A DNA stretch of 64,000 nt from Prevotella sp. (GTDB taxonomy: Bacteria; Bacteroidota; Bacteroidia; Bacteroidales; Bacteroidaceae). Location: positions 1-64,000 of the forward strand of contig JAFZSI010000040.1 of assembly GCA_017619445.1 (NCBI GenBank), read 5' to 3'. Both the position numbers and the translations under genes were made by a program. This document shows, piece after piece, positions 1-64,000 of the stretch (position 1 is its first letter; the number at the start of each line of letters is the position of its first letter). Below the pieces are notes generated by a model. It did no database searches, had not been told where the DNA came from, and saw nothing but the letters and a program-made list of their open reading frames with translations.

Positions 1-3000
1 AGAGGAGAGAGGAGAGAGGAACCCACCCCAGAACCCACCCCAACCCTCCCAAAGGGAGGGAGCGGAAAGGGAGGGAGAAGACAGGGATTGCAAATCCCCT
101 TAAACAGAGGGAGACTGACCGACATTCGCTATATCCGCTGCATCGTAGGACAATGCTCAAACCTCACTTTCACGGCCTCCACCGAAAAGGACAATGACTT
201 GCTGACCGTCAGCATTGCTGACCCCGCCTTTACTTATCTGCGCCCGTTGCTGCGCGAGGGCATGCAACTCAACTTGCTCGACTGCAGAAGAGAGAGGAGA
301 GAGGAGGGAGGAGCGGGGATTGCAAATCCCCTTAAACAGAGAGAGGCTGACGGACTGAAAACGATTATCCCAAGCCTCATCGTGATAGAGCCCGACTTCA
401 TGGTTGACATCAGCAGCATCGCGGCGTGTTTCCAGCCTTACGGCCACCACCCGCTGCTCTACACCGTCAACAGGATGAAGCCAAGACCCAACACGCAGGC
501 CACCCTGCTCGGTAACTTTGCCGGAGCAGCCCTCGACGACATCATCAAATCGTCAGCGGGCGCGTCAACCTCAGCAAGCAGCTACGCGCTCAACAACACC
601 ATCCGCAACAACTTCCGCGACAAGGCCTTAGAGTTCTGCACCTGCATTCCCTTCGATGCTAAGAAGTTCATGGAAGACGCTAAAATGCAGGCCGAGAACC
701 TGCAGCAGACCGTCAGCCAACTGTTCGGCCCCACGGCTCCTTACTCGCGCGACAAGGCAATGCTGGAACCGTCGTTCGTATGCGAGCAGTTGGGCATACA
801 GGGGCGCGTTGACCTGATGACCACCGACATGCGCCTGCTTGTTGAGCAAAAGTCGGGAAGGAATATGAATATTGAAAGAGGAGAGAAGCAGAACGGCGGG
901 CACATGCAGTTAGAGCCTCATTTCGTGCAGCTGTTGCTATACTATGGTGTGCTGCAACACAATTTCCAGTTGGGTAACAACCAGGTGGACATACGGTTGC
1001 TCTACTCGAAATATCCGCCGCAACACGGTCTCGTGGTGGTGTCTTTCTATCAGAAACTGTTTCACGAGGCCATCGCTTACCGCAACCAGATTGTGGCATG
1101 GGAGTTAGGAATGGCGCGCGCTGGCTTTGCAGCCGTCATCGACCGGTTGACGCCCGAAACTCTGAACACGAAGGGCGCAACAGACGGTTTCTACATGCGT
1201 TACCTGCGGCCATCACTTGAAGCAGTAACCAGTCCGCTGCACCGTCTTTCGCCCCTTGAAAAGGCATATTACACCCAGATGATGACGTTCATCTACCGGG
1301 AGCAACGCGTGGAGAAACTCGGTGCACAGGAAGGCTTGAACAACTGCACCGCCGACCTCTGGAACATGCCGCTGAGCGAGAAGCGAGAGACTGGGAACAT
1401 CTTTGTTGGGTTAGGAGTTAGGAGTGAGGAGTTAGGAGTGATGAGTGAGGAGAGAAGAGAGTACTCTGCCCCCGAAACACAGACGGTTGTCTGCCTCTCA
1501 ATCCCCGACCAGGGCGATGATTTCCTGCCCAACTTCCGCCGCGGCGACATGGTTTATCTCTATGCCTACAACGACGAGCCCGATGTGCGCAAAGCCATCC
1601 TGCACAAAGGCGTGATATGCGACTTGCGACCCGACACCATCACGGTAAGCCTCAACAATGCGCAGCACTTAGTCCCCTTTGCACGCTACGCCATAGAGCA
1701 CAGCGGCAGCGATGCCACAATCAACGCAGCCATACGAGGGTTGCACGAGTTTGCCTGCGCACCCCAGGAACGGCGCGACCTGTTGTTAGGCCAGCGGCCA
1801 CCACGCCGTGACACCTCGCTTACCCTCTCGCAAAGCTACAACCCTACCTATGACGACCTGCTGCTGCGCGCCAAACAAGCGCGAGACTTCTTCCTGCTCA
1901 TCGGACCGCCGGGAACGGGCAAGACATCTATGGCCATGCAATACTTGGTGAAAGAGGAACTGACCGGCAACGCCTCCATCCTGCTCACCGCCTACACCAA
2001 TCGCGCAGTGGATGAAATCTGTGCCATGCTGGCCGACAACAACATTGACTTCCTCAGACTGGGCAACGAGCACAGCTGCGACCCGCGCTTCAAACCGTAC
2101 CTGCTCGACAGTCTGTTAGGCGACAGCCCGAAATTAGCGGACATCAACGCCCAACTCGCGGCAAAGACCATCGTGGTGGCAACAACCTCGATGCTGGCAG
2201 CCAAGCCTTTTATCTTCAACCAGAAGCACTTCACCCTGGCCATCGTTGATGAGGCCAGCCAACTGCTCGAGCCCAACATCGTGCCGCTGCTCGCCACCCA
2301 CCGCAACGGACAATGCTGCATAGACCGCTTCATTCTGATTGGCGACCACAAACAACTGCCCGCCGTGGTGCAGCAAAGCGAACTTGACGCGGCCGTCACA
2401 GACCCGTTGCTCCACGCGATAGGTCTGCGCGACTGCAGAAACTCGCTGTTCGAACGGCTGATCATGAGCACGAGCGCCAGCACAGCGCAGGAATCGCCAT
2501 TCGTGGGCTTGCTGCGCCGCCAAGGACGCATGCACCCCGAAGTCGCGGCCTTCCCCAACACCATGTTCTACGCAAAAGAGCAACTCCTGCCCGTGCCCCT
2601 ACCCCATCAGGAAGAAACCACCATCTATCCCTCAACTCCCGCTCTCCGTTCTCCGCTGACCACCCAACGAATGGTCTTCATCCCCTCGGAGTTCTGCACC
2701 CAGCCTTCACTCTCCGACAAGGTGAACATCAGCGAGGCCCGCACCGTTGCCCGCCTGCTGCTGTTCGTCTGCAAACACTATGGCCAGGAGTTCAATCCCT
2801 ATAAAAGCGTCGGCGTAATAGTACCCTACCGCAACCAGATTGCCATGATTCGCCGCGAACTGAAAAAGCTGTTTGAGGAATGTGAAAAGGAAGCCCCCCA
2901 TGTCCTCCCCAGAGGGGGGAGAGAAGGAGAGAAGAAGCCTCCCCTCGGGGAGGTTTGGAGGGAGCCCGGAGAAAGCCTGCTGAACGATGTGTCCATCGAC

Positions 3001-3273
3001 ACCGTGGAGCGTTACCAAGGCTCGCAGCGCGACATCATCATCTATTCGTTTACCGTGCAGCACCCCTATCAGCTGGACTTCCTCACGGCCAACAGCTTCA
3101 CCGACACCGACGGCAGCATCATAGACCGCAAACTCAACGTTGCCCTCACACGAGCACGGAAGCAGACCATCGTGTTGGGCAACGAGCAAGTGCTTTCCGG
3201 CAATCCCATCTTCCGCGCACTCATCAACCACTGCTATCGTCTCCCGACCGAGGACAAAGAGCGAATCCTCTGA
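1..3273 (+). CDS. Dna2-like PD-(D/E)XK nuclease / SF1 helicase, 5' partial
   Basis: The frame is open from the first base, so the true start lies outside the window; the first possible internal start (TTG at 88) lies inside a repeat and is unlikely to be genuine. Counting from base 1, a Cas4/Dna2-type nuclease core is suggested near residues 270-290 by RVDLMTTDMRLLVEQKSG (acidic residues followed by EQK). The helicase follows: Walker A GPPGTGKT near 636, Walker B IVDEASQL near 748, GDHKQLPAV, GRMHPEV, then TVERYQGSQRD near 1001 and NVALTRAR near 1047. It probably acts in cytosolic DNA repair or end processing. Three or four low-complexity segments (about residues 7-35, 95-115, 463-490, 962-990) are encoded by dispersed repeats and keep the frame. 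The helicase assignment is firm; the nuclease assignment is fairly good. Confidence 0.88.
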   Translation, partial: RGERREEPTPEPTPTLPKGGSGKGGRRQGLQIPLNRGRLTDIRYIRCIVGQCSNLTFTASTEKDNDLLTVSIADPAFTYLRPLLREGMQLNLLDCRRERREEGGAGIANPLKQREADGLKTIIPSLIVIEPDFMVDISSIAACFQPYGHHPLLYTVNRMKPRPNTQATLLGNFAGAALDDIIKSSAGASTSASSYALNNTIRNNFRDKALEFCTCIPFDAKKFMEDAKMQAENLQQTVSQLFGPTAPYSRDKAMLEPSFVCEQLGIQGRVDLMTTDMRLLVEQKSGRNMNIERGEKQNGGHMQLEPHFVQLLLYYGVLQHNFQLGNNQVDIRLLYSKYPPQHGLVVVSFYQKLFHEAIAYRNQIVAWELGMARAGFAAVIDRLTPETLNTKGATDGFYMRYLRPSLEAVTSPLHRLSPLEKAYYTQMMTFIYREQRVEKLGAQEGLNNCTADLWNMPLSEKRETGNIFVGLGVRSEELGVMSEERREYSAPETQTVVCLSIPDQGDDFLPNFRRGDMVYLYAYNDEPDVRKAILHKGVICDLRPDTITVSLNNAQHLVPFARYAIEHSGSDATINAAIRGLHEFACAPQERRDLLLGQRPPRRDTSLTLSQSYNPTYDDLLLRAKQARDFFLLIGPPGTGKTSMAMQYLVKEELTGNASILLTAYTNRAVDEICAMLADNNIDFLRLGNEHSCDPRFKPYLLDSLLGDSPKLADINAQLAAKTIVVATTSMLAAKPFIFNQKHFTLAIVDEASQLLEPNIVPLLATHRNGQCCIDRFILIGDHKQLPAVVQQSELDAAVTDPLLHAIGLRDCRNSLFERLIMSTSASTAQESPFVGLLRRQGRMHPEVAAFPNTMFYAKEQLLPVPLPHQEETTIYPSTPALRSPLTTQRMVFIPSEFCTQPSLSDKVNISEARTVARLLLFVCKHYGQEFNPYKSVGVIVPYRNQIAMIRRELKKLFEECEKEAPHVLPRGGREGEKKPPLGEVWREPGESLLNDVSIDTVERYQGSQRDIIIYSFTVQHPYQLDFLTANSFTDTDGSIIDRKLNVALTRARKQTIVLGNEQVLSGNPIFRALINHCYRLPTEDKERIL
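20..112. repeat. Composite repeat: GC-rich dyad plus GGGGATT palindrome module
   Basis: Two AACCCACCCC units, then CCCTCCCAAAGGGAGGG (a dyad), then GGGATTGCAAATCCCC followed by TTAAACAGAG. The same modules in the same order recur at 41744-41910 and 42423-42579. Here they lie in the open frame of the helicase. Confidence 0.85.
285..348. repeat. In-frame purine tract plus GGGGATT palindrome module inside the helicase
   Basis: A GAGAGGAG tract is followed by GGGGATTGCAAATCCCC and TTAAACAGAG, encoding roughly GGAGIANPLKQRE. The core is the same as at 85-110, 41886-41910 and 42555-42579. The flanking protein sequence looks normal, so this is an insertion that kept the frame. Confidence 0.8.
1387..1470. 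repeat. GTTAGGAGT tandem tract inside the helicase
   Basis: Tandem GTTAGGAGT and GTGAGGAG units, encoding GLGVRSEELGVMSEERRE, lie between the nuclease and helicase domains of the first gene and keep the reading frame. Confidence 0.75.
2889..2968. repeat. GC-rich dyad repeat inside the helicase
   Basis: CCTCCCCAGAGGGGGGAG and CCTCCCCTCGGGGAGG are two strong dyads separated by a purine tract. They are translated in frame as a Gly/Arg/Glu-rich loop between helicase motifs. Confidence 0.7.
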
Positions 3274-3480
3274 CAGAGAGTTTTTTGACAGAGAGACAAA
3301 GAGGAGATTCCCCGACAAAGAGGATTTGACAGAGAGACAAAGAGTTGTTGTTGCCAAGCTATGCTTTGTAACAATAACTATTGACTTTGCATATACCAAG
3401 TATCACTTTACGGTCACAACTCATTGCTTTACGCTCAAATTTTCTAGAAAATCTGAACTTAGAACATTACTATGTATTTG
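3274..3480. repeat. Intergenic repeats: ACAGAGAGACAAAGAGG units and TTTTCTAGAAAA inverted repeat
   Basis: The gap after the helicase holds three degenerate units of GACAGAGAGACAAAGAG with GATTCCCC (3273-3345). At about 3408-3465 there is one copy of the intergenic inverted repeat whose core is AAATTTTCTAGAAAAT (3437-3452), flanked by GCTTTACG. No convincing gene is seen from 3274 to 3631. Confidence 0.7.
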
Positions 3481-3631
3481 GGGAAGCAAAAGAGGCTAAC
3501 CTAAAACCCCAATTCTCAATTCCAAATCACAAACGTTCCCTATTTTTCGCCCCCTTACTTATCCACCTTTTTCCTGTCATGCCATTCTCACAAAGATATG
3601 TATAAATCCGAGGTCAGCAAAGGACAAATAA

Positions 3632-3653
3632 AGCCTGACCATTTGGCCAGGCT
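3632..3653 (-). terminator. Intrinsic terminator of small membrane gene
   Basis: Read on the minus strand, AGCCTG and CAGGCT arms are followed by TTATTTG, just after the stop at 3676. Confidence 0.7.
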
Positions 3654-3675
3654 CAATAGGGTATAGATAGATAAA

Positions 3676-3864
3676 TTAATAGATGGGATAGACTGTATAA
3701 TTGATGTCGGAAGAAGATTTATTTTTCTTTTGCACCTTAGGCTGCGGCAGTGAATGAGGGAAAAACTTACGTTGAATCGCAATAATCACCATGATTACCG
3801 TCTTGAGTATAAAGTAGCCGATAGCACATCCTACAACAAGCAATATGAACAGAAAATCCAGCAT
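3676..3864 (-). CDS. Small membrane protein, paralogue A (62 aa)
   Basis: The protein begins MLDFLFILLVVGCAIGYFIL, forming one long hydrophobic helix (residues 1-29), followed by a short basic, Lys/Ser/Asp-rich tail. It is nearly identical in its first 30 residues to the product of 5622-5858, but the C-terminal tails differ. The start was chosen because that paralogue begins at the same Met and because a canonical promoter lies 30 nt upstream. It lies in an island of small genes around hicAB, all on the minus strand. I do not recognise a family. It is probably an inner-membrane peptide of unknown function. Confidence 0.65.
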   Translation of the reverse strand: MLDFLFILLVVGCAIGYFILKTVIMVIIAIQRKFFPHSLPQPKVQKKNKSSSDINYTVYPIY

Positions 3865-3893
3865 ATCCAAATCCTTTCCTATATTTTTCACTA

Positions 3894-3925
3894 CAAATAT
3901 ACGATTTTTCTTTGGTAAAAGCAAA
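3894..3925 (-). promoter_or_regulatory. Promoter of small membrane gene A
   Basis: On the minus strand, TTTG (3922-3925) and TATATTTG (3894-3901) are separated by exactly 20 nt, matching the Bacteroidetes housekeeping consensus. The paralogue at 5858 has the same arrangement. Confidence 0.8.
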
Positions 3926-3942
3926 TATTCTCCTCAAAAAAC

Positions 3943-3966
3943 AACGCAAAATTTACGTAAAAGCGT
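3943..3966 (-). promoter_or_regulatory. Possible shared operator upstream of gene A
   Basis: The minus strand reads TTTTACGTAAATTTTGCGT about 20-40 nt upstream of the -33 box. Similar TTACG-N-TTTT-RCGT strings lie upstream of 4368 and 5858. It overlaps the stop codon of the 51-aa gene. Confidence 0.4.
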
Positions 3967-4108
3967 CAATGCTCTTCTTCTCAGCCTCTAACTTCTTCAG
4001 AACCCGTTGCTGCTCGCCCAGCTCCTTTGTCACCTTGTTGATTTCTTGCCGCGTCTCGTCGTACTTGACAGCAATTTCGAGGGTGCGTTTGTCGATTTGT
4101 ATTGACAT
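3953..4108 (-). CDS. Small charged coiled-coil protein (51 aa)
   Basis: The product starts MSIQIDKRTLEIAVKYDETR and continues as a charged helix rich in Glu, Lys and Gln, with heptad-like spacing and no hydrophobic segment, ending with KKSIDAFT. TATCTTTG at 4126-4133 on the minus strand is a plausible -7 box about 20 nt upstream. It lies between two small membrane genes on the same strand. No family is recognised. The regular codon content and the placed promoter support a real gene, but the short length keeps confidence moderate. Confidence 0.55.
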   Translation of the reverse strand: MSIQIDKRTLEIAVKYDETRQEINKVTKELGEQQRVLKKLEAEKKSIDAFT

Positions 4109-4181
4109 GGCTTTGCTTTTTTAAGCAAAGATATGGCAAAAGAAGAAAAGATAAAAGGACGGGAAATGGGGAAATAAAAAT

Positions 4182-4200
4182 GCTCCCGTGAGAGGGAGCT
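4182..4200 (-). terminator. Intrinsic terminator of 53-aa gene
   Basis: Minus strand GCTCCC-TCTCAC-GGGAGC is followed by ATTTTTATTT, seven bases after the stop at 4207. Confidence 0.75.
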
Positions 4201-4206
4201 TACGTA

Positions 4207-4368
4207 TTAAAATATTTGTCCGAGGTGTCTGCCAGTAGAAGAGCAGCCATCGTGCCAAAAATGCCACCAGCCAGTATGTTTGCCTTGCTTCTCCAGCTTC
4301 TTTATATATCTGATACGAAAGATGCCTGCAATGAATCCAATGGAAGCCCCGATGATTATTTCTAACAT
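4207..4368 (-). CDS. Small membrane-anchored protein (53 aa)
   Basis: The product begins MLEIIIGASIGFIAGIF, a glycine-containing transmembrane helix, followed by RIRYIKKLEKQGK and a Trp/His/Cys-rich tail (WWHFWHDGC). It has its own canonical promoter (TTG, 20 nt, TATATTTG at 4400-4430) and an intrinsic terminator directly after the stop, so it is a monocistronic transcription unit. The positively charged residues after the helix suggest the C-terminus faces the cytosol. I do not recognise the family. Its promoter region shares a TTACG-type motif with the other two small membrane genes here. Confidence 0.6.
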   Translation of the reverse strand: MLEIIIGASIGFIAGIFRIRYIKKLEKQGKHTGWWHFWHDGCSSTGRHLGQIF

Positions 4369-4399
4369 GACAGTTTCCTTTCTTTCCTTGTTCCTGTTG

Positions 4400-4430
4400 C
4401 AAATATAATGCTAATTTGGCATACTTGCAA
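4400..4430 (-). promoter_or_regulatory. Promoter of 53-aa membrane gene
   Basis: Minus-strand TTG (4428-4430) and TATATTTG (4400-4407) are separated by 20 nt. Confidence 0.75.
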
Positions 4431-4444
4431 TAAAGAGAAGAAAA

Positions 4445-4468
4445 ATCCACGTAAAATTTTCGTAAAAG
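4445..4468 (-). promoter_or_regulatory. Possible shared operator upstream of 53-aa gene
   Basis: The minus strand reads TTTTACGAAAATTTTACGTG, similar to the strings at 3943-3966 and 5927-5955. Confidence 0.4.
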
Positions 4469-4483
4469 ACCGTCCGACACCAA

Positions 4484-4645
4484 TCAGCCACCGACTTTTG
4501 TCCGAAAACACACATAATCTGCAGAATTGGCCAGGATGCGCCCATGCGTGCCGGGAACGCACAGGTCATCGGGGTTGAAATCCAATCCGCGCGTCTCTGC
4601 CCATTTCCGCCGCAGCTTCACGATGGCGATGGCAGAGACATACAT
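4484..4645 (-). CDS. Possible small protein or gene remnant (53 aa)
   Basis: The frame reads MYVSAIAIVKLRRKWAETRG, then a segment with DDLCVPGTHGRILANSADYV, and ends KVGG. The composition looks like real coding sequence (mixed hydrophobic and charged residues, no low complexity). No promoter was found, and the upstream part of the frame is closed by a TGA near 4673. It lies 84 nt downstream of hicB on the same strand. It may be the tail of a truncated larger gene or a small third gene of the hic operon. No family is recognised. Confidence 0.3.
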   Translation of the reverse strand: MYVSAIAIVKLRRKWAETRGLDFNPDDLCVPGTHGRILANSADYVCFRTKVGG

Positions 4646-4729
4646 GTCGCCCGAGCATCTACGGTAATCATTACCCCCACATCAAAGATGCAGGGGCGGG
4701 CGTTGATAGCAGGTCGTCAAACAATACAA

Positions 4730-5143
4730 CTATACAACAGCCAATAACTCGCGGCCTATCTTATGGATGCCATCCACGATACGTTTGCGCTGCTGTGGGC
4801 GAGGATGCTTCAGGCCGTTTGCATAGTGGCTCAACAGATGCTGGTTGATGCCGGACGCACGGCTGATGGCAGCAAGCGATACAAAAGGCTCGTAGGCATG
4901 AAGCATCGTGGCAACATCCATCAGATGATAATCAAACTCGTAATCTCCATCAACGAGCCACTGCGGAACATCATCACCATCTTCCAACATTCCGTTAATG
5001 TGGAAACGAAGGGTCTCTGGAACCTCACGAAGGAGTTCATCATAGGTCTTGGCTGTCAAAACAACTGCACCAGGAACGTTCTCACCAAGAGAAGCACCGA
5101 AATTCTTGTCGCACCATGCAACATCCACTCTTATCTTTTCCAT
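4730..5143 (-). CDS. hicB: HicB-type antitoxin with C-terminal HTH
   Basis: The N-terminal half (MEKIRVDVAWCDKNFGASLG, then VPGAVVLTAKTYDELLREV) is the HicB partial RNase-H-like fold that blocks HicA. The C-terminal half (AAISRASGINQHLLSHYANG, then RPQQRKRIVDGIHKIG) is a helix-turn-helix DNA-binding domain, about residues 88-130. At 137 aa it is typical of the HTH-bearing subclass, which also represses its own operon. It follows hicA by 43 nt on the same strand. Because the toxin gene carries a nonsense codon, this antitoxin may now act only as a regulator or be an orphan. Confidence 0.85.
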   Translation of the reverse strand: MEKIRVDVAWCDKNFGASLGENVPGAVVLTAKTYDELLREVPETLRFHINGMLEDGDDVPQWLVDGDYEFDYHLMDVATMLHAYEPFVSLAAISRASGINQHLLSHYANGLKHPRPQQRKRIVDGIHKIGRELLAVV

Positions 5144-5186
5144 TTTTTCAAGATTATTATGTTTGTATGTAGAAAGGCTGGGGCGG

Positions 5187-5390
5187 TCATTTCCACCCTG
5201 TCTGTTTCCAAATGCTGTTGAGAAGAAATTGGTTCAAAACCTCGTTGTCTTTACCTCTGACTGTCACTTTTCCGTGTTTTGTCGGATGCTTGAACTATCG
5301 GTGGTCACCGCTTGTGTGCCTGCTTTTTAATTCTTCCCATCCGTCAGCTTTCAGCAGCTCGATGACTTGTTTTACTTTGTATCGTTTCAT
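5187..5390 (-). pseudogene. hicA: HicA mRNA-interferase toxin with internal amber codon
   Basis: Translation from ATG at 5390 gives MKRYKVKQVIELLKADGWEE, then LKSRHTSGDHR, then a TAG at 5297-5295 (codon 32). The frame continues FKHPTKHGKVTVRGKDNE and ends IWKQTGWK at a TGA (5189-5187). This is the complete HicA fold, including the catalytic-region histidine in SGDH, with one stop where the family usually has Gln (CAG to TAG, a single change). Total length would be 67 aa, normal for HicA. Promoter, spacing to hicB and downstream codons are otherwise intact, so the inactivation looks recent. Readthrough, suppression or sequencing error cannot be excluded. Confidence 0.85.
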
Positions 5391-5418
5391 TGTTTTACTG
5401 TTGTATTGCTTGACAACA

Positions 5419-5450
5419 CAAAGGTAATAAAATAAATACTTATACCCAAA
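5419..5450 (-). promoter_or_regulatory. hicAB promoter
   Basis: Minus-strand TTTG (5447-5450), a 20-nt spacer, then TACCTTTG (5419-5426), 28 nt before the hicA start. HicB autorepression at this site would be expected from the family. Confidence 0.8.
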
Positions 5451-5484
5451 TCTTTTCAACGAAAAAGTATTATTATTATACTAA

Positions 5485-5562
5485 TTAACAGAATAAGCCG
5501 TAAAAGCTGCACAACACGGTGCCAACAAAGATAATCATAAGCAAAAGTCGGGCAAAGGACAT
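5485..5562 (-). CDS. Possible hydrophobic micropeptide (25 aa)
   Basis: The frame MSFARLLLMIIFVGTVLCSF followed by YGLFC is almost entirely one transmembrane helix. It begins 10 nt after the terminator hairpin of the next gene upstream (5572-5597) and ends 35 nt before the hicAB -33 box. Hydrophobic peptides of this size occur among type I toxins and membrane regulators, but no antisense RNA or promoter was identified, so the call is tentative. Confidence 0.25.
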   Translation of the reverse strand: MSFARLLLMIIFVGTVLCSFYGLFC

Positions 5563-5571
5563 AAGAAAATA

Positions 5572-5597
5572 CCCCTGACACATGCTTGTGTCAAGGG
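5572..5597 (-). terminator. Intrinsic terminator of small membrane gene B
   Basis: Minus strand CCCTTGACACAAG-CATGTGTCAGGGG is followed by TATTTTC, 25 nt after the stop at 5622. Confidence 0.75.
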
Positions 5598-5621
5598 TTG
5601 TGTAATAATTCTGTTATGTGT

Positions 5622-5858
5622 TCAATAGACAGGATAACAACGATAAGGAGTACCGTCGGCCTTCAGATGAACTTGATTCTTTCTGCGCCTTTTTCTTGCT
5701 TGCTTGTTTTCCCATAGAAGTCTTTCTTCTAACGTCATATTTCTCGTTGGCGGATAGAAATACCGATAAATTGCGATAATCACCATGATTACCGTCTTGA
5801 GGATAAAGTAGCCGATAGCACATCCTACAACAAGCAATATGAACAGAATATCCAGCAT
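5622..5858 (-). CDS. Small membrane protein, paralogue B (78 aa)
   Basis: The product begins MLDILFILLVVGCAIGYFIL, nearly identical to the N-terminus of 3676-3864, then diverges into a basic tail containing NMTLEERLLWENKQARKRRR and ending TPYRCYPVY; paralogue A also ends YPIY. The tail is longer and more positively charged than in paralogue A, so it may bind nucleic acid or phospholipid head groups. The gene has its own promoter (5889-5920) and terminator (5572-5597). The shared DNA block covers promoter, leader and first 30 codons, pointing to segmental duplication followed by C-terminal replacement. No family is recognised. Confidence 0.65.
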   Translation of the reverse strand: MLDILFILLVVGCAIGYFILKTVIMVIIAIYRYFYPPTRNMTLEERLLWENKQARKRRRKNQVHLKADGTPYRCYPVY

Positions 5859-5923
5859 ATCAAAATTCTTTCCTTTTATTTTTCACTACAAATATACGAT
5901 TTTTCTTTGGTAAAACCAAATAA
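5771..5923. repeat. Direct repeat of about 150 bp, copy 2 (copy 1 at 3778-3927)
   Basis: The two blocks share the first 30 codons of the small membrane genes, the leader, TATATTTG and -33 box with few mismatches. They are in direct orientation about 2 kb apart, flanking the 51-aa gene, the 53-aa gene and hicAB. Confidence 0.8.
5889..5920 (-). promoter_or_regulatory. Promoter of small membrane gene B
   Basis: Minus-strand TTTG (5917-5920), a 20-nt spacer and TATATTTG (5889-5896). Further upstream, 5927-5955 reads TTACGTTATTTTTGCGTGG on the minus strand, similar to the motif at the other two small genes. Confidence 0.8.
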
Positions 5924-5981
5924 TCTACGCAAAATCCACGCAAAAATAACGTAATAATGCATTCACAAACCGAACGGGCAC

Positions 5982-6045
5982 AAAAAAAAGGGTCTTCGCT
6001 AAGACCCAACCTTTGTTAACCTTAAATCTAATACTATGAAAAACA
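5982..6045 (-). ncRNA. Candidate small RNA with own promoter and terminator
   Basis: On the minus strand TACCTTTG (6051-6058) is a good -7 box. About 40 nt downstream is a strong hairpin GGGTCTTAGCGAAGACCC (5990-6007) followed by eight T residues (5982-5989). Between them is TAGATTTAAGGTTAACAAAG, with no useful reading frame. It lies downstream of dsbD and upstream of the small-gene island. A clear -33 box is not visible. It could instead be a 3' processing product or a terminator of dsbD with a chance -7 box. Confidence 0.45.
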
Positions 6046-6186
6046 CGATGCAAAGGTAAGAGTTTTACCTGACAGCACCGTGTTTTTTTCTATCAAAAAG
6101 CGAAAAAGCGTTATTTTCTTGACATAAATCAACTGCAAATCGAAAGAATGTGTGCGAAAACAGCTTTTTGTGCGCGGGAACAACAG

Positions 6187-8286
6187 CTATTGTTTCCTAA
6201 AATTCTCCGTTCCTTGATTCAGGAAATCCATGTAGTCGGCCACATTCTCTTTATAGACGAACGAGGGTCCGAGGGGGCGGCCCTGATGGTCGAGCGTGAC
6301 GTAGAAGGGCTGGGCATTGAACCCGAACTTGTGGCGTTGCAGATAGCTCCACTTGTCGCCCACGGTGCGCAGGGTGCGCTGTGTGCCGTCGGCCTCGGTC
6401 ACCTGCACATGGGCGGGCAGCGGTGTCTTGTCGTCAACAAACAGCGAGATGAGCACATAGTCGTTGTTGAGCTTGTCGGCCACGGCGGGGTCGGTCCAGA
6501 CAGCCGCTTCCATCTTGCGGCAGTTGACACAGCCGAAGCCAGTGAAATCGATAACAACGGGCTTGCCCGCAGCACGGGCGGCAGCCATGCCCTGCTCGTA
6601 GTCGGTATAGGCAGCGCGCACCTCCTTGGTGTTCAGGTTGAAGTCCTGCGTCCACATGGGCGGCGCAAATGCGCTGACGGCCTTGCAGGGTGCTCCCCAC
6701 AGCCCAGGCACCATATAGATGGCGAAGGCAATGCTGACGAGTCCGAGCATGATGCAGGCCACGGGCATGGGCTTGTTGGCCGTACCGTCGGCCTCGCAGT
6801 CGCTCTGGAACTTGAGCTTGCCGATGAGATAGAGCCCGAGGGCACCGAAAATAACTATCCACAGGCAGAGGAACACCTCGCGATCCATGAGCCGCCAGCC
6901 GTAGGCAAGGTCGGCCACAGAGAAGAATTTCAGCGCGAAAGCCAGTTCAATGAATCCGAGCGTCACCTTGATGATGTTCATCCATCCGCCCGACTTGGGT
7001 GCCGACTTGAGCCACGTGGGGAACAGGGCAAACAGTGTGAAAGGCAATGCCAGAGCAATGGCAAAGCCAAGCATACCGATGGCAGGTCCCCACAGGTTGC
7101 CCGAGGTGGCAAAATCAACGAGCAGGAACCCGATGATGGGGCCTGTGCACGAGAAACTGACGAGTGCCAGGGTGAATGCCATGAGGAAGATGGAGAGCAG
7201 GCCGGTGGTGGTACTGGCCTTTGAGTCAACCTTGTTGGTCCATGACGAGGGCAGTGTGAGTTCGAAACATCCGAAAAAACTGAGAGCGAACACGACGAGC
7301 AGCAGGCAGAAGAACAGGTTGAAAATGGCATTGGTGCTGAGTGCATTGAGGGCACTGGCACCGAAGAGAGCGGTGACAATGAGACCAAGGGCAAGATAAA
7401 TGACCACAATGGAAAGGCCGTAGGTAATGGCGTCGCGTATGCCGCGTCGCTTGTCGTCCTTGGCCCGTTTGAGGAAGAAACTGACGGTCATGGGAATGAT
7501 GGGCCACACGCAGGGCGTGAACAGCGCCACGAGGCCGCCAAGCAATCCCATGAGGAAGATGTACCACAGCGAGCGGTTGCTGGTGTTCTCGCCGCCGTTG
7601 AAGGCGTTGAGTTCCTTGATGACGGGTTGCCAGAGAGCTGTCGTGTCGGCAGGAAGCGATGAGCCGGCAACGGCTGAAAGGCTGTCGGCTATAGCCAGTC
7701 TGCGCAAAGAGTCGGTTGCAGCGGCAATAGCAGCTAATGAGTCGGCCTTGGCTTTAGCAGCCAAAGCATCGGCCTGCGCGTCTTTGTCTTTGGTATCGGC
7801 ATCAGCCTTGGAGTCGGTTGGCGCGTCTTCGGGGCCGTCGCCACTATAGCTGAACTCCACCTGTGTGGGCGGCAAGCAGTTCTGGTCGTTGCAGGCACCA
7901 AATTCAAGAAATCCTTTGATGGCATACTTCTTGCCAGTTATCTTGTAGCGCTGGGTAAAGGTGACACTGTTTTCAAAATAGCGAACTTTCATGCCAAAAA
8001 GATTGTCGAACTCGCTGATTTCCTTGCCTTGAGGCTTGAGTTTGCCCGATTCTGCTGCACCCTCTGCCTTTTCGGTGGTGAGCGTGGCAGAGATTGGGCC
8101 GTCGTCTGGCATACCCGTAGAATAGACATGCCATCCCGACTGTATCTTTCCGGTAAACACAACGTCAACTTCGGTAGGCGACACCCGTTTTTGCTGAACC
8201 GAAAAACTGACCGGTGACTGCGCACTTGCCGCTACAGTAATCATGACCATCAGCATGGCCAATGAGAATGATTTGAGATGTTTCAT
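6187..8286 (-). CDS. dsbD: Thiol:disulfide interchange protein DsbD
   Basis: This is the full three-part DsbD layout in 699 aa. A signal peptide (about 1-22) precedes a periplasmic DsbD-alpha-like domain (about 25-150) with its cysteine pair in FGACNDQNCLPP (C132, C137). An Ala/Asp/Ser-rich linker (about 160-215) includes AAKAKADSLAAIAAATDSL. The membrane domain has key cysteines in LFTPCVWPIIP and SFSCTGPIIG, and a C-terminal thioredoxin domain carries GFGCVNCRKME. The protein carries electrons from cytosolic thioredoxin across the inner membrane to periplasmic acceptors. The low-complexity linker is longer than usual. The identification is secure. Confidence 0.93.
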   Translation of the reverse strand: MKHLKSFSLAMLMVMITVAASAQSPVSFSVQQKRVSPTEVDVVFTGKIQSGWHVYSTGMPDDGPISATLTTEKAEGAAESGKLKPQGKEISEFDNLFGMKVRYFENSVTFTQRYKITGKKYAIKGFLEFGACNDQNCLPPTQVEFSYSGDGPEDAPTDSKADADTKDKDAQADALAAKAKADSLAAIAAATDSLRRLAIADSLSAVAGSSLPADTTALWQPVIKELNAFNGGENTSNRSLWYIFLMGLLGGLVALFTPCVWPIIPMTVSFFLKRAKDDKRRGIRDAITYGLSIVVIYLALGLIVTALFGASALNALSTNAIFNLFFCLLLVVFALSFFGCFELTLPSSWTNKVDSKASTTTGLLSIFLMAFTLALVSFSCTGPIIGFLLVDFATSGNLWGPAIGMLGFAIALALPFTLFALFPTWLKSAPKSGGWMNIIKVTLGFIELAFALKFFSVADLAYGWRLMDREVFLCLWIVIFGALGLYLIGKLKFQSDCEADGTANKPMPVACIMLGLVSIAFAIYMVPGLWGAPCKAVSAFAPPMWTQDFNLNTKEVRAAYTDYEQGMAAARAAGKPVVIDFTGFGCVNCRKMEAAVWTDPAVADKLNNDYVLISLFVDDKTPLPAHVQVTEADGTQRTLRTVGDKWSYLQRHKFGFNAQPFYVTLDHQGRPLGPSFVYKENVADYMDFLNQGTENFRKQ

Positions 8287-8291
8287 TTACT

Positions 8292-8470
8292 CCTGTTCTA
8301 TTTTGAATTTACAATTTGACATTTTTTTATGCAGAGCTCAAGGAACTCCAATTTACAATTTATTTGTGCATTTAACAATTTGACAATATATTTAGGAGAA
8401 AAGGAGTGGAGGAGCATATCTCATACCCTCGTACCTCCGTACCCCCGTACCTCCGAAAAAGAGGTTATTG
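8292..8470. repeat. Intergenic mosaic of dispersed repeats
   Basis: In order: AATTTACAATTTGAC tract; GCAGAGCTCAAGGAACTCC module (about 8332-8350); another AATTTACAATTT tract; AGGAGAAAAGGAGTGGAGGAG; then GTACCTCCGTACCCCCGTAC units (8425-8455). The last two modules occur side by side again at 10530-10630 and, inverted, at 28752-28855. Confidence 0.75.
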
Positions 8471-9766
8471 TCAATTATCAACTTTATCCTTGTGCGTCAT
8501 AATGTCGAGCACATAGCGGTCGGTTTCGTCCATGCCCCGACTGCCGATAGCCACAAGGTTGCGGATGCTCTTATCCACATCGTCTTCGATGATGCCCTCC
8601 ACGGAAGAAACATACTTGTGCTGCATGGCAAGCATGGCACTGAGCACGGCTGTGCTGACCCCCGAAGTAAGCTTGAGGGCGCACGAAGGCTTGGCACCAT
8701 CGCAAATCATGCCTGTGAGGTTGGCAATCATGTTTTTCACAGCGTATGAAATCTGTTCAAACGAACCGCCCATCAGGTAGGTGATGCCACAAGAGCTGCC
8801 CGTGCTGGCCACCACGCAACCGCAAAGTGCGGAAAGCGACCCGAGGTGCTGCTTGATGTAGATGGCGGTGAGGTTGCTCAGGATGAGCGCGCGGATGAGC
8901 TCTTCCTCGGTGTTGTGGTTCTCCTCGGCAAAAACTACCACGGGCATAGTGGTACAGATGCCCTGGTTGCCGCTGCCGCTGTTGCTCATGACCGGTATCA
9001 TGGCCCCAGCCATACGTGCGTCGCAGGCACAACTGGTGACTGACAGCACCTTCGAGAAAATGCTGTCGCCCATGATGCCACGGCCCAACGGGCCGCAAAG
9101 TGTCTTACCAAGCTGATGGCCATAGTTTTCGTGCAGTCCCTGCGCAGCCGCGTTCTCGTTGAGCCGTTTAGCCTCGAGAATAAACTCGAGGTCGGCCACG
9201 TCGGTGGTGACAGCAAACTCATAAACGGTGCTCAAGGAGAGCTTGATGTCGTCGAAATCATCGGCGCTGGCCTCACAGGCCGCCCTGTTGAGCGTCACCT
9301 CGCCATCTTTGCAAAGATAAACAAAATTGGTATGCGTACCTTTTATGATAGCCTGCGACTCGTGTCCGTCGGCCTTGCAAACCACACTGATGAAAAGTTT
9401 ATCGGGGTCGTTTTCCTCCAACTCAATGAAAATGCGATTCTCACTAATGAATTGCTGTCCCTCGGCCACGGCCTGACGGTTGCAGTCGCGCAGCACCTCC
9501 AACTGGTATTCCGATTTACCTATAAGCGCACCCAAGGCAACAGCAATGGGAAGGCCTATCATGCCAGTGCCCGGAATACCCACGCCCATGGCGTTTTTCA
9601 GGATGTTTGCACTCAGGCGCAAGTCGATTCTTTCTGGCTTTTGCCCCAACAGTTCCGTTGCCTTGGACACACACAGCGCCACAGCCATGGGCTCGGTGCA
9701 ACCAATGGCGGGGACCACTTGCCGGTGGATGAGCTCGATAATCTGTCTTCTTTCTTCTGCTGTCAT
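8471..9766 (-). CDS. L-cysteine desulfidase / UPF0597 (CdsB-YhaM) family
   Basis: The 431-aa protein starts MTAEERRQIIELIHRQVVPA followed by IGCTEPMAVAL, a hallmark of the serine-dehydratase-alpha-like CdsB/YhaM (CyuA) family. Conserved cysteines of the predicted iron-sulfur site appear in SCACDARMAG and in CVVASTGSSCGITYLMGG. The reaction expected for the family is cysteine to pyruvate, sulfide and ammonia in the cytosol. A promoter (CAAAAATA on plus, 9815-9822, i.e. TATTTTTG) lies about 50 nt upstream, divergent from the greA leader promoter. Substrate (cysteine versus serine) cannot be settled from sequence. Confidence 0.85.
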   Translation of the reverse strand: MTAEERRQIIELIHRQVVPAIGCTEPMAVALCVSKATELLGQKPERIDLRLSANILKNAMGVGIPGTGMIGLPIAVALGALIGKSEYQLEVLRDCNRQAVAEGQQFISENRIFIELEENDPDKLFISVVCKADGHESQAIIKGTHTNFVYLCKDGEVTLNRAACEASADDFDDIKLSLSTVYEFAVTTDVADLEFILEAKRLNENAAAQGLHENYGHQLGKTLCGPLGRGIMGDSIFSKVLSVTSCACDARMAGAMIPVMSNSGSGNQGICTTMPVVVFAEENHNTEEELIRALILSNLTAIYIKQHLGSLSALCGCVVASTGSSCGITYLMGGSFEQISYAVKNMIANLTGMICDGAKPSCALKLTSGVSTAVLSAMLAMQHKYVSSVEGIIEDDVDKSIRNLVAIGSRGMDETDRYVLDIMTHKDKVDN

Positions 9767-9874
9767 TATGAATAATAGATTTTACCCACAAAGAGATTGT
9801 AACGATTCTGCTTGCAAAAATAATGCATTTTTAATAATAATAGGCATGAAAAGCTATTTTTGTTCTCTAAAAAA

Positions 9875-9905
9875 TTGGAGGTTTCAACAAAAATACTTAT
9901 CTTTG
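9875..9905 (+). promoter_or_regulatory. greA leader promoter
   Basis: TTG (9875-9877), a 20-nt spacer, then TATCTTTG (9898-9905). The predicted start site is near 9912. Confidence 0.8.
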
Positions 9906-9911
9906 CAGCCG

Positions 9912-9983
9912 AAAACAGGTAAATAACGAGGTAATAGGATAAAGGATTCCGACATTGAAAAAAGATGTCGGAATTCTTTTATT
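9912..9983 (+). ncRNA. greA leader RNA with intrinsic terminator (GraL-like arrangement)
   Basis: Between the promoter and greA lies a perfect 10-bp hairpin, ATTCCGACAT (9946-9955) and ATGTCGGAAT (9965-9974), followed by TCTTTTATTC. Most transcripts would be expected to stop near 9983, giving an RNA of about 70 nt, with greA expressed by readthrough. E. coli greA has a comparable arrangement that yields the GraL small RNA; no sequence similarity is claimed. Confidence 0.6.
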
Positions 9984-10050
9984 CTCGTTTTGTTTGCCAT
10001 GTGAAAAACTCAAAAAGCAAATAATAATAACTAAAAACAACAATAAGACT

Positions 10051-10518
10051 ATGGCATACATGTCACAAGAAGGCTACGACAAACTGATAGCCGAACTCAA
10101 GCATCTGGAAGCCATTGAGCGTCCAAAAGCCTCGGCAGCCATCGCAGAGGCACGAGACAAAGGAGACCTGAGCGAAAACTCAGAATATGAAGCCGCAAAA
10201 GAGGCTCAAGCTCATTTGGAAGACAAAATCAACAAACTGAAGCTGGCCATCTCGGAAGCCAAAATCGTTGACACATCGAGGCTGAGCGCCGACTGCGTGC
10301 AGATTCTTTCGAAAGTGGAAATGACCAACCTCGCAACAAAAGCCAAGATGGCCTACACCATTGTGAGCGAAAACGAGGCAAACCTGCGCGAAGGCAAAAT
10401 CTCTATCACCACACCCATCGCACAGGGACTGCTAAACCATAAGGAAGGCGACGAGGTGGAAGTGAAAATTCCACGCGGCACCATCAAACTGCGTATCGAC
10501 AAAATTACCGTGGGATAA
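10051..10518 (+). CDS. greA: Transcription elongation factor GreA
   Basis: The 155-aa protein shows the N-terminal antiparallel coiled coil (MSQEGYDKLIAELKHLEAIE, then DKGDLSENSEYEAAKEAQ with the acidic tip D and E residues) and the C-terminal FKBP-like domain (EGDEVEVKIP). GreA binds in the RNA polymerase secondary channel and stimulates cleavage of backtracked RNA. The start at ATG 10051 was chosen because MAYMSQEGY matches the family N-terminus; the longer frame from 9955 would run through the terminator hairpin. Expression probably depends on readthrough of the leader terminator at 9946-9983. Confidence 0.95.
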   Translation: MAYMSQEGYDKLIAELKHLEAIERPKASAAIAEARDKGDLSENSEYEAAKEAQAHLEDKINKLKLAISEAKIVDTSRLSADCVQILSKVEMTNLATKAKMAYTIVSENEANLREGKISITTPIAQGLLNHKEGDEVEVKIPRGTIKLRIDKITVG

Positions 10519-10529
10519 GTTTGGAATAT

Positions 10530-10690
10530 AGGAGGAAAGGAGTATAGGAGAAGTTCCTTGAGCGTAGCGAAAAAAGGAGTAAAAGGAGCATATCTCGCAC
10601 CTTCGTACCTCCGAACCCGCGTACCCCCAAAATAGTAAATTGGAGTTCCTTGAGCTCTGCGAAAAAATTGTAAAATTGTAAATAAACAAG
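10530..10690. repeat. Intergenic repeat mosaic between greA and HIT gene
   Basis: AGGAGGAAAGGAGTATAGGAG, then TTCCTTGAGCGTAGCGAAAA, AAGGAGTAAAAGGAGCATAT, GTACCTCCGAACCCGCGTAC, and TTCCTTGAGCTCTGCGAAAA followed by AATTGTAAAATTGTAAAT. The order parallels 8330-8460 and 28718-28855. Confidence 0.75.
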
Positions 10691-11089
10691 ATGGATATTT
10701 TCTCAAAAATTGCTGCCGGAGAGATTCCCAGCTACAAATGCGCTGAAGACGAACATTTCTATGCGTTTCTTGACATCAACCCCGTGAAAGAAGGCCACAC
10801 GCTGGTCATTCCTCGACGGGAGGTGGATTACATTTTCGACATGGAAGACGATGAGCTGGCCGCATTCCAGCTTTTTGCAAAGAAAGTGGCAACCGCAATA
10901 AAAAAGGCTTTCCCATGCCGCAAAGTTGCACAGGTGGTGCTTGGACTCGAAGTGCCCCACGCACACATTCATCTCATTCCGATGAACTCGGAACAAGACG
11001 TGGACTTCCGCGGCGAGAAACTAAAACTCACCGAGGATGAATTTAAATCTATTGCGGAAAAAATCAGAACAGCCTTTGAGACGTTGTAA
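10691..11089 (+). CDS. HIT-family nucleotide hydrolase/transferase
   Basis: The 132-aa protein begins MDIFSKIAAGEIPSYKCAED, as in bacterial Hint/HIT proteins, and carries the histidine-triad signature HAHIHLIP near residues 97-104. Members hydrolyse adenosine phosphoramidates or related nucleotides in the cytosol. Full length is normal for the family. It follows greA by 172 nt of repeat DNA and may be cotranscribed, since no separate promoter is obvious. Physiological substrate is not predictable. Confidence 0.9.
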   Translation: MDIFSKIAAGEIPSYKCAEDEHFYAFLDINPVKEGHTLVIPRREVDYIFDMEDDELAAFQLFAKKVATAIKKAFPCRKVAQVVLGLEVPHAHIHLIPMNSEQDVDFRGEKLKLTEDEFKSIAEKIRTAFETL

Positions 11090-11124
11090 ATACATTATAA
11101 CTAAAAGGCTTATGGCGAGGGTTT

Positions 11125-12210
11125 CTAAATGAAATCCTCGCCATATTGTATCTGCACCTCGTTGACATACTTACGGACCAATGCCGACGAGTCGCCCTTC
11201 TTGCAAATGAGCAGCACATTGCCTTTCTCAGCAATGATATAACCGTCAAGGCCATTAATGACCCCGAGGTGACCGGCAGGCAACTTGACAATATTGTTCT
11301 TGCAATCCTCCATAATCACCTGAGAGTCGATAACCACATTGTCCTCATCCACACGGCTCAGTGCCTCGTAGATGGAATGCCAAGTACCTAAGTCTGCCCA
11401 TCCAAAATCACATTTCTGCACAAACACATTCTCCGAACGCTCAAGAATGCCATAGTCGGCCGAGAGATTAGGAAACTTCGAGAAGTTCTCCTCTATATAG
11501 GCAACCTCTTCTGCCAACGACACGTGCTGCCCCTCATTGTCAATGTTGCGCAGCACCACAGGCAGAATCTTACGCAAACACTCCACCAAATAACGCACAT
11601 TGGAAAGAAAAATTCCCGTATTCCAGTAAAACTCACCACTTTGCATGAACATGCGAGCAAACTCGCGCTCGGGCTTCTCTGTGAACGACTGCACGGTGTA
11701 TAAGTCACTGATGCCCGTCTCGTCACCCAACTGAATATAACCGTAGCCAGGCTCCGGGCGCGTGGGCTTCACACCCAATGCTATCAGCCAATCGTGCGTG
11801 CCGACAATATCGAAACACTCAGCCACATTATTCTCAAAAGCCTCCTCCTTGAACACAGCCTGATCGGATGGCGATACAATCACCTTAGCCTGTGGATTAA
11901 GATGAGAAATGCGATAGGCAGCCCAAGCCACGCTCGGTGCAGTATTACGGTGAACGGGCTCACTGAGCACATTCTCAGAAGGCAACTCTGGCAGCTGATC
12001 ATAAACATAATGAGCATATACATGACTGGTACTCACAAAAATGTTCTCTACAGGCATGATTTTGGCAAAACGGTCAAAAGTCTGCTGAAGCTGCGTGCGT
12101 CCAGTGCCAAAAAAGTCAACAAACTGCTTAGGCTGACGTTCGCGGCTGCAGGGCCATAGCCTGCGTCCTTTTCCGCCAGCAAGAATTACACAATAACAAT
12201 CTTTATTCAT
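11125..12210 (-). CDS. manC: Mannose-1-phosphate guanylyltransferase (GDP-mannose synthesis)
   Basis: The start MNKDCYCVILAGGKGRRLWP contains the nucleotidyltransferase signature GGKGRRLWP, then RERQPKQF; later motifs include SPSDQAVF, SFTEKPEREF, WNTGIFL and DFGWADLGTW. At 361 aa it is the short form without the C-terminal phosphomannose isomerase domain. It makes GDP-mannose from mannose-1-phosphate and GTP in the cytosol, feeding capsule, lipoglycan or fucose pathways. A longer frame from 12237 exists, but ATG 12210 places the glycine-rich loop at the usual distance from the N-terminus. It converges with the HIT gene. Confidence 0.9.
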   Translation of the reverse strand: MNKDCYCVILAGGKGRRLWPCSRERQPKQFVDFFGTGRTQLQQTFDRFAKIMPVENIFVSTSHVYAHYVYDQLPELPSENVLSEPVHRNTAPSVAWAAYRISHLNPQAKVIVSPSDQAVFKEEAFENNVAECFDIVGTHDWLIALGVKPTRPEPGYGYIQLGDETGISDLYTVQSFTEKPEREFARMFMQSGEFYWNTGIFLSNVRYLVECLRKILPVVLRNIDNEGQHVSLAEEVAYIEENFSKFPNLSADYGILERSENVFVQKCDFGWADLGTWHSIYEALSRVDEDNVVIDSQVIMEDCKNNIVKLPAGHLGVINGLDGYIIAEKGNVLLICKKGDSSALVRKYVNEVQIQYGEDFI

Positions 12211-12239
12211 TAATAAAAAACGTTTTTCTTTTTCCAATA

Positions 12240-12335
12240 CCAGAGACTTATCTCCTTTACTTCTTCTCTCCTTTACTCCTTTTCTCCTTTTCTCCTTTAC
12301 TTCTTTTCTCCTTTCTCTCCTTTCCTTCTCAATTC
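12240..12335. repeat. Pyrimidine-rich CTCCTTTACTTCTTTTCTCC tract
   Basis: Imperfect tandem CTCCTTTT/CTCCTTTACT units, the complement of the AAGGAGAAAAGGAG tracts at 8394, 10530 and 43995. It occupies the presumed leader or promoter region of the guanylyltransferase gene. Confidence 0.7.
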
Positions 12336-12399
12336 AGCGCACTAAGATACACAGAATACTTGACACGCACAAGTTTTTCATGTTTTTTCTTTTATAAAA

Positions 12400-12430
12400 T
12401 TTGCTAATTCGAAAAATATGTGTACCTTTG
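12400..12430 (+). promoter_or_regulatory. tRNA-Leu promoter
   Basis: TTTG (12400-12403), a 19-nt spacer and TACCTTTG (12423-12430), 13 nt before the tRNA. Confidence 0.8.
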
Positions 12431-12443
12431 CACCCGCTGTTAA

Positions 12444-12525
12444 GCCCAGATGGCGGAATCGGTAGACGCGCTGGTCTCAAACACCAGTGGGGCAACCCGT
12501 GCCGGTTCGACCCCGGCTCTGGGTA
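12444..12525 (+). tRNA. tRNA-Leu (anticodon CAA)
   Basis: The acceptor stem GCCCAGA pairs with TCTGGGT (closing G-U), the D-arm region is GGCGGAATCGGTAGACGC, the anticodon stem-loop is CTGGTCTCAAACACCAG with CAA in the loop, there is a long variable arm (TGGGGCAACCCG), and the T-arm GCCGGTTCGACCCCGGC. The long variable arm and CAA anticodon identify a class II leucine tRNA. The 3' CCA is not encoded. Confidence 0.95.
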
Positions 12526-12534
12526 CGACAAAAG

Positions 12535-12585
12535 AAAAGAAGTGTGTTGGCTTTCAATAAGTTACAACACACTTCTTTTGTTTTG
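12535..12585 (+). terminator. tRNA-Leu terminator
   Basis: A 15-bp perfect stem, AAAAGAAGTGTGTTG and CAACACACTTCTTTT, is followed by GTTTTGG. Confidence 0.85.
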
Positions 12586-12700
12586 GCGCAACATTGGTGC
12601 TACTTTTCGGACACTCATTATATTTCCCAACTTAATGGTCATTTATAATCTTCCATACACATTTTTCGAACTATTTTATCGGATATAAACAATACTCTCG

Positions 12701-12787
12701 TCAACCACAATCCTTGCAGAACTTGCCCACCTGCGCAATAACCTTCTTGAAAAGGATCTCGTTGGCTATGTATTTGATGAAGCTCAT
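12701..12787 (-). CDS. Possible small protein at operon end (28 aa)
   Basis: One base after the stop of the acetyltransferase gene (TAA-T-ATG), a frame reads MSFIKYIANEILFKKVIAQV, then GKFCKDCG and TGA. The tight coupling and the Cys-Lys-Asp-Cys end suggest real translation, either as a micropeptide or as the remnant of a longer fourth gene of the operon. No family is recognised and no terminator directly follows. Confidence 0.35.
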   Translation of the reverse strand: MSFIKYIANEILFKKVIAQVGKFCKDCG

Positions 12788-12788
12788 A

Positions 12789-13535
12789 TTATCCGTTAAT
12801 CACTTTCAGGAACCGCTTCTCATTCATTTGCTCATTAGTCAGATACTCACCATCACGGAAGAACGCATAGGTGGTGATGGGTGTGGGGGCATTTTGTACC
12901 TCCGTCTTGTTTTGCAGATGAATCGCCTTGAATGGTACACCCTTTTCCTTTGCGACGGCTTCAAGAACCGGAACATACTTTGCATTGAAAGGGCACTGGC
13001 TGGTATAATACAACACATATCCGGTTTCAGTTATCCGTGGATGCTTGGCGCACTCCTTGAATCGGGGAACATCAGCTTCTGCCAAAAAAGGAAGATACAA
13101 AAGTTGGATGCCGTTGTCAGCCTCGTCGCAAACAACAAATCCTTTATGTTTCAGGTATTTCGGGTCAGCAAGAAAAGGCTTCTTCTTGGCTGACGAGAGG
13201 ATGCACAAGCCGCTCCTACTCTTCTCCTTACTGTCGCGGATGCATTCGTCGAGCAAGTCGTTCGAATAGCCGTGTCCCTTGAAACTTCCCGACACCCAAA
13301 GACAGTCGATATACATGTAATTGTACGCCACAATCGGGTTCCAGGCATTCTCGGCAGGGATATACTCGATAAAGCATTTCCCACGCTCGACACCTTTCAG
13401 GAACACCAACCCTTCGTCGAAACGTTCCGCCAGCCACGCTTTCTTAGATGCTACCTGAACGTCTTTGTTGTTGGAAATCGCACAGCAAATATGTTCCTGC
13501 TCCAGATTCTCTTTCGTTACTCTGATGTATTCCAT
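12789..13535 (-). CDS. GNAT N-acetyltransferase with YoaP-like C-terminal domain
   Basis: The N-terminal half (MEYIRVTKENLEQEHICCAI; then WVSGSFKGHGYSNDLLDECI, the acetyl-CoA loop) is a GNAT fold, about residues 1-135. The C-terminal half (TGYVLYYTSQCPFNAKYVPV, about 165-245) resembles the YoaP thioredoxin-like domain, with a single Cys in SQCPF. This two-domain form is common in gut bacteria and of unknown substrate. It is the third gene of a minus-strand operon behind the GH3 enzyme and an alpha/beta hydrolase (47 nt after the hydrolase stop). Confidence 0.8.
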   Translation of the reverse strand: MEYIRVTKENLEQEHICCAISNNKDVQVASKKAWLAERFDEGLVFLKGVERGKCFIEYIPAENAWNPIVAYNYMYIDCLWVSGSFKGHGYSNDLLDECIRDSKEKSRSGLCILSSAKKKPFLADPKYLKHKGFVVCDEADNGIQLLYLPFLAEADVPRFKECAKHPRITETGYVLYYTSQCPFNAKYVPVLEAVAKEKGVPFKAIHLQNKTEVQNAPTPITTYAFFRDGEYLTNEQMNEKRFLKVING

Positions 13536-13582
13536 TCTATCTTCCTTTCGTTAATTTATCATCAGTGTGTTCATGGCTTCAT

Positions 13583-14263
13583 TTACTCAACTAAGAAGCG
13601 TAACACCACTTCGTTGAAAGCCTCCGCATTCTTGTTCGCAATAAAGTGATCACCAGGAATGACAGATAGTTCCGCTCCAGGTATAGACCTCGCAATAAGA
13701 CGTGTATGCTCATCTTTAATCATGTCCTTATCACCAGCTATGACCAATGTCGGGCTTTGAATCCCTGATAGCTCTTCGGGTTTCACGTTTGGGTCATTAA
13801 CCATCAGCCCCAGCATCTCGGCGTTCTTCTTTGCCTTGCAACTTTTTCCGGCGAAAAGTTTTGCAATACGATAGCCGATTTCTATCGGTATCTGTATTTT
13901 TCTCTTTACGCCAGAGGCATCCAGATTGGCCCCGTCAAGGATGAGTTTCTCCACACGCTCCGGGTGAGTCAAGGCAAATATCATTGCGATATTCCCACCA
14001 TCAGAAAAGCCAAGTATATGAGCCTTCTCCATGCTATGCCTGTTCATAAAAGCCAGCAAATCCTCAGTAAACTGCCTGATGGTGAAAGGCTTTTCACCAC
14101 GAGGCGTCTGCCCATGTCCCCGCGTGTCTATCGCAAAGACTCGGAAATGTCGGGCGAGAGGCTCCATCTGATGCTCAAAGTAACTACAGTCCTCACCGTT
14201 CCCGTGAAGCAGAATCAAGGGGAAACCCTTTCCCCGTTCAATATAGTGATGTCTGATGTGCAT
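13583..14263 (-). CDS. Alpha/beta hydrolase
   Basis: The 226-aa protein has the oxyanion region LILLHGNGED, AIDTRGHGQTPRG, the nucleophile elbow GFSDGGN (Ser near residue 92), a catalytic acid in VIAGDKDMI and His in VIPGDHF near the end. No signal peptide is visible, so it is probably cytosolic. It starts 25 nt after the GH3 gene stop and is likely cotranscribed. Substrate is unknown; an esterase acting on plant cell-wall fragments would fit the GH3 context but is inference. Confidence 0.85.
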   Translation of the reverse strand: MHIRHHYIERGKGFPLILLHGNGEDCSYFEHQMEPLARHFRVFAIDTRGHGQTPRGEKPFTIRQFTEDLLAFMNRHSMEKAHILGFSDGGNIAMIFALTHPERVEKLILDGANLDASGVKRKIQIPIEIGYRIAKLFAGKSCKAKKNAEMLGLMVNDPNVKPEELSGIQSPTLVIAGDKDMIKDEHTRLIARSIPGAELSVIPGDHFIANKNAEAFNEVVLRFLVE

Positions 14264-14288
14264 TATCTGATTGGCTTGATGACGGTTC

Positions 14289-16481
14289 TCATCTCTTCAT
14301 AGAAACCGTTGTTCGTATATCTGCCGATGAGGCGCCGATAGAGAAGCGTATAAGTCCCTTCTCAGGTATGAAGGCATGACTCTCAGCACTCCAATAAGTA
14401 AGGTCTGACTGAGCGACCTCAAGGACGACGTCGCGCGTTTCCCCGGCAGCTATTGACACGCGTTCAAAGGCTTTCAGCTGGCATTTGGGATGCTCCACCT
14501 GCGACTCAGGATAACTGACGTATAGCTGTACCACCTCATCGCCATCGCGACTGCCCACATTCTTCACGGGCACCGACACGCAGACCTTTTGCTTATCCTG
14601 CTTCAACACCTTGGCCTCGCCATACTCAAAACGCGTGTAGCTGAGTCCGTAGCCGAAGGGATACAGAGGTTGGCCCTCGAAGTACATATAGGTTCGTCCG
14701 TGACGAATATCGTAATCCATCATGTGGGGCAGGTCGAGAATATCCTTTACCCATGTCTGATTAGTACGACCCGCGGGATTCACACGGCCAAACAGCACAT
14801 CTGCCACACCGTGCCCCTGCTCCTGCGAGCAATGAGTAACGTGAAGAATGGCAGGCAGATGTTCCTGACTCCAGTTGATAGCATACGGGAAGCTGCTGAC
14901 AAGCACCAGCACAATATTCGGATTGATACTATAGAGCCGGCGTATTTCGTCCTCATCGGGCAGTTGCAGTGAGTGGCGGTCGTTAGCCTCGCGACCATCT
15001 GAGGGCACGGGGCAGACCTTCCATGTGCGGTCGGTACCATAAGGATGATTGCCCGTACAAACAAGCACCATATCGGCCTCCTTGGCTAAATCCTCGGCGC
15101 GCCCGAACTGATTGTCAGGGGCATAGAGAATCTCAATTCCCTGCTCGTTGCCAGCCTCTTGCATGGCCTTCAGGATGGTGTTCTCATAAGGCGCGGTACC
15201 ACTATACCAGTCGTAAACAATCTTATCGGCGTAGGGACCCACCACGGCGATTTTCTTCACTTTATTGTTTATTGGCAGCGTCTGATTGTCGTTCTTCAAT
15301 AGCACGACGCTCTTGGCGGTCACCTCACGCACAAACGCCTTCACGTCCTCACTCTCGTAGGGCGGCATGGCGGTAGAGTCCTTGCCAATCTCGGCATAAG
15401 GACATTTGTCGTCGAGCAGCCCCAGCTTCAGGGCCACAAAGATGTTGCCTTTGATAACCTCGTCAATATCGGCCTCGGTCACCAGACCCTTCTCAACCGC
15501 CTCCTTCAGATATGGCTGATAGCGGTCGAGGAACTGGCTGGTGCCTGCTTTCACCACGCCAGCAGCAGCCGACGGAAAATCAGGATAATAGTGATGGGCG
15601 TTGACCAGCATCGCATAAGCACCGCCGTCTGTACAGATGATGCCGTTGTTACCCCACTCCTTGCGGGTAATCTCGTTTAAACAAGGATGCACCGCCATCG
15701 GAATGCCGTTCCAGCTGTTATACGAGGCCATAAAGGCACGGCTGCCGCCCTCGGTAATGCCTTTGTAGAACGGATAGGAGTAGTATTCGCGGAACAGGCG
15801 CTCGTCGAAATTGCTGCTTGTTGAGTCGCGCCCGTCCTCGTTGCTGTTGGCCAGGAAGTGCTTCATCAGCGCTGCCGTTTTCCAATATCGAGGATTGTCG
15901 CCCTGCAGGCCTTTCACCATTGCTATAGAGAGCTGGCCTACCAAATAGGGATCCTCACCATAACTTTCCTCCGTGCGCCCCCAGCGCGGATCGCGCGCCA
16001 GGTCGGCATTAGGTGCAAACACCACAAGTCCCTTCCTTCGGGCGATGTTGCCTTGGGCATACCAACGCACCTCCTCAGCCTCAATCTCACCGATACGACG
16101 AATGAGTGAGCGGTCCCACGTGCAACCCATACCATAAGCCTGAGGGAAGATGGTCGTTGGCAAATCGTTGGGCACCTCCTTGCCGTCCACAGTCTTCACG
16201 CCGTTGTGACGCGAAGGACCTCCGAGAGCCAGTCCGTGCAAACCCTCATAGCAGCTCGTGATGGGAACTCCCAGACGAGGCAGGCCCAACATGGGTGACA
16301 TCCACCGCATCTTTTCGTCGAGCGTCAGATGCTTCAGAAAAAGTTCCACACGTTTGTCGTCTTTCAGTTTCGTGTTCTGAAAGTCGAAAGGTTGAGCACT
16401 GACGGCGCTCTTCTCCATCAGGAAGACAATGGTGAGCACCAATCGTCCGGCCATAGTCAAAAATGGTTGATAGTGTTTCAT
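14289..16481 (-). CDS. Glycoside hydrolase family 3 (beta-xylosidase/beta-glucosidase type)
   Basis: The 730-aa protein has a signal peptide (about 1-29, ending SAVSAQ), the GH3 N-terminal barrel (DEKMRWMSPMLGLPRLGVP, RDPRWGRTEESYGEDPYLVG, the KHF motif in ALMKHFLANS), the nucleophile Asp in GIICTDGGAY near residue 280, the C-terminal alpha/beta sandwich (VVGPYADKIVYDWYSG), and a fibronectin-III-like end domain (GDEVVQLYVSYPES). It removes terminal beta-linked sugars from oligosaccharides, probably in the periplasm. Given the xylan locus nearby, xylosidase activity is likely but unproven. It is the first gene of a minus-strand operon; TAACTTTG at 16575-16582 (minus) is a plausible -7 box. Confidence 0.9.
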   Translation of the reverse strand: MKHYQPFLTMAGRLVLTIVFLMEKSAVSAQPFDFQNTKLKDDKRVELFLKHLTLDEKMRWMSPMLGLPRLGVPITSCYEGLHGLALGGPSRHNGVKTVDGKEVPNDLPTTIFPQAYGMGCTWDRSLIRRIGEIEAEEVRWYAQGNIARRKGLVVFAPNADLARDPRWGRTEESYGEDPYLVGQLSIAMVKGLQGDNPRYWKTAALMKHFLANSNEDGRDSTSSNFDERLFREYYSYPFYKGITEGGSRAFMASYNSWNGIPMAVHPCLNEITRKEWGNNGIICTDGGAYAMLVNAHHYYPDFPSAAAGVVKAGTSQFLDRYQPYLKEAVEKGLVTEADIDEVIKGNIFVALKLGLLDDKCPYAEIGKDSTAMPPYESEDVKAFVREVTAKSVVLLKNDNQTLPINNKVKKIAVVGPYADKIVYDWYSGTAPYENTILKAMQEAGNEQGIEILYAPDNQFGRAEDLAKEADMVLVCTGNHPYGTDRTWKVCPVPSDGREANDRHSLQLPDEDEIRRLYSINPNIVLVLVSSFPYAINWSQEHLPAILHVTHCSQEQGHGVADVLFGRVNPAGRTNQTWVKDILDLPHMMDYDIRHGRTYMYFEGQPLYPFGYGLSYTRFEYGEAKVLKQDKQKVCVSVPVKNVGSRDGDEVVQLYVSYPESQVEHPKCQLKAFERVSIAAGETRDVVLEVAQSDLTYWSAESHAFIPEKGLIRFSIGASSADIRTTVSMKR

Positions 16482-16574
16482 AGTTATTCCTTGAATTAAA
16501 TGATTACGTCCACAGACTTGTGAAAAACATTGGACTCTCTAATTGTTCCATATGCCATTATGTCTTATTTTTTG

Positions 16575-16622
16575 CAAAGTTACAAATTTTTGATTGATTT
16601 TCATGGATTTTCCCTAACTTTG
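16575..16622. promoter_or_regulatory. Divergent promoters: GH3 operon and lipoprotein
   Basis: Minus-strand TAACTTTG (16575-16582) faces the GH3 operon and plus-strand TAACTTTG (16615-16622) faces the lipoprotein gene. The two -7 boxes are only 32 nt apart, so transcription from one may affect the other. Confidence 0.6.
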
Positions 16623-16642
16623 CACAAATTAAAATGTTTTGT

Positions 16643-17728
16643 ATGAGGAAACTATTATTTATTACCTTTTTGCTTGCAGGCACAATCATGGTTCTGCTGC
16701 AGGCATGTGAATCGTCTGTAAAAGATGCGAACCTGCCAGTTCGCAAGCCCTGCAACCTGGAACGGCTCTATAAGGATATGCCCCAGGATATCCGGACAGA
16801 CACACCCGATATGGCGTTTGCAAATGCTCTTTGTGCTGGAAAGGCCGACGAGGTGGCCGCTCTGTTCCGTGAGAAGAAACTGTTCTGGGACGAACCTCCG
16901 GCTGTCGATGCTCCTTACGGCCGGTTTGAAGGCCTTGATGGCATACGTTCTTTTGCCGAGGGCTTCCTGGCCAAGTTCAACGCCCAGTCGGCCACATTCA
17001 CGCCCGTGTTTCAAACCATCGGAGGCGGCCGCATTGCTTTGGAAGGCGTGTTTAAGTTCGTGGTGGATGGAGCCATCGAGGAAGTGCCTTTCTTTGTCAT
17101 TACCGACCTTCGCACCCCTTCTCTGCTCGAAGAAGTAAGAATGTACACCCATTACTCCTTTATTCCGGGCCTCACTCCCTACCGAAAGCCCATTTTCAAA
17201 CCGGCACACTACGAGATGGGCGACCCGGGCCTGCTTACAGGTGCCATGAGGGCCTATTACGAAGCCCTGCACCACGCACCCTACTGCAACCCCGACAAGA
17301 TTCACGCCGCCTTTGCCAAAGAGTGCATCGTAGGCGGATATGACCCCTGGGGAACCCCCATTCTTTCCAAGGAGGAGATGTCGGCCAATGCCCATAAGTT
17401 TGGCTATGGCCTGGCCACCTACATCCCTGCCTGTGTGGGCATGCGCTACGAGACCATCATCGACGACGGAAAGACTTGCGTCATTGAATGGTGTCATATC
17501 GTTTCCAAAAAGGGACAGCAGGAACGCAACCGCATCGCCATGTCGGGATGCAGTGCCTACACCCGCAACGAGGAAGGCTACTTATGCTCCGTTCGCATCA
17601 GCGACTATGCAGGGCATGAAGGGGAAATAGACTGGACAAAAACGGATGTTTCCCGCGAAGAGGCCTACGCCATCAACCTGGTGGATGAGTTCAAAGGCGG
17701 TTGTGGCATGAAGCCACAAGAACCATGA
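16643..17728 (+). CDS. Lipoprotein with two NTF2/SnoaL-like domains
   Basis: The product starts MRKLLFITFLLAGTIMVLLQ followed by ACESS, a lipoprotein signal with Cys in LQAC. The mature part holds two NTF2-like modules: one around residues 45-165 (MAFANALCAGKADEVAALFR, FEGLDGIRSFAEGFLAKF), and one around 200-340 (MRAYYEALHHAPYCNPDKIH, ETIIDDGKTCVIEWCHIV). Such folds bind small molecules or act as isomerases or polyketide-type enzymes; no catalytic set can be assigned. An in-frame ATG lies 9 nt upstream (16634), but 16643 gives the better signal peptide. A hairpin at 17756-17783 ends the unit. Confidence 0.7.
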   Translation: MRKLLFITFLLAGTIMVLLQACESSVKDANLPVRKPCNLERLYKDMPQDIRTDTPDMAFANALCAGKADEVAALFREKKLFWDEPPAVDAPYGRFEGLDGIRSFAEGFLAKFNAQSATFTPVFQTIGGGRIALEGVFKFVVDGAIEEVPFFVITDLRTPSLLEEVRMYTHYSFIPGLTPYRKPIFKPAHYEMGDPGLLTGAMRAYYEALHHAPYCNPDKIHAAFAKECIVGGYDPWGTPILSKEEMSANAHKFGYGLATYIPACVGMRYETIIDDGKTCVIEWCHIVSKKGQQERNRIAMSGCSAYTRNEEGYLCSVRISDYAGHEGEIDWTKTDVSREEAYAINLVDEFKGGCGMKPQEP

Positions 17729-17755
17729 ATTATTTTGGGAAGATATTTGTTTTAT

Positions 17756-17790
17756 GAGGGTGTGTCATAATAGGCACATCCTCTTGTTAT
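17756..17790 (+). terminator. Terminator after lipoprotein gene
   Basis: GAGGGTGTG and CACATCCTC arms are followed by TTGTTATT. Confidence 0.7.
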
Positions 17791-17807
17791 TAAGTGATAG
17801 TTATTGC

Positions 17808-18620
17808 TCAGAGCGCATGTCCGCCAGACACTTTTATTACTTGTCCTGTAACCATTCTTGCCTGTTCGCTTGCCAAGAACAGAATCGTTTCTGCAATATC
17901 TTCGGGCTGAATCAATTTGCCCATCGGGATTAACGGAACGACTGTTTTTTCCAACTCATCATCAATCCATCCTGTTTGTGTCGGACCTGGCGCAACACAA
18001 TTCACGGTGATTCCATACTTCGCCACTTCGAGAGCGATGCTGCGGGTAAGTGCTTCCAAAGTGGCTTTGCTCGCCCCGTATGCAATCTGACCAGCAAAAA
18101 CCTGCGAAGCGTCTGTGGAAAGATTGATAATCCGGCCATAACTACCACGCTGGTCAACAAAAGCCTTTGTCATCAGAAGGCTGCCGCGGACATTGACCGC
18201 AAACGTGTCGTCAATCACTTTCTGCGTAATCTTTTCTATGGTATCAAGTCCATCCATATCACCTTCTGCCGCATTATTGACCAGGATATCAACCCTACCA
18301 TATCGTGCCAGAACCACCGAATAGATTTCCTTAACGGCATTCTCGTTGGAAATGTCGCTTTCTATAACCAAATAATCCGCATTCATTTCCTTGAGTCTAT
18401 TCTCAACAACATCCGCATCCCCGGCATTTGCCTGAAAATACCGGTCAGCCCCGTTCCTGTCCGTCTTATTTTTGTCAAACGGCCGGAGCACTTTCTTATA
18501 CACCAAAACCACCTTTGCCCCTTCACGTGCAAAAGCAAAGGCTGTCGTTGCACCGATTCCCTGCGGATTGTTCGCACCCGTAATGAGTGCAACTTTATCC
18601 TTCAAACCATAATTTACCAT
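17808..18620 (-). CDS. Short-chain dehydrogenase/reductase
   Basis: The 270-aa protein has the cofactor loop VALITGANNPQGIGATTAF, the NNAAEG motif (about residue 105), catalytic Ser in NLSTDASQ, and the YGASK catalytic Tyr-Lys pair (about 180-184). The C-terminal APGPTQTGW and SGGHAL are typical of FabG-like reductases. ATG 18620 was chosen because it lies 2 nt after the stop of the upstream nitroreductase; a GTG at 18632 would overlap it. It forms the last gene of a three-gene minus-strand operon. The Arg/Lys pattern after the glycine loop suggests NADP(H), which is inference. Confidence 0.88.
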   Translation of the reverse strand: MVNYGLKDKVALITGANNPQGIGATTAFAFAREGAKVVLVYKKVLRPFDKNKTDRNGADRYFQANAGDADVVENRLKEMNADYLVIESDISNENAVKEIYSVVLARYGRVDILVNNAAEGDMDGLDTIEKITQKVIDDTFAVNVRGSLLMTKAFVDQRGSYGRIINLSTDASQVFAGQIAYGASKATLEALTRSIALEVAKYGITVNCVAPGPTQTGWIDDELEKTVVPLIPMGKLIQPEDIAETILFLASEQARMVTGQVIKVSGGHAL

Positions 18621-18622
18621 CT

Positions 18623-19309
18623 CTATTTCCACTCAAAATTGTCTGTTCCGGCAGCAATCTCAAAATGATATTTGGCGATGCCCAAATCCATGTGGGTATA
18701 GCCAATCAAGGAAAAACCTTTCTTGGCAAGCACCTGATGGCGGCCGTCCTTCATACCCGCGTACTCGAAATGGAATTTCTGCTGGTTCACGGCAGTAGGA
18801 GCCAGCAGAGCTGCCTCAACGCCTTTCCTGAACCAGGCCGGAGTGTTGTCGCAGGCATTGCTGACCTGTTCAACGGTCTTGATTTTATGACTGACGCCCT
18901 GCGTCTCACCATAGCCGATGGCAATATAGCAGGCAATCTTCTCGCCCTCGTCGAGCACATACGTTCCCGGAATCTTTGAGTAACTGAGTCCCACCCAGCA
19001 CGTGTTCAAGCCAAGTGTCTGGGCAAACAGCACCAATTGCTCGCCGTAATAGCCGACACGCTCGTCCAAGTCATCGGCCTTCTGTCCGGCCACGACAATG
19101 TAGTTGTTGACTCCGCGGAATTTGCCATACTTGGCCAGCGGTCCGAGGAATGCTTTCGGCTCATTCAGAATCAATTGCATGTGCAACTGCCCTGCACGGT
19201 TTAGTTCTCCTATTTTCTCCTCCAGCACTTTGACAGTTTCCACCGCCAAGGGCTGGCTCTTATACGCCCTTACACTATGCCGGGCTTCTATTGCTTCTTG
19301 TATTGTCAT
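18623..19309 (-). CDS. Nitroreductase-family protein
   Basis: The start MTIQEAIEARHSVRAYKSQP carries the FMN-binding R-S-V-R motif of nitroreductases. EQLVLFAQTLGLNTCWVGL matches the second conserved block, and APTAVNQQKFHFEY the third. The 228-aa length fits TM1586-type single-domain enzymes. These flavoproteins reduce nitro, quinone or flavin substrates with NAD(P)H in the cytosol. The start at 19309 follows the upstream stop by 16 nt; a longer frame from 19339 would overlap it. It is cotranscribed with the SDR gene. Confidence 0.85.
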   Translation of the reverse strand: MTIQEAIEARHSVRAYKSQPLAVETVKVLEEKIGELNRAGQLHMQLILNEPKAFLGPLAKYGKFRGVNNYIVVAGQKADDLDERVGYYGEQLVLFAQTLGLNTCWVGLSYSKIPGTYVLDEGEKIACYIAIGYGETQGVSHKIKTVEQVSNACDNTPAWFRKGVEAALLAPTAVNQQKFHFEYAGMKDGRHQVLAKKGFSLIGYTHMDLGIAKYHFEIAAGTDNFEWK

Positions 19310-19325
19310 ATTCTGTTTCCAATTG

Positions 19326-19679
19326 TCATTTAAATCCAAAGAATTCCTTCAGTCCTTCTTTCGCTTTCAGGTCATCGACAGTGAACCCATAGTGCGACGC
19401 GGCAGCCAGTCTGATGACATGGTTGAGGAACTCGTCATAGGAAAGGGCGAACCACTCTTTTGGTATATCCACGTTGATGGTTCCCCCACCATAGTGACTG
19501 CCCTCGTTCCACGCCTCATCGAGCTCGGCCTCATACGTTCCGTCGTCTTTCTTGTTGAAGCAGTACCACGAAGCCCAGTCCTCCATACCCTCGACATACC
19601 TTCCTGCAAAGTGCGGGGCAGTGTGGGGTTTCGGCGAGTAGGTGGACGTGCCCTTCTGCGCGTCCCTGCGATAAATCAT
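19326..19679 (-). CDS. Conserved small protein of unknown function (117 aa)
   Basis: The product starts MIYRRDAQKGTSTYSPKPHT and contains GMEDWASWYCFNKKDDGTYE, EAWNEGSHYGGGTINVDIP and ends KEFFGFK. It has no signal peptide or membrane segment and is rich in aromatic residues and glycine. AAGGAG lies 7 nt before this ATG, which is why it was preferred over an ATG 18 nt upstream (19697). TACTTTTG on the minus strand at 19727-19734 is a plausible -7 box, making this the first gene of the operon with nitroreductase and SDR. I do not recognise a named family. Confidence 0.7.
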   Translation of the reverse strand: MIYRRDAQKGTSTYSPKPHTAPHFAGRYVEGMEDWASWYCFNKKDDGTYEAELDEAWNEGSHYGGGTINVDIPKEWFALSYDEFLNHVIRLAAASHYGFTVDDLKAKEGLKEFFGFK

Positions 19680-19726
19680 GAATTTCTCCTTTTGCATAAA
19701 TACACTTTCTTTCGCAACTTCTGGTG

Positions 19727-19764
19727 CAAAAGTAACAAGAAATACCGAATAATTGCTAACTTTG
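19727..19764. promoter_or_regulatory. Divergent promoters at 19.7 kb
   Basis: Minus-strand TACTTTTG (19727-19734) faces the redox operon; plus-strand TAACTTTG (19757-19764) faces the HAD-like gene. Confidence 0.6.
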
Positions 19765-19830
19765 CAGCATTGTTTGTCTTATTTTTGTTTTATTTCTCAC
19801 TTCACATTCCACATTTCTCATTTATATTAC

Positions 19831-20247
19831 ATGGATATTAAAAAGGCATTTGAGGTTGCATTCAACCGGAAGATTGAAAAGAACTGGGAGAAAATCTACG
19901 TGATTGTGGATATCCACGACACCATTTTGCGGGCCTGCTACGAGAACGAGGAGACCTACGACTACTATCCCTATGCGCGTGAAGCCCTGCAGCTGATGAC
20001 CGCCCGCGAGGACATCTGCATGATTCTCTGGAGCGGATGCTACGACGAGCAGTTAGACACTTACCAAAAGCATTTTGGCGAGGAGGGTATCCGTTTCGAC
20101 TATGTCAATGAGAACCCCGAAGTGGGCAACACGAGCTTCCAGAACTTCGAGGCAAAACTCTATTTCAACGTGGGAATAGACGACAAGTTTGGCTTCGAGG
20201 CAGAAACCGACTGGGTGAAGGTGATTGAGGCCATTAACAGCCGTTAA
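19831..20247 (+). CDS. HAD-like small protein (138 aa)
   Basis: The sequence MDIKKAFEVAFNRKIEKNWE leads into IYVIVDIHDTILRACY, a variant of the HAD motif I (DxDxT) in which the second Asp is His. MILWSGCYDEQL resembles motif II and VGIDDKFGFEAETDW the acidic motif IV. A possible reading is a phosphatase-fold protein acting on small molecules or nucleic acid ends, with altered catalysis because of the D-to-H change. The start at 19831 follows about 60 nt of leader after TAACTTTG. The assignment is moderate. Confidence 0.6.
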   Translation: MDIKKAFEVAFNRKIEKNWEKIYVIVDIHDTILRACYENEETYDYYPYAREALQLMTAREDICMILWSGCYDEQLDTYQKHFGEEGIRFDYVNENPEVGNTSFQNFEAKLYFNVGIDDKFGFEAETDWVKVIEAINSR

Positions 20248-20292
20248 CCTGCACACGGCGGCGACAGATTTTGACATGATAATTTTAAAGCT

Positions 20293-20335
20293 TAACTTTG
20301 CGGTTGAATTCTCTACAGAATTTGGCCGCAAAGTT
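20293..20335. promoter_or_regulatory. Inverted repeat AACTTTGCGG/CCGCAAAGTT overlapping a -7 box
   Basis: TAACTTTG (20293-20300) is a candidate -7 box and also forms the left arm of a perfect 10-bp inverted repeat, AACTTTGCGG (20294-20303) and CCGCAAAGTT (20326-20335). It could be a terminator for the HAD-like gene or an operator. Confidence 0.5.
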
Positions 20336-20340
20336 GTTCT

Positions 20341-20445
20341 TTAGACTGGGTAACTGCGAGTTGGACAAAGTAACAGGGGATTTTAGACATAGTAACTTGT
20401 GTTTTTAGACATAGTAACATACTAACATAATTTACAGTAACATAA
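20341..20445 (+). promoter_or_regulatory. Periodic GTAAC array upstream of HU-like gene
   Basis: GTAAC occurs at 20350, 20370, 20392, 20414 and 20437, spaced 20, 22, 22 and 23 nt. Copies 1, 3 and 4 share a TTTAGAC-N-GTAAC context; copy 2 has TTGGACAAAGTAAC. Spacing near two helical turns would place bound proteins on one face of DNA. Confidence 0.5.
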
Positions 20446-20468
20446 TATTTTAGAGAGGAGAATGGACA

Positions 20469-21074
20469 ATGAAATACAGAATGGTGAAAGAGAACAGACC
20501 AACGCTGAAGAACTTCGGACGGTGGAAGGCTGTGGCGGTGCACGAGCGGACGGTGGAGACAAGGCAGGTGGTTAGGGAGGTGTGCCGTCGCACGGGGGCT
20601 TCGCGCGGTTCGGTCATGGCGGTGCTGATTGAGCTGGCGGGAGTGGTTAGCGAGCATCTGCGCGAGGGCGACCGCGTGCGGATAGACGATTTTGGACTCT
20701 TGAAACTGGAGATTGAGGGCGAAAAGGTGGATGATGAGGAGTTGGAGATGCTGGAAAAATCCGTGAAATCTGAGAAATCTGTGGTTCGTGGCGTGCGGTT
20801 GCATGTGTTGGCGGAGAGTCGTCACGGGCGGCAGGCGCTCTACGAGGGAATAAAGTATGAAAAAGCGGGAAGGAAAAAAGAAATTAATCCGCAGAGGCCA
20901 AGATGTTCCTCCTCTACCCCATTAACTCCCATCATTCCCATAACTCCCATTACTCCCATTACTCCCATTACTCCCACAACTCCAACAACTCCCATTACCC
21001 CCCACCAGGGGGCAGGGGGGCTCCCCCATCACCTCAACTGGCCCGCTTTGTGCCGTGGCGCAACGATTCTGTAA
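20469..21074 (+). CDS. HU/IHF-like DNA-binding protein with repeat-encoded tail
   Basis: The start MKYRMVKENRPTLKNFGRWK, then TRQVVREVCRRTGASRGSVM and GDRVRIDDFGLLKLEIEG, matches the divergent HU-like (DNABII) proteins common in Bacteroidales; residues about 1-125 form this domain. From about residue 148 the frame runs through tandem ACTCCCATT units and a GC-rich repeat, giving a TPITPITPIT tail and a further 25 residues, so the natural C-terminus was probably near residue 145. The DNA between 20341 and 20445 carries periodic GTAAC motifs that could be an autoregulatory array. Confidence 0.75.
   Translation: MKYRMVKENRPTLKNFGRWKAVAVHERTVETRQVVREVCRRTGASRGSVMAVLIELAGVVSEHLREGDRVRIDDFGLLKLEIEGEKVDDEELEMLEKSVKSEKSVVRGVRLHVLAESRHGRQALYEGIKYEKAGRKKEINPQRPRCSSSTPLTPIIPITPITPITPITPTTPTTPITPHQGAGGLPHHLNWPALCRGATIL
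20920..21032. repeat. Tandem ACTCCCATT units and GC-rich dyad at 3' end of HU-like gene
   Basis: About eight 9-bp units of ACTCCCATT/ACTCCCACA are followed by CCCCCACCAGGGGGCAGGGG. These overlap the end of the reading frame. Confidence 0.8.
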
Positions 21075-21076
21075 AA

Positions 21077-21122
21077 TATATTTGCAAAATGTGTGATAAT
21101 TACGAAAATATCGCTATATTTG
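21077..21122 (+). promoter_or_regulatory. Two candidate -7 boxes for the RND operon
   Basis: TATATTTG occurs at 21077-21084 and again at 21115-21122. Neither has a strong -33 box at 20 nt. Confidence 0.5.
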
Positions 21123-21161
21123 CACCAATAATAATCAATACACCTAACTTAAACTGAACTG

Positions 21162-22340
21162 ATGAGACTTAAAAAATCCACAATCTTTATGCTGTTTATG
21201 GCCATGCCCGCTATGATTCTGGCTGTGGCAGTCTTCGCGTCGTGCGGCGAGGAAAAGCAGCGGAAACAAGAAGCGGCCCAACACAAGACGATGGTGGTGA
21301 GCCGGAAGGATATGACACTCGAACGTCAATATAGTGCTCGGCTCACGGGCCGGCAGATTGTGGAGGTGCGCCCGCAGGTGTCGGGCTGCATCACACGCAT
21401 CCTGACAGGCGAAGGCAAGGCTGTGCGCAAGGGACAAACGCTGTTCGTGATAGACCAGGTGCCCTACCGTGCTGCCCTTCAGGTGGCCGTGGCTGCCCGT
21501 AAGAGTGCGGAGGCACGGTTGGCCACGGCACGCATGAACTACAAGAACGAGAAACTGCTGCAGCAGGGACAAGTGGTTGGCGACGTGTCGGTAGAGACGA
21601 TGCGCAACGCGCTGCTCGAGGCCGAGGCAGCATTGGCGCAGGCCAGGGCACAGGAGGTAAACGCCCGCAACAACCTGAGCTACACCAATGTGAAAAGTCC
21701 CGTAAATGGAGTGGCTTCGATGATTCCCTGGCACGTAGGGTCGCTGGTCAGCAGCAGCATCAGCGAGCCCTTGGTGACGGTGGCCGACGACTCGGAAGTA
21801 TATGTGTATTTCAGCATCAGCGAGAACCAGGCGCTCGACCTCATCAGCCAGTATGGCTCCATTGCAGCGTTCATCAACCGCGCACCCTCGGTGAGTCTTC
21901 GCCTGAACAACGGGCAGATGTACAATCTGAAAGGCCGCATCAGTGCCGTCAGCGGCACAGTGGATTCGCAGACTGGTGCCGTCACACTGCGAGCCACCTT
22001 CCCCAACTCGGGCGGACTGCTGCATCACGGCGGCAGTGCCACGGTGGTGGTGCCCACACACCGTCAGCAATGCATCGTCATCCCCCAGGAGGCCACCTAC
22101 GAGTTGCAGAACCGCATGTTCGTCTATCGTGTGGTCAACGGCAAGACCAAGGCTACGCCGGTCACGCTGTTCCCCCAGAACAACGGAAAGGAATTTATCG
22201 TGGAGGACGGCATCAGCGAGGGTGACACCATCATCGCCGAGGGTGCCGGACTGCTGAAAGACGGTGTAGATGTCAATGGAGGAGCAAAGGAGGAAGGAAA
22301 AAAGAGGAGAGAGGAGAGAGGAGCGAGGAGAGAGAAATGA
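21162..22340 (+). CDS. RND efflux periplasmic adaptor (AcrA/MexA family)
   Basis: The start MRLKKSTIFMLFMAMPAMIL ends in a lipoprotein-type signal (VFASCGEE). The body shows the split biotinyl-lipoyl motif (VEVRPQVSGCITRILTGEGK, then YTNVKSPVNGVASMIPWHVG), a helical hairpin between (about 100-165) and beta-barrel segments (EPLVTVADDSEVYVYFSISE). It links the inner-membrane permease to an outer-membrane channel. The last 20 residues (AKEEGKKRREERGARREK) are encoded by a GAGAGGAG purine repeat that reaches the 4-nt ATGA overlap with the permease gene. No outer-membrane factor gene follows in this window. Confidence 0.9.
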   Translation: MRLKKSTIFMLFMAMPAMILAVAVFASCGEEKQRKQEAAQHKTMVVSRKDMTLERQYSARLTGRQIVEVRPQVSGCITRILTGEGKAVRKGQTLFVIDQVPYRAALQVAVAARKSAEARLATARMNYKNEKLLQQGQVVGDVSVETMRNALLEAEAALAQARAQEVNARNNLSYTNVKSPVNGVASMIPWHVGSLVSSSISEPLVTVADDSEVYVYFSISENQALDLISQYGSIAAFINRAPSVSLRLNNGQMYNLKGRISAVSGTVDSQTGAVTLRATFPNSGGLLHHGGSATVVVPTHRQQCIVIPQEATYELQNRMFVYRVVNGKTKATPVTLFPQNNGKEFIVEDGISEGDTIIAEGAGLLKDGVDVNGGAKEEGKKRREERGARREK

Positions 22341-23584
22341 ATGTAAGAACCTTCATAGACCGCCCGATACTGTCTGGAGTCATTTCGGTGCTGATGGTAT
22401 TGGTGGGCATCATCGGGTTGAGCCAACTCGCGCTCGAGCAGTTCCCCGAGATTGCTCCGCCCACCGTGCGCATCATGGCATCATATACGGGTGCCAACGC
22501 CGAGACGGTGCAGAAAAGTGTCGTCGTGCCCCTCGAGGAGGCCATCAACGGTGTGGAGGGCATGATGTATATGACATCATCGGCCTCGAACAACGGAACC
22601 GCCAGCATCGGCATCTTCTTCCGTCAGGGCACCGACCCCAACATGGCGATGGTGAACGTGCAAAACCGCGCCGCCACGGTGCAGGGCCGACTGCCAAGCG
22701 ACGTAGTGAAGAGCGGACTCACCGTGCGCAAACGCCAGACCTCGAACATCAAACAGATTGCCGTCTATAGTCCCGACAGCACCTTCGACCGCTCGTTCCT
22801 GGCCAACTACACGAAGATTAACATTGAGCCGCGACTGAGCCGCATACCCGGTGTGGGCGAGGTGAACGTGATGGGTGCCGACTACTCCATGCGCATCTGG
22901 CTCGACCCGCTGAAGATGGCGCGCTACGGACTGACTCCCAACGACATCACACAGGTGCTGAACGAACAGAATGTTGAGGTGGCTACGGGTACGCTGGGTG
23001 CCGAAAGTCAGAACACATTCCAGTATGTGCTGAAATACCGCGGTCGCTATGAGGAGGAGAAAGAGTATGAGCAGTTGGTTGTGCGCTCGCTGCCCGACGG
23101 CGATGTGCTGCGCATTGGCGACATCGCCCGCGTGGAACTCGGCTCGCAGAACTATAACATCATTGGTGAGACCAACGGCAGCCCGGGCATCAACATCAGC
23201 ATCAACCAGGTGGCAGGCTCGAATGCCAACGAAATTATCAAGCAGATTGACCGTGAGGTGGAGGAGATACGCCAGTCGCTGCCCCCGGGCATTGTCATCG
23301 AGGACCTGGAAAGCAAGAAAGACTTCCTCGACGCTTCTATCACCAGTGTCGTGGAGACGCTGCTCGAAGCCCTGCTGCTGGTTATCCTTGTGGTGTGGCT
23401 GTTCTTGGGCAGTTGGCGAGCCACCATCATCCCCGCCATCGCCATCGTCGTATCACTCATCGCCACCTTGGCCGTTATCTATGCTATCGGTTTCTCGCTC
23501 AACATGCTGACGCTCTTCGCCCTCGTGCTGGTCATCGGCACCGTGGTTGACGATGCCATTGTTGTCGTGGAGGCGGTGCAGGCA

Positions 23585-23656
23585 AGGCTGGAAAAAAGAG
23601 AAGAGATGAAAGAGGAGAGAGGAGAGAGAATAGAAAAAGTTCAAAGTTCAAAGAGG
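23585..23656. repeat. Purine and AAAGTTCAAAG repeat causing the permease frameshift
   Basis: GAAGAGATGAAAGAGGAGAG, AGGAGAGAGAATAG and AAAGTTCAAAGTTCAAAG. The same AAAGTTCAAAGTTCAAA tract occurs at 25640-25657. Confidence 0.8.
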
Positions 23657-23660
23657 GGAC

Positions 23661-25499
23661 ATGGTCGAGGACGCCATGCACAACATCACTTCTGCTCTCA
23701 TCACCACTACACTTGTGTTCATGGCCGTTTTCGTGCCCGTCTGTTTCATCGGCGGAGTGACGGGAACGTTTTACACTCAGTTTGGACTCACCATGGCCAT
23801 TGCCGTGGCCATCTCGCTGTTCAACGCACTGACATTGTCGCCCGCCTTGAGTGCCATCATCATGCGCGACTCAAAGCCAAACCGATTCCAAGCAGGTTTC
23901 AATCGTAGGTTTAAGTCGTTCGCCGACCGCTACAAGGGCGCTGTTGCAGGCTTCACCCGTCGCAAAGGCCTTGCAGCCATCCTCGTTGTCGTTGCACTTG
24001 TTGCCCTCGGCTGGATGATGAAAACCACCAGGACCGGCCTCGTGCCCAACGAGGACATGGGCACCGTGTTCATCAATGTGCAGGCTTCACCGGGCAGCAG
24101 CCTGCAGCAGACTTACAGCATACTGAAAGAGGTGGAGAAGCGCATCAAAGACCTGCCGCAGCTGCGCATCTACTCGCTCATTGCCGGCAACAGCAACAAC
24201 TTCGAGCAGTCGTCATCAAACGGAAACTTCACGCTGAAACTGAAGAAATGGAGTGAGCGCAAAGGCAAGGGTGACGACGTGCAGAGCGTGGTTGAGGAGA
24301 TTTACCGCCGCACCGCTGACATTGCCAATGCCAAGATTCAGGTGAACACACAGAACATGCTGCCGGGCTTCGGTCGCATCAACGGCTTTGAGCTGCACGT
24401 GCAAGACAAGCACGGCGGCACCATCGACCAGCTGCTCGACTATACCAACCAACTCATCGCCGCCCTCAACGAACGCCCCGAGATTGGACGCGCCTACACC
24501 AACTTCTCGCTGAAGTACCCACAGTACCGTGTGGAGGTGGATGCCGCCCTGTGCAAGCGTCGCGGCGTGTCGCCTACCGATGTGCTCTCTGCCCTCAGCG
24601 GATACGTCGGCGGCAACTACGCCTCCAACTTCGTGCGCTTCACCAAGCTCTACCGCGTCATGGTGCAAGCCTCGCCCGAATACCGCCTTGACACCGAGTC
24701 GCTCAACAACATCTTCGTCAAGACCAGCAGCGACGAGATGTCGCCCATCGGCCAGTATCTCACCCTGACACGCGTCTATGGCTCCGAGACACTCTCGCGC
24801 TTCAACCTCTTCCCCAGCATCAATGTCGGAGGAACCGCCGCCGAGGGCTATAGCAGCGGCCAGGCCATCGATGCCATCCGCGAGACAGCCGCCGAGGTGC
24901 TGCCCGAGGGCTACGGCTACGAGTTTGGCGGCATGACACGCGAGGAAGCATCCGCCCAGAACACCACTGCCCTCGTCTTCGTCATCTGCATCGTCTTCAT
25001 CTACCTCATCCTCTGCGCCCTCTACGAGAGTCTGCTCATCCCCCTCGCCGTCATCCTCAGCGTGCCCTTCGGCCTGGCAGGCTCGTTCCTCTTCGCATGG
25101 CTCTGGGGACTGGAGAACAACATCTACATGCAGACAGGACTCATCATGCTCATCGGACTGCTCTCAAAAACCGCCATCCTGCTGACCGAATACGCCACCA
25201 CGCGCCGTCGTCAGGGCTTAGGAATCATTGAGGCCGCCCTCGATGCAGCCGCAGTGCGACTGCGACCCATCCTGATGACCTCCATGACCATGGTGTTCGG
25301 CCTGCTGCCCCTCGCCCTCGCCACTGGAGTCGGAGCCAACGGCAACCATTCGCTCGGCGTGGGAACCATCGGAGGCATGGTCATCGGAACAATAGCCCTC
25401 CTGTTCATTGTCCCCGTCCTCTTCGTCATCTTCCAAACCTTAGAGGAACGGATGCAAGGGAAGGGGTGGAAAAAAGAGGAGAGAAGAGAGAGGAGTTAG
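23661..25499 (+). CDS. C-terminal half of split RND permease
   Basis: This frame could be translated separately from ATG 23661, which is preceded by GAGGGG. It begins MVEDAMHNITSALITTTLVF and holds TM5-TM6, the second periplasmic porter domain (about residues 120-450) and TM7-TM12 (LILCALYESLLIPLAVILSV; GLLSKTAILLTEYA). It overlaps the out-of-frame extension of the upstream half, which ends at 23908. Whether two half-permeases could assemble is unknown. The tail (GKGWKKEERRERS) is again read from purine repeat. Confidence 0.7.
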   Translation: MVEDAMHNITSALITTTLVFMAVFVPVCFIGGVTGTFYTQFGLTMAIAVAISLFNALTLSPALSAIIMRDSKPNRFQAGFNRRFKSFADRYKGAVAGFTRRKGLAAILVVVALVALGWMMKTTRTGLVPNEDMGTVFINVQASPGSSLQQTYSILKEVEKRIKDLPQLRIYSLIAGNSNNFEQSSSNGNFTLKLKKWSERKGKGDDVQSVVEEIYRRTADIANAKIQVNTQNMLPGFGRINGFELHVQDKHGGTIDQLLDYTNQLIAALNERPEIGRAYTNFSLKYPQYRVEVDAALCKRRGVSPTDVLSALSGYVGGNYASNFVRFTKLYRVMVQASPEYRLDTESLNNIFVKTSSDEMSPIGQYLTLTRVYGSETLSRFNLFPSINVGGTAAEGYSSGQAIDAIRETAAEVLPEGYGYEFGGMTREEASAQNTTALVFVICIVFIYLILCALYESLLIPLAVILSVPFGLAGSFLFAWLWGLENNIYMQTGLIMLIGLLSKTAILLTEYATTRRRQGLGIIEAALDAAAVRLRPILMTSMTMVFGLLPLALATGVGANGNHSLGVGTIGGMVIGTIALLFIVPVLFVIFQTLEERMQGKGWKKEERRERS

Positions 25500-25688
25500 G
25501 AAATTTACAATTTGACAATTTTTTCGCGGAGCTCAAGGAACTCCAATTTACAATTTATTTTGGCATTTAACCAATTTACAATTTCTCATTTGTCCGCTAA
25601 CTCCCGCTAACTCCCGCTAACTTCCGATAACTCCTTTATAAAAGTTCAAAGTTCAAAAGGAGAAGGGAGAGGATTCCCTTAAACAGAG
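25500..25688. repeat. Intergenic repeat mosaic after RND operon
   Basis: AATTTACAATTTGACAATTT, TTCGCGGAGCTCAAGGAACT, CTAACTCCCGCTAACTCC units, AAAGTTCAAAGTTCAAAAGG, and a partial palindrome module (GGATTCCCTTAAACAGAG). Confidence 0.75.
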
Positions 25689-25732
25689 ACAAAGCCCTGA
25701 CTTGCAGATTTGCTGAGTCAGGGCTTTGTTCT
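25689..25732. terminator. Bidirectional terminator between RND operon and carboxylesterase
   Basis: A perfect 12-bp stem CAAAGCCCTGAC and GTCAGGGCTTTG, with the arms separated by 14 nt, lies 20 nt after the convergent esterase stop. Confidence 0.7.
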
Positions 25733-25747
25733 GTAAAAATGGGCGGG

Positions 25748-27304
25748 TTATCTTCTGCTGCCAGGTGTTCTGGGAGCACCGGGAGCACCGGGACCGCCGA
25801 AGGGGAAGCCCTGGGGCTGGGGGGCAATCTCTGGCTGGCCGAAGAAGGACGCCTCGGCATCCTGGTCGTTGAGTTTGAACACCATGAACTGTGGGCTCTT
25901 CTCTGTGCAGGGTTTCCATGCACCGCCCTTGGGACCGTTGGGGTCGCTGTACTTCACGAAATTGGTCCATGCGGTGAGCATCTTCTCCGAGAGGTCCCAG
26001 TCGCCCTTGGTCCAGGGGCGCCAGCAGTGCTTGAGGCTCTTGAACACAAACCAGAGGTCGCTGCTGTGGAAGGCTCCACGCAGCCGCTGGGTGACCTCGG
26101 GATGGCTGCCGTCGTCGGGCAGCGGACGGGCAAACTCGTAGGCCCAGGCCTTGCCGCCCTTCTGTCCGCGCACCTTGCAGAACTCGGCGATGTTGGGCGC
26201 CATGTTGCCCATGTCGTTGAGGGTGAAGCCAATCATATAAGGAACGTCGGCCAGTGTGCCCTCGTGGGTGGCATCGTCAAAACTCTTCAGGCTGACATAA
26301 CCATCAATCATTGGCATGAAGGGCAGGCCGCGGCGCATGAACGCCATGGGGCCGCCAGCCTGCTGACCGTCGTCGTTCACCTGGTAGTAGAGCGTGTTGA
26401 GGGCGAAGATGGTCTCTGTGGACGCCTGACGCATTTTCTGCAAATCGGTCAGGCCAGCCCAGTCGAACACCTTCTTGGCATTGGCCTCGGCATCAGCAAA
26501 TGTTCCGCCACTATAACGGGCACCCATCATGTTGCCATTGGCATCGGGAATGGCAAGTCCCTGAGCACTCATAATGACTGCCTTATGGAACAGGCCACGG
26601 GCAAGGGGACTCTCGCAGAGGGTGCGTACGCTGCCGCCTCCGGCACTCTGTCCGAAGATGGTGACATTGTTGGGGTCGCCACCAAACTGCTCGATGTTCT
26701 TTTTTATCCACTTCAGCGCCTCAATCTGGTCGAGAATGCCATAGTTGCCAGACACCTTGTGGGGACTCTCTGCAGAAAGAGCCGGGTGTACGAGGAAGCC
26801 AAACACACCGAGGCGGTAGTTGATTGAGACGAGCACAACGTCCTTGGCACCCCACTCCTGACCGTCGAACTCGGGCTCAGAGCCGAAACCCTCGCGATAG
26901 CCGCCACCATGAATCCACAGGGCAACGGGCAGTTTCTTCGAAGTCTGCCCCGGGGCCTTCGTCCAGACATTCAGATACAGGCAGTCCTCGCTAAAGGGAG
27001 CCTCCTTGCCATAGCCCCACTCGGTGTAGTAACCGCCAGGATACTGAATAGCCTGGTAGCTGGGATGGCCGAACGTGTCGCACACCTTCACGCCCTTCCA
27101 GGGCACCACGGGCTGCGGCTCCTTCCAACGGTTCTCCCTGATGGGAGGCGCTGCGTAGGGAATGCCACGATAAACAAACACATCAGGATGGTCATCGGCC
27201 AAAACACCTTGAACCTGACCACCTTCGATAGTTAACACTGGGTTTTCTGCACCTTGTGCAGACACTGCTACCATGAGCAGAAGAGACAAAATCACGTTTT
27301 TCAT
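25748..27304 (-). CDS. Secreted type-B carboxylesterase
   Basis: The 518-aa protein has a signal peptide (MKNVILSLLLMVAVSAQGAE), the family motif EDCLYLNVWTK, the oxyanion loop ALWIHGGGYREG, and the nucleophile elbow FGQSAGGGSVR (Ser near residue 215). A His in GAFHSSDLWFVF near residue 420 is the likely third member of the triad. The C-terminus ends in a Gly/Pro-rich tail (GFPFGGPGAPGAPRTPGSRR) of unknown role. It lies between the RND operon and the xylan locus regulator. Feruloyl or acetyl esterase activity on xylan is plausible but not shown by the sequence. Confidence 0.88.
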   Translation of the reverse strand: MKNVILSLLLMVAVSAQGAENPVLTIEGGQVQGVLADDHPDVFVYRGIPYAAPPIRENRWKEPQPVVPWKGVKVCDTFGHPSYQAIQYPGGYYTEWGYGKEAPFSEDCLYLNVWTKAPGQTSKKLPVALWIHGGGYREGFGSEPEFDGQEWGAKDVVLVSINYRLGVFGFLVHPALSAESPHKVSGNYGILDQIEALKWIKKNIEQFGGDPNNVTIFGQSAGGGSVRTLCESPLARGLFHKAVIMSAQGLAIPDANGNMMGARYSGGTFADAEANAKKVFDWAGLTDLQKMRQASTETIFALNTLYYQVNDDGQQAGGPMAFMRRGLPFMPMIDGYVSLKSFDDATHEGTLADVPYMIGFTLNDMGNMAPNIAEFCKVRGQKGGKAWAYEFARPLPDDGSHPEVTQRLRGAFHSSDLWFVFKSLKHCWRPWTKGDWDLSEKMLTAWTNFVKYSDPNGPKGGAWKPCTEKSPQFMVFKLNDQDAEASFFGQPEIAPQPQGFPFGGPGAPGAPRTPGSRR

Positions 27305-27321
27305 ATAATTATTTTTTTAGG

Positions 27322-27512
27322 GAGTTAATGGGAGTTAACGGAAGTTATCGCGGTCTGAGACCGCTCAGGGAGTTAACGGACGAATGAAAAATTATCGATT
27401 ACTTCCCTCCTTTACTCAATAATTGTAAATTGGAGTTCCTTGAGCTCCGCGAAAAAATTGTCAAATTGTAAATTATTTCTTGAGCTTTGAACTTTGAACT
27501 TTTATAAAGAAG
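27322..27512. repeat. Intergenic repeats with GCGGTC hairpin element
   Basis: GGAGTTAACGG units flank GTTATCGCGGTCTGAGACCG with CTCAGGGAGTTAACGGAC (27344-27381), nearly identical to 39025-39062. They are followed by TTCCTTGAGCTCCGCGAAAA (27433), AATTGTCAAATTGTAAATT and AGTTAGCGGG units. Confidence 0.8.
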
Positions 27513-28682
27513 TTAGCGGGAGTTAGCGGGAGTTAACGGACTTTTCCCGCTTCTTTTCTTTCTGAGGTATTCCGAAGGAGTCTCACCATACATTTTCTTG
27601 AAGTAGTGCGCAAACTGCTTGGCTGATAGTCCCACCATATCGGCAACTTCAGAGATATTGGTTTTTCCCTGGTCCATCAGACTTTTACCCCGTTTCAGTT
27701 TGATGATGCTCACAAACTCCAAGGGCGATTTGCCGGTGATGGCGATAAGTTTTTTATACAAGTGGCCTCTCGTCATGCCCACATCGCTGCTAAGCTGAGC
27801 CACAGAGTAGCTTGAGTTGCTGATGTTGGCCTCTATATTGTTAATGACACGCTGAATGAGTTCTTCGTCGAGCGAGCTCACCGCCAACTCACTGGGCTCA
27901 ATTTCTATTCCTCGTTTGATGGAATCGCGTTTTAGAGAATCTCCCTGATTAATGGAATCCCCAGACTCATGTCCTTCATGCACAGCCTTCTGCCACTCAA
28001 GTATTTTCCTGATGCGCAACCGCAGCACATTCATACTGAAAGGTTTCGTGACATAGTCTGCAACGCCTTCTTCCAAACCAGCTACGATGTTCTGCTCGCC
28101 ATCCATGGCCGTCAGCAGAATGACGGGAATATGAGCGTATTTGGTGTCGTTTCTAATATGGCGCACCAACTCAATGCCATCCATTACGGGCATCATCACA
28201 TCGCTCACCACGATGCAAACATCGTCTCCACCTTTCAGCACCCGCAAGGCCTCACTGCCATTGGAAGCCACTAAGACCCTAAACTCATTGCTGAGACTTT
28301 GCTGGAGAAACATCAGCGCGTCATGGTTGTCATCGACAACCAGAATACAAGGGCGGGTGTTGGGCGTTTGGTCGTTTGGTTGTTTAGTCGTTTGGGTATT
28401 GGTCGTTTGGTCGTTTGGGTGTTCGGTGTTTGAAATTGTAAATTGTAAATTGTCAAATTGGAGTTCCTTGAGCTCTGCGAAAAAATTCCCTCTCTCCTCT
28501 CTCCTCTCTCCTCTATTTTCCAGCCTTGCCTGAACCTCCGCACCCTCGTGCATCAAATTACTAATGCCTTTCACGTTTCTTTTCCACTTTCTATCCACCA
28601 ACAATGTGAGGGCAGCTCCTATCATCATTCCAATAACAGTAGCCACTATAATAGGCAAGAGGTTGGTAACAAAAATACCCAT
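27513..28682 (-). CDS. Membrane-anchored REC-AraC regulator, probable xylan locus regulator
   Basis: The protein has one N-terminal transmembrane helix (about 7-29, LLPIIVATVIGMMIGAALTL), then a low-complexity linker (about 54-110), a receiver domain (about 112-225: CILVVDDNHDA, phospho-Asp in VVSDVMMPVMDG, Lys in VTKPFS), and an AraC HTH domain (about 285-375, SSYSVAQLSSDVGMTRGHLY). This resembles the cytosolic end of a hybrid two-component regulator but lacks the sensor and histidine kinase parts. The linker is built from four repeat types read in frame. It lies divergently next to the first SusC gene, suggesting control of the xylan genes. Confidence 0.82.
   Translation of the reverse strand: MGIFVTNLLPIIVATVIGMMIGAALTLLVDRKWKRNVKGISNLMHEGAEVQARLENRGERREERGNFFAELKELQFDNLQFTISNTEHPNDQTTNTQTTKQPNDQTPNTRPCILVVDDNHDALMFLQQSLSNEFRVLVASNGSEALRVLKGGDDVCIVVSDVMMPVMDGIELVRHIRNDTKYAHIPVILLTAMDGEQNIVAGLEEGVADYVTKPFSMNVLRLRIRKILEWQKAVHEGHESGDSINQGDSLKRDSIKRGIEIEPSELAVSSLDEELIQRVINNIEANISNSSYSVAQLSSDVGMTRGHLYKKLIAITGKSPLEFVSIIKLKRGKSLMDQGKTNISEVADMVGLSAKQFAHYFKKMYGETPSEYLRKKRSGKSPLTPANSR
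28353..28523. repeat. Four repeat modules inside the regulator gene
   Basis: From the 5' end of the gene: GAGAGGAG tract, TTCGCAGAGCTCAAGGAACT, AATTTACAATTTACAATTTC, and the CCAAACGACCAAACGACC tract, encoding residues about 54-110. The last tract is the reverse-strand match to 58113-58228. Confidence 0.85.
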
Positions 28683-29243
28683 TTCGCTATTTTACGATTT
28701 CACAATTTTACAATTGTCAATTGGGGAGTCCTTGAACTCTGAGAAAAGTAGATTCGGAGGTGCGAAGGTACGAGATATACTTCTTCTCTCCTTTTTTCGC
28801 TACGCTCAAGGAACTCCTCCTCTACTCCTCTACTCCTTTTCTCCTTTTCTCCCCAATTTTCGAGGTTTTATTGTGGTTGGTTTACAAAAATAACAAATAA
28901 TCGCTATTGTCATCCATCCTTTTGATTTAATCTGCCCAATTATATATTTTTTTAACTATTTATGGCAGGTTTGTATTATTTTTTAGCTTTATTTGTTTCA
29001 TTGATACATTTGGGAAGAAAACAAATACATGGCCTTGCCCCGCTTCGCAATCCACTCCGTATATTTGCATACGAAAAAGCGGATAGATACCAGAAAACAT
29101 CCTAAAAAGCGACACAATACCATAATATTTTCAATTTGAGATAATTGGCAATTGTCAATTTTTTAATTTTCAATTTACGTTTATCTCTGCTCCAAAAGAA
29201 ACTAAGTACATTTAATATTATTTATCAACCAATCAAAGACCAG
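28683..29243 (+). promoter_or_regulatory. Divergent regulatory region of the xylan locus
   Basis: This 561-nt gap holds repeats at 28683-28860 (GGAGTCCTTGAACTCTGAGA; GGAGGTGCGAAGGTACGAG; CTCCTCTACTCC). A minus-strand -7 box TATTTTTG (28885-28892) faces the regulator. A plus-strand -7 box TATATTTG (29060-29067) lies 177 nt before the SusC start. The AT-rich DNA from 28893 to 29040 is the likely regulator-binding zone; no clear inverted or direct operator pair was found. Confidence 0.55.
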
Positions 29244-32200
29244 ATGAAGAACAAAAAAACTATCTATCTTTTAGCCTTCCTGGCTTTATTCTGTCTGCTG
29301 CCTCGCGGTGCGTGGGCTCAGGGTATGGCGGTGGAAGGCACCGTTGTTGACGAGACCGGCGAGCCGCTGATCGGCGTGACAGTAAGCGTGCAGGGTCGTT
29401 CGACGGGTGCCATCACGGACCTTGACGGCCATTTCCGCATTCCCTCGGTGGCGAGCGGCGCAACGCTCGAGTTCTCCTACGTGGGCTATCTGACACAAAC
29501 GCTGCGTGCACAGCAGCGCATGTCTGTGAAGATGCAGCCCGACACGAAGAACCTTGAGGAGGTTGTGGTGATTGCCTACGGCCAGCAGAAGAAGGTGACG
29601 ATTACTGGTTCTGTGTCGGCTGTTGGCGGCGACGAGCTGCTGAAGTCGCCTGTGGCCAATGTGAGTAACGCCCTGCAGGGTAAGCTGCCGGGCATTTCGG
29701 TGGTGCAGCCCTCGGGTATGCCTGGTGCCGACGAGCCCGTTATCCGTGTGCGCGGTACTGGTTCTCTGAACAGTGCCGACCCGTTGGTGCTTGTTGACGG
29801 TGTTGAGCGTTCGTTCAGCCAGCTCGACCCGAATGAAATTGAGGACATCTCCATCCTGAAGGACGCCTCGGCAACAGCGGTGTTCGGTGTACGAGGTGCC
29901 AATGGTGTTATCCTCGTTACCACCAAGCGCGGTACACCCGGTAAGGCGTCGGTGACCGTCTCGGCAAGCACTGCCGTTCAGCAGATTTCAAAATTCGTGG
30001 ACTTCGCAGACTCTTACACTTATGGAAAGATGTGGAACTATGCGGCCATTACCGATGCGCTACCCATGAGCCAGTGGCCCGGCAGTGCCACCATTCAGGA
30101 CTATACTCCCTACGCTGACACGGGCATCCGCTTCAGTCAGGATGTGATGGAGCATTTCCGCACTGGCGACATGCCCACCACATTCCCCAATACCGACTGG
30201 ATTGACTATGTGATGAAAGACGCGGCATGGCAGGAGCAGGTGAACGTGAATGTGAATGGTGGTACGGAGCGCGTACGTTATTTCGTTTCCGCAGGATTCC
30301 TGAACCAGAACTCACTCTTTAAGACTTTCTCAAAGAATGAGGATGAGACCTTCAAGTACAACCGATTCAACTATCGTGCCAACCTCGACATCAACGTGTC
30401 GAAGTACAGCCAGCTTGCGCTCACCTTGGGCGGACGCGTTCAGAACCGCACCACCATGGGTAGCGGTGAGGGATTCCTCTTCCGCTATCTGCAGGGAGCC
30501 ACGCCATACGCTGGTATCGGTGTTGACGACCAGGGCCGTCATATCGTTGCCGATGCCAACATCGTTGGCCCTTACGACCGCGATGCCCTTTCAAACTATT
30601 ATGACTTAGGTTACGTGAACGAGAGCACCAACGTACTGAACCTGGACCTTCAGTACAAACTCGACATGAGTTTCCTCACTCAGGGTCTGGACTTCCGCAT
30701 CAAGGGCTCCTACAACACAGACTATACCGCCCAGAAGAACCGACAGAACGGTTATGGTACGGGCGTCACCTACGTGGCAACCATTGTCAACGGACAAGAG
30801 GTGCTCCGCAAAGAGAACATCACTTGGCCTATTCCCTACAACGAAAGCCGCTGGGGCAACCGCAACTGGTATGCAGAGGCAAGCTTCAACTATGCCCGCA
30901 AGTTTGGCAAGCACAATGTGGGCGCGCTGATGCTCTACAACCAGAGCAAGACTTATTACCCCTGGGATTCCGACGGCAGTCTCTACCAGTCTATACCCAA
31001 AGGCTATGTGGGACTCGTCGGCCGCGTTACCTACGACTATGACACCCGTTACATGTTGGACTTCAACATTGGTTACAACGGCTCGGAGAACTTTGCCGAG
31101 GGCAAGCGCTACGGAACATTCCCCTCGTTCTCCGTGGGTTGGATTCCTTCAAGCGAAAAGTTCTGGGAACCCATCAAGAATGTCATTGGTTATTTGAAGT
31201 TGCGCGGTTCGTGGGGTAAGGTCGGTAACGACAACACCAACGGTGCCCGCTTCCTCTATCTGCCCGGCGCATGGCAGTTCTACACTGGCTCCACCACCGT
31301 CAACCCGCAGAACCGAGGCACGAACTTTGGTACCAGCGGCGGCTGGCTGCAGGCAGTGAAAGAGCTGACCGCCGGTAACCCGAACGTCACCTGGGAGACT
31401 GCTTCCAAAATCAACGTCGGTCTCGACGCCGCATTCATCGGCGACCGGCTGACGGTGAACCTCGACCTCTTCTGGGAAGACCGCAAAGACATCTTGGTGT
31501 CAAATGCCTCGCTGCTGCCCGCAGTCACCAGCCTTCCGTCAAGCTACGTCAACGAGGGCCGTGTGAAGAATCATGGTTACGAGCTCACCCTGAAATGGTC
31601 AGATAAAATTGGTGATTTCCGCTACACCATCACGCCCAGCATTGCCTTTGCCAGAAACAAGGTGATTGAGATGCTCGAGGTGCCACCCATGTATGATTAT
31701 CTGAGACGTACCGGCTTGTCTGTTGGCCAGCGCTTCGGCTACGACCTCTTCGAATACTACCAGCCCGGCACAGAAGAGCGCTACCGTGCACAATACGGTG
31801 TAGATATGCCCGACCAGAAAATCGAGCTTAAATATGGTGACTGCGTGTATGTCGACCTCAACGGCGATGGCGTAATCGACGCCAACGACCAGAAGCCCCT
31901 CGGCTATCCTGAAAACCCGGAGATTACCTGGTCTGTCAACAGTAACTTGAACTGGAAAGGCCTCGATTTCACCATGCTTTGGGTAGGTGCCAACAATACC
32001 AGCCGCACACTGAACGGATACTTCCGCGACCAGTTCGGCTCAACCAACACCTCAGCATTGGCACAGTGGGTTGCTGACAACTCCTGGACCGAGGACAATC
32101 CCAACGCCATCCTGCCCCGCATCTCGTTCACCAACCGTGTGCACAACAACCGCGACTCGCAGGCATGGACCATCGACTCTAAATATGTGCGACTGAAGAA

Positions 32201-32402
32201 CTTAGAGATTGGCTACACCATCAACAAACCCAAATGGCTGCCATTGCTCAACTATGTGAGATTCTATGCATCAGGACAAAACCTGCTGACATTCGCAGAC
32301 TTCAAAGGCAACGACCCCGAGGCTCCCGGTTCAGGACTTGACTTCGGTGTGCGTTATCCTATGACACGTGTGTATAACTTTGGCCTACAAGTGAATTTCT
32401 AA
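29244..32402 (+). CDS. xusA: SusC/RagA TonB-dependent xylan transporter (first of two)
   Basis: The 1,052-aa protein starts MKNKKTIYLLAFLALFCLLP with a signal peptide ending GAWAQ, then a carboxypeptidase-regulatory-like domain (VEGTVVDETGEPLIGVTVSV, about 25-105), a TonB box region (EEVVVIAYGQQKKV), a plug domain (about 120-230: LQGKLPGISVVQPSG, VDGVERS, ILKDASATAVFGVRGANGV) and a large outer-membrane barrel ending NFGLQVNF. It imports oligosaccharides with its SusD partner. The start at 29244 gives the normal signal peptide. The tandem SusC-SusD-SusC-SusD-binding-protein order equals the xusABCDE core of xylan systems in Bacteroidetes, on which the symbol is based. Confidence 0.9.
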   Translation: MKNKKTIYLLAFLALFCLLPRGAWAQGMAVEGTVVDETGEPLIGVTVSVQGRSTGAITDLDGHFRIPSVASGATLEFSYVGYLTQTLRAQQRMSVKMQPDTKNLEEVVVIAYGQQKKVTITGSVSAVGGDELLKSPVANVSNALQGKLPGISVVQPSGMPGADEPVIRVRGTGSLNSADPLVLVDGVERSFSQLDPNEIEDISILKDASATAVFGVRGANGVILVTTKRGTPGKASVTVSASTAVQQISKFVDFADSYTYGKMWNYAAITDALPMSQWPGSATIQDYTPYADTGIRFSQDVMEHFRTGDMPTTFPNTDWIDYVMKDAAWQEQVNVNVNGGTERVRYFVSAGFLNQNSLFKTFSKNEDETFKYNRFNYRANLDINVSKYSQLALTLGGRVQNRTTMGSGEGFLFRYLQGATPYAGIGVDDQGRHIVADANIVGPYDRDALSNYYDLGYVNESTNVLNLDLQYKLDMSFLTQGLDFRIKGSYNTDYTAQKNRQNGYGTGVTYVATIVNGQEVLRKENITWPIPYNESRWGNRNWYAEASFNYARKFGKHNVGALMLYNQSKTYYPWDSDGSLYQSIPKGYVGLVGRVTYDYDTRYMLDFNIGYNGSENFAEGKRYGTFPSFSVGWIPSSEKFWEPIKNVIGYLKLRGSWGKVGNDNTNGARFLYLPGAWQFYTGSTTVNPQNRGTNFGTSGGWLQAVKELTAGNPNVTWETASKINVGLDAAFIGDRLTVNLDLFWEDRKDILVSNASLLPAVTSLPSSYVNEGRVKNHGYELTLKWSDKIGDFRYTITPSIAFARNKVIEMLEVPPMYDYLRRTGLSVGQRFGYDLFEYYQPGTEERYRAQYGVDMPDQKIELKYGDCVYVDLNGDGVIDANDQKPLGYPENPEITWSVNSNLNWKGLDFTMLWVGANNTSRTLNGYFRDQFGSTNTSALAQWVADNSWTEDNPNAILPRISFTNRVHNNRDSQAWTIDSKYVRLKNLEIGYTINKPKWLPLLNYVRFYASGQNLLTFADFKGNDPEAPGSGLDFGVRYPMTRVYNFGLQVNF

Positions 32403-32435
32403 TGCATAATTCATATAATTAGAAGACAGAAGATT

Positions 32436-34433
32436 ATGAAAAAGTTATTTATATACATATTGGCTTTGGGGATGACAACGGGCTTCTTCACAGCATGTGT
32501 GGATGATATCAATGTGGGTAATGCCTTTTTGGAGAAAGCGCCTGGTGTGGATGTGAATATTGACACGGTGTTCTCGAAGGCGGAATATACCCGCAATTTC
32601 CTGTGGAGCGCTTACGGTCAGCTCTACTGCACCTACACTTCGGGAAATATGATGAACGGTGCGCCCATCGACGTGCTTTCGGACTCGTATCACTGTTACG
32701 TGGGATGGGGCGGTCCGATACAGAGTTACTATCCGGGCGGACTGACGGAGGATGCTCAGGACACTGACAATGGTAACTTCCAAGGAAAATTCTCTTATTC
32801 GACTAAATTCGGTGGTCTGGACAGCGACGCTGGCGGCCGCGTGTCGATTTACGAAACGGTGCGCAAGTGCTGGCAGATTGTGGAGAACATTGAGAATGTG
32901 CCTGATATGGACGAGCAGGAAAAGAGCCGTCTTCGCGGTGAGGCATATACAATTATGGCGAGCCGTTACTTCGACGCGTTCCGCAATTTCGGCGGGCTGT
33001 GCCTGGTGAAGAAGGCGTTTGCCGTGGGTGAGGATTTCACTGAGGGGCGCAGCACGGCGTGGCAGACGGTTGAGTTTATCGACTCGCTGGTTCAGTGTGC
33101 CATCAATGAGAAGGGCTACATCTGGAATGTTCCCGACGCCGACATCGGCCAGTGGTCAGGTCGTCTGACACGTGCCTCTGCCCGTGCCCTTCGTGCAAAG
33201 CTATGGATGTTTGCTGCATCGCCGCTGTTCAACAGCCCCGCTCCTTATATGGAGTACTCGGCAGACAAGCAGACGGAATTCACCAACATTGAGCATGTGT
33301 GGTATGGCCATGAGGATCACTCGTTGTGGAACCGCTGCCTGCAGTATTGCAACGATTTCTTCAACGACAATGCCGCCAACGGCAACTATTACCAGCTGGT
33401 GCAGCCAACATCGGCCGACGAGGCTGGCTATCGCACAGCATTCCGCAGGGCATACCGCTACCGCAACGACGCAAGCCATCACGAGAAGCTGTTTGACGCT
33501 CATCCCACGCTCACCCTTTCCGACGGTGGATGGGGCTGGGGATGGAGAGGCTTTGCCCTCGACTGTCTTCGCCAGGGCGGTGCCGTTCCCACCAACGAGC
33601 TGGTGGAGTGCTTCGGCATGAAGGACGGCCGCAACTTCCCCTATACGGACATCTATGGTGCAGGAAAGAATCCTGGTGGAGTTGACATCTTTGCCGACCG
33701 CGACCCGCGCCTCTATGAGACCGTTCTTGTTCCCAGGCACGACCTGCCTGCCGGTTTCGACTATGCCGGTCAGACTTACACCGACACCTGGGTGAGCGGC
33801 CTGATGGACAACAACAGCAATTTCACCAACAAGGACGACATTGCCTCGGGTTACTGCAAGTTCAAGTGGTTGCTCGACTATTATGGCGGCAGCCGCTATG
33901 ACGACGAGTACATCGGCGTTCCCTACGTTCGTTTGGCCGAGATGTATCTCATCCGTGCGGAAGCCCGTGCTGAGACTGGCGACCTAGGGGGTGCGCTCGA
34001 CGACCTGCATGTGGTGCGCAGCCGCGTGGGCTTGGGCCGCCTTGAAAAGATGAACCCCGGCTTGAACCTGACCTCGAACAAGGAGAACCTCATCAACGAG
34101 ATTCTTCGTGAGCGCAACTGTGAAATCGGTGCTGAGTGTGGCGACCGTCTCTACGATATGGTTCGCCGCAAGCGGCAGGACTTGTTCACCAAGCCGCTTC
34201 ATGAAATCCGAATCTATCGCCTCGACGCTAATGGCAACCGAATGACGGAAGGGGACAACAGGTGGGACCCCACTACCCCATGGCCGAAGTTTGAGTATGA
34301 GAAGCCGGAAATCGTTGTTGGACACCGCCGCTGGTGGGACCCCGGCTACTGGACGAACAAGTGGTATCTTGACCCCGTCTCTCGTATTGAGATTCAGAAG
34401 GGTTATGGACTTACACAGAATCCTGGATGGTAA
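32436..34433 (+). CDS. xusB: SusD/RagB glycan-binding lipoprotein (first of two)
   Basis: The 665-aa protein starts MKKLFIYILALGMTTGFFTA with lipobox Cys in FTACVDD. SusD features include the N-terminal VFSKAEYTRNFLWSAYGQL, the tetratricopeptide-like helices (SRLRGEAYTIMASRYFDAFR), and the C-terminal RLAEMYLIRAEARAETGDLG, then NEILRERNCEIGAECGDRLY and LTQNPGW. It sits on the cell surface over the SusC barrel and captures glycan. It begins 33 nt after xusA and is surely cotranscribed. Xylan as ligand is inferred from the neighbouring enzymes. Confidence 0.9.
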   Translation: MKKLFIYILALGMTTGFFTACVDDINVGNAFLEKAPGVDVNIDTVFSKAEYTRNFLWSAYGQLYCTYTSGNMMNGAPIDVLSDSYHCYVGWGGPIQSYYPGGLTEDAQDTDNGNFQGKFSYSTKFGGLDSDAGGRVSIYETVRKCWQIVENIENVPDMDEQEKSRLRGEAYTIMASRYFDAFRNFGGLCLVKKAFAVGEDFTEGRSTAWQTVEFIDSLVQCAINEKGYIWNVPDADIGQWSGRLTRASARALRAKLWMFAASPLFNSPAPYMEYSADKQTEFTNIEHVWYGHEDHSLWNRCLQYCNDFFNDNAANGNYYQLVQPTSADEAGYRTAFRRAYRYRNDASHHEKLFDAHPTLTLSDGGWGWGWRGFALDCLRQGGAVPTNELVECFGMKDGRNFPYTDIYGAGKNPGGVDIFADRDPRLYETVLVPRHDLPAGFDYAGQTYTDTWVSGLMDNNSNFTNKDDIASGYCKFKWLLDYYGGSRYDDEYIGVPYVRLAEMYLIRAEARAETGDLGGALDDLHVVRSRVGLGRLEKMNPGLNLTSNKENLINEILRERNCEIGAECGDRLYDMVRRKRQDLFTKPLHEIRIYRLDANGNRMTEGDNRWDPTTPWPKFEYEKPEIVVGHRRWWDPGYWTNKWYLDPVSRIEIQKGYGLTQNPGW

Positions 34434-34453
34434 TTGATAATTGATAATTGACA

Positions 34454-37246
34454 ATGATTATGAAAATAAGAAACATATATATATATACCTTAGCGTGTCT
34501 GTGTGGTGCACCCTTGGCGGTGAGTGCCCAGGTGACGCTGAGCGACAAAGCGTCGCAGAAGGTAGATTTGGGCTATGGTGTTGAGCAGACCGAACTGCTC
34601 ACCACAGCGGCAGCGACCACCATCACTGCCGAAGAGCTTCGCCGCACCTCGGCCATCAGCCTGGCAGATGCCTTGTATGGCAAGCTGCTTGGCCTGAATG
34701 CCTTCCAGAACACTGGATTCAAGGGCGAGGAGGGCCGTGGCGCCACGTTCAACATCCGTGGCGTGCAGACCACTGGCGAGAAAGACATTCTGATTCTTGT
34801 GGATGGTGTGGAGCGGCCTATCGACCGTCTTTCAGTGGAGGAGGTGGAAAGCGTCACCGTCCTGAAAGACGCTGCTGCCGTGGCTCTCTACGGACACGAG
34901 GCCATCAATGGTGTGCTGTTAGTGAAGACCAAGCATGGCACCAAAGACGAGAAATACCACTTCAAGGTGGGTGCGTCGCACAAGATTCAGTTTGACCCCC
35001 AGACGGCTGATATGGTCAGTGCCTACGACTATGCCAACGCGCTGAACCGTGCACGTATCAACGATGGTGCCTCTCCTGCCTATACCGAAGCTGAGCTGCA
35101 GAAGTTCAAAGACGGCAGCGACCCCCTGGTTTATCCCAATGTGAACTGGAAGGACCAGGTGTTCAAGAACACGGCTCATGAGTCAAATGCCTATCTGTCG
35201 TTCTTTGGTGGCACCGACAAGGTGCAGTATTACGCACAGCTCGACTATACCGATGCCCGCGGACTCTACAAGAACCCTGACCAGGGCGACTGGAATTCGC
35301 AGCTGAAATACTCCAAGGCAAATATCCGTGCCAACGTTGACTTCGAGGTAAGCAAGTCCACAAGGGTAAGCGCCAACATCCTGGGCATCCTGATGGAAAC
35401 CAACGGCGTGCCCAACGTCAGCTCAAGCGATGCCTGGTGGCATCTGTACAAAGTGCCTGCCCTGGCATTCCCCGTCAAGACCGCCGGTGGTGTGTGGGGT
35501 GGCAGCCAGACCTACGGCGACTTCAACCTTCTGGCCAAGTCGCAGGGTGCCGGCTTCATGAAGACCCATCAGCGTCAGATATGGGCCAACATGACACTCG
35601 AGCAAGACCTTGACTTCATAACAAAAGGGCTGAAGCTCTACGTAGGAGCCTCTTACGACAACTCCTCCAACACCATTGAGACGCGCTCCAAGGGTTACCA
35701 GTATGGCTGGAACTACTTCGACGCAAGCGGCACGATGCAGGAGACGGTGATGGGTACGGTTGAGGACAAGCTGGTATTCAACCACTGGGTTGACACGCAG
35801 TGGCGCATCGCCACCTTCAACGCCGGACTGAAATATGGCATCCAACTGAACAACGGCGACAACTTCGCCGCCAATGCCAACTACAACATGAAGAGCGAGA
35901 TTCGCGACAACCGCAACAACACATGGTATCGCGCCAACTGGCAGCTCGCCCTGCACTACGACCACGCCAACCGTCTGCTCGCCGATGTGGTGCTGGCAGC
36001 CAACGGTTCAAACCGCAGCTATCCTGCCAAGTGGGCCTTCTCACCGACAGCAGGTTTGGGCTACATCTTTGTCAACAAGCCCGAAAGCGGTTTCCTGAAC
36101 TTCGGAAAGTTCCGTCTCTCGGGAGGTATCCAGCACACCGACTACGTGCCGCAGGCAGGTCTTTGGCTCGCAGCATGGGACAGCAGTCACGGACAGTTCT
36201 GGTATGGCACCAATTTCGCAAGCTCTTGGGGTGCTTTCTTGACTCAGTTCCCGACTGATAATTTCAAGCAGGAAACAGCTTATAAGGCCAATTTTGGTAC
36301 AGATTTGAGAATTGCCAACTCGCTCGACGTTACGCTCGATGTGTTCTATCAGCAGCGTCGCAACATCCTGGTCAGTGCATCTTCGCTCAACTCCGCAGTG
36401 GTCGGCATCCAGTCGTCGTATGATGACAAGGGACGCGTGGCAAGCTACGGTGCTGAATTAGGCCTTCGCTACGCCAAGACCTTCGCAAGCGGGTTTAACC
36501 TGAATGCCGGAGCATCTATCTCAAAGGTGAAGAGCGAAATCCTGGAATGGATTGAGACACCCGCCTACCCCAACCTCAGTGTCATTGGCGGTCCTGCCGA
36601 TGCCGAGCGCGGACTCATCGCCCTTGGTTTCTTCCAGGACCAGGCAGAAATCGACAACAGTCCTATTCAGCAGTTTGGACAGGTGAAAGTGGGTGACATC
36701 AAGTATAAGGATGTCAACGGTGACAATGTGATTAACGAAAACGACTACGTCACCCAGGATTATGGCAACACCTTCCCCTCACTTAACTATGCCTTCAGCC
36801 TTGGAGCAGAGTACAAGGGCTTTGGTATCAACGCCACCATGCAAGGAGCCGGCCACCAGGTGAAGCACCTGCGTTATGTTGACGGTGTGTGGGGAGCACT
36901 CTCCGACAACCGCAACCTCTCGCAGGAATACTACGACAACTGCTTCGACACCGCCGGTGCCAACGCCCTCTATCCGCGTCTGTCAACAGAGAATGTGGCA
37001 AACAATGCGCAGAACTCCACGATTTGGTACCGCAACATCAGCTGGCTGAAGCTGCGCGACTGCGAAGTGTATTACAAGTTGCCCGCAAGCGTCGTTGAGT
37101 CTCTCAAGGTTTCAGGTGTCAGGATATTCGTTCAGGGACAGAATCTTCTCTCCTTCGACAATATCGACGCCATGGATGCTGAAAACCTGAACACGGGTTA
37201 TCCAGTGATGAAGAGTGTAAACATTGGTCTTTCAGTAACATTCTAA
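34454..37246 (+). CDS. xusC: SusC/RagA TonB-dependent transporter (second), short form
   Basis: The product begins with a signal peptide (KIRNIYIYTLACLCGAPLAV, cut after SAQ) and goes straight into the plug domain (ATTITAEELRRTSAISLADA, RGVQTTGEKDILILVDGVER, VLKDAAAVALYGHEAINGVL) without the regulatory-like N-terminal domain of xusA. The barrel ends VNIGLSVTF. At about 930 aa it is shorter than usual SusC proteins, and the TonB-box region is reduced to about 40 residues. It starts 20 nt after xusB; alternative starts at 34448 (TTG) and 34460 (ATG) exist. It probably pairs with xusD. Confidence 0.9.
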   Translation: MIMKIRNIYIYTLACLCGAPLAVSAQVTLSDKASQKVDLGYGVEQTELLTTAAATTITAEELRRTSAISLADALYGKLLGLNAFQNTGFKGEEGRGATFNIRGVQTTGEKDILILVDGVERPIDRLSVEEVESVTVLKDAAAVALYGHEAINGVLLVKTKHGTKDEKYHFKVGASHKIQFDPQTADMVSAYDYANALNRARINDGASPAYTEAELQKFKDGSDPLVYPNVNWKDQVFKNTAHESNAYLSFFGGTDKVQYYAQLDYTDARGLYKNPDQGDWNSQLKYSKANIRANVDFEVSKSTRVSANILGILMETNGVPNVSSSDAWWHLYKVPALAFPVKTAGGVWGGSQTYGDFNLLAKSQGAGFMKTHQRQIWANMTLEQDLDFITKGLKLYVGASYDNSSNTIETRSKGYQYGWNYFDASGTMQETVMGTVEDKLVFNHWVDTQWRIATFNAGLKYGIQLNNGDNFAANANYNMKSEIRDNRNNTWYRANWQLALHYDHANRLLADVVLAANGSNRSYPAKWAFSPTAGLGYIFVNKPESGFLNFGKFRLSGGIQHTDYVPQAGLWLAAWDSSHGQFWYGTNFASSWGAFLTQFPTDNFKQETAYKANFGTDLRIANSLDVTLDVFYQQRRNILVSASSLNSAVVGIQSSYDDKGRVASYGAELGLRYAKTFASGFNLNAGASISKVKSEILEWIETPAYPNLSVIGGPADAERGLIALGFFQDQAEIDNSPIQQFGQVKVGDIKYKDVNGDNVINENDYVTQDYGNTFPSLNYAFSLGAEYKGFGINATMQGAGHQVKHLRYVDGVWGALSDNRNLSQEYYDNCFDTAGANALYPRLSTENVANNAQNSTIWYRNISWLKLRDCEVYYKLPASVVESLKVSGVRIFVQGQNLLSFDNIDAMDAENLNTGYPVMKSVNIGLSVTF

Positions 37247-37292
37247 GGAAAATGTAAAAATTGAATAATGTAACAGTGTAAAACAGAAGATT

Positions 37293-38975
37293 ATGAAAAC
37301 CATTAAGTTATATAATTTTTACATTGCGGCAGCAGCTTTAATGCTCACTGCCTGCGCCGACCTTGACTACACGGAGGCGACTACGCGCGACGAGGCTTGG
37401 ACGTATGACTATTACGGCAACGGCATCAAGAACCTGGTGTTCGACGTGTATGCTCAGGTATATAATAATGAGTTTGACGCCAACAGTGCCTACTTCCTCG
37501 CCGGAGCTACCGACGAGGCCCAGTATGCATTGGAAACGGGTGCGGTGAACAACTATGTGAACGGGGGATGGAGCCCCGCCAACCCGTATGCCAACGTATG
37601 GAACAAGGCTTATACGGCCATTGCCGACGTGAACATGTACTTGGAGAAGATTGACGAGACGGACATCTCGGACTGGAAGTACAACGCCGAATACGAGAAC
37701 TGGGTGGCTCAGATGGAGATGTTCCCCTATGAGCTGCGCTTCCTCAGGGCGTACTTCTATTTCGAGCTGTTCAAGACCTACGGCGACGTGCCCTTGGTGA
37801 CCACCACGCTGACCAACGGCCAGGCGAACAGCATTGAGCGCACCCCGGCTGACGAGATTGTGAAGTTCATCGTTGAGGAGTGTGACGCCATTGCTCCCTA
37901 TCTGCCTGTTTCCTACGCCACGGAGTTTGGCTCTGAGGTGGGCCGCGCCACGCGTGTAGCCGTGTTTGCCCTCAAGGCACGCACGCTGCTCTATGCCGCC
38001 TCGCCGCTGCACAACCCGACTGGCGACAAGGCTAAATGGGAGAAGGCCGCGGAGGCTTGTAAGTATATGCTCGACAATGCGGGCGTATGGGGTCTGAAGC
38101 TCAGCTCATACGGCTCTTTGTGGGGGCACGACGCTTTCTACAATCAGGAAATCATCTTCGGTCTCGGACGCGGTGAAAGCAACAGTTTCGAGATGGCCAA
38201 CTATCCCATTGGCGTGGAGAACGGCAGCTCGGGCAACTGTCCCACACAGAGCCTGATTGACCAATATGAGTATCAGGACAACGGCGAGACCTTCGGCCAG
38301 CGCTATCCCGGCAGCATCGACCTCAATGCGGTTGACCCGTACGAGGGACTTGACCCGCGCTTCGCGCTCACGGTGGTGAAGAACGGCGACGAATGGCCCA
38401 GCAACGGTGCTCAGAAGAAAGTGATTGAGACGTTCACCGGCGGATTCAACGGTGCTCCGAAGTATGGAGCCACGCCCACGGGCTACTATCTCCGCAAACT
38501 GGTCGATGGTTCGTGTGTCACCACAGCCGACAACCAGACCACCCGCCGCCACACCTGGATTATCTTCCGCTTGGGAGAGTTCTATCTCGACTATGCAGAG
38601 GCCGTTTATAATGCCACCGGCAGTGCAAACGACCCCACCTACGGCATGACAGCCAACGAGGCCATCAATGTGCTGCGCAATCGCTCGGACATCCAGATGC
38701 CGCCGTTCACCGAGGACGGTGAGGAGTGGGTTAAGCGCTATGAGCGCGAGCGTCTTGTGGAGTTGGCATTCGAGAACCACCGCTTCTGGGATGTACGCCG
38801 CTGGAAGAAGGGTGCCCAGTATTTCAAGAACATTCAGGTGGCAACCATCAGCCCCAGTCTGATGCTCACACGCTCTACAACTACCCGTCAGTGGGATGAC
38901 AAGTTTAATTTCTATCCCATTCCGCAGTCGGAACTGAGAAAGAATCCTAACCTTACCCAAAACCCGGGATGGTAG
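37293..38975 (+). CDS. xusD: SusD/RagB glycan-binding lipoprotein (second)
   Basis: The start MKTIKLYNFYIAAAALMLTA is followed by CADLDY, a lipoprotein signal with Cys after LTA. SusD hallmarks include WNKAYTAIADVNMYLEKIDE, ELRFLRAYFYFELFKTYGDV, RATRVAVFALKARTLLYAAS, and the C-terminal RLVELAFENHRFWDVRRWKK and LTQNPGW. The 560-aa length is typical. It begins 46 nt after xusC. The two SusD proteins are only distantly similar, so the pairs probably bind different parts or decorations of the glycan. Confidence 0.9.
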   Translation: MKTIKLYNFYIAAAALMLTACADLDYTEATTRDEAWTYDYYGNGIKNLVFDVYAQVYNNEFDANSAYFLAGATDEAQYALETGAVNNYVNGGWSPANPYANVWNKAYTAIADVNMYLEKIDETDISDWKYNAEYENWVAQMEMFPYELRFLRAYFYFELFKTYGDVPLVTTTLTNGQANSIERTPADEIVKFIVEECDAIAPYLPVSYATEFGSEVGRATRVAVFALKARTLLYAASPLHNPTGDKAKWEKAAEACKYMLDNAGVWGLKLSSYGSLWGHDAFYNQEIIFGLGRGESNSFEMANYPIGVENGSSGNCPTQSLIDQYEYQDNGETFGQRYPGSIDLNAVDPYEGLDPRFALTVVKNGDEWPSNGAQKKVIETFTGGFNGAPKYGATPTGYYLRKLVDGSCVTTADNQTTRRHTWIIFRLGEFYLDYAEAVYNATGSANDPTYGMTANEAINVLRNRSDIQMPPFTEDGEEWVKRYERERLVELAFENHRFWDVRRWKKGAQYFKNIQVATISPSLMLTRSTTTRQWDDKFNFYPIPQSELRKNPNLTQNPGW

Positions 38976-38989
38976 AAGAATTGATAATC

Positions 38990-39165
38990 CTGAATTATTC
39001 ATGGAGTTATCTGGAGTTAACTGAAGTTATCGCGGTCTGCGACCGCTCAGGGAGTTAACTGACAATACTCTGGCTATTGTCCGCTAACTTCCGTTAACTC
39101 CCGATGAATTCGCAGAATTCATATAACTCCAGATAACTCCCGTGAATAATATAAGTAATTGAAAA
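38990..39165. repeat. GGAGTTAAC repeats with GCGGTC hairpin inside the xus operon
   Basis: GGAGTTATCTGGAGTTAACT leads into GTTATCGCGGTCTGCGACCG with CTCAGGGAGTTAACTGAC (39025-39062), then CTAACTTCCGTTAACTCCCG and ATAACTCCAGATAACTCCCG. The GCGGTC/GACCGC hairpin could partly terminate or stabilise mRNA between xusD and xusE. Confidence 0.8.
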
Positions 39166-39183
39166 ATGAAAAATGAAAGAATT

Positions 39184-41061
39184 ATGAAGCATATAATCAA
39201 TTATTTAGGCGCGCTGCTTGCTGTGGTTCTCATCGGTACCACTTTAACAGCCTGTTCTGACGAGGACAGCGATTCCGCAAACGTCGGACTGGGCATCAAA
39301 GCGTTCTTCCCGACGAAGGTAGTCACCAACCAGCCGATAACCATCAATGGTTCTGGTTTCAACAACGTTACTGAGATTGAATTTCCTGGCGGCACGAAAG
39401 TGACCAATTTCGAGATTGTCGGCAACGACATGATCAGGGTCAACGCACCTGCGGGCATTGCCGCAAGCGGTGGCAAGCTCATCGTGCGCACAGCCAACGA
39501 AGAGGCTGAGTCGCGCATACCCATGACCGTGGGACATACCGTTGTTTCGGGATTCTCGAAACAGCCTGGTGAGAAAGCCTCGGGTGGTGAGATGATTACT
39601 GTGTTTGGCACCGACCTGGAGTTCATCAACAGTGTTGAACTGCTCGACCCAGACTCTGTTCCACAGCTGATTGACCATAAGGATTTCTATCGCAAAGGCA
39701 CCAGCAACCTCATCTTCCGTGTTCCACAGAAAAACATCTACAAAGGCACCTTCGTGGGATACCTTCATACCTACGACGGACAGGTTATCCCCTTGCCCGA
39801 ACTGGCCTACGAACCAGGCGCTGATGAGGGTCACTGGGAGACTGTGAAGACCACCATCTGGAAGAACGGCGGCCAGCTTGGTGAAATCAACTGGAGCAGC
39901 GACTATCGCTTCGCTCCCGAGAGCAACTCCACAGGCGAGGAGTGCTACACCGTTCCTATGGATGTATGGGAGAAGATGAAGTCTGAGACATTCTACATCA
40001 CCATTAAGGGCGCCAATCCGCAGGTTCGCATCACAACTGGCTGGTGGTCAACCAACCTTACTGCTGATGATATTATGCCTGGCAACGAGCTGATGGTGGA
40101 CAACGGAGACGGCACATGGACTGTCACAGTCAACCTGAGCAGTGCTCCCGACCTCCTTGGCCTCCTCGACGCACAGCACCTGCTCTTCACTGGTAGCGGA
40201 TACACCGTAGAGGAAATCTATTTTGCCGAGGAAGTCTGGGTTGATGGTCCTGGTATGCAGGAAGTGAAGACCTTCGTTTGGATGAACGGCGGCCAGCTCG
40301 GCGAAATCAACTGGAGCAGCAACTATCGCTTCGCTCCCGAGAGCAACTCCACAGGCGAGGAATGCTACACCGTTCCTATGGATGTTTGGGAGAAGTTGAA
40401 GTCTGAGACATTCTACATCACCATTAAGGGCGCCAATCCGCAGGTTCGCATCACAACAGGCTGGTGGTCCACCAACCTCACAGCCGACGACATCATGCCC
40501 GGCAACGAGCTGATGGTGGACAACGGAGACGGCACATGGACTGTCACGGTCAACCTGAGCAGTGCTCCCGACCTCCTTGACCTTCTCGACGCACAGCACC
40601 TGCTCTTCACCGGTAGCGGATACACCGTAGAGGAAATCTACTTCATTGAGTACGTTTCTGGTGGCGGCGGCGGAGCCAAGGAGAATGTCTTCTGGCAGAA
40701 CAGCGGCGGCGGTGCCGTCAGTTGGAACGGCACCTACCGTTTCGCCCTTGAGGGACACGACTTCAACAACGAGTGCATTGCCGAGTTCCCGCAAGATGTG
40801 TGGGATAAGATTAAGACCACCAAGTTCTATCTTGTGGTCGAGGCAACCGACCCGCAGATCCGCGTGACCAACGGATGGTGGGACACTCAGTGGAAGTCGG
40901 ACTTCCAGCCTGGCAACGAACTGCTCACCGACAACGGAGACGGAACATGGACCCTCGAAGTCAACATCGCAGGCGACCCGCTCGTTGACACCATCGACGA
41001 GAAACACATCCTCTTCACCGGTGACAGATTCACGCCCGTGAAACTCTACTTTGCCGAGTAG
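39184..41061 (+). CDS. xusE: Surface glycan-binding lipoprotein with IPT/TIG domains and three tandem modules
   Basis: The start MKHIINYLGALLAVVLIGTT leads to lipobox Cys in LTACSDE. Residues about 35-215 form two IPT/TIG-like beta domains (ITINGSGFNNVTEIEFPGG; GEMITVFGTDLEFINSVELL). Then come three tandem binding modules of about 130-140 aa: units 1 and 2 are almost identical (each with PQVRITTGWWSTNLT and ELMVDNGDGTWTVTVNL), unit 3 is diverged (DPQIRVTNGWWDTQW). The Trp pairs in GWW are likely sugar-stacking residues. It would hold xylan at the cell surface for the SusC/D pairs. ATG 39184 was chosen over 39166 because it starts the signal peptide. Confidence 0.85.
   Translation: MKHIINYLGALLAVVLIGTTLTACSDEDSDSANVGLGIKAFFPTKVVTNQPITINGSGFNNVTEIEFPGGTKVTNFEIVGNDMIRVNAPAGIAASGGKLIVRTANEEAESRIPMTVGHTVVSGFSKQPGEKASGGEMITVFGTDLEFINSVELLDPDSVPQLIDHKDFYRKGTSNLIFRVPQKNIYKGTFVGYLHTYDGQVIPLPELAYEPGADEGHWETVKTTIWKNGGQLGEINWSSDYRFAPESNSTGEECYTVPMDVWEKMKSETFYITIKGANPQVRITTGWWSTNLTADDIMPGNELMVDNGDGTWTVTVNLSSAPDLLGLLDAQHLLFTGSGYTVEEIYFAEEVWVDGPGMQEVKTFVWMNGGQLGEINWSSNYRFAPESNSTGEECYTVPMDVWEKLKSETFYITIKGANPQVRITTGWWSTNLTADDIMPGNELMVDNGDGTWTVTVNLSSAPDLLDLLDAQHLLFTGSGYTVEEIYFIEYVSGGGGGAKENVFWQNSGGGAVSWNGTYRFALEGHDFNNECIAEFPQDVWDKIKTTKFYLVVEATDPQIRVTNGWWDTQWKSDFQPGNELLTDNGDGTWTLEVNIAGDPLVDTIDEKHILFTGDRFTPVKLYFAE
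39838..40653 (+). repeat. Near-identical tandem duplication of 420 bp within xusE
   Basis: Bases from about 39863 to 40230 and from about 40283 to 40650 match almost everywhere at an offset of exactly 420. The third unit (about 40680-41058) is clearly diverged. Confidence 0.9.
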
Positions 41062-41074
41062 GGAAACAATCACC

Positions 41075-41128
41075 CCCCTTCCCCCCACCTCCCCCTCTTC
41101 TCCCCTTGGGGGAGGTAAGGGAGGGGTT
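41075..41128. repeat. GC-rich dyad after xusE
   Basis: CCACCTCCCCCTCTTCTCCC with CTTGGGGGAGGTAAGGGAGG; it may also act as a terminator-like hairpin 15-65 nt after xusE. Confidence 0.6.
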
Positions 41129-41308
41129 ATATCAGATAGTTTGATAAGTTATTCATAGATTAACAGCGATTATGCGTTTTAATTTGTTAGGTAATTATTC
41201 TATTATGTAGGTTAGCAGATTCTTTACCTTTTGGCTGTTCGTGGAGAATCGCTATTGGTATGGACGAACTGTTGAACATTAGTAGAAAATTGTATTTCAA
41301 GAGAGAAG

Positions 41309-41340
41309 GGCGCGGCATTTTTGGTCGCGTCTTTCTTTTT
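41309..41340 (+). terminator. Terminator downstream of the xus operon
   Basis: GGCGCGGC and GTCGCGTC arms pair with G-U closures around ATTTTTG and are followed by TTTCTTTTT. Confidence 0.65.
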
Positions 41341-41389
41341 GCTCCACCCCATGCCCGTAAGTCTTTCGTGCGAAATGAGGAGAACAAAG

Positions 41390-41665
41390 CACACAGTGAT
41401 GAATCCAAAGTGCAGGGCTGTGAATACAAAGCAAAAGGCTGTGAAAACAAAGCATTGGTTTATGGCAGAATTTTCTAGAAAATTTGAGCATAAAGCAGTG
41501 AGTTGTGCCGGCAAAGCATGGGTTGATGAAAACAAAGTGCAGGGCTGTGAATACAAAGCATTGGTTTATGGCAGAATTTTCTAGAAAATTTGAACGTAAA
41601 GCGGTGGGTTGTGCCGGTAAAGCATTGGTTGATGAAAACAAAGTGCAGGACAGTGAAGTGGGCGT
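41390..41665. repeat. Tandem 106/127-bp units with TTTTCTAGAAAA inverted repeat
   Basis: TGCAGGGCTGTGAATACAAA recurs at 41411 and 41538, with a third start (TGCAGGACAGTGAA) at 41644, giving units of 127 and 106 bp. Each of the first two units holds GAATTTTCTAGAAAATTTGA (cores near 41468 and 41574), then CATAAAGC or CGTAAAGC, and GTTGATGAAAACAAAGTGC. Several frames stay open here, but translations repeat and have no start signal, so no gene is called in 41062-41931. Confidence 0.8.
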
Positions 41666-41743
41666 TAACAATTTTTCGGTCGATTGCACGTTATGAATAA
41701 AGCCCCCAGCCCAAACCCCTCCCGACCTCCCCAAAGGGGAGGG

Positions 41744-41910
41744 GTGGTGTTGGAACCCACCCCAGCCCTCCCAAAGGGAGGGAGTAAAATTGTTAAATTG
41801 TTAAATGAAGAAATAAATTGTAAATTGTTAAATTGTCAAGTTGTAAATATTGTTAGGTGTTAGGTGTTGGGAGGAACAGAGGCGGTGATTGCAAATCCCC
41901 TTAAACAGAG
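41744..41910. repeat. Composite repeat of about 165 bp, left copy flanking the LMW-PTP gene
   Basis: The order is GGTGTTGGAACCCACCCCAG, CCCTCCCAAAGGGAGGGAG, AAATTGTTAAATTGTTAAAT, AATAAATTGTAAATTG, GTTAGGTGTTGGGAGGAACA, then GATTGCAAATCCCCTTAAAC. It ends 22 nt before the phosphatase start. Confidence 0.9.
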
Positions 41911-41931
41911 AAAAAAAGGAAAGGAAAAGGT

Positions 41932-42465
41932 ATGACAGAGAAAGGTAAGGTGACACGGGTTTTGTTCGTTTGTCTTGGCAACATCTGCCGCTCTCCGGCT
42001 GCGGAGGGCATTATGAGGCAGATGGCGGAGGAGCATGGCATGGGCCATCGCTTCTTCATTGACTCGGCGGGCATTGGCAGCTGGCACGTGGGTCAGTTGC
42101 CCGACCGGCGTATGCGCCGCCACGGCGAGCGTCACGGTTATCGGTTTGAGAGCCGCGCACGGCAGTTCAGCATGGCCGACTTCGCGCGCTTCGACCTCAT
42201 CGTGGGAATGGACGAGGAGAATGTGGCGGACCTGATGGCCATGGCAAGGACGGAGGACGATGCCAAAAAGATTCGCTGCATGAAGGACTATTTGGTGAAC
42301 CATCCGCACCTGCGCTCGGTTCCCGACCCTTATTATGGGGGCGACAGGGATTTCGAACTGGTGATTGAACTGCTGGAGGACGGTTGCGCCGAATTGATTC
42401 GGAAGGAAGGAGCCCCCGAAGGGGGTGTTAGAACCCACCCCAGCCCTCCCAAAGGGAGGGAGTAA
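41932..42465 (+). CDS. Low-molecular-weight protein-tyrosine phosphatase
   Basis: The protein starts MTEKGKVTRVLFVCLGNICR, with the active-site P-loop CLGNICRS (nucleophile Cys near residue 14), and has the general acid in VPDPYYGGDRDFE near residue 130. It dephosphorylates tyrosine residues, in bacteria often of capsule-export kinases. The native protein should end near CAELIRKE; the last 18 or so residues (GAPEGGVRTHPSPPKGRE) are read from the composite repeat at 42423-42579. The gene sits exactly between two direct copies of that repeat. Confidence 0.9.
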   Translation: MTEKGKVTRVLFVCLGNICRSPAAEGIMRQMAEEHGMGHRFFIDSAGIGSWHVGQLPDRRMRRHGERHGYRFESRARQFSMADFARFDLIVGMDEENVADLMAMARTEDDAKKIRCMKDYLVNHPHLRSVPDPYYGGDRDFELVIELLEDGCAELIRKEGAPEGGVRTHPSPPKGRE

Positions 42466-42579
42466 AATTGTTAAATTGTTAAATGAAGAAATAAATTGTA
42501 AATTGTAAATTGTCAAATTGTAATTATTGTTGGGTGTTGGGAGGAATAGAGGCGGGGATTGCAAATCCCCTTAAACAGA
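42423..42579. repeat. Composite repeat, right copy flanking the LMW-PTP gene
   Basis: The same modules in the same order and orientation as 41744-41910, with few differences: GGTGTTAGAACCCACCCCAG to GGGGATTGCAAATCCCCTTA and AACAGA. The first 43 bases are coding for the phosphatase tail. Confidence 0.9.
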
Positions 42580-42674
42580 TGGAAAAACCATGAAATGATA
42601 CAAATGATAATGGTTTTGAAACAAATGATAAGTTTCTTGAAACATTTTATGTGCTTTGTGTGAAAAGAAAATAG

Positions 42675-42682
42675 TAAATTTG
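42675..42682 (+). promoter_or_regulatory. -7 box of the esterase-symporter-xylanase operon
   Basis: TAAATTTG lies 23 nt before the esterase ATG. TTTG at 42655-42658 is only 16 nt upstream, shorter than the usual 19-20. Confidence 0.55.
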
Positions 42683-42705
42683 CAGAATCAATCTAAACAA
42701 TCGTC

Positions 42706-43947
42706 ATGAAAAAAGCTTTTTTTCTTGTTTTTACCCTCTTGCTGGCTGTAAACGCCATGGGAAAAGCGCCCCTGCTCCCCGGTGGGGAGAATGAGAAGTG
42801 GACAACGACTTGGGCCACTGCTCCAGAGTTTACGGGCAAGGGCGACATGCCGCAGACTGCTACGCTGACGGGCAATGCGCTGCGACAAATCATCCACGTG
42901 TCGTTCGGTGGCAATCAGTTGCGCATGCAGCTTTCCAATGAGTTCAGCCGCGAGCCTGTTGAGATTAAATCGATTTATATTGCCGACCTGGCAGCTGACG
43001 CACAGGGCCGTAACGACGCACCGGGCACCGACTATACTGCCATCGTGAAGAAAACGGTGCGCTACCTGACGTTCAACGGCAAGCGCAGCGTCACCATCGA
43101 GCCGGGCAAGGCCATCTTCTCGGACATCACGAAATTCAACCTGCGGCCTCTGCAACGCTTGTCGGTGACCGTCAACTACGGCGAGACGCCCAAGAATGCA
43201 ACGTCGCACCGTGGCTCGCGCACTACAAGCTACATCATGAGCGGCGAGGCTAAGCCTGGGAAGAAATTCGAAACCATTGAGAAGCTCGACCACTGGTACA
43301 ACATTGCAGCCATCGACGTGTTGGGCACGGGCAACGAGTGCATTGCGGCCATTGGCAATTCAATCACCGACGGCCGCGGCACCACCACCAACCTGCAGAA
43401 CCGCTGGACCGACATAGCCAGCGAGCAGCTGCAGAACATCGGCGTGGTGAACCTGGGCATCGGCGGCAACTGCGTGTTGGCTGGTGGACTGAGCGAGCCT
43501 GCCGTGAAGCGCTTCGACCGCGACGTGCTGAGCCAGCGTGGTCTGACGGCTGTCATTGTGTATGAGGGCATCAACGACATCGGAGGCGCTGCCGGCCGTT
43601 GCGAGCAGGTGGCCAAAGACATGATTGAGGCTTACAAAACCTTTGCCCAGAAAGCCCACGACCGCGGACTGAAAATCTATATGGCCACCATCCTGCCTTT
43701 CGGCAAATGTTTCTACGACGACGGCAACCTGTTCAAGGAGGCCGCACGGCAGACCATAAACCAGTGGATTCGCACCAGCAAGGACATTGACGGTGTGATT
43801 GACTTCGACCAGCTGATGCGCGACCCCGAAAACCCCAGCCAGTTGCGCGAGGAACTGCAGGAAGACTGGCTGCACCCCAATGCAAAGGGCTACAAGGTGA
43901 TGGGCGATTTCGCGGCAAAGGAGATAATGAGACTGAAGGGGGAGTAA
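42706..43947 (+). CDS. Secreted SGNH/GDSL-family esterase (probable acetyl-xylan esterase)
   Basis: The start MKKAFFLVFTLLLAVNAMGK is a signal peptide. An N-terminal beta domain (about 25-195) precedes the SGNH domain: block I AAIGNSITDGRG (nucleophile Ser near residue 223), block II NLGIGGNCVL, block III YEGINDIGG, and block V DWLHPNAKGYKVM with the Asp-His pair. It is likely periplasmic or secreted. Heading an operon with a GPH symporter, GH10 and GH43 suggests removal of acetyl groups from xylan or xylo-oligosaccharides, which is inference. Confidence 0.88.
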   Translation: MKKAFFLVFTLLLAVNAMGKAPLLPGGENEKWTTTWATAPEFTGKGDMPQTATLTGNALRQIIHVSFGGNQLRMQLSNEFSREPVEIKSIYIADLAADAQGRNDAPGTDYTAIVKKTVRYLTFNGKRSVTIEPGKAIFSDITKFNLRPLQRLSVTVNYGETPKNATSHRGSRTTSYIMSGEAKPGKKFETIEKLDHWYNIAAIDVLGTGNECIAAIGNSITDGRGTTTNLQNRWTDIASEQLQNIGVVNLGIGGNCVLAGGLSEPAVKRFDRDVLSQRGLTAVIVYEGINDIGGAAGRCEQVAKDMIEAYKTFAQKAHDRGLKIYMATILPFGKCFYDDGNLFKEAARQTINQWIRTSKDIDGVIDFDQLMRDPENPSQLREELQEDWLHPNAKGYKVMGDFAAKEIMRLKGE

Positions 43948-44035
43948 AGGAGTAAAGTCATTTACAATTTGACAATTTACAATTTACAATTTAAAAAGGA
44001 GTAAAGGAGAAAAGGAGAAAAGGAGGGGGCTGAAG
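43940..44035. repeat. Intra-operon AAGGAGTAAAGG and AATTTACAATTT repeats
   Basis: GGAGTAAAGGAGTAAAG, then TTTACAATTTGACAATTTAC, then GGAGTAAAGGAGAAAAGGAG. They separate the esterase and symporter genes. Confidence 0.7.
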
Positions 44036-44065
44036 AGCGAAATATTAATCAAAATAAACAGTTTT

Positions 44066-45478
44066 ATGGCAAACAACGTAACAACTCAGGAATCCAAGGG
44101 ATTCTACAAACTGAATTGGCTCCAGCGCATCGGCTTCGGCTCGGGCGACCTGGCGCAGAATCTTATCTTTCAGGTAATTTGCACTTACCTGCTGTTCTTC
44201 TACACCGACATCTACGGACTCACTCCGTCGGCAGTGGCTGTCATGTTCCTTGTGGGTAATGTGGCAAACGTGATTTGGGACCCCATTGTGGGCGCGTTAA
44301 TCGACAAGAGCAACCCGCGCTACGGTAAATACCGCTCTTACCTGCTTTATGTGGGCATTCCGCTTTCGGGCTTCGCCATTCTGTGTTTCTACAATGGTTT
44401 TGCACCGTCGCTGATATATGCATACGTTACTTATATCTCCATGCAGTTGCTCTACACGTTCATCAACGTGCCTTACGGAGCATTGAACTCATCGCTGACC
44501 CGCGACACGCACGAAATCACCGTGCTCACCTCGGTGCGTATGTTCATGGCCAACCTTGGTGGACTGGCAGTAAACTCTGGTCTGCCGCTGTTCATCGCCC
44601 TGATTGCCGGCGCACCGTCAGACAGTCTCCCGAAAGACCCGTCGGCATGGTTTACAACGATGACCATCTACGCCATCATCGGCTTCTGTCTGCTGGCATT
44701 CTGCTTCTCGCAGTGTAAGGAGCGTGTGGTGATGGATGCAAAAACCACTGAGGACGTGAAGGTGAGCGACCTTTGGATGGAGTTTGTGCGCAACCGCCCC
44801 TTGCGCGTTCTCGCCTTCTTCTTCATTACCGCATTCGCCATGATGTCGGTAGGCAATGCTGCCGGTGCCTATTTCATCAACAGCAACCTGCACGGCTCGG
44901 CTCAGGAACTGTCTATCTTCATGGCTTTGGGCTCGATTCCCGCATTCCTGTTCATGCCGCTCGTTCCCTGGTTCAAGCGCATGGTTGGTAAGAAGAACAT
45001 GTTCTACATCTTCCTGGGTGCCGCCATCTTAGGTATGGCCATGCTCTATTTCATTTCAAAGATGGAGAACCCGAGCATGATGATGATTTACGTGGCTCAG
45101 TTCATCAAGAGCACCGGTGTGATTGTGGCTACGGGTTACATGTGGGCTTTGGTTCCCGAAGTGATTTCTTACGGCGAATATACCACAGGCCGCCGCATCT
45201 CTGGTATCGTGAATGCCCTGACAGGATTGTTCTTCAAGGCCGGTATGACCTTCGGAAGCATCGTGGGTCCTGCTGTCCTGGCATACGTTGGTTATAACAG
45301 CAAGGTTATCGACCAGACTCCTTTTGCCGAGGAAGGTATCCTGTGGCTGGTCTGCGTCATTCCCGCTATCCTTCTGATGCTCGCTATCTTCATCATCTCG
45401 AAGTATGAGTTGACCGACGAGGTTATCGACGATATCAACAAGAAGATTGAGGAGCGCGCTGCGAAAAATGAAGAATAA
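44066..45478 (+). CDS. GPH-family sugar:cation symporter (xyloside transporter)
   Basis: The 470-aa membrane protein has about twelve helices. GPH/MelB features are visible: LQRIGFGSGDLAQNLIFQVI at the N-terminus, GNVANVIWDPIVGALIDKSN (the conserved Asp-rich loop after helix 2), RYGKYRSYLL, and PEVISYGEYTTGRRISGIVN in the C-terminal half. It would import xylo-oligosaccharides or xylose across the inner membrane with a cation. It is followed after 20 nt by GH10 and then GH43, the same combination as the xylanase clusters of rumen Prevotella. Confidence 0.9.
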   Translation: MANNVTTQESKGFYKLNWLQRIGFGSGDLAQNLIFQVICTYLLFFYTDIYGLTPSAVAVMFLVGNVANVIWDPIVGALIDKSNPRYGKYRSYLLYVGIPLSGFAILCFYNGFAPSLIYAYVTYISMQLLYTFINVPYGALNSSLTRDTHEITVLTSVRMFMANLGGLAVNSGLPLFIALIAGAPSDSLPKDPSAWFTTMTIYAIIGFCLLAFCFSQCKERVVMDAKTTEDVKVSDLWMEFVRNRPLRVLAFFFITAFAMMSVGNAAGAYFINSNLHGSAQELSIFMALGSIPAFLFMPLVPWFKRMVGKKNMFYIFLGAAILGMAMLYFISKMENPSMMMIYVAQFIKSTGVIVATGYMWALVPEVISYGEYTTGRRISGIVNALTGLFFKAGMTFGSIVGPAVLAYVGYNSKVIDQTPFAEEGILWLVCVIPAILLMLAIFIISKYELTDEVIDDINKKIEERAAKNEE

Positions 45479-45498
45479 TAAGAAATAGAACCAATCCT

Positions 45499-46725
45499 AT
45501 GAACAACAAACATCGCTTGATAAGGGCGGTTGTCCTATCATTCATATTCTGTCTGTCATTCAGTCCCGCAAAGGCGCAGACCTCCCTTTGGGAAGCCTAC
45601 CGCGACTACTGGTACACGGGCGTCAGCGTCAATCAATGGCAGGTGGAAGCCGACAAAAGCGGTGCCAACGAACATGATGTGACGGGTCAGGTGAGCAACG
45701 ACCAGACCGCCGACTGGCCCGTCATTGCCAAGCACTTCAATTGGGTGGTGGCCGAGAACTGCATGAAGTGCGAGGTCATCCATCCCAAGGAGGGTGTCTA
45801 TGACTTCACCCTGGCCGACCAGTTTGTCAACAAGGCGAAGGCCGAAGGCATGAAAGTGCTGGGCCATTGTCTCATCTGGCACTCGCAGTGTGCTCCTTGG
45901 TTCCACTTCGACAAGGACGGGAAACTCGTGTCGCCCGAAGTGCTGAAGAAGCGCATGCGCGAGCATATTTACACGATTGTGAGCCATTTCAAGAGCCGCG
46001 TTGATGCCTGGGACGTGGTGAACGAGGCTTTCGAGGACGACGGTTCGCCGCGCCAGAGCCTGTTCTTCAAGATTCTGGGCAGCGACTATATTCCCCTGGC
46101 TTTCCAATATGCACATGAGGCCGACCCCAACGCACAGCTCTACTACAACGACTTCTCAATGAACAAAGCAACGAAAGTAGAGGGCGTGGCCAGCTTCTTC
46201 CGTCCCCTCATCAATCAGGGACTGCCCGTGACGGCCATCGGCATGCAGGGGCACATGATTCTGGAGGACAATGTGGATAACAGCGTCATCAAAGAGCACG
46301 AGCACTCCATCAACACCATCACAGCGCTGGGCATTCCCACGTTTTTCTCTGAGCTCGACTTGTCGGTGCTGCCCAATCCCTACGGATTCTCGGGAGCCAA
46401 CGTCAGCGACCGTTTTGCCTACCGCCCCGAAATGGATCCTTATACAAAAGGACTCACCAAGGAGCAGAACGCCAAGATGGAACAGTTCTGGATTGACTTC
46501 TACAAAATGCTCATTCCCCATCACAAAGACATCCTGCGCGTGAACTTCTGGTGCCTGAATGATGCAAACTCATGGCGCAACGACTTCCCCATCCGTGGGC
46601 GCTGCGACTATGCCACGCTGTTCGACCGGCAGAGCCAGCCGAAACCAATTATCGATAAACTCATACAATTGGTTCAGCCTGCTGCCTCAGCTTCAAAAGA
46701 CAAGAAAACCAACAAAAAGAAATAA
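45499..46725 (+). CDS. Endo-1,4-beta-xylanase, GH10
   Basis: The 408-aa enzyme has a signal peptide (about 1-26, ending SPAKAQ) and a single GH10 barrel. The acid/base is Glu176 in WDVVNEAFED and the nucleophile is Glu285 in FFSELDLSVL; HCLIWHSQ and GMQGHM are further subsite motifs. No carbohydrate-binding insert is present, unlike the larger surface GH10 enzymes often linked to xusE, so it probably acts on imported fragments in the periplasm. The C-terminus is Lys-rich (SKDKKTNKKK). It is cotranscribed with the symporter (20 nt) and GH43 (23 nt). Confidence 0.95.
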   Translation: MNNKHRLIRAVVLSFIFCLSFSPAKAQTSLWEAYRDYWYTGVSVNQWQVEADKSGANEHDVTGQVSNDQTADWPVIAKHFNWVVAENCMKCEVIHPKEGVYDFTLADQFVNKAKAEGMKVLGHCLIWHSQCAPWFHFDKDGKLVSPEVLKKRMREHIYTIVSHFKSRVDAWDVVNEAFEDDGSPRQSLFFKILGSDYIPLAFQYAHEADPNAQLYYNDFSMNKATKVEGVASFFRPLINQGLPVTAIGMQGHMILEDNVDNSVIKEHEHSINTITALGIPTFFSELDLSVLPNPYGFSGANVSDRFAYRPEMDPYTKGLTKEQNAKMEQFWIDFYKMLIPHHKDILRVNFWCLNDANSWRNDFPIRGRCDYATLFDRQSQPKPIIDKLIQLVQPAASASKDKKTNKKK

Positions 46726-46748
46726 CCAACAAACAATAACCTCAAACA

Positions 46749-47741
46749 ATGAAAGCAAGATACCTTTTCCCGAAAGACTACATGGCTGACCCCTCAGCCA
46801 ACGTGTTCAATGGCCGCATGTATGTATATCCCAGCCACGACTGGGACAGCGGCGAGTGTTTTGACGACGACGGCGGACACTTCCAGATGCGCGACTACCA
46901 CGTGCTCTCGATGGACGACATCATGGAAGGCGAAGTGACCGACCATGGAGTGATTCTCGACGTTGACCAGGTGCCCTGGGCAGAAAAACAGATGTGGGAC
47001 AACGACGTGGTGGAGAAAAACGGTAAATACTACCTCATTTTCTCGGCCAAAGACTACACAGGCGTGTTCCACCTTGGCGTGGCCGTGGCCGACAAGCCCG
47101 AAGGCCCGTTCATTCCCCAGCCCGCACCCATCATCGGCTCCTACAGCATCGACCCCTGCGTGTTCAAAGACGATGACGGAGAGGTCTATTGCTATTTTGG
47201 AGGCATCTGGGGCGGTCAGCTGCAGTGGTACCGCGACAACAAACTGAAGCCCGCCGCATCCGTGGGCGAAGAGAATTTCCGTCCCACCATGCTGCCCGAG
47301 GGCGACGAAGTGGCATTGCCCAGCCGCGTGGCCCGCATGACCGACGATGTGCTGCAGTTTGCCGAATCACCCCGTCCCGTGCTCGTGGTTGACGACAACG
47401 GCGAGCCCCTCAAGGCCGACAATCCGCACCGTTTCTTCGAGGCTTCGTGGATGCACAAGAAAGACGGCAAGTACTATTTCTCTTACTCCACCGGCGACAC
47501 CCACTTCCTCTGCTACGCCGTGGGCGACAACCCCTACGGACCGTTTACCTTCCAGGGCGTCATTCTGGAACCCGTTGTTGGATGGACCACCCACCACAGT
47601 ATTGCCCAATACAAAGGCAAGTGGTATCTGTTCCACCACGACTGCGTGCCCTCAAACGACACCACATGGCTGCGCAGCGTCAAGGTAATGCCCATCGAGT
47701 TTGATGCCGACGGCAAAATCGAAACCATGAAGTCGGAATAG
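46749..47741 (+). CDS. GH43 beta-xylosidase/arabinofuranosidase
   Basis: The 330-aa protein begins MKARYLFPKDYMADPSANVF, placing the GH43 general base at Asp14. The pKa-modulating Asp is Asp135 in SYSIDPCVF and the general acid is Glu231 in HRFFEASWMH. There is no signal peptide, so it likely acts in the cytosol on sugars brought in by the symporter encoded two genes upstream. It is the last gene of the operon, followed by a strong terminator at 47776-47832. Confidence 0.93.
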   Translation: MKARYLFPKDYMADPSANVFNGRMYVYPSHDWDSGECFDDDGGHFQMRDYHVLSMDDIMEGEVTDHGVILDVDQVPWAEKQMWDNDVVEKNGKYYLIFSAKDYTGVFHLGVAVADKPEGPFIPQPAPIIGSYSIDPCVFKDDDGEVYCYFGGIWGGQLQWYRDNKLKPAASVGEENFRPTMLPEGDEVALPSRVARMTDDVLQFAESPRPVLVVDDNGEPLKADNPHRFFEASWMHKKDGKYYFSYSTGDTHFLCYAVGDNPYGPFTFQGVILEPVVGWTTHHSIAQYKGKWYLFHHDCVPSNDTTWLRSVKVMPIEFDADGKIETMKSE

Positions 47742-47775
47742 TTTCCTGCTGTCCTTATAAGAGAAGCAAATCCTA

Positions 47776-47832
47776 CGACACGGGACGAAGATACTGCACC
47801 GTTACTTCGTTCCGTGTCGCTGTTTTTGTTTT
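47776..47832 (+). terminator. Terminator of xylanase operon
   Basis: CGACACGGGACGAAG and CTTCGTTCCGTGTCG arms (one mismatch) are followed by CTGTTTTTGTTTT. Confidence 0.9.
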
Positions 47833-47902
47833 ATTCTGGCTGTTAGCGCTTTGTCCGAAGGTTTCCCCTGTTTAAAAAAACCTAATAATTTGGCTTAGGG
47901 CA

Positions 47903-47932
47903 TTGCATTTTCATTATTATTCGCTATTTTTG
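47903..47932 (+). promoter_or_regulatory. Butyrate kinase promoter
   Basis: TTG (47903-47905), a 19-nt spacer and TATTTTTG (47925-47932). Confidence 0.7.
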
Positions 47933-47978
47933 CAGAAACCTATACAGAACTATCAAAAACACAACAAGAGACAATACT

Positions 47979-49040
47979 ATGAAAATCCTGGCTATTAATC
48001 CCGGAATGATTTCCACCAAGGTGGGCGTGTTCAATGACGAGGAACTGGAGATGCATGCCACGCTCAACCATCCTTTCGACGAACTTTGCCGCTATCCGTT
48101 CATCATGGACGAATTCGACTACCGCAAAGAGAAACTCTTAGAGGAGCTCGAGCGGCAGGGCTACCACATGGACTTCGACGTGGTGGTGGGCCGCGGCGGT
48201 CTGGTGAAACCCATTGAGAGCGGTGTTTATGAGCTGAACGACAAGGTGATAGAGGACACACGCCACCCGCGCCTGCACCACGCCTGCAATCTTGGTTCGC
48301 TCATTGCCCTGAGCATTGCGAAGGACATTCCCGGCTGCCGCGCGTTTATGGTTGACCCGGGCGTGGTTGACGAGCTCGACGATATTGCCCGCATTACGGG
48401 TATTCCCGAAATGCCTCACCGCACCATCTGGCACGCACTCAACCAGCGCGAGATTGCCAAGCGCCACTGCAAGGAACACGGTGTGAAATACGAGGAACAA
48501 GACCTCATCGTTTGCCATTTGGGCAGTGGCATTTCGTTTGCCATGCACCACCACGGCCGCGCCATTGAGTGCAGCGACGCACTGAGCGGCGACGGACCGT
48601 TCTCGCCCTCTCGGGCAGGCATGATTTCGCCTGTGGACATCATTAACGCCTGCTACAGCGGGAAATATACCAAGGAGGAAATGCTGAGAAAGATTAACGG
48701 CCACAGCGGACTCACCGCCCACTTGGGTACCAACGACGTTCGCGAGGTGGAAAGGCGCATAGCAGCTGGCGACGAGCACGCCAAACTGGTGCTCGATGCC
48801 ATGATTTACAGCATTGCACGCAAGTTGGCCTCGCTGGCACCGGCCACCAACGGTCACGTGGACGCCATTATCCTCACCGGAGCCATCTCGCACAGCAAGT
48901 ATGTGTGCGACGACCTCACCCGCCGCCTGCAGTTCATCGCCCCCATCTATGTCTATCCCGGGGAAGACGAGCTCACCGCCCTGGCCCACAATGTCTATCG
49001 CGCCATGACGGGGCAGCAGGAAATAAAAGTATATGAATAA
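47979..49040 (+). CDS. buk: Butyrate kinase
   Basis: The 353-aa acetokinase-family protein begins MKILAINPGMISTKVGVFND, has the substrate region VVGRGGLVKPIESGVYELND, PVVDE-type motif FMVDPGVVDELDDIARITGI, and the ATP-site sequence VCHLGSGISFAMHHHGRAIE. It interconverts butyrate plus ATP with butyryl phosphate in the cytosol. The usual partner gene for phosphate butyryltransferase is not adjacent; the gene is monocistronic, between a promoter at 47903 and an AT-rich inverted repeat at 49055-49130. Branched-chain acyl substrates are equally possible. Confidence 0.92.
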   Translation: MKILAINPGMISTKVGVFNDEELEMHATLNHPFDELCRYPFIMDEFDYRKEKLLEELERQGYHMDFDVVVGRGGLVKPIESGVYELNDKVIEDTRHPRLHHACNLGSLIALSIAKDIPGCRAFMVDPGVVDELDDIARITGIPEMPHRTIWHALNQREIAKRHCKEHGVKYEEQDLIVCHLGSGISFAMHHHGRAIECSDALSGDGPFSPSRAGMISPVDIINACYSGKYTKEEMLRKINGHSGLTAHLGTNDVREVERRIAAGDEHAKLVLDAMIYSIARKLASLAPATNGHVDAIILTGAISHSKYVCDDLTRRLQFIAPIYVYPGEDELTALAHNVYRAMTGQQEIKVYE

Positions 49041-49054
49041 GTCAAGCCATTGAT

Positions 49055-49130
49055 AATGCTTAATAATGCATAATGCATAATAAGATTCCGGCGAGTCTGA
49101 AATATTGTGCATTATGCATTATCAATTATG
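49055..49130. repeat. AT-rich inverted repeat after butyrate kinase
   Basis: AATAATGCATAATGCATAAT and ATTGTGCATTATGCATTAT form a long imperfect hairpin around AAGATTCCGGCGAGTCTGAA. The rest of 49131-49300 holds two candidate promoters only. Confidence 0.65.
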
Positions 49131-49226
49131 AATTACTCAATACTCATTTGTGGGTATTTTCAGGCAAAAACGCTCATCTTTTGAAAGATTTTTCGTTCTT
49201 CATTCTTCATTCTACGTTTAATGCAG

Positions 49227-49308
49227 TACCTTTGACGCGTCTAAGGTACTCACGCTCGAAAAAAACTCAAGATTCTCTTGGTTTTTTACTCGCTTACTCG
49301 TACCTTTG
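49227..49308 (+). promoter_or_regulatory. Two tandem TACCTTTG boxes before the Rid-family gene
   Basis: TACCTTTG occurs at 49227-49234 and 49301-49308. The second is preceded by CGCTTACTCG, similar to the DNA before the RluA promoter at 50899. Confidence 0.55.
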
Positions 49309-49353
49309 CAAACGCTTTGCTATTAGCAAAGAACCAAATGTTGCAGCGCAAAG

Positions 49354-50493
49354 ATGGAATATAACAAATATAGATTTGAACATACTACGGCGAAAGTGGC
49401 TTTGTTTGACAATGGCACCGAGGTGAAGGAATTTCATGCGGTGATAACCGTCAACGACGCTCACCTCACCTTCCACGAACAGCTGGTGGCCGTACTCGAA
49501 GCCTACACCTTTCTGCGCGAAGGCGCGCTGAAGGGAGCCGAGGCTGTGTTCAAAAGGTATTTCCTCAGCGATGCCGCAAACCAGCAGGACGCCGTCATCG
49601 TGGCCGATGCCTCCGAATGTGCCAAGTCTGTCATTCAGCAGGCACCGCTCAACGGCACGAAAATCGCGCTATGGGTTTATATGATGACGGGCGTGCACAC
49701 CCGCATCTCGCGCAGCGGCCTCTACGAGACTGCCCACGGCCAGTACCGCCACCTGTGGAACGGCAGCGCGCACAATCTGGCGGCCAACAGCGAGTATCAG
49801 ACGCGCCTGCTGCTGAACGAATATGTGATGCAACTGCTCGAGGAGGGCTGCAAGTTGTCGGAGAACTGCATCCGCACTTGGTTTTTCGTCAACGACGTAG
49901 ATTTGAACTACGGCGGCGTGGTGCGCGCCCGCAACAATGTGTTCTTCACCCAGGACCTTACCGTTCACACCCACTTCATCGCCAGTACAGGCATCGGCGG
50001 GCGGCAGGCCGACATCAATGTGCTGGCGCAGATGGACAACTACGCCATCGACGGCATCCAAAAAGAACAAATCCATTTCCTCTACGCACAAACCCACCTC
50101 AACCGCACCAGCGACTACGGTGTGAGCTTTGAGCGCGGCACACGCATCGACTATGGCGACCGCCGACATGTATTCATTTCTGGCACGGCCAGCATCAACA
50201 ACAAGGGCGAGGTGATGTATGCGGGCGACGTGCGCCGACAGACCCACCGCATGTGGGAAAACGTGGAGACACTGCTCAAAGAGGCCGGCAGCAGCTACGA
50301 CGAAGTGATGGAAATGGTGGTCTATCTGCGCGACACCGCCGACTATCAGGTGGTGCGTGAACTCTACGAAGAGCGTTTCCCCAACAAGCCCTACGTCATT
50401 GTACATGCGCCCGTCTGCCGCACGGGTTGGCTTGTTGAAATGGAGTGCATGGCCGTGAAGAACATCGGCAATCCTGAGTTCGCCCCATTCTAA
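49354..50493 (+). CDS. Rid/YjgF-superfamily protein (379 aa, two-part)
   Basis: The C-terminal third (VFISGTASINNKGEVMYAGD, ENVETLLKEAGSSYDEVMEM, then PYVIVHAPVCRTGWLVEMEC) is a clear RidA/YjgF domain. The N-terminal two thirds (about 1-250: VKEFHAVITVNDAHLTFHEQ, RTWFFVNDVDLNYGGVVRAR, HTHFIASTGIGGRQADINVL) is a second, diverged copy of the same fold, as in chorismatase-like (FkbO/Hyg5) proteins. Rid proteins remove reactive enamine/imine intermediates; whether this fused form acts likewise or on another small molecule is unknown. No signal peptide is present. Confidence 0.75.
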   Translation: MEYNKYRFEHTTAKVALFDNGTEVKEFHAVITVNDAHLTFHEQLVAVLEAYTFLREGALKGAEAVFKRYFLSDAANQQDAVIVADASECAKSVIQQAPLNGTKIALWVYMMTGVHTRISRSGLYETAHGQYRHLWNGSAHNLAANSEYQTRLLLNEYVMQLLEEGCKLSENCIRTWFFVNDVDLNYGGVVRARNNVFFTQDLTVHTHFIASTGIGGRQADINVLAQMDNYAIDGIQKEQIHFLYAQTHLNRTSDYGVSFERGTRIDYGDRRHVFISGTASINNKGEVMYAGDVRRQTHRMWENVETLLKEAGSSYDEVMEMVVYLRDTADYQVVRELYEERFPNKPYVIVHAPVCRTGWLVEMECMAVKNIGNPEFAPF

Positions 50494-50569
50494 TTCGCGC
50501 TAACCAGAACCTTAGCGTTCACTTTCCGCCCCCCAACCTCCTATCTGCTCCCATCAGCTTTTTATTTCT

Positions 50570-50760
50570 TGATGACAGCTTTTCAATCCGAAGAACCACT
50601 TTTTCAAACCTTTGCTTTACGTTCAAATTTTCTAGAGAATTTTGACGTAAAGTGGCGAGTTATGTTTCTAACGCGTAGGTTTATGAAAACAAAGTGCCTT
50701 TTTACGGAAACAAAGCATCGGTTTACAATGAAATTCTTTAGGAAATTGCGCTATCATCTA
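50570..50760. repeat. Intergenic inverted repeat, copy with longest arms
   Basis: The element 50615-50652 reads CTTTACGTTCAAATTTTCTA then GAGAATTTTGACGTAAAG, almost a perfect 38-nt inverted repeat. It is followed by AACAAAGTGCC, TTTACGGAAACAAAGCATCG and a second degenerate core TGAAATTCTTTAGGAAATTG. No gene is seen in 50494-50779. Confidence 0.8.
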
Positions 50761-50779
50761 TAATGATACTCACGTAAGA

Positions 50780-50816
50780 AAAAAGAAAAGCAGAAAAAAG
50801 TGGCTTTTCTTTTTCT
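50780..50816 (+). terminator. Terminator-like hairpin
   Basis: AAAAGAAAAGC and GCTTTTCTTTT arms are followed by TCTTATT. Confidence 0.6.
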
Positions 50817-50844
50817 TATTTGCTCACTTAGTAGATAAATAATT

Positions 50845-50906
50845 CACGTTCGGTAAAGAAAACGCGTTTTCTTTGCACTCACTTACTCATTTTTTTCGTA
50901 TCTTTG
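50845..50906 (+). promoter_or_regulatory. RluA promoter with 20-bp palindrome
   Basis: The perfect palindrome AAAGAAAACGCGTTTTCTTT (50855-50874) lies 24 nt upstream of the -7 box TATCTTTG (50899-50906). A close copy of the 55-bp block lies at 57371-57421, before the PagL-like gene. The palindrome covers the position of the -33 region, as expected for an operator. Confidence 0.6.
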
Positions 50907-50915
50907 CCAAACGTC

Positions 50916-52379
50916 ATGATTTTCCACCCTATTCATAGCGACATAAAGCCGCCTGCGGCCATGAACAATCCGTTTGATTATGAGCCTCATCCGCTGTGCA
51001 AGATGGCGGCAGACGAGGTGCGGCACTTTCTTGCATCAGACGCTGTGTGCGAGACTGATGCAAGAAACGGCAAGATGTTTGGGGTTTTGGTGGTGGAAAC
51101 GGGCGAAGGAGCGACGGGATTCTTGGCCGCTTACTCGGGATTGTTGGCTGGGCGCAACGACTGGGCGTGGTTTGTGCCGCCAGTGTTCGACGCGCAACAG
51201 CCCGACGGACATTTCAAACAGACGGAACGCCAGATTTCAGCCATTAACAGGATGATTGAGGAGCGGGGAGTCCCCCCTACAACCCACCCAAGCCCTCCCA
51301 AAGGGAGGGAGAGGGGAGATTCCTTTGAACAAAGGAGCGAAGAAGAGATTGAAGGCCTGCGGCAACAGCGCAAGCGCATGTCCGAGGAGCTTCAGCGGTG
51401 GTTGTTCAGTCAGTATGTGATGCTCAACGCACAGGGCGAGTGGAAAGACCTCATTGAGATTTGGCACGACTACCACACCTCGCCCCGGTTGCGCAGCCGC
51501 TTCCCTTTGCCGCCTGGCGGCAGCGGCGACTGCTGTGCGCCTAAGCTGCTACAGTATGCCTTTTTGCACGGACTGAAACCGCTGTGCATGGCTGAGTTCT
51601 GGTATGGCGCGTCGCCAAAGACAGAAATCCGCCATCACGGTCACTACTATCCGGCTTGCCGGGGCAAATGCCTGCCCATACTGACGTTTATGCTCAAAGG
51701 GCTTGTACCTTCGATAGCCTCGGTAACGATAGCAGGGGCCCCTTCAGTTGCCGTGTTGCCCGAGCCCACCGTAGTTTATGACGACGATTGGCTGGCGGTT
51801 GTGAACAAGCCCGCTGGAATGCTGTCGGTGCCGGGCAAAGAGCAGCAACATTGTGTTTTCACCGCCATGCGTGCGCGTTTTCCCGAAGCTGACGGCCCGC
51901 TGATGGTGCACCGGCTCGACATGGCCACCTCTGGGCTGATTGTCATTGCCAAGTCGAAGGCGGTTCACAAACTGCTACAACAGCAGTTCAGCGAGTGGGA
52001 AGTGAAAAAACGCTATGTGGCAGTGGTTGAAGGGGTGCCCGCCAAGCGCAGCGGCACCATTGAGCTGCCCTTATGTCCCAATCCGCTGGACCGTCCGCGG
52101 CAAATGGTGGATGCGAAGATAGGGAAGACGGCGACAACACGCTTTGAGGTAACAATGGTAAAAGGTACGCGCGCACGTGTGAACCTGTATCCACTGACGG
52201 GACGCACCCACCAGCTGCGCGTTCACTGCGCCCACCCCGACGGTCTGGGCTGTCCCATTGTGGGCGACGGGCTTTATGGCACGCGCGGCGACCGTCTGCT
52301 GCTGCATGCCGCTGAAATCAGCTTTACGCATCCGATTACGGGTCAGCCCATTGACATTACCGTCGAACCCGAATTTTGA
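50916..52379 (+). CDS. RluA-family pseudouridine synthase with N-terminal extension
   Basis: The catalytic domain (about 285-480) has VVNKPAGMLSVPGKEQQH, the active-site block VHRLDMATSGLIVIAKSK (catalytic Asp), KKRYVAVVEG and LTGRTHQLRVHCAHPDG. The N-terminal part (about 1-265) has GDCCAPKLLQYAFLHGLKPL and a Cys in YYPACRGKC and is seen in a Bacteroidetes subgroup of RluA proteins. It isomerises uridine in rRNA or tRNA. ATG 50916 lies 10 nt after the -7 box, so the mRNA is nearly leaderless. Residues about 118-140 (PPTTHPSPPKGRERGDSFEQ) are a repeat-encoded insertion. Confidence 0.88.
   Translation: MIFHPIHSDIKPPAAMNNPFDYEPHPLCKMAADEVRHFLASDAVCETDARNGKMFGVLVVETGEGATGFLAAYSGLLAGRNDWAWFVPPVFDAQQPDGHFKQTERQISAINRMIEERGVPPTTHPSPPKGRERGDSFEQRSEEEIEGLRQQRKRMSEELQRWLFSQYVMLNAQGEWKDLIEIWHDYHTSPRLRSRFPLPPGGSGDCCAPKLLQYAFLHGLKPLCMAEFWYGASPKTEIRHHGHYYPACRGKCLPILTFMLKGLVPSIASVTIAGAPSVAVLPEPTVVYDDDWLAVVNKPAGMLSVPGKEQQHCVFTAMRARFPEADGPLMVHRLDMATSGLIVIAKSKAVHKLLQQQFSEWEVKKRYVAVVEGVPAKRSGTIELPLCPNPLDRPRQMVDAKIGKTATTRFEVTMVKGTRARVNLYPLTGRTHQLRVHCAHPDGLGCPIVGDGLYGTRGDRLLLHAAEISFTHPITGQPIDITVEPEF
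51267..51336. repeat. GC-rich dyad plus GATTCC module inside RluA gene
   Basis: CAACCCACCCAAGCCCTCCC with AAAGGGAGGGAGAGGGGAGA and TTCCTTTGAACAAAGG: the composite order seen at 20-112 and 41744-41910, here in frame. Confidence 0.8.
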
Positions 52380-52404
52380 TTTTCCAGATAGAATACCGTT
52401 TTCT

Positions 52405-53106
52405 TCAACTTGCAATGGCAAAAGCTGCCAATGTAAGCAGCAATACGATGCCCGGCACATACCAATGGACGAGCGGTGAGGAGCCACCCCCGTCCCCTTG
52501 TGGGGGAAATGCGGAAGGAAGACTGAGCTTGAGCCGTTCGATTTTCACCAGCCAGCGCAGGCACCAGTACGTTATGCAGGCGCAAACAATGCCGACGAGC
52601 ATTCCCACCACGATGTCTGTGGGATAGTGCACGCCCATGTACATGCGCGAATAGCACACCAGCAGCGTCCACGCGGCCATCAGCCACGAGAGAGCCCGAT
52701 GGCGGAACAACAAGACAAAGAAAAAGGAGAGTGCGGCGGTGTTGGCAGCATGGCTCGACGGGAAGCTATAGGGGCCGCCTCGATAGCCATCCACCAGATG
52801 CACCCACTGCGACAGCGGATTGGCGACATTCGTTGGCCTCAGCCGTGCAAAGAATGGTCGCATGGCATGGGCTGTCAGCTGGTCGCTCAAAACAATGGTA
52901 AGCAGCGCGAACAGGAGCACAGCCAACGACGTGCGCGGCGTGCAGTTGCGCAGCACAACGTAGAAAAGACTTACATAGAACGGCACCCACACCCATTTGT
53001 CGCTGCTCAGCATCATAAATCCGTCGAAAAAAACTGAGTGCAAGCCATTGATGGCCAGCAACAATTGGGCGTCTGCCTGTAAAAAAGCCTCAAAAAACTC
53101 GTTCAT
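52405..53106 (-). CDS. PAP2-family membrane phosphatase
   Basis: The 233-aa protein has about five to six membrane helices. The three PAP2 motifs are visible: RPFFARLRPTN (K/R-x6-RP type), FPSSHAANTAAL (PSSH) and YSRMYMGVHYPTDIVVG (SR-x5-H-x3-D). It dephosphorylates lipid pyrophosphates such as undecaprenyl-PP or lipid A precursors at the outer face of the inner membrane. A loop near residues 199-210 (SAFPPQGDGGGSSP) is encoded by a GC-rich repeat. It starts 34 nt after the stop of the LTA-synthase-like gene and forms an operon with it. Confidence 0.88.
   Translation of the reverse strand: MNEFFEAFLQADAQLLLAINGLHSVFFDGFMMLSSDKWVWVPFYVSLFYVVLRNCTPRTSLAVLLFALLTIVLSDQLTAHAMRPFFARLRPTNVANPLSQWVHLVDGYRGGPYSFPSSHAANTAALSFFFVLLFRHRALSWLMAAWTLLVCYSRMYMGVHYPTDIVVGMLVGIVCACITYWCLRWLVKIERLKLSLPSAFPPQGDGGGSSPLVHWYVPGIVLLLTLAAFAIAS
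52478..52520. repeat. GC-rich repeat inside PAP2 gene
   Basis: GAGCCACCCCCGTCCCCTTG with TGGGGGAAATGCGG forms a dyad and is read in frame on the minus strand as a Gly/Pro/Ser loop. Confidence 0.6.
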
Positions 53107-53140
53107 TCGTTCTGTAGCTCAAGGTTTGTTCGTGGCGGAA

Positions 53141-54991
53141 TCACTTGTTCTCCAATTTTTCCCTGAAAGCCTTGAGCAAATCCTTGTTTTTGCCTTCCTC
53201 CTTGCCCGCGTCAACCACGGCCTTGTCGGTCTTGAGGTCGAAAATCAATTGATTGTCAGCCGAAAGCAAGCCATAGCCGTTGGCCGTGCCGAAGTAGGCA
53301 AAGTGCGGAGCAGCATCGCTCAGCATATCCTTGCTGTAAGTGAAATCCTTGTGCGAGATGCCCATCTGCGCGAGAAGCGTGGCGGCCAAATCGGCCTGCG
53401 AGCCGTATGTATCCACCGTGCCTGTCTCTTTCAAAGCACCACCCAACAGGAGCACAGGCACATGATAGCGCTCGGCACTGAGCTCGTCGAGCTTGGGATA
53501 TGTACCCACGGCGTCGCTTGTAATCACCACCAGGGTTTTCTCCCACTGCGGCAGTTTCTTCAGTTCGCTGATGAAATGGCCAACACAGGCATCACCGTAT
53601 GCGAAAGCATTGTTCTCCACCTGTTCTTTCACACGACGGTAGGGCACGGTGTAGGGTGGCTGCGCGCTGGCCGTCTGTACCATGCGCACCCACGGCTTTT
53701 CTGTTTTCTCGCTACGCAGTTCGGCCAAAAGAGCGTTGAATACGGGGAAATCGTGCACGCCCCAGCTGTTCTGGTGGTCGGCCTTCGAGAAATCTTTCTC
53801 AGTAACGAAGCCCTGGAAACCGTCGGCCTTCAACTCATCGCGCAGTCCTGTGCCGTCGATATCCTGTCCGCTGTAATGAGCAGCCAAGTATCCTTCTTTT
53901 CGTAGTGTGTTTACCAGCGATGGTGTGGGCATTTTGCTGTCGGCATTGGGCGCAACAACTCCATTGAGCAAGGCGCGAAGTCCGCCCTTGGCTTCAGTAC
54001 CCGTGGCATAAACATGGTTGAAGAGCAAACCTTGGGGCACCAGCTCGTTCAGGCAAATGGTGACGTTCTTGTCGCCGCCAAGTGCACCAAGCATACTGGC
54101 CGGCATGTTTTTCATCACTACCAGCAGCACGTTGGGCCGCTCGTTGTTGAGCACCATGCGCGAAGGCTTGGCCTGCTCGCCGTTGACGGCAGGGTCGAAC
54201 AGCCCAACGGCCTCAGCATCGTTTTTCTTCTTGCTGCCAAACAGTCCGCCGCTCTTTTTCTTTGCAACGGGCAGTTTGATGTCGGGCAACGTGAATCCGC
54301 CCTTGCCCTGCCAGGTGGCCACGGTGCTGTAAAGCGGGTTGACCGCAGCCAGATTGAGCCGCTTGTTGTCGGTGAAGAAAGCCTTGCTGATATCCATGCC
54401 GTTGCCCGAGAGACTTCTGAACACGGGTATGAGCAGTACGGCCTCAATGACCAGGAACAACAGGGTGAACAGCAACGGGTTCAACGGCAGCAATTTGCGT
54501 TCGAGTTTGTTGCTGCTGAGCAAAGACAAATGGAAAATCACATAAAAAACGAGCGCAAAGATAAGCACGGCCAAAAAACCGCCGACAACTGACCACACAC
54601 TGCCGCCAAACACGGCGGTAGGCTCGGTGAACAAGGCACCGAACGAACCGGCGGTGAGTTTGCTGCCGCTGTCGGGATAAACAGCCATATCAGCCACGAA
54701 CACGCCGGCCATGAGCAGCGAAGCCAAAGCGAAATAAATCTTGGCCAGACGACGCCAGATTTTCTTGCGCGACCAAATGGTCATCATCAACAGCAGACCG
54801 GGAATGACGGTGAGCCAAGCCGCCGCCGACAAATCCAGCGACAGGCCGTTCCACATCACTTGCATCCATTCGCCAAACGACGATGCCTTGAACTGCGACA
54901 AGTGACGCAGCATGAACAAAGGTTTTTGCAATACAAAAATGACCACAAACAGAACGTAGGTCAGCAAGAAATATCTGAATCTGAGCTTCAT
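53141..54991 (-). CDS. LTA-synthase-like membrane protein with degenerate active site
   Basis: The 616-aa protein has five N-terminal helices (about 5-200) and an extracytoplasmic alkaline-phosphatase-fold domain (about 285-560), the layout of phosphoglycerol transferases of the LTA synthase/sulfatase family. Key sites look lost: the family block NVVLIVLES is here NVLLVVMKN; the nucleophile block GT-x-T-x-RG is GTEAKGGLRALLNG with Ala in place of Thr; and the metal-binding DH is DA in VITSDAVGTY. The fold is kept along the whole length, which suggests a pseudoenzyme with a binding or regulatory role. It is followed by PAP2, pointing to envelope lipid metabolism. Confidence 0.75.
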   Translation of the reverse strand: MKLRFRYFLLTYVLFVVIFVLQKPLFMLRHLSQFKASSFGEWMQVMWNGLSLDLSAAAWLTVIPGLLLMMTIWSRKKIWRRLAKIYFALASLLMAGVFVADMAVYPDSGSKLTAGSFGALFTEPTAVFGGSVWSVVGGFLAVLIFALVFYVIFHLSLLSSNKLERKLLPLNPLLFTLLFLVIEAVLLIPVFRSLSGNGMDISKAFFTDNKRLNLAAVNPLYSTVATWQGKGGFTLPDIKLPVAKKKSGGLFGSKKKNDAEAVGLFDPAVNGEQAKPSRMVLNNERPNVLLVVMKNMPASMLGALGGDKNVTICLNELVPQGLLFNHVYATGTEAKGGLRALLNGVVAPNADSKMPTPSLVNTLRKEGYLAAHYSGQDIDGTGLRDELKADGFQGFVTEKDFSKADHQNSWGVHDFPVFNALLAELRSEKTEKPWVRMVQTASAQPPYTVPYRRVKEQVENNAFAYGDACVGHFISELKKLPQWEKTLVVITSDAVGTYPKLDELSAERYHVPVLLLGGALKETGTVDTYGSQADLAATLLAQMGISHKDFTYSKDMLSDAAPHFAYFGTANGYGLLSADNQLIFDLKTDKAVVDAGKEEGKNKDLLKAFREKLENK

Positions 54992-55021
54992 AATACAGGT
55001 TTTTTGCGCAAAAGACGTTAA

Positions 55022-55079
55022 TTGTCATGCACGAAAGCTGCATGTACAATCCGCTCACGCGGATTACGCCTGCAAAGAT
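55022..55079 (-). promoter_or_regulatory. Promoter and structured leader of LTA-synthase-like gene
   Basis: Minus-strand TATCTTTG (55072-55079) gives a leader of about 75 nt with two consecutive hairpins: AATCCGC/GCGGATT (about 55048-55065) and TGTACATGCA/TGCATGACA (about 55023-55046). Confidence 0.5.
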
Positions 55080-55123
55080 AGTTATTTTATTTAATTATTT
55101 ATCTTTAATCTTTATTTTTTTGC

Positions 55124-55131
55124 TACCTTTG
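55124..55131 (+). promoter_or_regulatory. Metallophosphoesterase promoter (-7 box)
   Basis: TACCTTTG lies 12 nt before the ATG at 55144, implying a leader of only a few bases. It is divergent from the promoter at 55072. Confidence 0.65.
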
Positions 55132-55143
55132 CCAGCAAAAACG

Positions 55144-56262
55144 ATGAAAATGATGTGGATGTTACTTTTTATGGCACTTCCCTTAGCCGGAGCTGCATAC
55201 GTTTTCTGGCACATCTGGCAGGTGGTGCCTTTCCCAGTATGGGGAAAATGGGCCACGGTGGCAGTTGGACTGATAGCCCTGTTCTGCATGTTCGCCAACT
55301 TCACCCGCCTGCGCGGAACGCTGCCGCTCAACACGGCATCGCTGCTCTACAACGTGGGAACCTCCACGCTCTTCATCCTTTTGTATCTCACCATGACCTT
55401 CTTGGTGCTCGATATCGGCCGCCTGCTGAGACTGGTGCCGCGCACCGTACTCCACAGCAATGCCACCACCACCATCGCCATTGTGGTGTTTATCACCGCC
55501 ATCTTTGTCTATGGATTCGTGCACTACAAGCACAAGGTGCGCCAGCCCATTGAACTTACCACAAACAAACCGCTAAAACGCCCGTTGAAAATTGTCATGT
55601 TGAGCGACCTGCATCTGGGCTTCCACAACCGCCGCGCGGAGTTCGCGCGCTGGGTTGACCTCATCAACGCCGAGAAGGCCGACCTGATTCTCATTGCAGG
55701 CGACATCATTGACAGCGGCACTGAATCGCTGAACAAAGAAGAGACATGGCGCGAGTTCCTGCGCCTCAACGCGCCCGTCTATGCCTGTTTGGGCAACCAT
55801 GAATTCTATAGCGGGCAGTACAATGCTCAGTTGTTCTACCGACAGGCCGACATACGGCTGTTGCGCGACAGCGTGGCCACCGTTGGCGACCTGTGCATCA
55901 TCGGCCGCGAAGACCGTACCAACCCCCAGCGACAAGACTTGCGTACGCTGGCACAAAGGGCTGACCACCAGAAATATACCATCCTCCTCGACCATCAGCC
56001 CTTCAACTTGGAGCAAACCGAACAGGCGGGCATTGACTTCCAACTCAGCGGACACACACACCACGGACAGGTGTGGCCCATCTCATGGATAACGCAGGCC
56101 ATCTACGAATGCGCGTTCGGACCTTGGCAACGAGGCAACACACACTATTATGTCAGTTCGGGCATAGGCATCTGGGGCGGCCGCTTCCGCATCGGCACAC
56201 ACTCAGAATACGTCGTTGCCACGCTTACTTCCACAGCAGAAAACGCGATTCCCGAAGAATAA
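55144..56262 (+). CDS. Membrane-anchored metallophosphoesterase
   Basis: The 372-aa protein has four N-terminal helices (about 3-140, starting MKMMWMLLFMALPLAGAAYV), then a calcineurin-like phosphoesterase domain: motif I MLSDLHLGFH, motif II IAGDIID, motif III LGNHEF, and the C-terminal block LSGHTHHGQVWP. The di-metal ligands (Asp, His, Asn) are all present. It resembles YkuE-like enzymes and may act on UDP-sugar lipids or cyclic nucleotides; the substrate is not predictable. ATG 55144 was chosen because the promoter at 55124 rules out the longer frame from 55027. Confidence 0.85.
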   Translation: MKMMWMLLFMALPLAGAAYVFWHIWQVVPFPVWGKWATVAVGLIALFCMFANFTRLRGTLPLNTASLLYNVGTSTLFILLYLTMTFLVLDIGRLLRLVPRTVLHSNATTTIAIVVFITAIFVYGFVHYKHKVRQPIELTTNKPLKRPLKIVMLSDLHLGFHNRRAEFARWVDLINAEKADLILIAGDIIDSGTESLNKEETWREFLRLNAPVYACLGNHEFYSGQYNAQLFYRQADIRLLRDSVATVGDLCIIGREDRTNPQRQDLRTLAQRADHQKYTILLDHQPFNLEQTEQAGIDFQLSGHTHHGQVWPISWITQAIYECAFGPWQRGNTHYYVSSGIGIWGGRFRIGTHSEYVVATLTSTAENAIPEE

Positions 56263-56309
56263 ACTTCAGATTCGAAAAAACTATTCATACAGCAACAGCC
56301 TCTCTCTTC

Positions 56310-57287
56310 CTATTTCCTTTCCTCGGCCTTGCGGTGCTGCCACAGCTCAATACTGTTAACAATGTTCTGCCACAGAATGTAGCAGCCGGGGCCTACGGAA
56401 GAAAGGGGATTGAGATACATATAGGAAATCCAGATGGCAAAAGTGGTGTTTTTCTGTCCCAAGGCCTGGCCAGCATTGACCACGGCATTGAAAAAATGGC
56501 CCACATACCTGCCTACAGCAAACTGAACGATGCACAGCAACAGTCCGAGCAGGGCAATGAGCAATAGGAAAGGCACGGTGGTGTCGGCATGGACGATGTT
56601 GCGCACAGTAGTGCCAGTGACTATGCTCAAAGAAATGGCCCAGAGATAGAATGACAAGTCTTTCACGCTGACGATGGCCTGGTGCAATCGGTGCAGGTGG
56701 TGCTTGATGATGTAGGCCAGCAGCATGGGGAGCACCAAGATGAGGCACACCTTGTAGAGAATGAGCAGGAACGAGTTGAGAAACGACATGTGGATGTCGG
56801 TGTCAATGAGTGGAAACACCACGGGCACCAAGGCTGCCGTAATGAAGTTGGAGAGAAAAGTGTAGGTGGTTATGGTTTCCAGGTCGCCGCCCAGTTTCAC
56901 GGTCACCACAGGCGCTGCAGCGGCACACGGGCCGATGATGCAACACAATACGGCCTCAGCCAGCACGAGGTGCTGCCCGCGCAGCCGGAAGCCAAGGATA
57001 AGGGCCACCACCGCACCAATGAAAATCAGCTGAAACAGTGCCACCCACCAATGCCAGCGCACGGGGCGCAGCTTGTGGAAATCCACCTTGCAGAACGTCA
57101 CCAACAGGATGAAGAACATGAACAAAGGCAGTATCTGGTCGAAAAACGGCCCCAACACACTGGCCGCTCCGTTCAGCGAGGGGGTGAACGCAAACAGCAG
57201 ATAAAGAACGGTTCCCGAGAGCATGGCCACGGGCAGCGTCCAGTTTTTCAGCAAATCCTTCATCTCATCAATTGTTTTGTTGACCAT
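56310..57287 (-). CDS. Bile acid:sodium symporter (BASS) family transporter
   Basis: The 325-aa protein has about nine to ten helices, including LPVAMLSGTVLYLLFAFTPS, HWWVALFQLIFIGAVVALIL, the crossing motif ECCIIGPCAAAAP-like VLCCIIGPCAAAAPVVTVKL, and NAGQALGQKNTTFAIWISY, typical of BASS/SBF proteins. It probably imports an organic acid with sodium across the inner membrane; bile acid itself is not implied. ATG 57287 was chosen because a -7 box TATTTTTG lies at 57323-57330 on the minus strand, inside the longer frame from 57404. Confidence 0.85.
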   Translation of the reverse strand: MVNKTIDEMKDLLKNWTLPVAMLSGTVLYLLFAFTPSLNGAASVLGPFFDQILPLFMFFILLVTFCKVDFHKLRPVRWHWWVALFQLIFIGAVVALILGFRLRGQHLVLAEAVLCCIIGPCAAAAPVVTVKLGGDLETITTYTFLSNFITAALVPVVFPLIDTDIHMSFLNSFLLILYKVCLILVLPMLLAYIIKHHLHRLHQAIVSVKDLSFYLWAISLSIVTGTTVRNIVHADTTVPFLLLIALLGLLLCIVQFAVGRYVGHFFNAVVNAGQALGQKNTTFAIWISYMYLNPLSSVGPGCYILWQNIVNSIELWQHRKAEERK

Positions 57288-57370
57288 CGCGCTGACGGCA
57301 AGGTCAACCGAATTGGCACATGCAAAAATACATAATCTTTGCCTCATGCGCAAATTTTCGATAAAAAAAA

Positions 57371-57421
57371 CACGTTCGGCAAAGAAAGCGCATTTTCTTT
57401 GCACTTACATGCTCATTTTTT
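57371..57421. repeat. Second copy of the AAAGAAA palindrome block
   Basis: CACGTTCGGCAAAGAAAGCG with CATTTTCTTTGCACTTACAT matches 50846-50885 with few differences. The palindrome here is imperfect (AAAGAAAGCGCATTTTCTTT). Confidence 0.75.
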
Positions 57422-57432
57422 TAGGAAAAGTC

Positions 57433-57464
57433 TTTGCTTGTTGAGCCTTTTTTCCTTACCTTTG
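57433..57464 (+). promoter_or_regulatory. PagL-like gene promoter
   Basis: TTTG (57433-57436), a 20-nt spacer and TACCTTTG (57457-57464), 17 nt before the ATG at 57482. Confidence 0.8.
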
Positions 57465-57481
57465 CCGCCAATAACGCAAAA

Positions 57482-58702
57482 ATGACCATCACACTACGCA
57501 GGACAACCTTGTTGGCTGCACTCGCCATGCTCTGCACAGCGGCAAGTGCACAACGCGACAGCATCATCCACCGCATTGAAGCCGAGGTGCTGCCGTCGGT
57601 CATTTTGCATACCAACGAATATCTGAAGGGTGACAATCCAGAGATTCGCACCATGAATCACGCGTTCTCGGCAAGGCTGAAATACGGCTTCATGAAATCG
57701 CCCGAAACGCGCGACGGGCAGCTGTATAAAGGTGCCTATCAGGGTGTTGGCGTGGCGTGGCACGAATTCAACCCCCAACTGCACAACCCGTTCTCGGCGT
57801 TCATCTATCAGGGAGCCACCATCAAGAGGCTCAATCCCCGAGTAGCCGTGAACTACGAATGGAACTTGGGCGTAACCTTCGGATGGAATCCCTACAATGC
57901 CGACACCAACCCCGACAACCGTGTCATCGGCTCGAAAGTGACCGCTTATATTGACGCAGATTTCTATCTGAACTGGCGGCTGAGCAGTCATTTTGACATC
58001 AATGCCGGCGTGTCGTTCTCGCATTTTTCAAACGGCAACACCCAGCTTCCCAACAGCGGCCTCAACATAGCCGGCCTGAAAGTGGGAATTGTTTATCGGA
58101 CAAACGGAGGTGAATCCAACACCCAACACCCAACACCCAATAACCAACACCCAACAACCAACACCCAACACCCAAACAACCAAACGACCAAACGACCAGA
58201 CGACCAACACCCAACACCCAACTCTCAAATCCACACCGACATTGTGGCTTTCGGCGCATGGAAACGCATGGCCTATCTGAGCACGGAAGGCGTGGGCAAC
58301 GTGCCTGCCTCGTTTGCCGTGGGCGGCCTCAACATCAACCCGCTTTACCGCGTGAACCACTTGTTCAACGCTGGCCTTTCGCTCGACTTGCTCTACGACC
58401 ACAGTGCCAACATCATCTATGACGACAAGACGCAAGAAATCACCTATCCCAGCACTTGGAATCAGATGGCAGCGGGACTGTCGGCCCGTGCCGAGCTTGT
58501 GATGCCCTACTTCACCATCAACATGGGCCTGGGTCACCATTTGCTGCACGCCAAAGGCCATCTGAGCGGATGGTACGAGGTGCTGGCCCTGAAAACCAAG
58601 CTCACAGACCGCCTGTTCCTACACATCGGCTACAGTCTGGTTGACTTTAAGAGTCCCAACCACCTGATGCTCGGAATGGGCGTGAGGATAGGAAAAATCT
58701 GA
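57482..58702 (+). CDS. PagL-like lipid A deacylase / acyloxyacyl hydrolase family
   Basis: The start MTITLRRTTLLAALAMLCTA is a signal peptide cut after AASAQ. The rest alternates as an outer-membrane barrel, with PagL-type catalytic residues in FSHFSNGNTQLPNSGLNIAG (His-x-Ser) and a C-terminal strand ending GMGVRIGKI. Such enzymes remove an acyl chain from lipid A at the outer membrane. Residues about 210-248 (NTQHPTPNNQHPTTNTQH and similar) are a repeat-encoded Asn/Gln/Thr/Pro insertion just after the strand following the active site, probably in a loop. The frame is kept. Confidence 0.8.
   Translation: MTITLRRTTLLAALAMLCTAASAQRDSIIHRIEAEVLPSVILHTNEYLKGDNPEIRTMNHAFSARLKYGFMKSPETRDGQLYKGAYQGVGVAWHEFNPQLHNPFSAFIYQGATIKRLNPRVAVNYEWNLGVTFGWNPYNADTNPDNRVIGSKVTAYIDADFYLNWRLSSHFDINAGVSFSHFSNGNTQLPNSGLNIAGLKVGIVYRTNGGESNTQHPTPNNQHPTTNTQHPNNQTTKRPDDQHPTPNSQIHTDIVAFGAWKRMAYLSTEGVGNVPASFAVGGLNINPLYRVNHLFNAGLSLDLLYDHSANIIYDDKTQEITYPSTWNQMAAGLSARAELVMPYFTINMGLGHHLLHAKGHLSGWYEVLALKTKLTDRLFLHIGYSLVDFKSPNHLMLGMGVRIGKI
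58113..58228. repeat. CCAACAC/CCAAACGA tandem tract inside the PagL-like gene
   Basis: Repeated CAACACCCAACACCCAATAA-type units change into CCAAACGACCAAACGACC and return to CAACACCCAACACCCAAC. The regulator gene at 28353-28435 carries the reverse complement. The tract is read in frame. Confidence 0.88.
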
Positions 58703-58732
58703 CTACAATTTATTCAACACAAATAACAAACA

Positions 58733-59617
58733 ATGAAAGACATTTGCTGTATCGGCCATATCACGCTCGACAAAATCATCACGCCCCAAAAAGAGGTGTA
58801 TATGAACGGCGGAACGGCCTTCTACTTTGCCTACGGCATGAACCATCTGCCTAAGAATGTCAGTTTCCAGCTCGTCACCTCGATGGGCGAGAAAGAAATT
58901 CAGGCCGTGCGCACCATGCGCGAGGCCGGCATCGACGTGGTTTGCCATCAAAGCCGCAACACCGTTTTCTTTGAGAACAAGTACGGCCACAACATGAACA
59001 ACCGCCAACAGCGCGTGCTGGCAAAAGCCGACCCCTTCACTGTCAATCAGGTGCAGGATTTAGAGGCACGGGTGTTTCATTTGGGCTCGTTGCTTGCCGA
59101 CGACTTTGCTCCAGAGGTGGTGAAATGCCTCGCCGCGAAAGGCCGTGTCAGCATCGACGTGCAGGGATACTTGCGCGAGGTGCGCAACCAACACGTTTAT
59201 GCCGTTGATTGGAAAGACAAAATGGAAGTACTGCGCTACACCGACATCCTGAAACTCAACGAATATGAGATGGAAGCCATCACTGGCCTGCACGACCCGC
59301 ACGATGTGGCCAAGCAAATCTCGCAATGGGGTGTGCGCGAGGTGGTTATCACATTGGGAGACTACGGTTCTGTAATCTGGTACGACGGACAATTCTACGA
59401 AATCCCCGCCTATAAGCCCCGGCAGACCGTTGATGCCACCGGTTGTGGCGACACCTACTCCACCGGTTACCTTTATTGTCGCGCCCAGGGCGAAAGTCCT
59501 TTGGAGAGCGGACGGTTTGCCGCCGCCATGTGCACGCTCAAACTGGAGCACAGCGGTCCTTTCGACCGCACCATTGACGACATTCGTGCCCTGATTGCAT
59601 CAGACAATAAACAATAA
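58733..59617 (+). CDS. PfkB-family carbohydrate/nucleoside kinase
   Basis: The 294-aa protein begins MKDICCIGHITLDKIITPQK and has the substrate loop NGGTAFYFAYGM, the lid segment SRNTVFFENKYG, the conserved block KLNEYEMEAITG, VVITLGDYGSVIW and the C-terminal signature VDATGCGDTYSTGYL with catalytic Asp in GCGD. It phosphorylates a sugar or nucleoside in the cytosol. It begins 30 nt after the PagL-like gene and may share its promoter. The substrate cannot be inferred from context. Confidence 0.88.
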   Translation: MKDICCIGHITLDKIITPQKEVYMNGGTAFYFAYGMNHLPKNVSFQLVTSMGEKEIQAVRTMREAGIDVVCHQSRNTVFFENKYGHNMNNRQQRVLAKADPFTVNQVQDLEARVFHLGSLLADDFAPEVVKCLAAKGRVSIDVQGYLREVRNQHVYAVDWKDKMEVLRYTDILKLNEYEMEAITGLHDPHDVAKQISQWGVREVVITLGDYGSVIWYDGQFYEIPAYKPRQTVDATGCGDTYSTGYLYCRAQGESPLESGRFAAAMCTLKLEHSGPFDRTIDDIRALIASDNKQ

Positions 59618-59635
59618 CAAATAACCAACACCTAA

Positions 59636-59712
59636 ACACTATTTACAATTTGACAATTGACAATTTACAATATATCTCCCTCCCTTTGGGAGGGCTGGGG
59701 GTGGGTTCCACC
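59636..59712. repeat. AATTTACAATTTGAC tract and inverted GC-rich dyad at helicase start
   Basis: TTTACAATTTGACAATTGAC and then ATCTCCCTCCCTTTGGGAGG with GCTGGGGGTGGGTTCC (the dyad family in reverse orientation) occupy the place where the helicase start codon is expected. Confidence 0.85.
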
Positions 59713-61554
59713 ATCCAGCAACTCACCCAGCAGCAGCTTCTACTCGAACTGGAATACAACACCGAGAAGGAAGCCTTCCGCCAGCTCAGCGAACAGATGG
59801 GCATTGAGCAGAAAGTGAAGCGCGGCGATGCGTGGTGGCCGCTGAAAACTGGAAAAAACTACTACAACTCGCTCAACCAACTGGTCATCGAGGTGCACCG
59901 CACCACCGAAGACGAGGAACATAACTTTGAATTTGGCAAAGCAGTCCGCTTCTTCAGGAAGACGGACAACGGCGTGCGCTTCTTCGACTTCACCGCAACG
60001 GTGAGCTACGTGGAGGACAGCCGCATGGTGGTCGTCATTCCTGACGCGCGGTGGATTGCCGAGCTGAACAATGCCGACAACTTAGGCATTCAACTCTATT
60101 TCGACGAAACCAGCTACCGCCTGATGCGCGAAGCCTTGAAGCGCGTCATCAATGCCAAGAACAACCGCCTGGCTTACCTGCGCGACTTGTTCTACTCGCA
60201 TCAGCCCGCCCAGCATTTCGCATTCCATTCCATGAGTTTCCCCTACCTAAACCCCACCCAGCAGAAGGCAGTCAACCACGTGCTGCGCGCCAAGGACGTG
60301 AGCATTGTGCACGGACCGCCGGGCACGGGCAAGACCACCACCCTGGTGGAGGCCATCAACGAAACGCTCATGCGCGAGAGCCAGGTGCTGGTGTGCGCTC
60401 AGAGCAATATGGCCGTTGACTGGATTTCCGAGAAACTCGTTGACCGAGGCATTAACGTGCTGCGCATCGGCAACCCCACAAGGGTGAACGACAAAATGCT
60501 TTCGTTCACCTACGAGCGTCGCTTCGAGGCCCATCCCGACTACCCGCAGCTGTGGAGCCTACGCAAAGCCATTCGCGAGGTGCGCGAGCACCGCCGACGT
60601 GGCGACTCGTCCTACCACCAGAAGATTGAACGCCTGTCGTCGCGGGCCACCGAACTCGAAATACGCATCCATACCGAGCTGTTCAGCGAGGCACGCGTCA
60701 TTGCCTGCACCCTCGTGGGCAGTGCCAACCGCCTGCTGCAGGGTCAGAAGTTTGCCACCCTGTTCATCGACGAGGCCGCACAGGCACTCGAGGCCGCCTG
60801 CTGGATTGCCATCCGCAAGGCATCGCGCGTGGTGCTCGCTGGCGACCATTGCCAGCTGCCGCCCACGGTGAAAAGCATCGCCGCGCTGAAGGCCGGCCTC
60901 GGTGTGACGCTCATGGAGCGCATCGTGCAGCAAAAGCCCGAGGAGGTGACGCTGCTCACCACGCAGTATCGCATGAACGACCAGATTATGCGCTTCTCCA
61001 GCCAATGGTTCTACGGCGGCCAGGTGGAGAGCGCGCCAAGTGTGAGCCACCGCTCCGTGCTTGAGCTCGACACACCCATACAATGGATTGACATCGACGA
61101 AGACGGTGCCCACGAGGAGTTCATCGGCGAGTCGTACGGGCGCATCAACCGCACCGAGGCACGGCTCACGCTCGAGGCCCTGCAGCAATATTTCAGCCGC
61201 ATCAGCAAAGAGCGAATCCTGAACGAGCATATCGACGTGGGCATCATCTCACCCTACCGCGCACAGGTGCAGTTGCTGCGCCAGATGGTGAAGCGCAGCG
61301 AGTTTTTCAAACCCTTCCGCCGCCTCATCAGCGTCAACACCGTTGACGGATTCCAGGGCCAGGAGCGCGACATCATCGTCATCTCGCTCGTCCGCTCGAA
61401 CGACGAGGGCCAGATAGGCTTTCTCCGCGACCTGCGCCGCATGAACGTGGCCATGACCCGAGCCCGCATGAAACTCATCATCCTTGGCAACGCCCAGACC
61501 ATGACCCGCCACCCCTTCTACCGCAAACTCTACGAGTATATCCACCAATTGTAA
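59701..61554 (+). CDS. SF1 (UPF1/IGHMBP2-like) helicase
   Basis: The protein has an N-terminal OB/stalk region (QQLLLELEYNTEKEAFRQLS, KRGDAWWPL, NSLNQLVIEV), Walker A HGPPGTGKTTTLVEA (near residue 205), Walker B TLFIDEAAQAL, motif III LAGDHCQLPPTV, QYRMNDQIM, motif V NTVDGFQGQERDIIVISLVR and motif VI NVAMTRARMKLIILG. It unwinds DNA or RNA 5' to 3' in this family. No ATG lies between the nearest upstream stop and the conserved N-terminus; GTG 59701 within repeat DNA is the best start, with TTG 59650 as an alternative. Confidence 0.9.
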   Translation: MGSTIQQLTQQQLLLELEYNTEKEAFRQLSEQMGIEQKVKRGDAWWPLKTGKNYYNSLNQLVIEVHRTTEDEEHNFEFGKAVRFFRKTDNGVRFFDFTATVSYVEDSRMVVVIPDARWIAELNNADNLGIQLYFDETSYRLMREALKRVINAKNNRLAYLRDLFYSHQPAQHFAFHSMSFPYLNPTQQKAVNHVLRAKDVSIVHGPPGTGKTTTLVEAINETLMRESQVLVCAQSNMAVDWISEKLVDRGINVLRIGNPTRVNDKMLSFTYERRFEAHPDYPQLWSLRKAIREVREHRRRGDSSYHQKIERLSSRATELEIRIHTELFSEARVIACTLVGSANRLLQGQKFATLFIDEAAQALEAACWIAIRKASRVVLAGDHCQLPPTVKSIAALKAGLGVTLMERIVQQKPEEVTLLTTQYRMNDQIMRFSSQWFYGGQVESAPSVSHRSVLELDTPIQWIDIDEDGAHEEFIGESYGRINRTEARLTLEALQQYFSRISKERILNEHIDVGIISPYRAQVQLLRQMVKRSEFFKPFRRLISVNTVDGFQGQERDIIVISLVRSNDEGQIGFLRDLRRMNVAMTRARMKLIILGNAQTMTRHPFYRKLYEYIHQL

Positions 61555-61569
61555 GCATCGCTACCGAAG

Positions 61570-61692
61570 CCGTTTCCGCAAAACAACGCTTTACGGAAAC
61601 AAACCTGCACTTTACAATCATAAAGCATCACTTTACGAACACAAAGCGATGCTTTACGACAAAATTCTCTAGAAAATTTGAGCATAATTCGC
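61570..61692. repeat. Intergenic inverted repeat, fourth locus
   Basis: GCTTTACGGAAACAAAC, ATCATAAAGCATCACTTTAC, GAACACAAAGCGATGCTTTA then CGACAAAATTCTCTAGAAAA and TTTGAGCATAAT. The core at about 61660-61680 matches the elements at 3437, 41467, 41573 and 50625. Confidence 0.8.
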
Positions 61693-61702
61693 GGCATTGT
61701 TT

Positions 61703-61710
61703 TACCTTTG
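61703..61710 (+). promoter_or_regulatory. -7 box of HAD-CAT operon
   Basis: TACCTTTG lies 23 nt before the ATG at 61734; no clear -33 box is seen. Confidence 0.5.
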
Positions 61711-61733
61711 CAAAAGAATAGGAAAACAAAGCC

Positions 61734-62474
61734 ATGAACTACCAACAAGAATACAAGGATTTCGACGACAACAAGAAACGGTTTGCCGACGGTGTGAGGG
61801 TTGTGGCCTTTGATGCCGACGACACGCTGTGGGACTGCCAGTCGTGGTTCGACCGCGTGGAGCAGCAGTATGGTGAACTGCTTGCTCCGTGGGGTGACAG
61901 CGAGGCCGTGTCGCGCCAGCTGTTTGCCACGGAGTGCCGCAACATGCCACTGACAGGCTACGGGGCGAAAGCGTTCACGCTGTCGTTGGTGGAGAACGCG
62001 GTGAACATGAGCAACGGGGAAATCAGTGCGCAGCGGCTGTTGGACATTCAGCAACTCGGGCTGAGCCTGCTCTCGCTTCCGGCCACGCCGCTCGAAGGAG
62101 TGGCCGACGCGCTGAGCCATCTGCGCCGCCAAGGGCAATACAAGCTGGCGGTGTTCACCAAGGGGGAGATTCAGGACCAGGAGGGCAAACTGCTGCGTTC
62201 GGGACTGTGGCCGCTGTTCGACCGCGTGGTGGTGGTAGCCGACAAGCAGGAGCGCCAGTACCGCGAGCTTTGCCAACTGTTCGGCATCGGCATGGAACAA
62301 CTGGTAATGGTGGGCAACTCGTTCAAGAGCGACATTGAGCCGGTGCTGCGTTTGGGTGGCCGTGCCGTGCACATTCCGTTCCACACCAACTGGGCTCACG
62401 AGCAGACTGAGGAATACGGCCACGAGAATCTCATCGTAATAGAAAAGATTTCACAATTAAAGCATTTTCTATGA
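61734..62474 (+). CDS. HAD-superfamily hydrolase (phosphoglycolate/pyrimidine phosphatase-like)
   Basis: The 246-aa protein has motif I VVAFDADDTLWDC (nucleophile Asp), motif II VFTKGE, motif III Lys in the DRVVVVADKQERQY region and motif IV VMVGNSFKSDIEPVLRLG. A helical cap lies between (about 40-110). It dephosphorylates a small cytosolic metabolite. The last 4 bases overlap the start of the CAT-like gene (ATGA), indicating translational coupling. The precise substrate is unknown. Confidence 0.88.
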   Translation: MNYQQEYKDFDDNKKRFADGVRVVAFDADDTLWDCQSWFDRVEQQYGELLAPWGDSEAVSRQLFATECRNMPLTGYGAKAFTLSLVENAVNMSNGEISAQRLLDIQQLGLSLLSLPATPLEGVADALSHLRRQGQYKLAVFTKGEIQDQEGKLLRSGLWPLFDRVVVVADKQERQYRELCQLFGIGMEQLVMVGNSFKSDIEPVLRLGGRAVHIPFHTNWAHEQTEEYGHENLIVIEKISQLKHFL

Positions 62475-63115
62475 AGCATATCATCGACATCAGCACGTGG
62501 GAACGGCGGCAGAACTATGAGTTCTTCCAGGGATTTCTGAGCAGTTGGATGTGCATTACAACGGAGGTGGATTGCACCTCGGCCTTTGCTGAGGCAAAGA
62601 CAAACCACACGTCGTTCTTCATCCGCTACCTGTGGGCTGTTCTGCGCGCCACCAACGAGGTGAAGGAAATGCGCTTCCGAAAGGACAAGGACGGCCGCGT
62701 GTGCATGTACGACACCATCGACGTGATTACCCCCATCAACGTGCCGGGGCGCACGTTCTACACCGTTCGCGTGCCTTACGTGGCCGACTATCAGGCGTTT
62801 TACCGCCAGACTTCGGAAATCATCAGCAACATCCCTGCCGACGGCGACCCCTACGGAACCGACAAGTCTGTTTTCGAGCAGGGCGACCACGACGTAATAA
62901 CGGTGAGCGCGGTGCCCGACCTTTTCTTCACCAGCATTGTGCCCACGCTGCAGAAACCCGGGTTGCCGCAGTGCTGGCCCTTGCTCAACATTGGCAAGGC
63001 CGTCGTGCGCGGCGACCGATGGGTAATGCCCATCTTCATCACCGTCAGCCACGAGTTTGTTGACGGCGAACACCTGGCGCAGTTCTTCAATAAGATTGAA
63101 GAAGTGCTGAAATGA
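62471..63115 (+). CDS. Chloramphenicol acetyltransferase-like protein
   Basis: The 214-aa protein starts MKHIIDISTWERRQNYEFFQ, the usual CAT N-terminus, with AVPDLFFTSIVP and the catalytic block ITVSHEFVDGEHLAQFF (H-x3-D-G with the active-site His). The CatA trimer fold is predicted. Bacteroidales chromosomes often carry such genes without chloramphenicol resistance, so the natural acceptor may differ. It overlaps the HAD gene by 4 nt and shares its promoter. Confidence 0.88.
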   Translation: MKHIIDISTWERRQNYEFFQGFLSSWMCITTEVDCTSAFAEAKTNHTSFFIRYLWAVLRATNEVKEMRFRKDKDGRVCMYDTIDVITPINVPGRTFYTVRVPYVADYQAFYRQTSEIISNIPADGDPYGTDKSVFEQGDHDVITVSAVPDLFFTSIVPTLQKPGLPQCWPLLNIGKAVVRGDRWVMPIFITVSHEFVDGEHLAQFFNKIEEVLK

Positions 63116-63119
63116 ATAT

Positions 63120-63240
63120 TCATGGAGTTATCGGGCAAAGGAGGAACCCACCCCAACCCTCCCAAAGGGAGGGAGAGAAATTGTCAAATTGTAAAATTGT
63201 GAAATTGTAAATAGTAAATTGTCAAATTGTAAATAGTGTT
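63120..63240. repeat. Intergenic repeat mosaic
   Basis: ATTCATGGAGTTATCGGGC, GAACCCACCCCAACCCTCCC with AAAGGGAGGGAG, then tandem AATTGTCAAATTGTAAAAT units. Confidence 0.8.
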
Positions 63241-63242
63241 GG

Positions 63243-64000
63243 CTATCTTTTCACCGCCGACTCGTTGCCGAAGAGGAATTGCGGCTGATAGCCTCCTGCA
63301 TCGACCACTATCTTTTCGAACACGATGGCTGGGTCGCAAGGATGCAGGGTGAGCGTGTGGGCAGTGGCCTGTGATGACAACGGCAGCTCAACCACATTCT
63401 CCACCACACGGCGCGCCACAGTGGGATAGAAAATGCTATAGATGTTTTCCTTGGCTTCGTTCAGCCGGTCGTTGAACACCACGCGCAGCGGTGAGCCTCC
63501 GTCCAACGCAACGGTGTAGGCCATGCCGCCCTTGTTCTGGAAATCAAGCGTGGATTTTACCACCACATGCACCTTTACCTTGTCGGGCTGCGCGCCACTT
63601 AGGCTGAAGCGGTAGGACACCGACGCGTCGCCCGTCTGCTCGGTGTATGGCATGAGTGCCAGGCCGCTGCGCGTGCGCCCCATGAAGGGAATCACGGTCC
63701 ACGCCGTGTTTCCGCCAGCTTTTGCCTCAAAATAGTGCTCGGCTTCCATGGCCACATAACCTTCGCTGCCAGTGAAGGCAAATCCGCCTGCGTTGGTGTT
63801 CTCCACCCGCTTCACGTTGGGCATACGGTCGGCAGGGAAATTGTCGTTCCACGACCTGTAGCCGATGTGTTTCTGCGTCATCATGCCGTTCCACTTGCCG
63901 TTTGCAATGTCGTGGTTGTAGGCTGCGCAGAGTAATGAGTCGCGCTGGAAAGCCTCTTTCACACGGTCGGCCCACAAGTTGGCATCGGGATTGTTCTCGG
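63243..64000 (-). CDS. GH115 xylan alpha-1,2-glucuronidase, C-terminal part
   Basis: The frame runs past the window end (upstream codons read ENNPDANLWADRV), so only the last 250 or so residues are seen. GKWNGMMTQKHIGYRSWNDN matches the GH115 block before the C-terminal domain, and GYVAMEAEHYFEAKAGGNTA starts the C-terminal beta-sandwich found in this family. The catalytic domain is outside the window. GH115 enzymes remove 4-O-methyl-glucuronic acid from xylan, extending the xylan theme although the gene is about 15 kb from the main locus. Confidence 0.8.
   Translation of the reverse strand, partial: ENNPDANLWADRVKEAFQRDSLLCAAYNHDIANGKWNGMMTQKHIGYRSWNDNFPADRMPNVKRVENTNAGGFAFTGSEGYVAMEAEHYFEAKAGGNTAWTVIPFMGRTRSGLALMPYTEQTGDASVSYRFSLSGAQPDKVKVHVVVKSTLDFQNKGGMAYTVALDGGSPLRVVFNDRLNEAKENIYSIFYPTVARRVVENVVELPLSSQATAHTLTLHPCDPAIVFEKIVVDAGGYQPQFLFGNESAVKR

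Follow-up and report, generated by a model that had tools for sequence, protein, structure and literature searches.

Short tandem arrays have long been noted in bacteria, and we know of no mechanism described for their dispersal. Cyanobacteria carry heptameric tandem repeats known as STRR, and Rickettsia palindromic elements are palindromic repeats which are inserted in frame in genes. In the excerpts of the published accounts considered here, TAACTGA heptamer arrays are described from the Beggiatoaceae, Cyanobacteria and five Bacteroidetes (PMC4679880), and GGGNATC heptamer arrays from Xanthomonas and Nostoc (PMC4692102). Similarly, RAYT subclass 2.6 (group 5, Bacteroidetes) is given the motif YIH[QN]NP and 'atypical secondary structures' (PMC6006769), the BrickBuilt MITE of Porphyromonas gingivalis is described as having 23-bp units, IS5-like terminal repeats and tetranucleotide duplications, and as exclusively intergenic and, for the most part, conserved from strain to strain (PMC4596501), and the Enterobacterial RU-1, RU-2 and RU-3 as MITE-like single elements of 103–168 bp found in genes (PMC2759123).

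We compared these systems, as far as those excerpts describe them, with the islands of short repeats found in the window, by which we mean the whole 64,000-nt stretch of a Prevotella sp. contig that was analysed. The islands resemble the STRR, TAACTGA and GGGNATC arrays in containing dispersed, mainly intergenic 7-bp arrays, but here 7-, 8- and 10-bp families coexist, are degenerate, are joined to hairpins and invade coding regions. Their hairpins are like REP sequences in being small multicopy palindromes which are mostly intergenic and sometimes form inverted pairs, and the likeness to subclass 2.6, within the excerpted account, extends to K-type palindromes beside RAYT genes with a similar tyrosine motif (PMC6006769). 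In contrast to REP/RAYT systems, there is no GTAG foot, several hairpin families share one genome and are embedded in tandem arrays, copies lie in frame in unrelated proteins, and the canonical gene was not found in the source assembly. BrickBuilt shares a Bacteroidales host and the occurrence of tandem repeats alongside inverted-repeat elements, but none of its distinguishing features given in the excerpts was seen here, leaving aside the terminal repeats of the M element. Like the RU elements, the islands are small mobile repeats which supply protein segments, but they are mosaics of 20–40 bp hairpins and arrays rather than single elements. The original prediction was that this multi-module form seems unlike the Rickettsia palindromic elements, and this was supported, the system being unlike a single such element; on general features, the modules are several, unrelated and mostly intergenic, with no evident frame preference. 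Heptamer arrays and REP/RAYT systems are each already known, and it is their nested combination, with arrays and RAYT-type hairpins together within one genus, that is new; this nesting, coupled with near-complete turnover, makes the question of dispersal testable.

Islands of short repeats in the window and source genome

The source genome is a fragmented assembly of 2.87 Mb in 81 contigs and is 85% complete, and module counts across it were compared with a reversed-sequence control for each module. Every module that had been named was found in the window, including four sites of the K palindrome GGGGATTGCAAATCCCC (≤1 mismatch), five exact sites of GAGCTCAAGGAACTCC, 15 matches to AATTTACAATTTGAC (≤2 mismatches) and six exact sites of J (CCCTCCCAAAGGGAGGG). 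The modules are also common outside the window and not rare elsewhere, with 91 copies of J (≤1 mismatch; none reversed), 50 of I (≤1 mismatch; one reversed match) and 17 of K with TTAAACAGAG (≤2 mismatches; none reversed) in the genome. For the GAGAGGA module the reversed control (19 versus 21) carries no weight, since this heptamer hardly changes when it is reversed. TRF arrays with periods of 6–11 amounted to 21.4 bp/kb in the window versus 0.0 in one Markov control, and to 13.7 bp/kb in 400 kb elsewhere versus 0.6 in one Markov control. The genome-wide occurrence of modular islands is confirmed, and a survey of 864 kb of this genome (596 genes predicted by a home-made gene finder, with 9-bp arrays left out) located 263 islands, of which 70% were intergenic compared with 15% at random placement.

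Many module types occur in varied combinations and in both gaps and genes, as had been claimed. The contig starts with A heptamers (AGAGGAG), two copies of the foot AACCCACCCC, a J hairpin and a K hairpin with its TTAAACAGAG tail (1..109, + strand), and intergenic islands take the form of B–I–B–E (8305..8455, + strand), I–H–E–I–B (10521..10683, unstranded), H–B–H arrays (43941..44025, + strand) and foot–J–B (63145..63234, + strand). H octamers (CTCCTTTA/CTCCTTTT) are found at 12247..12323 (– strand), and an island of B, E, I and H lies upstream of the response regulator gene 27513–28682 (28681..28852, unstranded). The claim that modules often keep the same order stood in part, as B with J and B with I recur together, but order and ends vary between copies; 41 of 748 short self-matches contain B and J, 22 contain B and I, and 340 have none of the scored words.

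The larger repeated blocks might be remnants of one decayed, MITE-like composite transposon spread by an insertion-sequence transposase in the manner of BrickBuilt. The C–foot–J–B–C–K composite preceding ORF 41932–42465 (41746..41909, + strand) has a second copy at the end of the same ORF (42424..42579, + strand) which is 92% identical over 164 columns, a 116-bp A–B–F composite has a 97% identical counterpart on another contig, and M elements are ~150 bp long with inverted F arrays. M hairpins occur in the window with F decamers at both sides in inverted orientation (39002..39109, unstranded), and, as GCGGTCTGAGACCGC, with F decamers followed by I–B–G–F (27320..27540, – strand). However, we consider a single composite improbable given that order and ends vary by copy, insertions are nested, the copies viewed have no common ends, and J is found alone in 52 of 299 genomes.

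Tandem arrays and hairpin families

The 864 kb of source DNA contains 371 arrays with consensus lengths of 6–12 bp, of which 161 have 7-bp and 98 have 8-bp units, and these dispersed arrays show the 7-bp unit bias of the STRR and TAACTGA kind. The C heptamer array is found in many phyla (at least 114 stretches), and 80 stretches selected by the C pattern (552 kb) contained 209 arrays with 7-bp units, 86 of C type and 123 others. We considered a universal heptamer lexicon and dropped it because each genome seems to use its own words: the Q heptamer, present in 13 of 32 genomes, gave 1 match versus 237 in the reversed control in Symploca, 0 versus 244 in Desulfonema, 372 versus 5 in the closest congener found, G215, and 38 versus 56 in the source genome.

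Fold predictions put the stem length at 7 bp for J, K and B-type I and at 6 bp for M, and the loop has 3 nt in every case; compared with shuffled sequences, the M fold was mixed (z = –1.1 and –2.5), B-type I weak (z = –1.1) and H-type I no better (z = 0.07). Their shape suggests that J, M and I belong with REP-like hairpins, and a GTAG/CGTC tag was absent by eye from the flanks AACCCACCCC (J), TTAAACAGAG (K) and GCGAAAAAA (I). J occurs in patchy bursts, with 11 of the 52 positive genomes (source included) having at least ten copies; K with TTAAACAGAG was found in three of 60 genomes, again including the source, and none of 99 congeners had more than one near-match to I. J also forms inverted pairs in the source genome and, at three places in G215, pairs which are 77–78 bp apart. 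I, J and M are clustered with arrays, as an array lies within 60 bp of 25/32, 25/41 and 10/13 copies respectively (the M count includes two probable chance coding matches) compared with ~9% of random places, and for K this was only 3/9. Palindrome T forms a family of its own, with an array this close in 2/89 cases.

The conservation of module I spans 26 positions and barely extends past them, making it a bounded 26-bp unit, and it ends in an A-run which is six long in 25 of 30 copies. When the immediate flanks were typed by hand-made rules, both were array-typed in 19 of these 30 copies and always of one type (10 B–B, 7 H–H and 2 F–F, with none mixed), the other 11 being typed on one side or none; the flank changes type further out, from H to B, in two copies. 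By reading, I replaces 2–5 nt with no target duplication, and a comparison of paralogous copies places it where TTAA stood within an F array. This suggests that I entered arrays which already existed.

The same details are compatible with a process requiring no transposase, in which replication slippage makes the arrays and microhomology template switching spreads pieces of array and hairpin, as I is, by reading, in phase with the B, H and F arrays with a shared G to the left and the A-run to the right, the ends of composites vary, and 7- and 8-bp units dominate (259/371). We see this as a serious though rather unlikely alternative, since the 26-bp bounds of I hold over unrelated contexts, some of them array-free, J forms inverted pairs in G215, as REPs do, and K-type palindromes adjoin RAYT genes.

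RAYT genes and a possible mechanism

Among 12 genomes, G066, G034, G215 and G184 encode a RAYT that passes the NCBIfam cut-off, as do G296, G066 and G215 in a second set of 41. Palindromes with the K core, GGATT-N3-AATCC, adjoin the RAYT gene in G066, G215 and G296, and a near variant, GAATT-TGC-AATTC, is present at both sides of the gene in G034; there is no K-type palindrome beside the G184 gene. The RAYTs accompanying K-type palindromes have the tyrosine motif YIHQNP, YLHQNP or YIHNNP. No canonical RAYT was found in the 85%-complete source assembly, which encodes a long RAYT-like protein below the cut-off with an array inside, and the source RAYT gene may have been lost or lie within the missing 15%. 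There was no J at any of 14 RAYT or RAYT-like loci (8 of 12 in one set and 4 of 7 in another scanned by pattern; of the seven others, which gave no ORF by motif, L314 and L315 were read by eye); we refer to J as REP-like and do not file it as REP. One J is located ~1.4 kb from the gene at locus L365. RAYT was also tried as a predictor of J, but its presence in 7/11 J-rich versus 10/30 J-free genomes was not convincing. In genome G004, which is array-rich in the one 20-kb stretch sampled, the RAYT model matched only a 152-aa IS200-like protein.

We propose that the islands are lineage-specific genomic parasites in which REP-like hairpins and degenerate tandem arrays interact, and would put the chances of this being correct at about even. 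The K, J, M and I families would be tiny REP-like elements, with the likely cognate RAYT/TnpA-REP of K seen in congeners, and their copying to new places is probably the work of a Y1 HUH-type nuclease whose substrate is single-stranded DNA; J, M and I may be moved by such HUH transposition. Slippage and recombination would lengthen and diversify the degenerate 7-, 8- and 10-bp arrays, in which the hairpins would land and together with which they would be copied as mosaics. Islands would then persist between genes and at the loops, linkers and termini of proteins, where selection would leave in-frame, stop-free copies. A bolder version, which we think improbable, has HUH-processed single-stranded hairpins seeding the surrounding arrays and then reinserting into them, in a self-reinforcing engine that adds peptide segments to proteins; if hairpins do seed arrays, then the arrays are products of transposition chemistry and not of slippage.

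Short repeated units and the A-run at the end of I might also point to reverse transcription or a telomerase-like activity that adds short templated repeats, but the source genome, at 85% completeness, has no RVT_1 match, making reverse transcription unlikely and this explanation as a whole highly improbable. A phage origin was also rejected: window positions 41380–42700 were unmatched in 50,697 phage records, the 21-base I–B junction was present in no viral contig, and it had no exact match in genome_contigs (records of the source genome may be left out of each of these collections).

Islands within genes and their turnover

Modules had been predicted to lie, usually in frame, in nine or more genes, which is fair when gene ends are counted; internal in-frame inserts are found in four genes. 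The helicase ORF 88–3273 has three on the + strand: A heptamers with a K hairpin (286..341), Q heptamers (AGGAGTG/AGGAGTT; VRSEELGVMSEERREYS; 1410..1452) and ~32 extra residues which are J-like by reading (2875..2979, ends approximate). The others are an A–I–B–C–D–C tract preceding the receiver domain of the response regulator 27513–28682 (28355..28514, – strand), J with its foot in the RluA-type synthase gene 50904–52379 (51281..51309, + strand), and a C–D–C tract in a loop of the PagL-like protein encoded by 57434–58702 (58116..58222, + strand). The remaining in-gene cases are terminal extensions, such as the 9-bp array (CCCATTACT) which encodes the tail of an HU-HIG protein at its C-terminus (20918..21002, + strand), A heptamers in the HlyD-type adaptor 21162–22340, again C-terminal (22303..22334, + strand), A–B–I–B–F decamers–G–partial K tail reaching out of the C-terminus of the permease and into the gap (25475..25690, + strand), and a B, J and foot island at the start of the helicase 59650–61554 (59640..59708, unstranded). 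One efflux-pump gene, an RND permease, changes frame at an A and G (AAAGTTC) tract (23595..23653, + strand).

Insertion into genes is confirmed, but in-frame targeting is not, as selection suffices to explain it. A preference for genes or for the reading frame is not supported, given the ~4-fold depletion of islands inside predicted genes (51/263 or 19%, versus 76% at random, in the 864 kb) and the shifted permease. In our own reading, most in-gene tracts are of types without stops (A, C, D, J, K and Q), the outcome expected if insertion is random and selection follows, and selection is probably the source of the in-frame bias. Our flank-frame test pools in-gene islands with operon junctions and so provides no clean figure for such a bias: 28 of 258 were in-frame and open, 23 differed in frame, 11 were in the same frame with a stop and 196 were not coding on both sides, while 263 random places gave 116 in-frame and open, 3 differing, 2 with a stop and 142 in the rest. 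An element selected for in-frame gene insertion and peptide addition, as in Rickettsia, would fit the frames that continue through inserts in the four window genes and the PagL-like loop which holds unrelated inserts in two species. Given the in-gene depletion, peptides which vary with module and frame, and the one frame change, we regard this as very unlikely. The islands also amount to an ongoing supply of novel loops, linkers and termini for the proteins of a Bacteroidales lineage.

Alignment of the host genes with relatives showed that the segments are absent from the same places and are not ordinary conserved protein sequence. Conserved coding sequence or an assembly artefact might be suspected from the fragmented 81-contig assembly and from two 10-bp repeats which were counted as islands and are conserved coding sequence, but is scarcely credible when relatives lack the segments and the one-contig genome G016 has ten copies of J. 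In 85 kb of synteny with G215 (9-bp arrays left out), none of 26 source and 14 G215 islands was conserved, except for the two coding 10-bp repeats, one of which is the only source island conserved in G215. Orthologous proteins of the window are ~63–91% identical between the two, and the turnover of islands is nearly complete and fast, with G215 likewise filled with islands, but at other places or with other repeats.

Individual cases illustrate lineage-specific insertion. Among the 13 congeners aligned in frame for helicase 88–3273 (the other 16 of 29 relatives giving wrong or partial frames), none has an insert as long as that at 286..341, and all lack the ~32 residues at 2875..2979. The G215 version of the gap at 10521..10683 is ~100 bp shorter and without the island, 79 bp at the H octamer tract 12247..12323 is absent from G215, and the RluA-type gene at 51281..51309 is 42 nt (14 codons) longer than in G215. 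The PagL-like loop at 58116..58222 has an A tract in G215 and is short in 28 other congeners aligned, and in helicase 59650–61554 the island at 59640..59708 replaces the start region seen in G215.

Hairpins nested in short-unit arrays

Islands, the intergenic or in-gene patches of short repeats, are composed of modules to which we gave letters of our own. The tandem-array units are A (AGAGGAG), Q (AGGAGTT), C (CCAACAC) and G (AAAGTTC) of 7 bp, B of 7/8 bp (AATTTAC/AATTTGAC), D (CCAAACGA), E (GTACCTCC) and H (AAAAGGAG) of 8 bp, and F (TAACTCCCGC) of 10 bp, while the hairpin-type modules are I (GRAGTKCCTTGAGC-N3-GCGAAAAAA), J (a short attached foot, AACCCACCCC, plus CCCTCCCAAAGGGAGGG), K (GGGGATTGCAAATCCCCTTAAACAGAG) and M (GCGGTC-N3-GACCGC). 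A scan of the window plus 400 kb recovered 178 islands, 54 of more than one type (a separate palindrome family, T, is counted in), and TRF identified 371 arrays with a 6–12 bp consensus in 864 kb (7 bp in 161 and 8 bp in 98). Array density per 100 kb was 40–58 in the genome holding the window (2.87 Mb in 81 contigs, 85% complete; the window is C45:1-64000), 34 in the closest congener found, G215, and, from stretches of 12–20 kb each, 40 in G004 and 5–17 in seven further congeners. The accessible parts of earlier papers describe heptamer arrays as over-represented in bacteria with no evident way of spreading (PMC4679880, PMC4692102), report TAACTGA arrays in five Bacteroidetes (PMC4679880) and cite an earlier proposal of slippage (PMC4692102); a 23-bp minisatellite within a MITE is reported for P. 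gingivalis (PMC4596501). Among the titles and abstract openings listed, of mostly non-subscription literature, we found no description of nested hairpin–array islands for Prevotella or the Bacteroidetes.

An array lies near most I (25/32), J (25/41) and M (10/13) copies and near 3/9 of K, compared with 2/89 for T and about 9% for random places. Module I is conserved at positions 0–25 and hardly beyond (45 matches, about a dozen of them coding look-alikes). Using hand-made rules over a few bases, both immediate flanks were array-typed in 19 of the 30 strict I copies, with one kind each time (B in 10, H in 7 and F in 2), and the other 11 had one or no typed flank; one of the B flanks consists of the tail end of a different copy of I, and two of the H-flanked copies turn to B further out on the right. 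In paralogous F elements, I replaces TTAA between GGAG and CGG. We infer that the arrays are older and that I arrived later.

DNA folding gave a 7-bp stem with a 3-nt loop for J, K and B-type I, and a 6-bp stem with a 3-nt loop for M. J and K were beaten by only 1–2 of 200 shuffles, M was mixed (z -1.1 and -2.5 for the two strands of the element), B-type I outdid its shuffles only weakly (z -1.1), and H-type I folded no better than shuffles (z 0.07).

Islands in relatives and in genes

The original prediction called for host genes to be aligned with relatives, and such alignments of two proteins show lineage-specific insertion. The helicase at 88-3273 has three extra segments compared with 13 relatives (those aligned in frame of 29 loaded), the first of which also varies in length among some relatives. 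A helicase encoded in the window is 72–73% identical to those of G076, G184 and genomes recorded as Prevotella sp. UBA4341 and uncultured Prevotellaceae RUG571, with only a remote match in Prevotellaceae RUG12193; the organism is probably Prevotella-like. In the PagL-like protein, for which G215 was the top match (398 genus genomes searched, including our own), a C-D-C insert and the A-type insert of G215 share one loop, which is short in the remaining 28 aligned relatives.

Orthologues in the window and G215 are about 63–91% identical, and DNA alignment shows islands absent from G215 in intergenic DNA at 10.5 and 12.2 kb, within a gene at 51.3 kb and at a gene start at 59.6 kb, as well as G215 islands absent from our genome. 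Aligned blocks covering 85,238 of our bases contain 26 of our islands and 14 of those of G215, and in either genome five of them lie no more than 60 bp from an island of a different type in the other, which could be about what is expected if both genomes confine islands to gaps. At an identity of at least 0.6 there were two entries in our genome and one in G215; one in each is a conserved coding 10-bp repeat, and the remaining 14-bp piece of I was judged to be a misalignment. Coding 10-bp repeats apart, no conserved island was found in these blocks.

The 263 islands divide into 185 between genes, 27 overlapping a gene end and 51 within genes, where random placement gives 15%, 9% and 76%, respectively. 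In-gene modules had been described as usually in frame, and this holds for the surviving tracts, which are mainly of stop-free types (judged by reading). An RND permease gene at 23.6 kb changes frame at an A+G tract (23595-23653), which might reflect a pseudogene, a variable locus or a misassembly. There is thus no sign of insertion being steered into frame.

K palindromes, RAYT genes and a possible route of spread

RAYTs (REP-associated tyrosine transposases) scored above the NF047646 cut-off in five genomes, being four of 12 in one set (G066, G034, G215 and G184) and three of 41 in a second (G296, G066 and G215). The gene is set among K-core palindromes (GGATT-N3-AATCC) in G066, G215 and G296, such as CCTGCGGATTTGCAATCCGCAGG upstream of the G296 gene, and the near variant GGCGAATTTGCAATTCGCC and similar palindromes flank both sides in G034; G184 has a different RAYT, with no K-type palindromes at its locus. 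Motif agreement with the accessible part of PMC6006769 suggests that the congener RAYTs belong to subclass 2.6. A second kind, below the cut-off, occurs in G077 and G296 (loci L354 and L365) flanked by GGACATAATTCATTATGTCC palindromes, which are preceded on one side by GTAG. In our own genome the family was matched only partially, by a 414-codon open frame (38.3 bits against a cut-off of 80, scored on the typed protein) that includes a TGTTGTGACTCAGTCACAACA palindrome as well as an array of 9-bp units.

J was present in 52 of 299 genus genomes (including our own), with at least ten copies in 11 (G077 122, our genome 78, G019 56, G176 36, G167 25, G215 23, G206 and G296 22 each, G152 and G237 12 each, and G016 10) and 0–1 in the reversed control. 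It was found at the gene in none of the 14 RAYT or RAYT-like loci examined.

We propose that a Y1 HUH nuclease may mobilise the hairpins via single-stranded DNA, the one line of support being the link between K palindromes and RAYT genes in congeners. Hairpins would then enter arrays without target duplication, as read off the alignments, and slippage would alter the arrays, which may also be copied as mosaics, as degenerate units and composites suggest (e.g. one of 116 bp that two contigs share with 97% identity). Finally, selection would purge most in-gene copies, a step supported by the depletion of in-gene islands.

Other repeats and features

The T palindrome, around AAATTTTCTAGAAAATTT, forms a separate family that often has degenerate 21-bp units on its flanks, and is found in the window at 3437-3454, 41468-41485, 41574-41591, 50625-50642 and 61662-61679. 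The 89 copies in 864 kb show no association with other modules, and neighbouring copies are often 85, 106 or 127 bp apart, in steps of 21. A 106-bp tandem duplication at 41437-41657 encloses a T element and 21-bp units, and another of 420 bp (93%) lies at 39844-40640 within the ORF at 39166-41061. The Q heptamer is abundant in G215 (372 pattern matches), where inverted array pairs 80–110 bp apart were seen at about five places among the matches listed (C12:2319-2500 and other contigs). We also note FopS, a Bacteroidetes paralogous sRNA family (Rfam RF04319, 77 bits), at 5980-6046 on the minus strand, with an 85%-identical stretch in G215.
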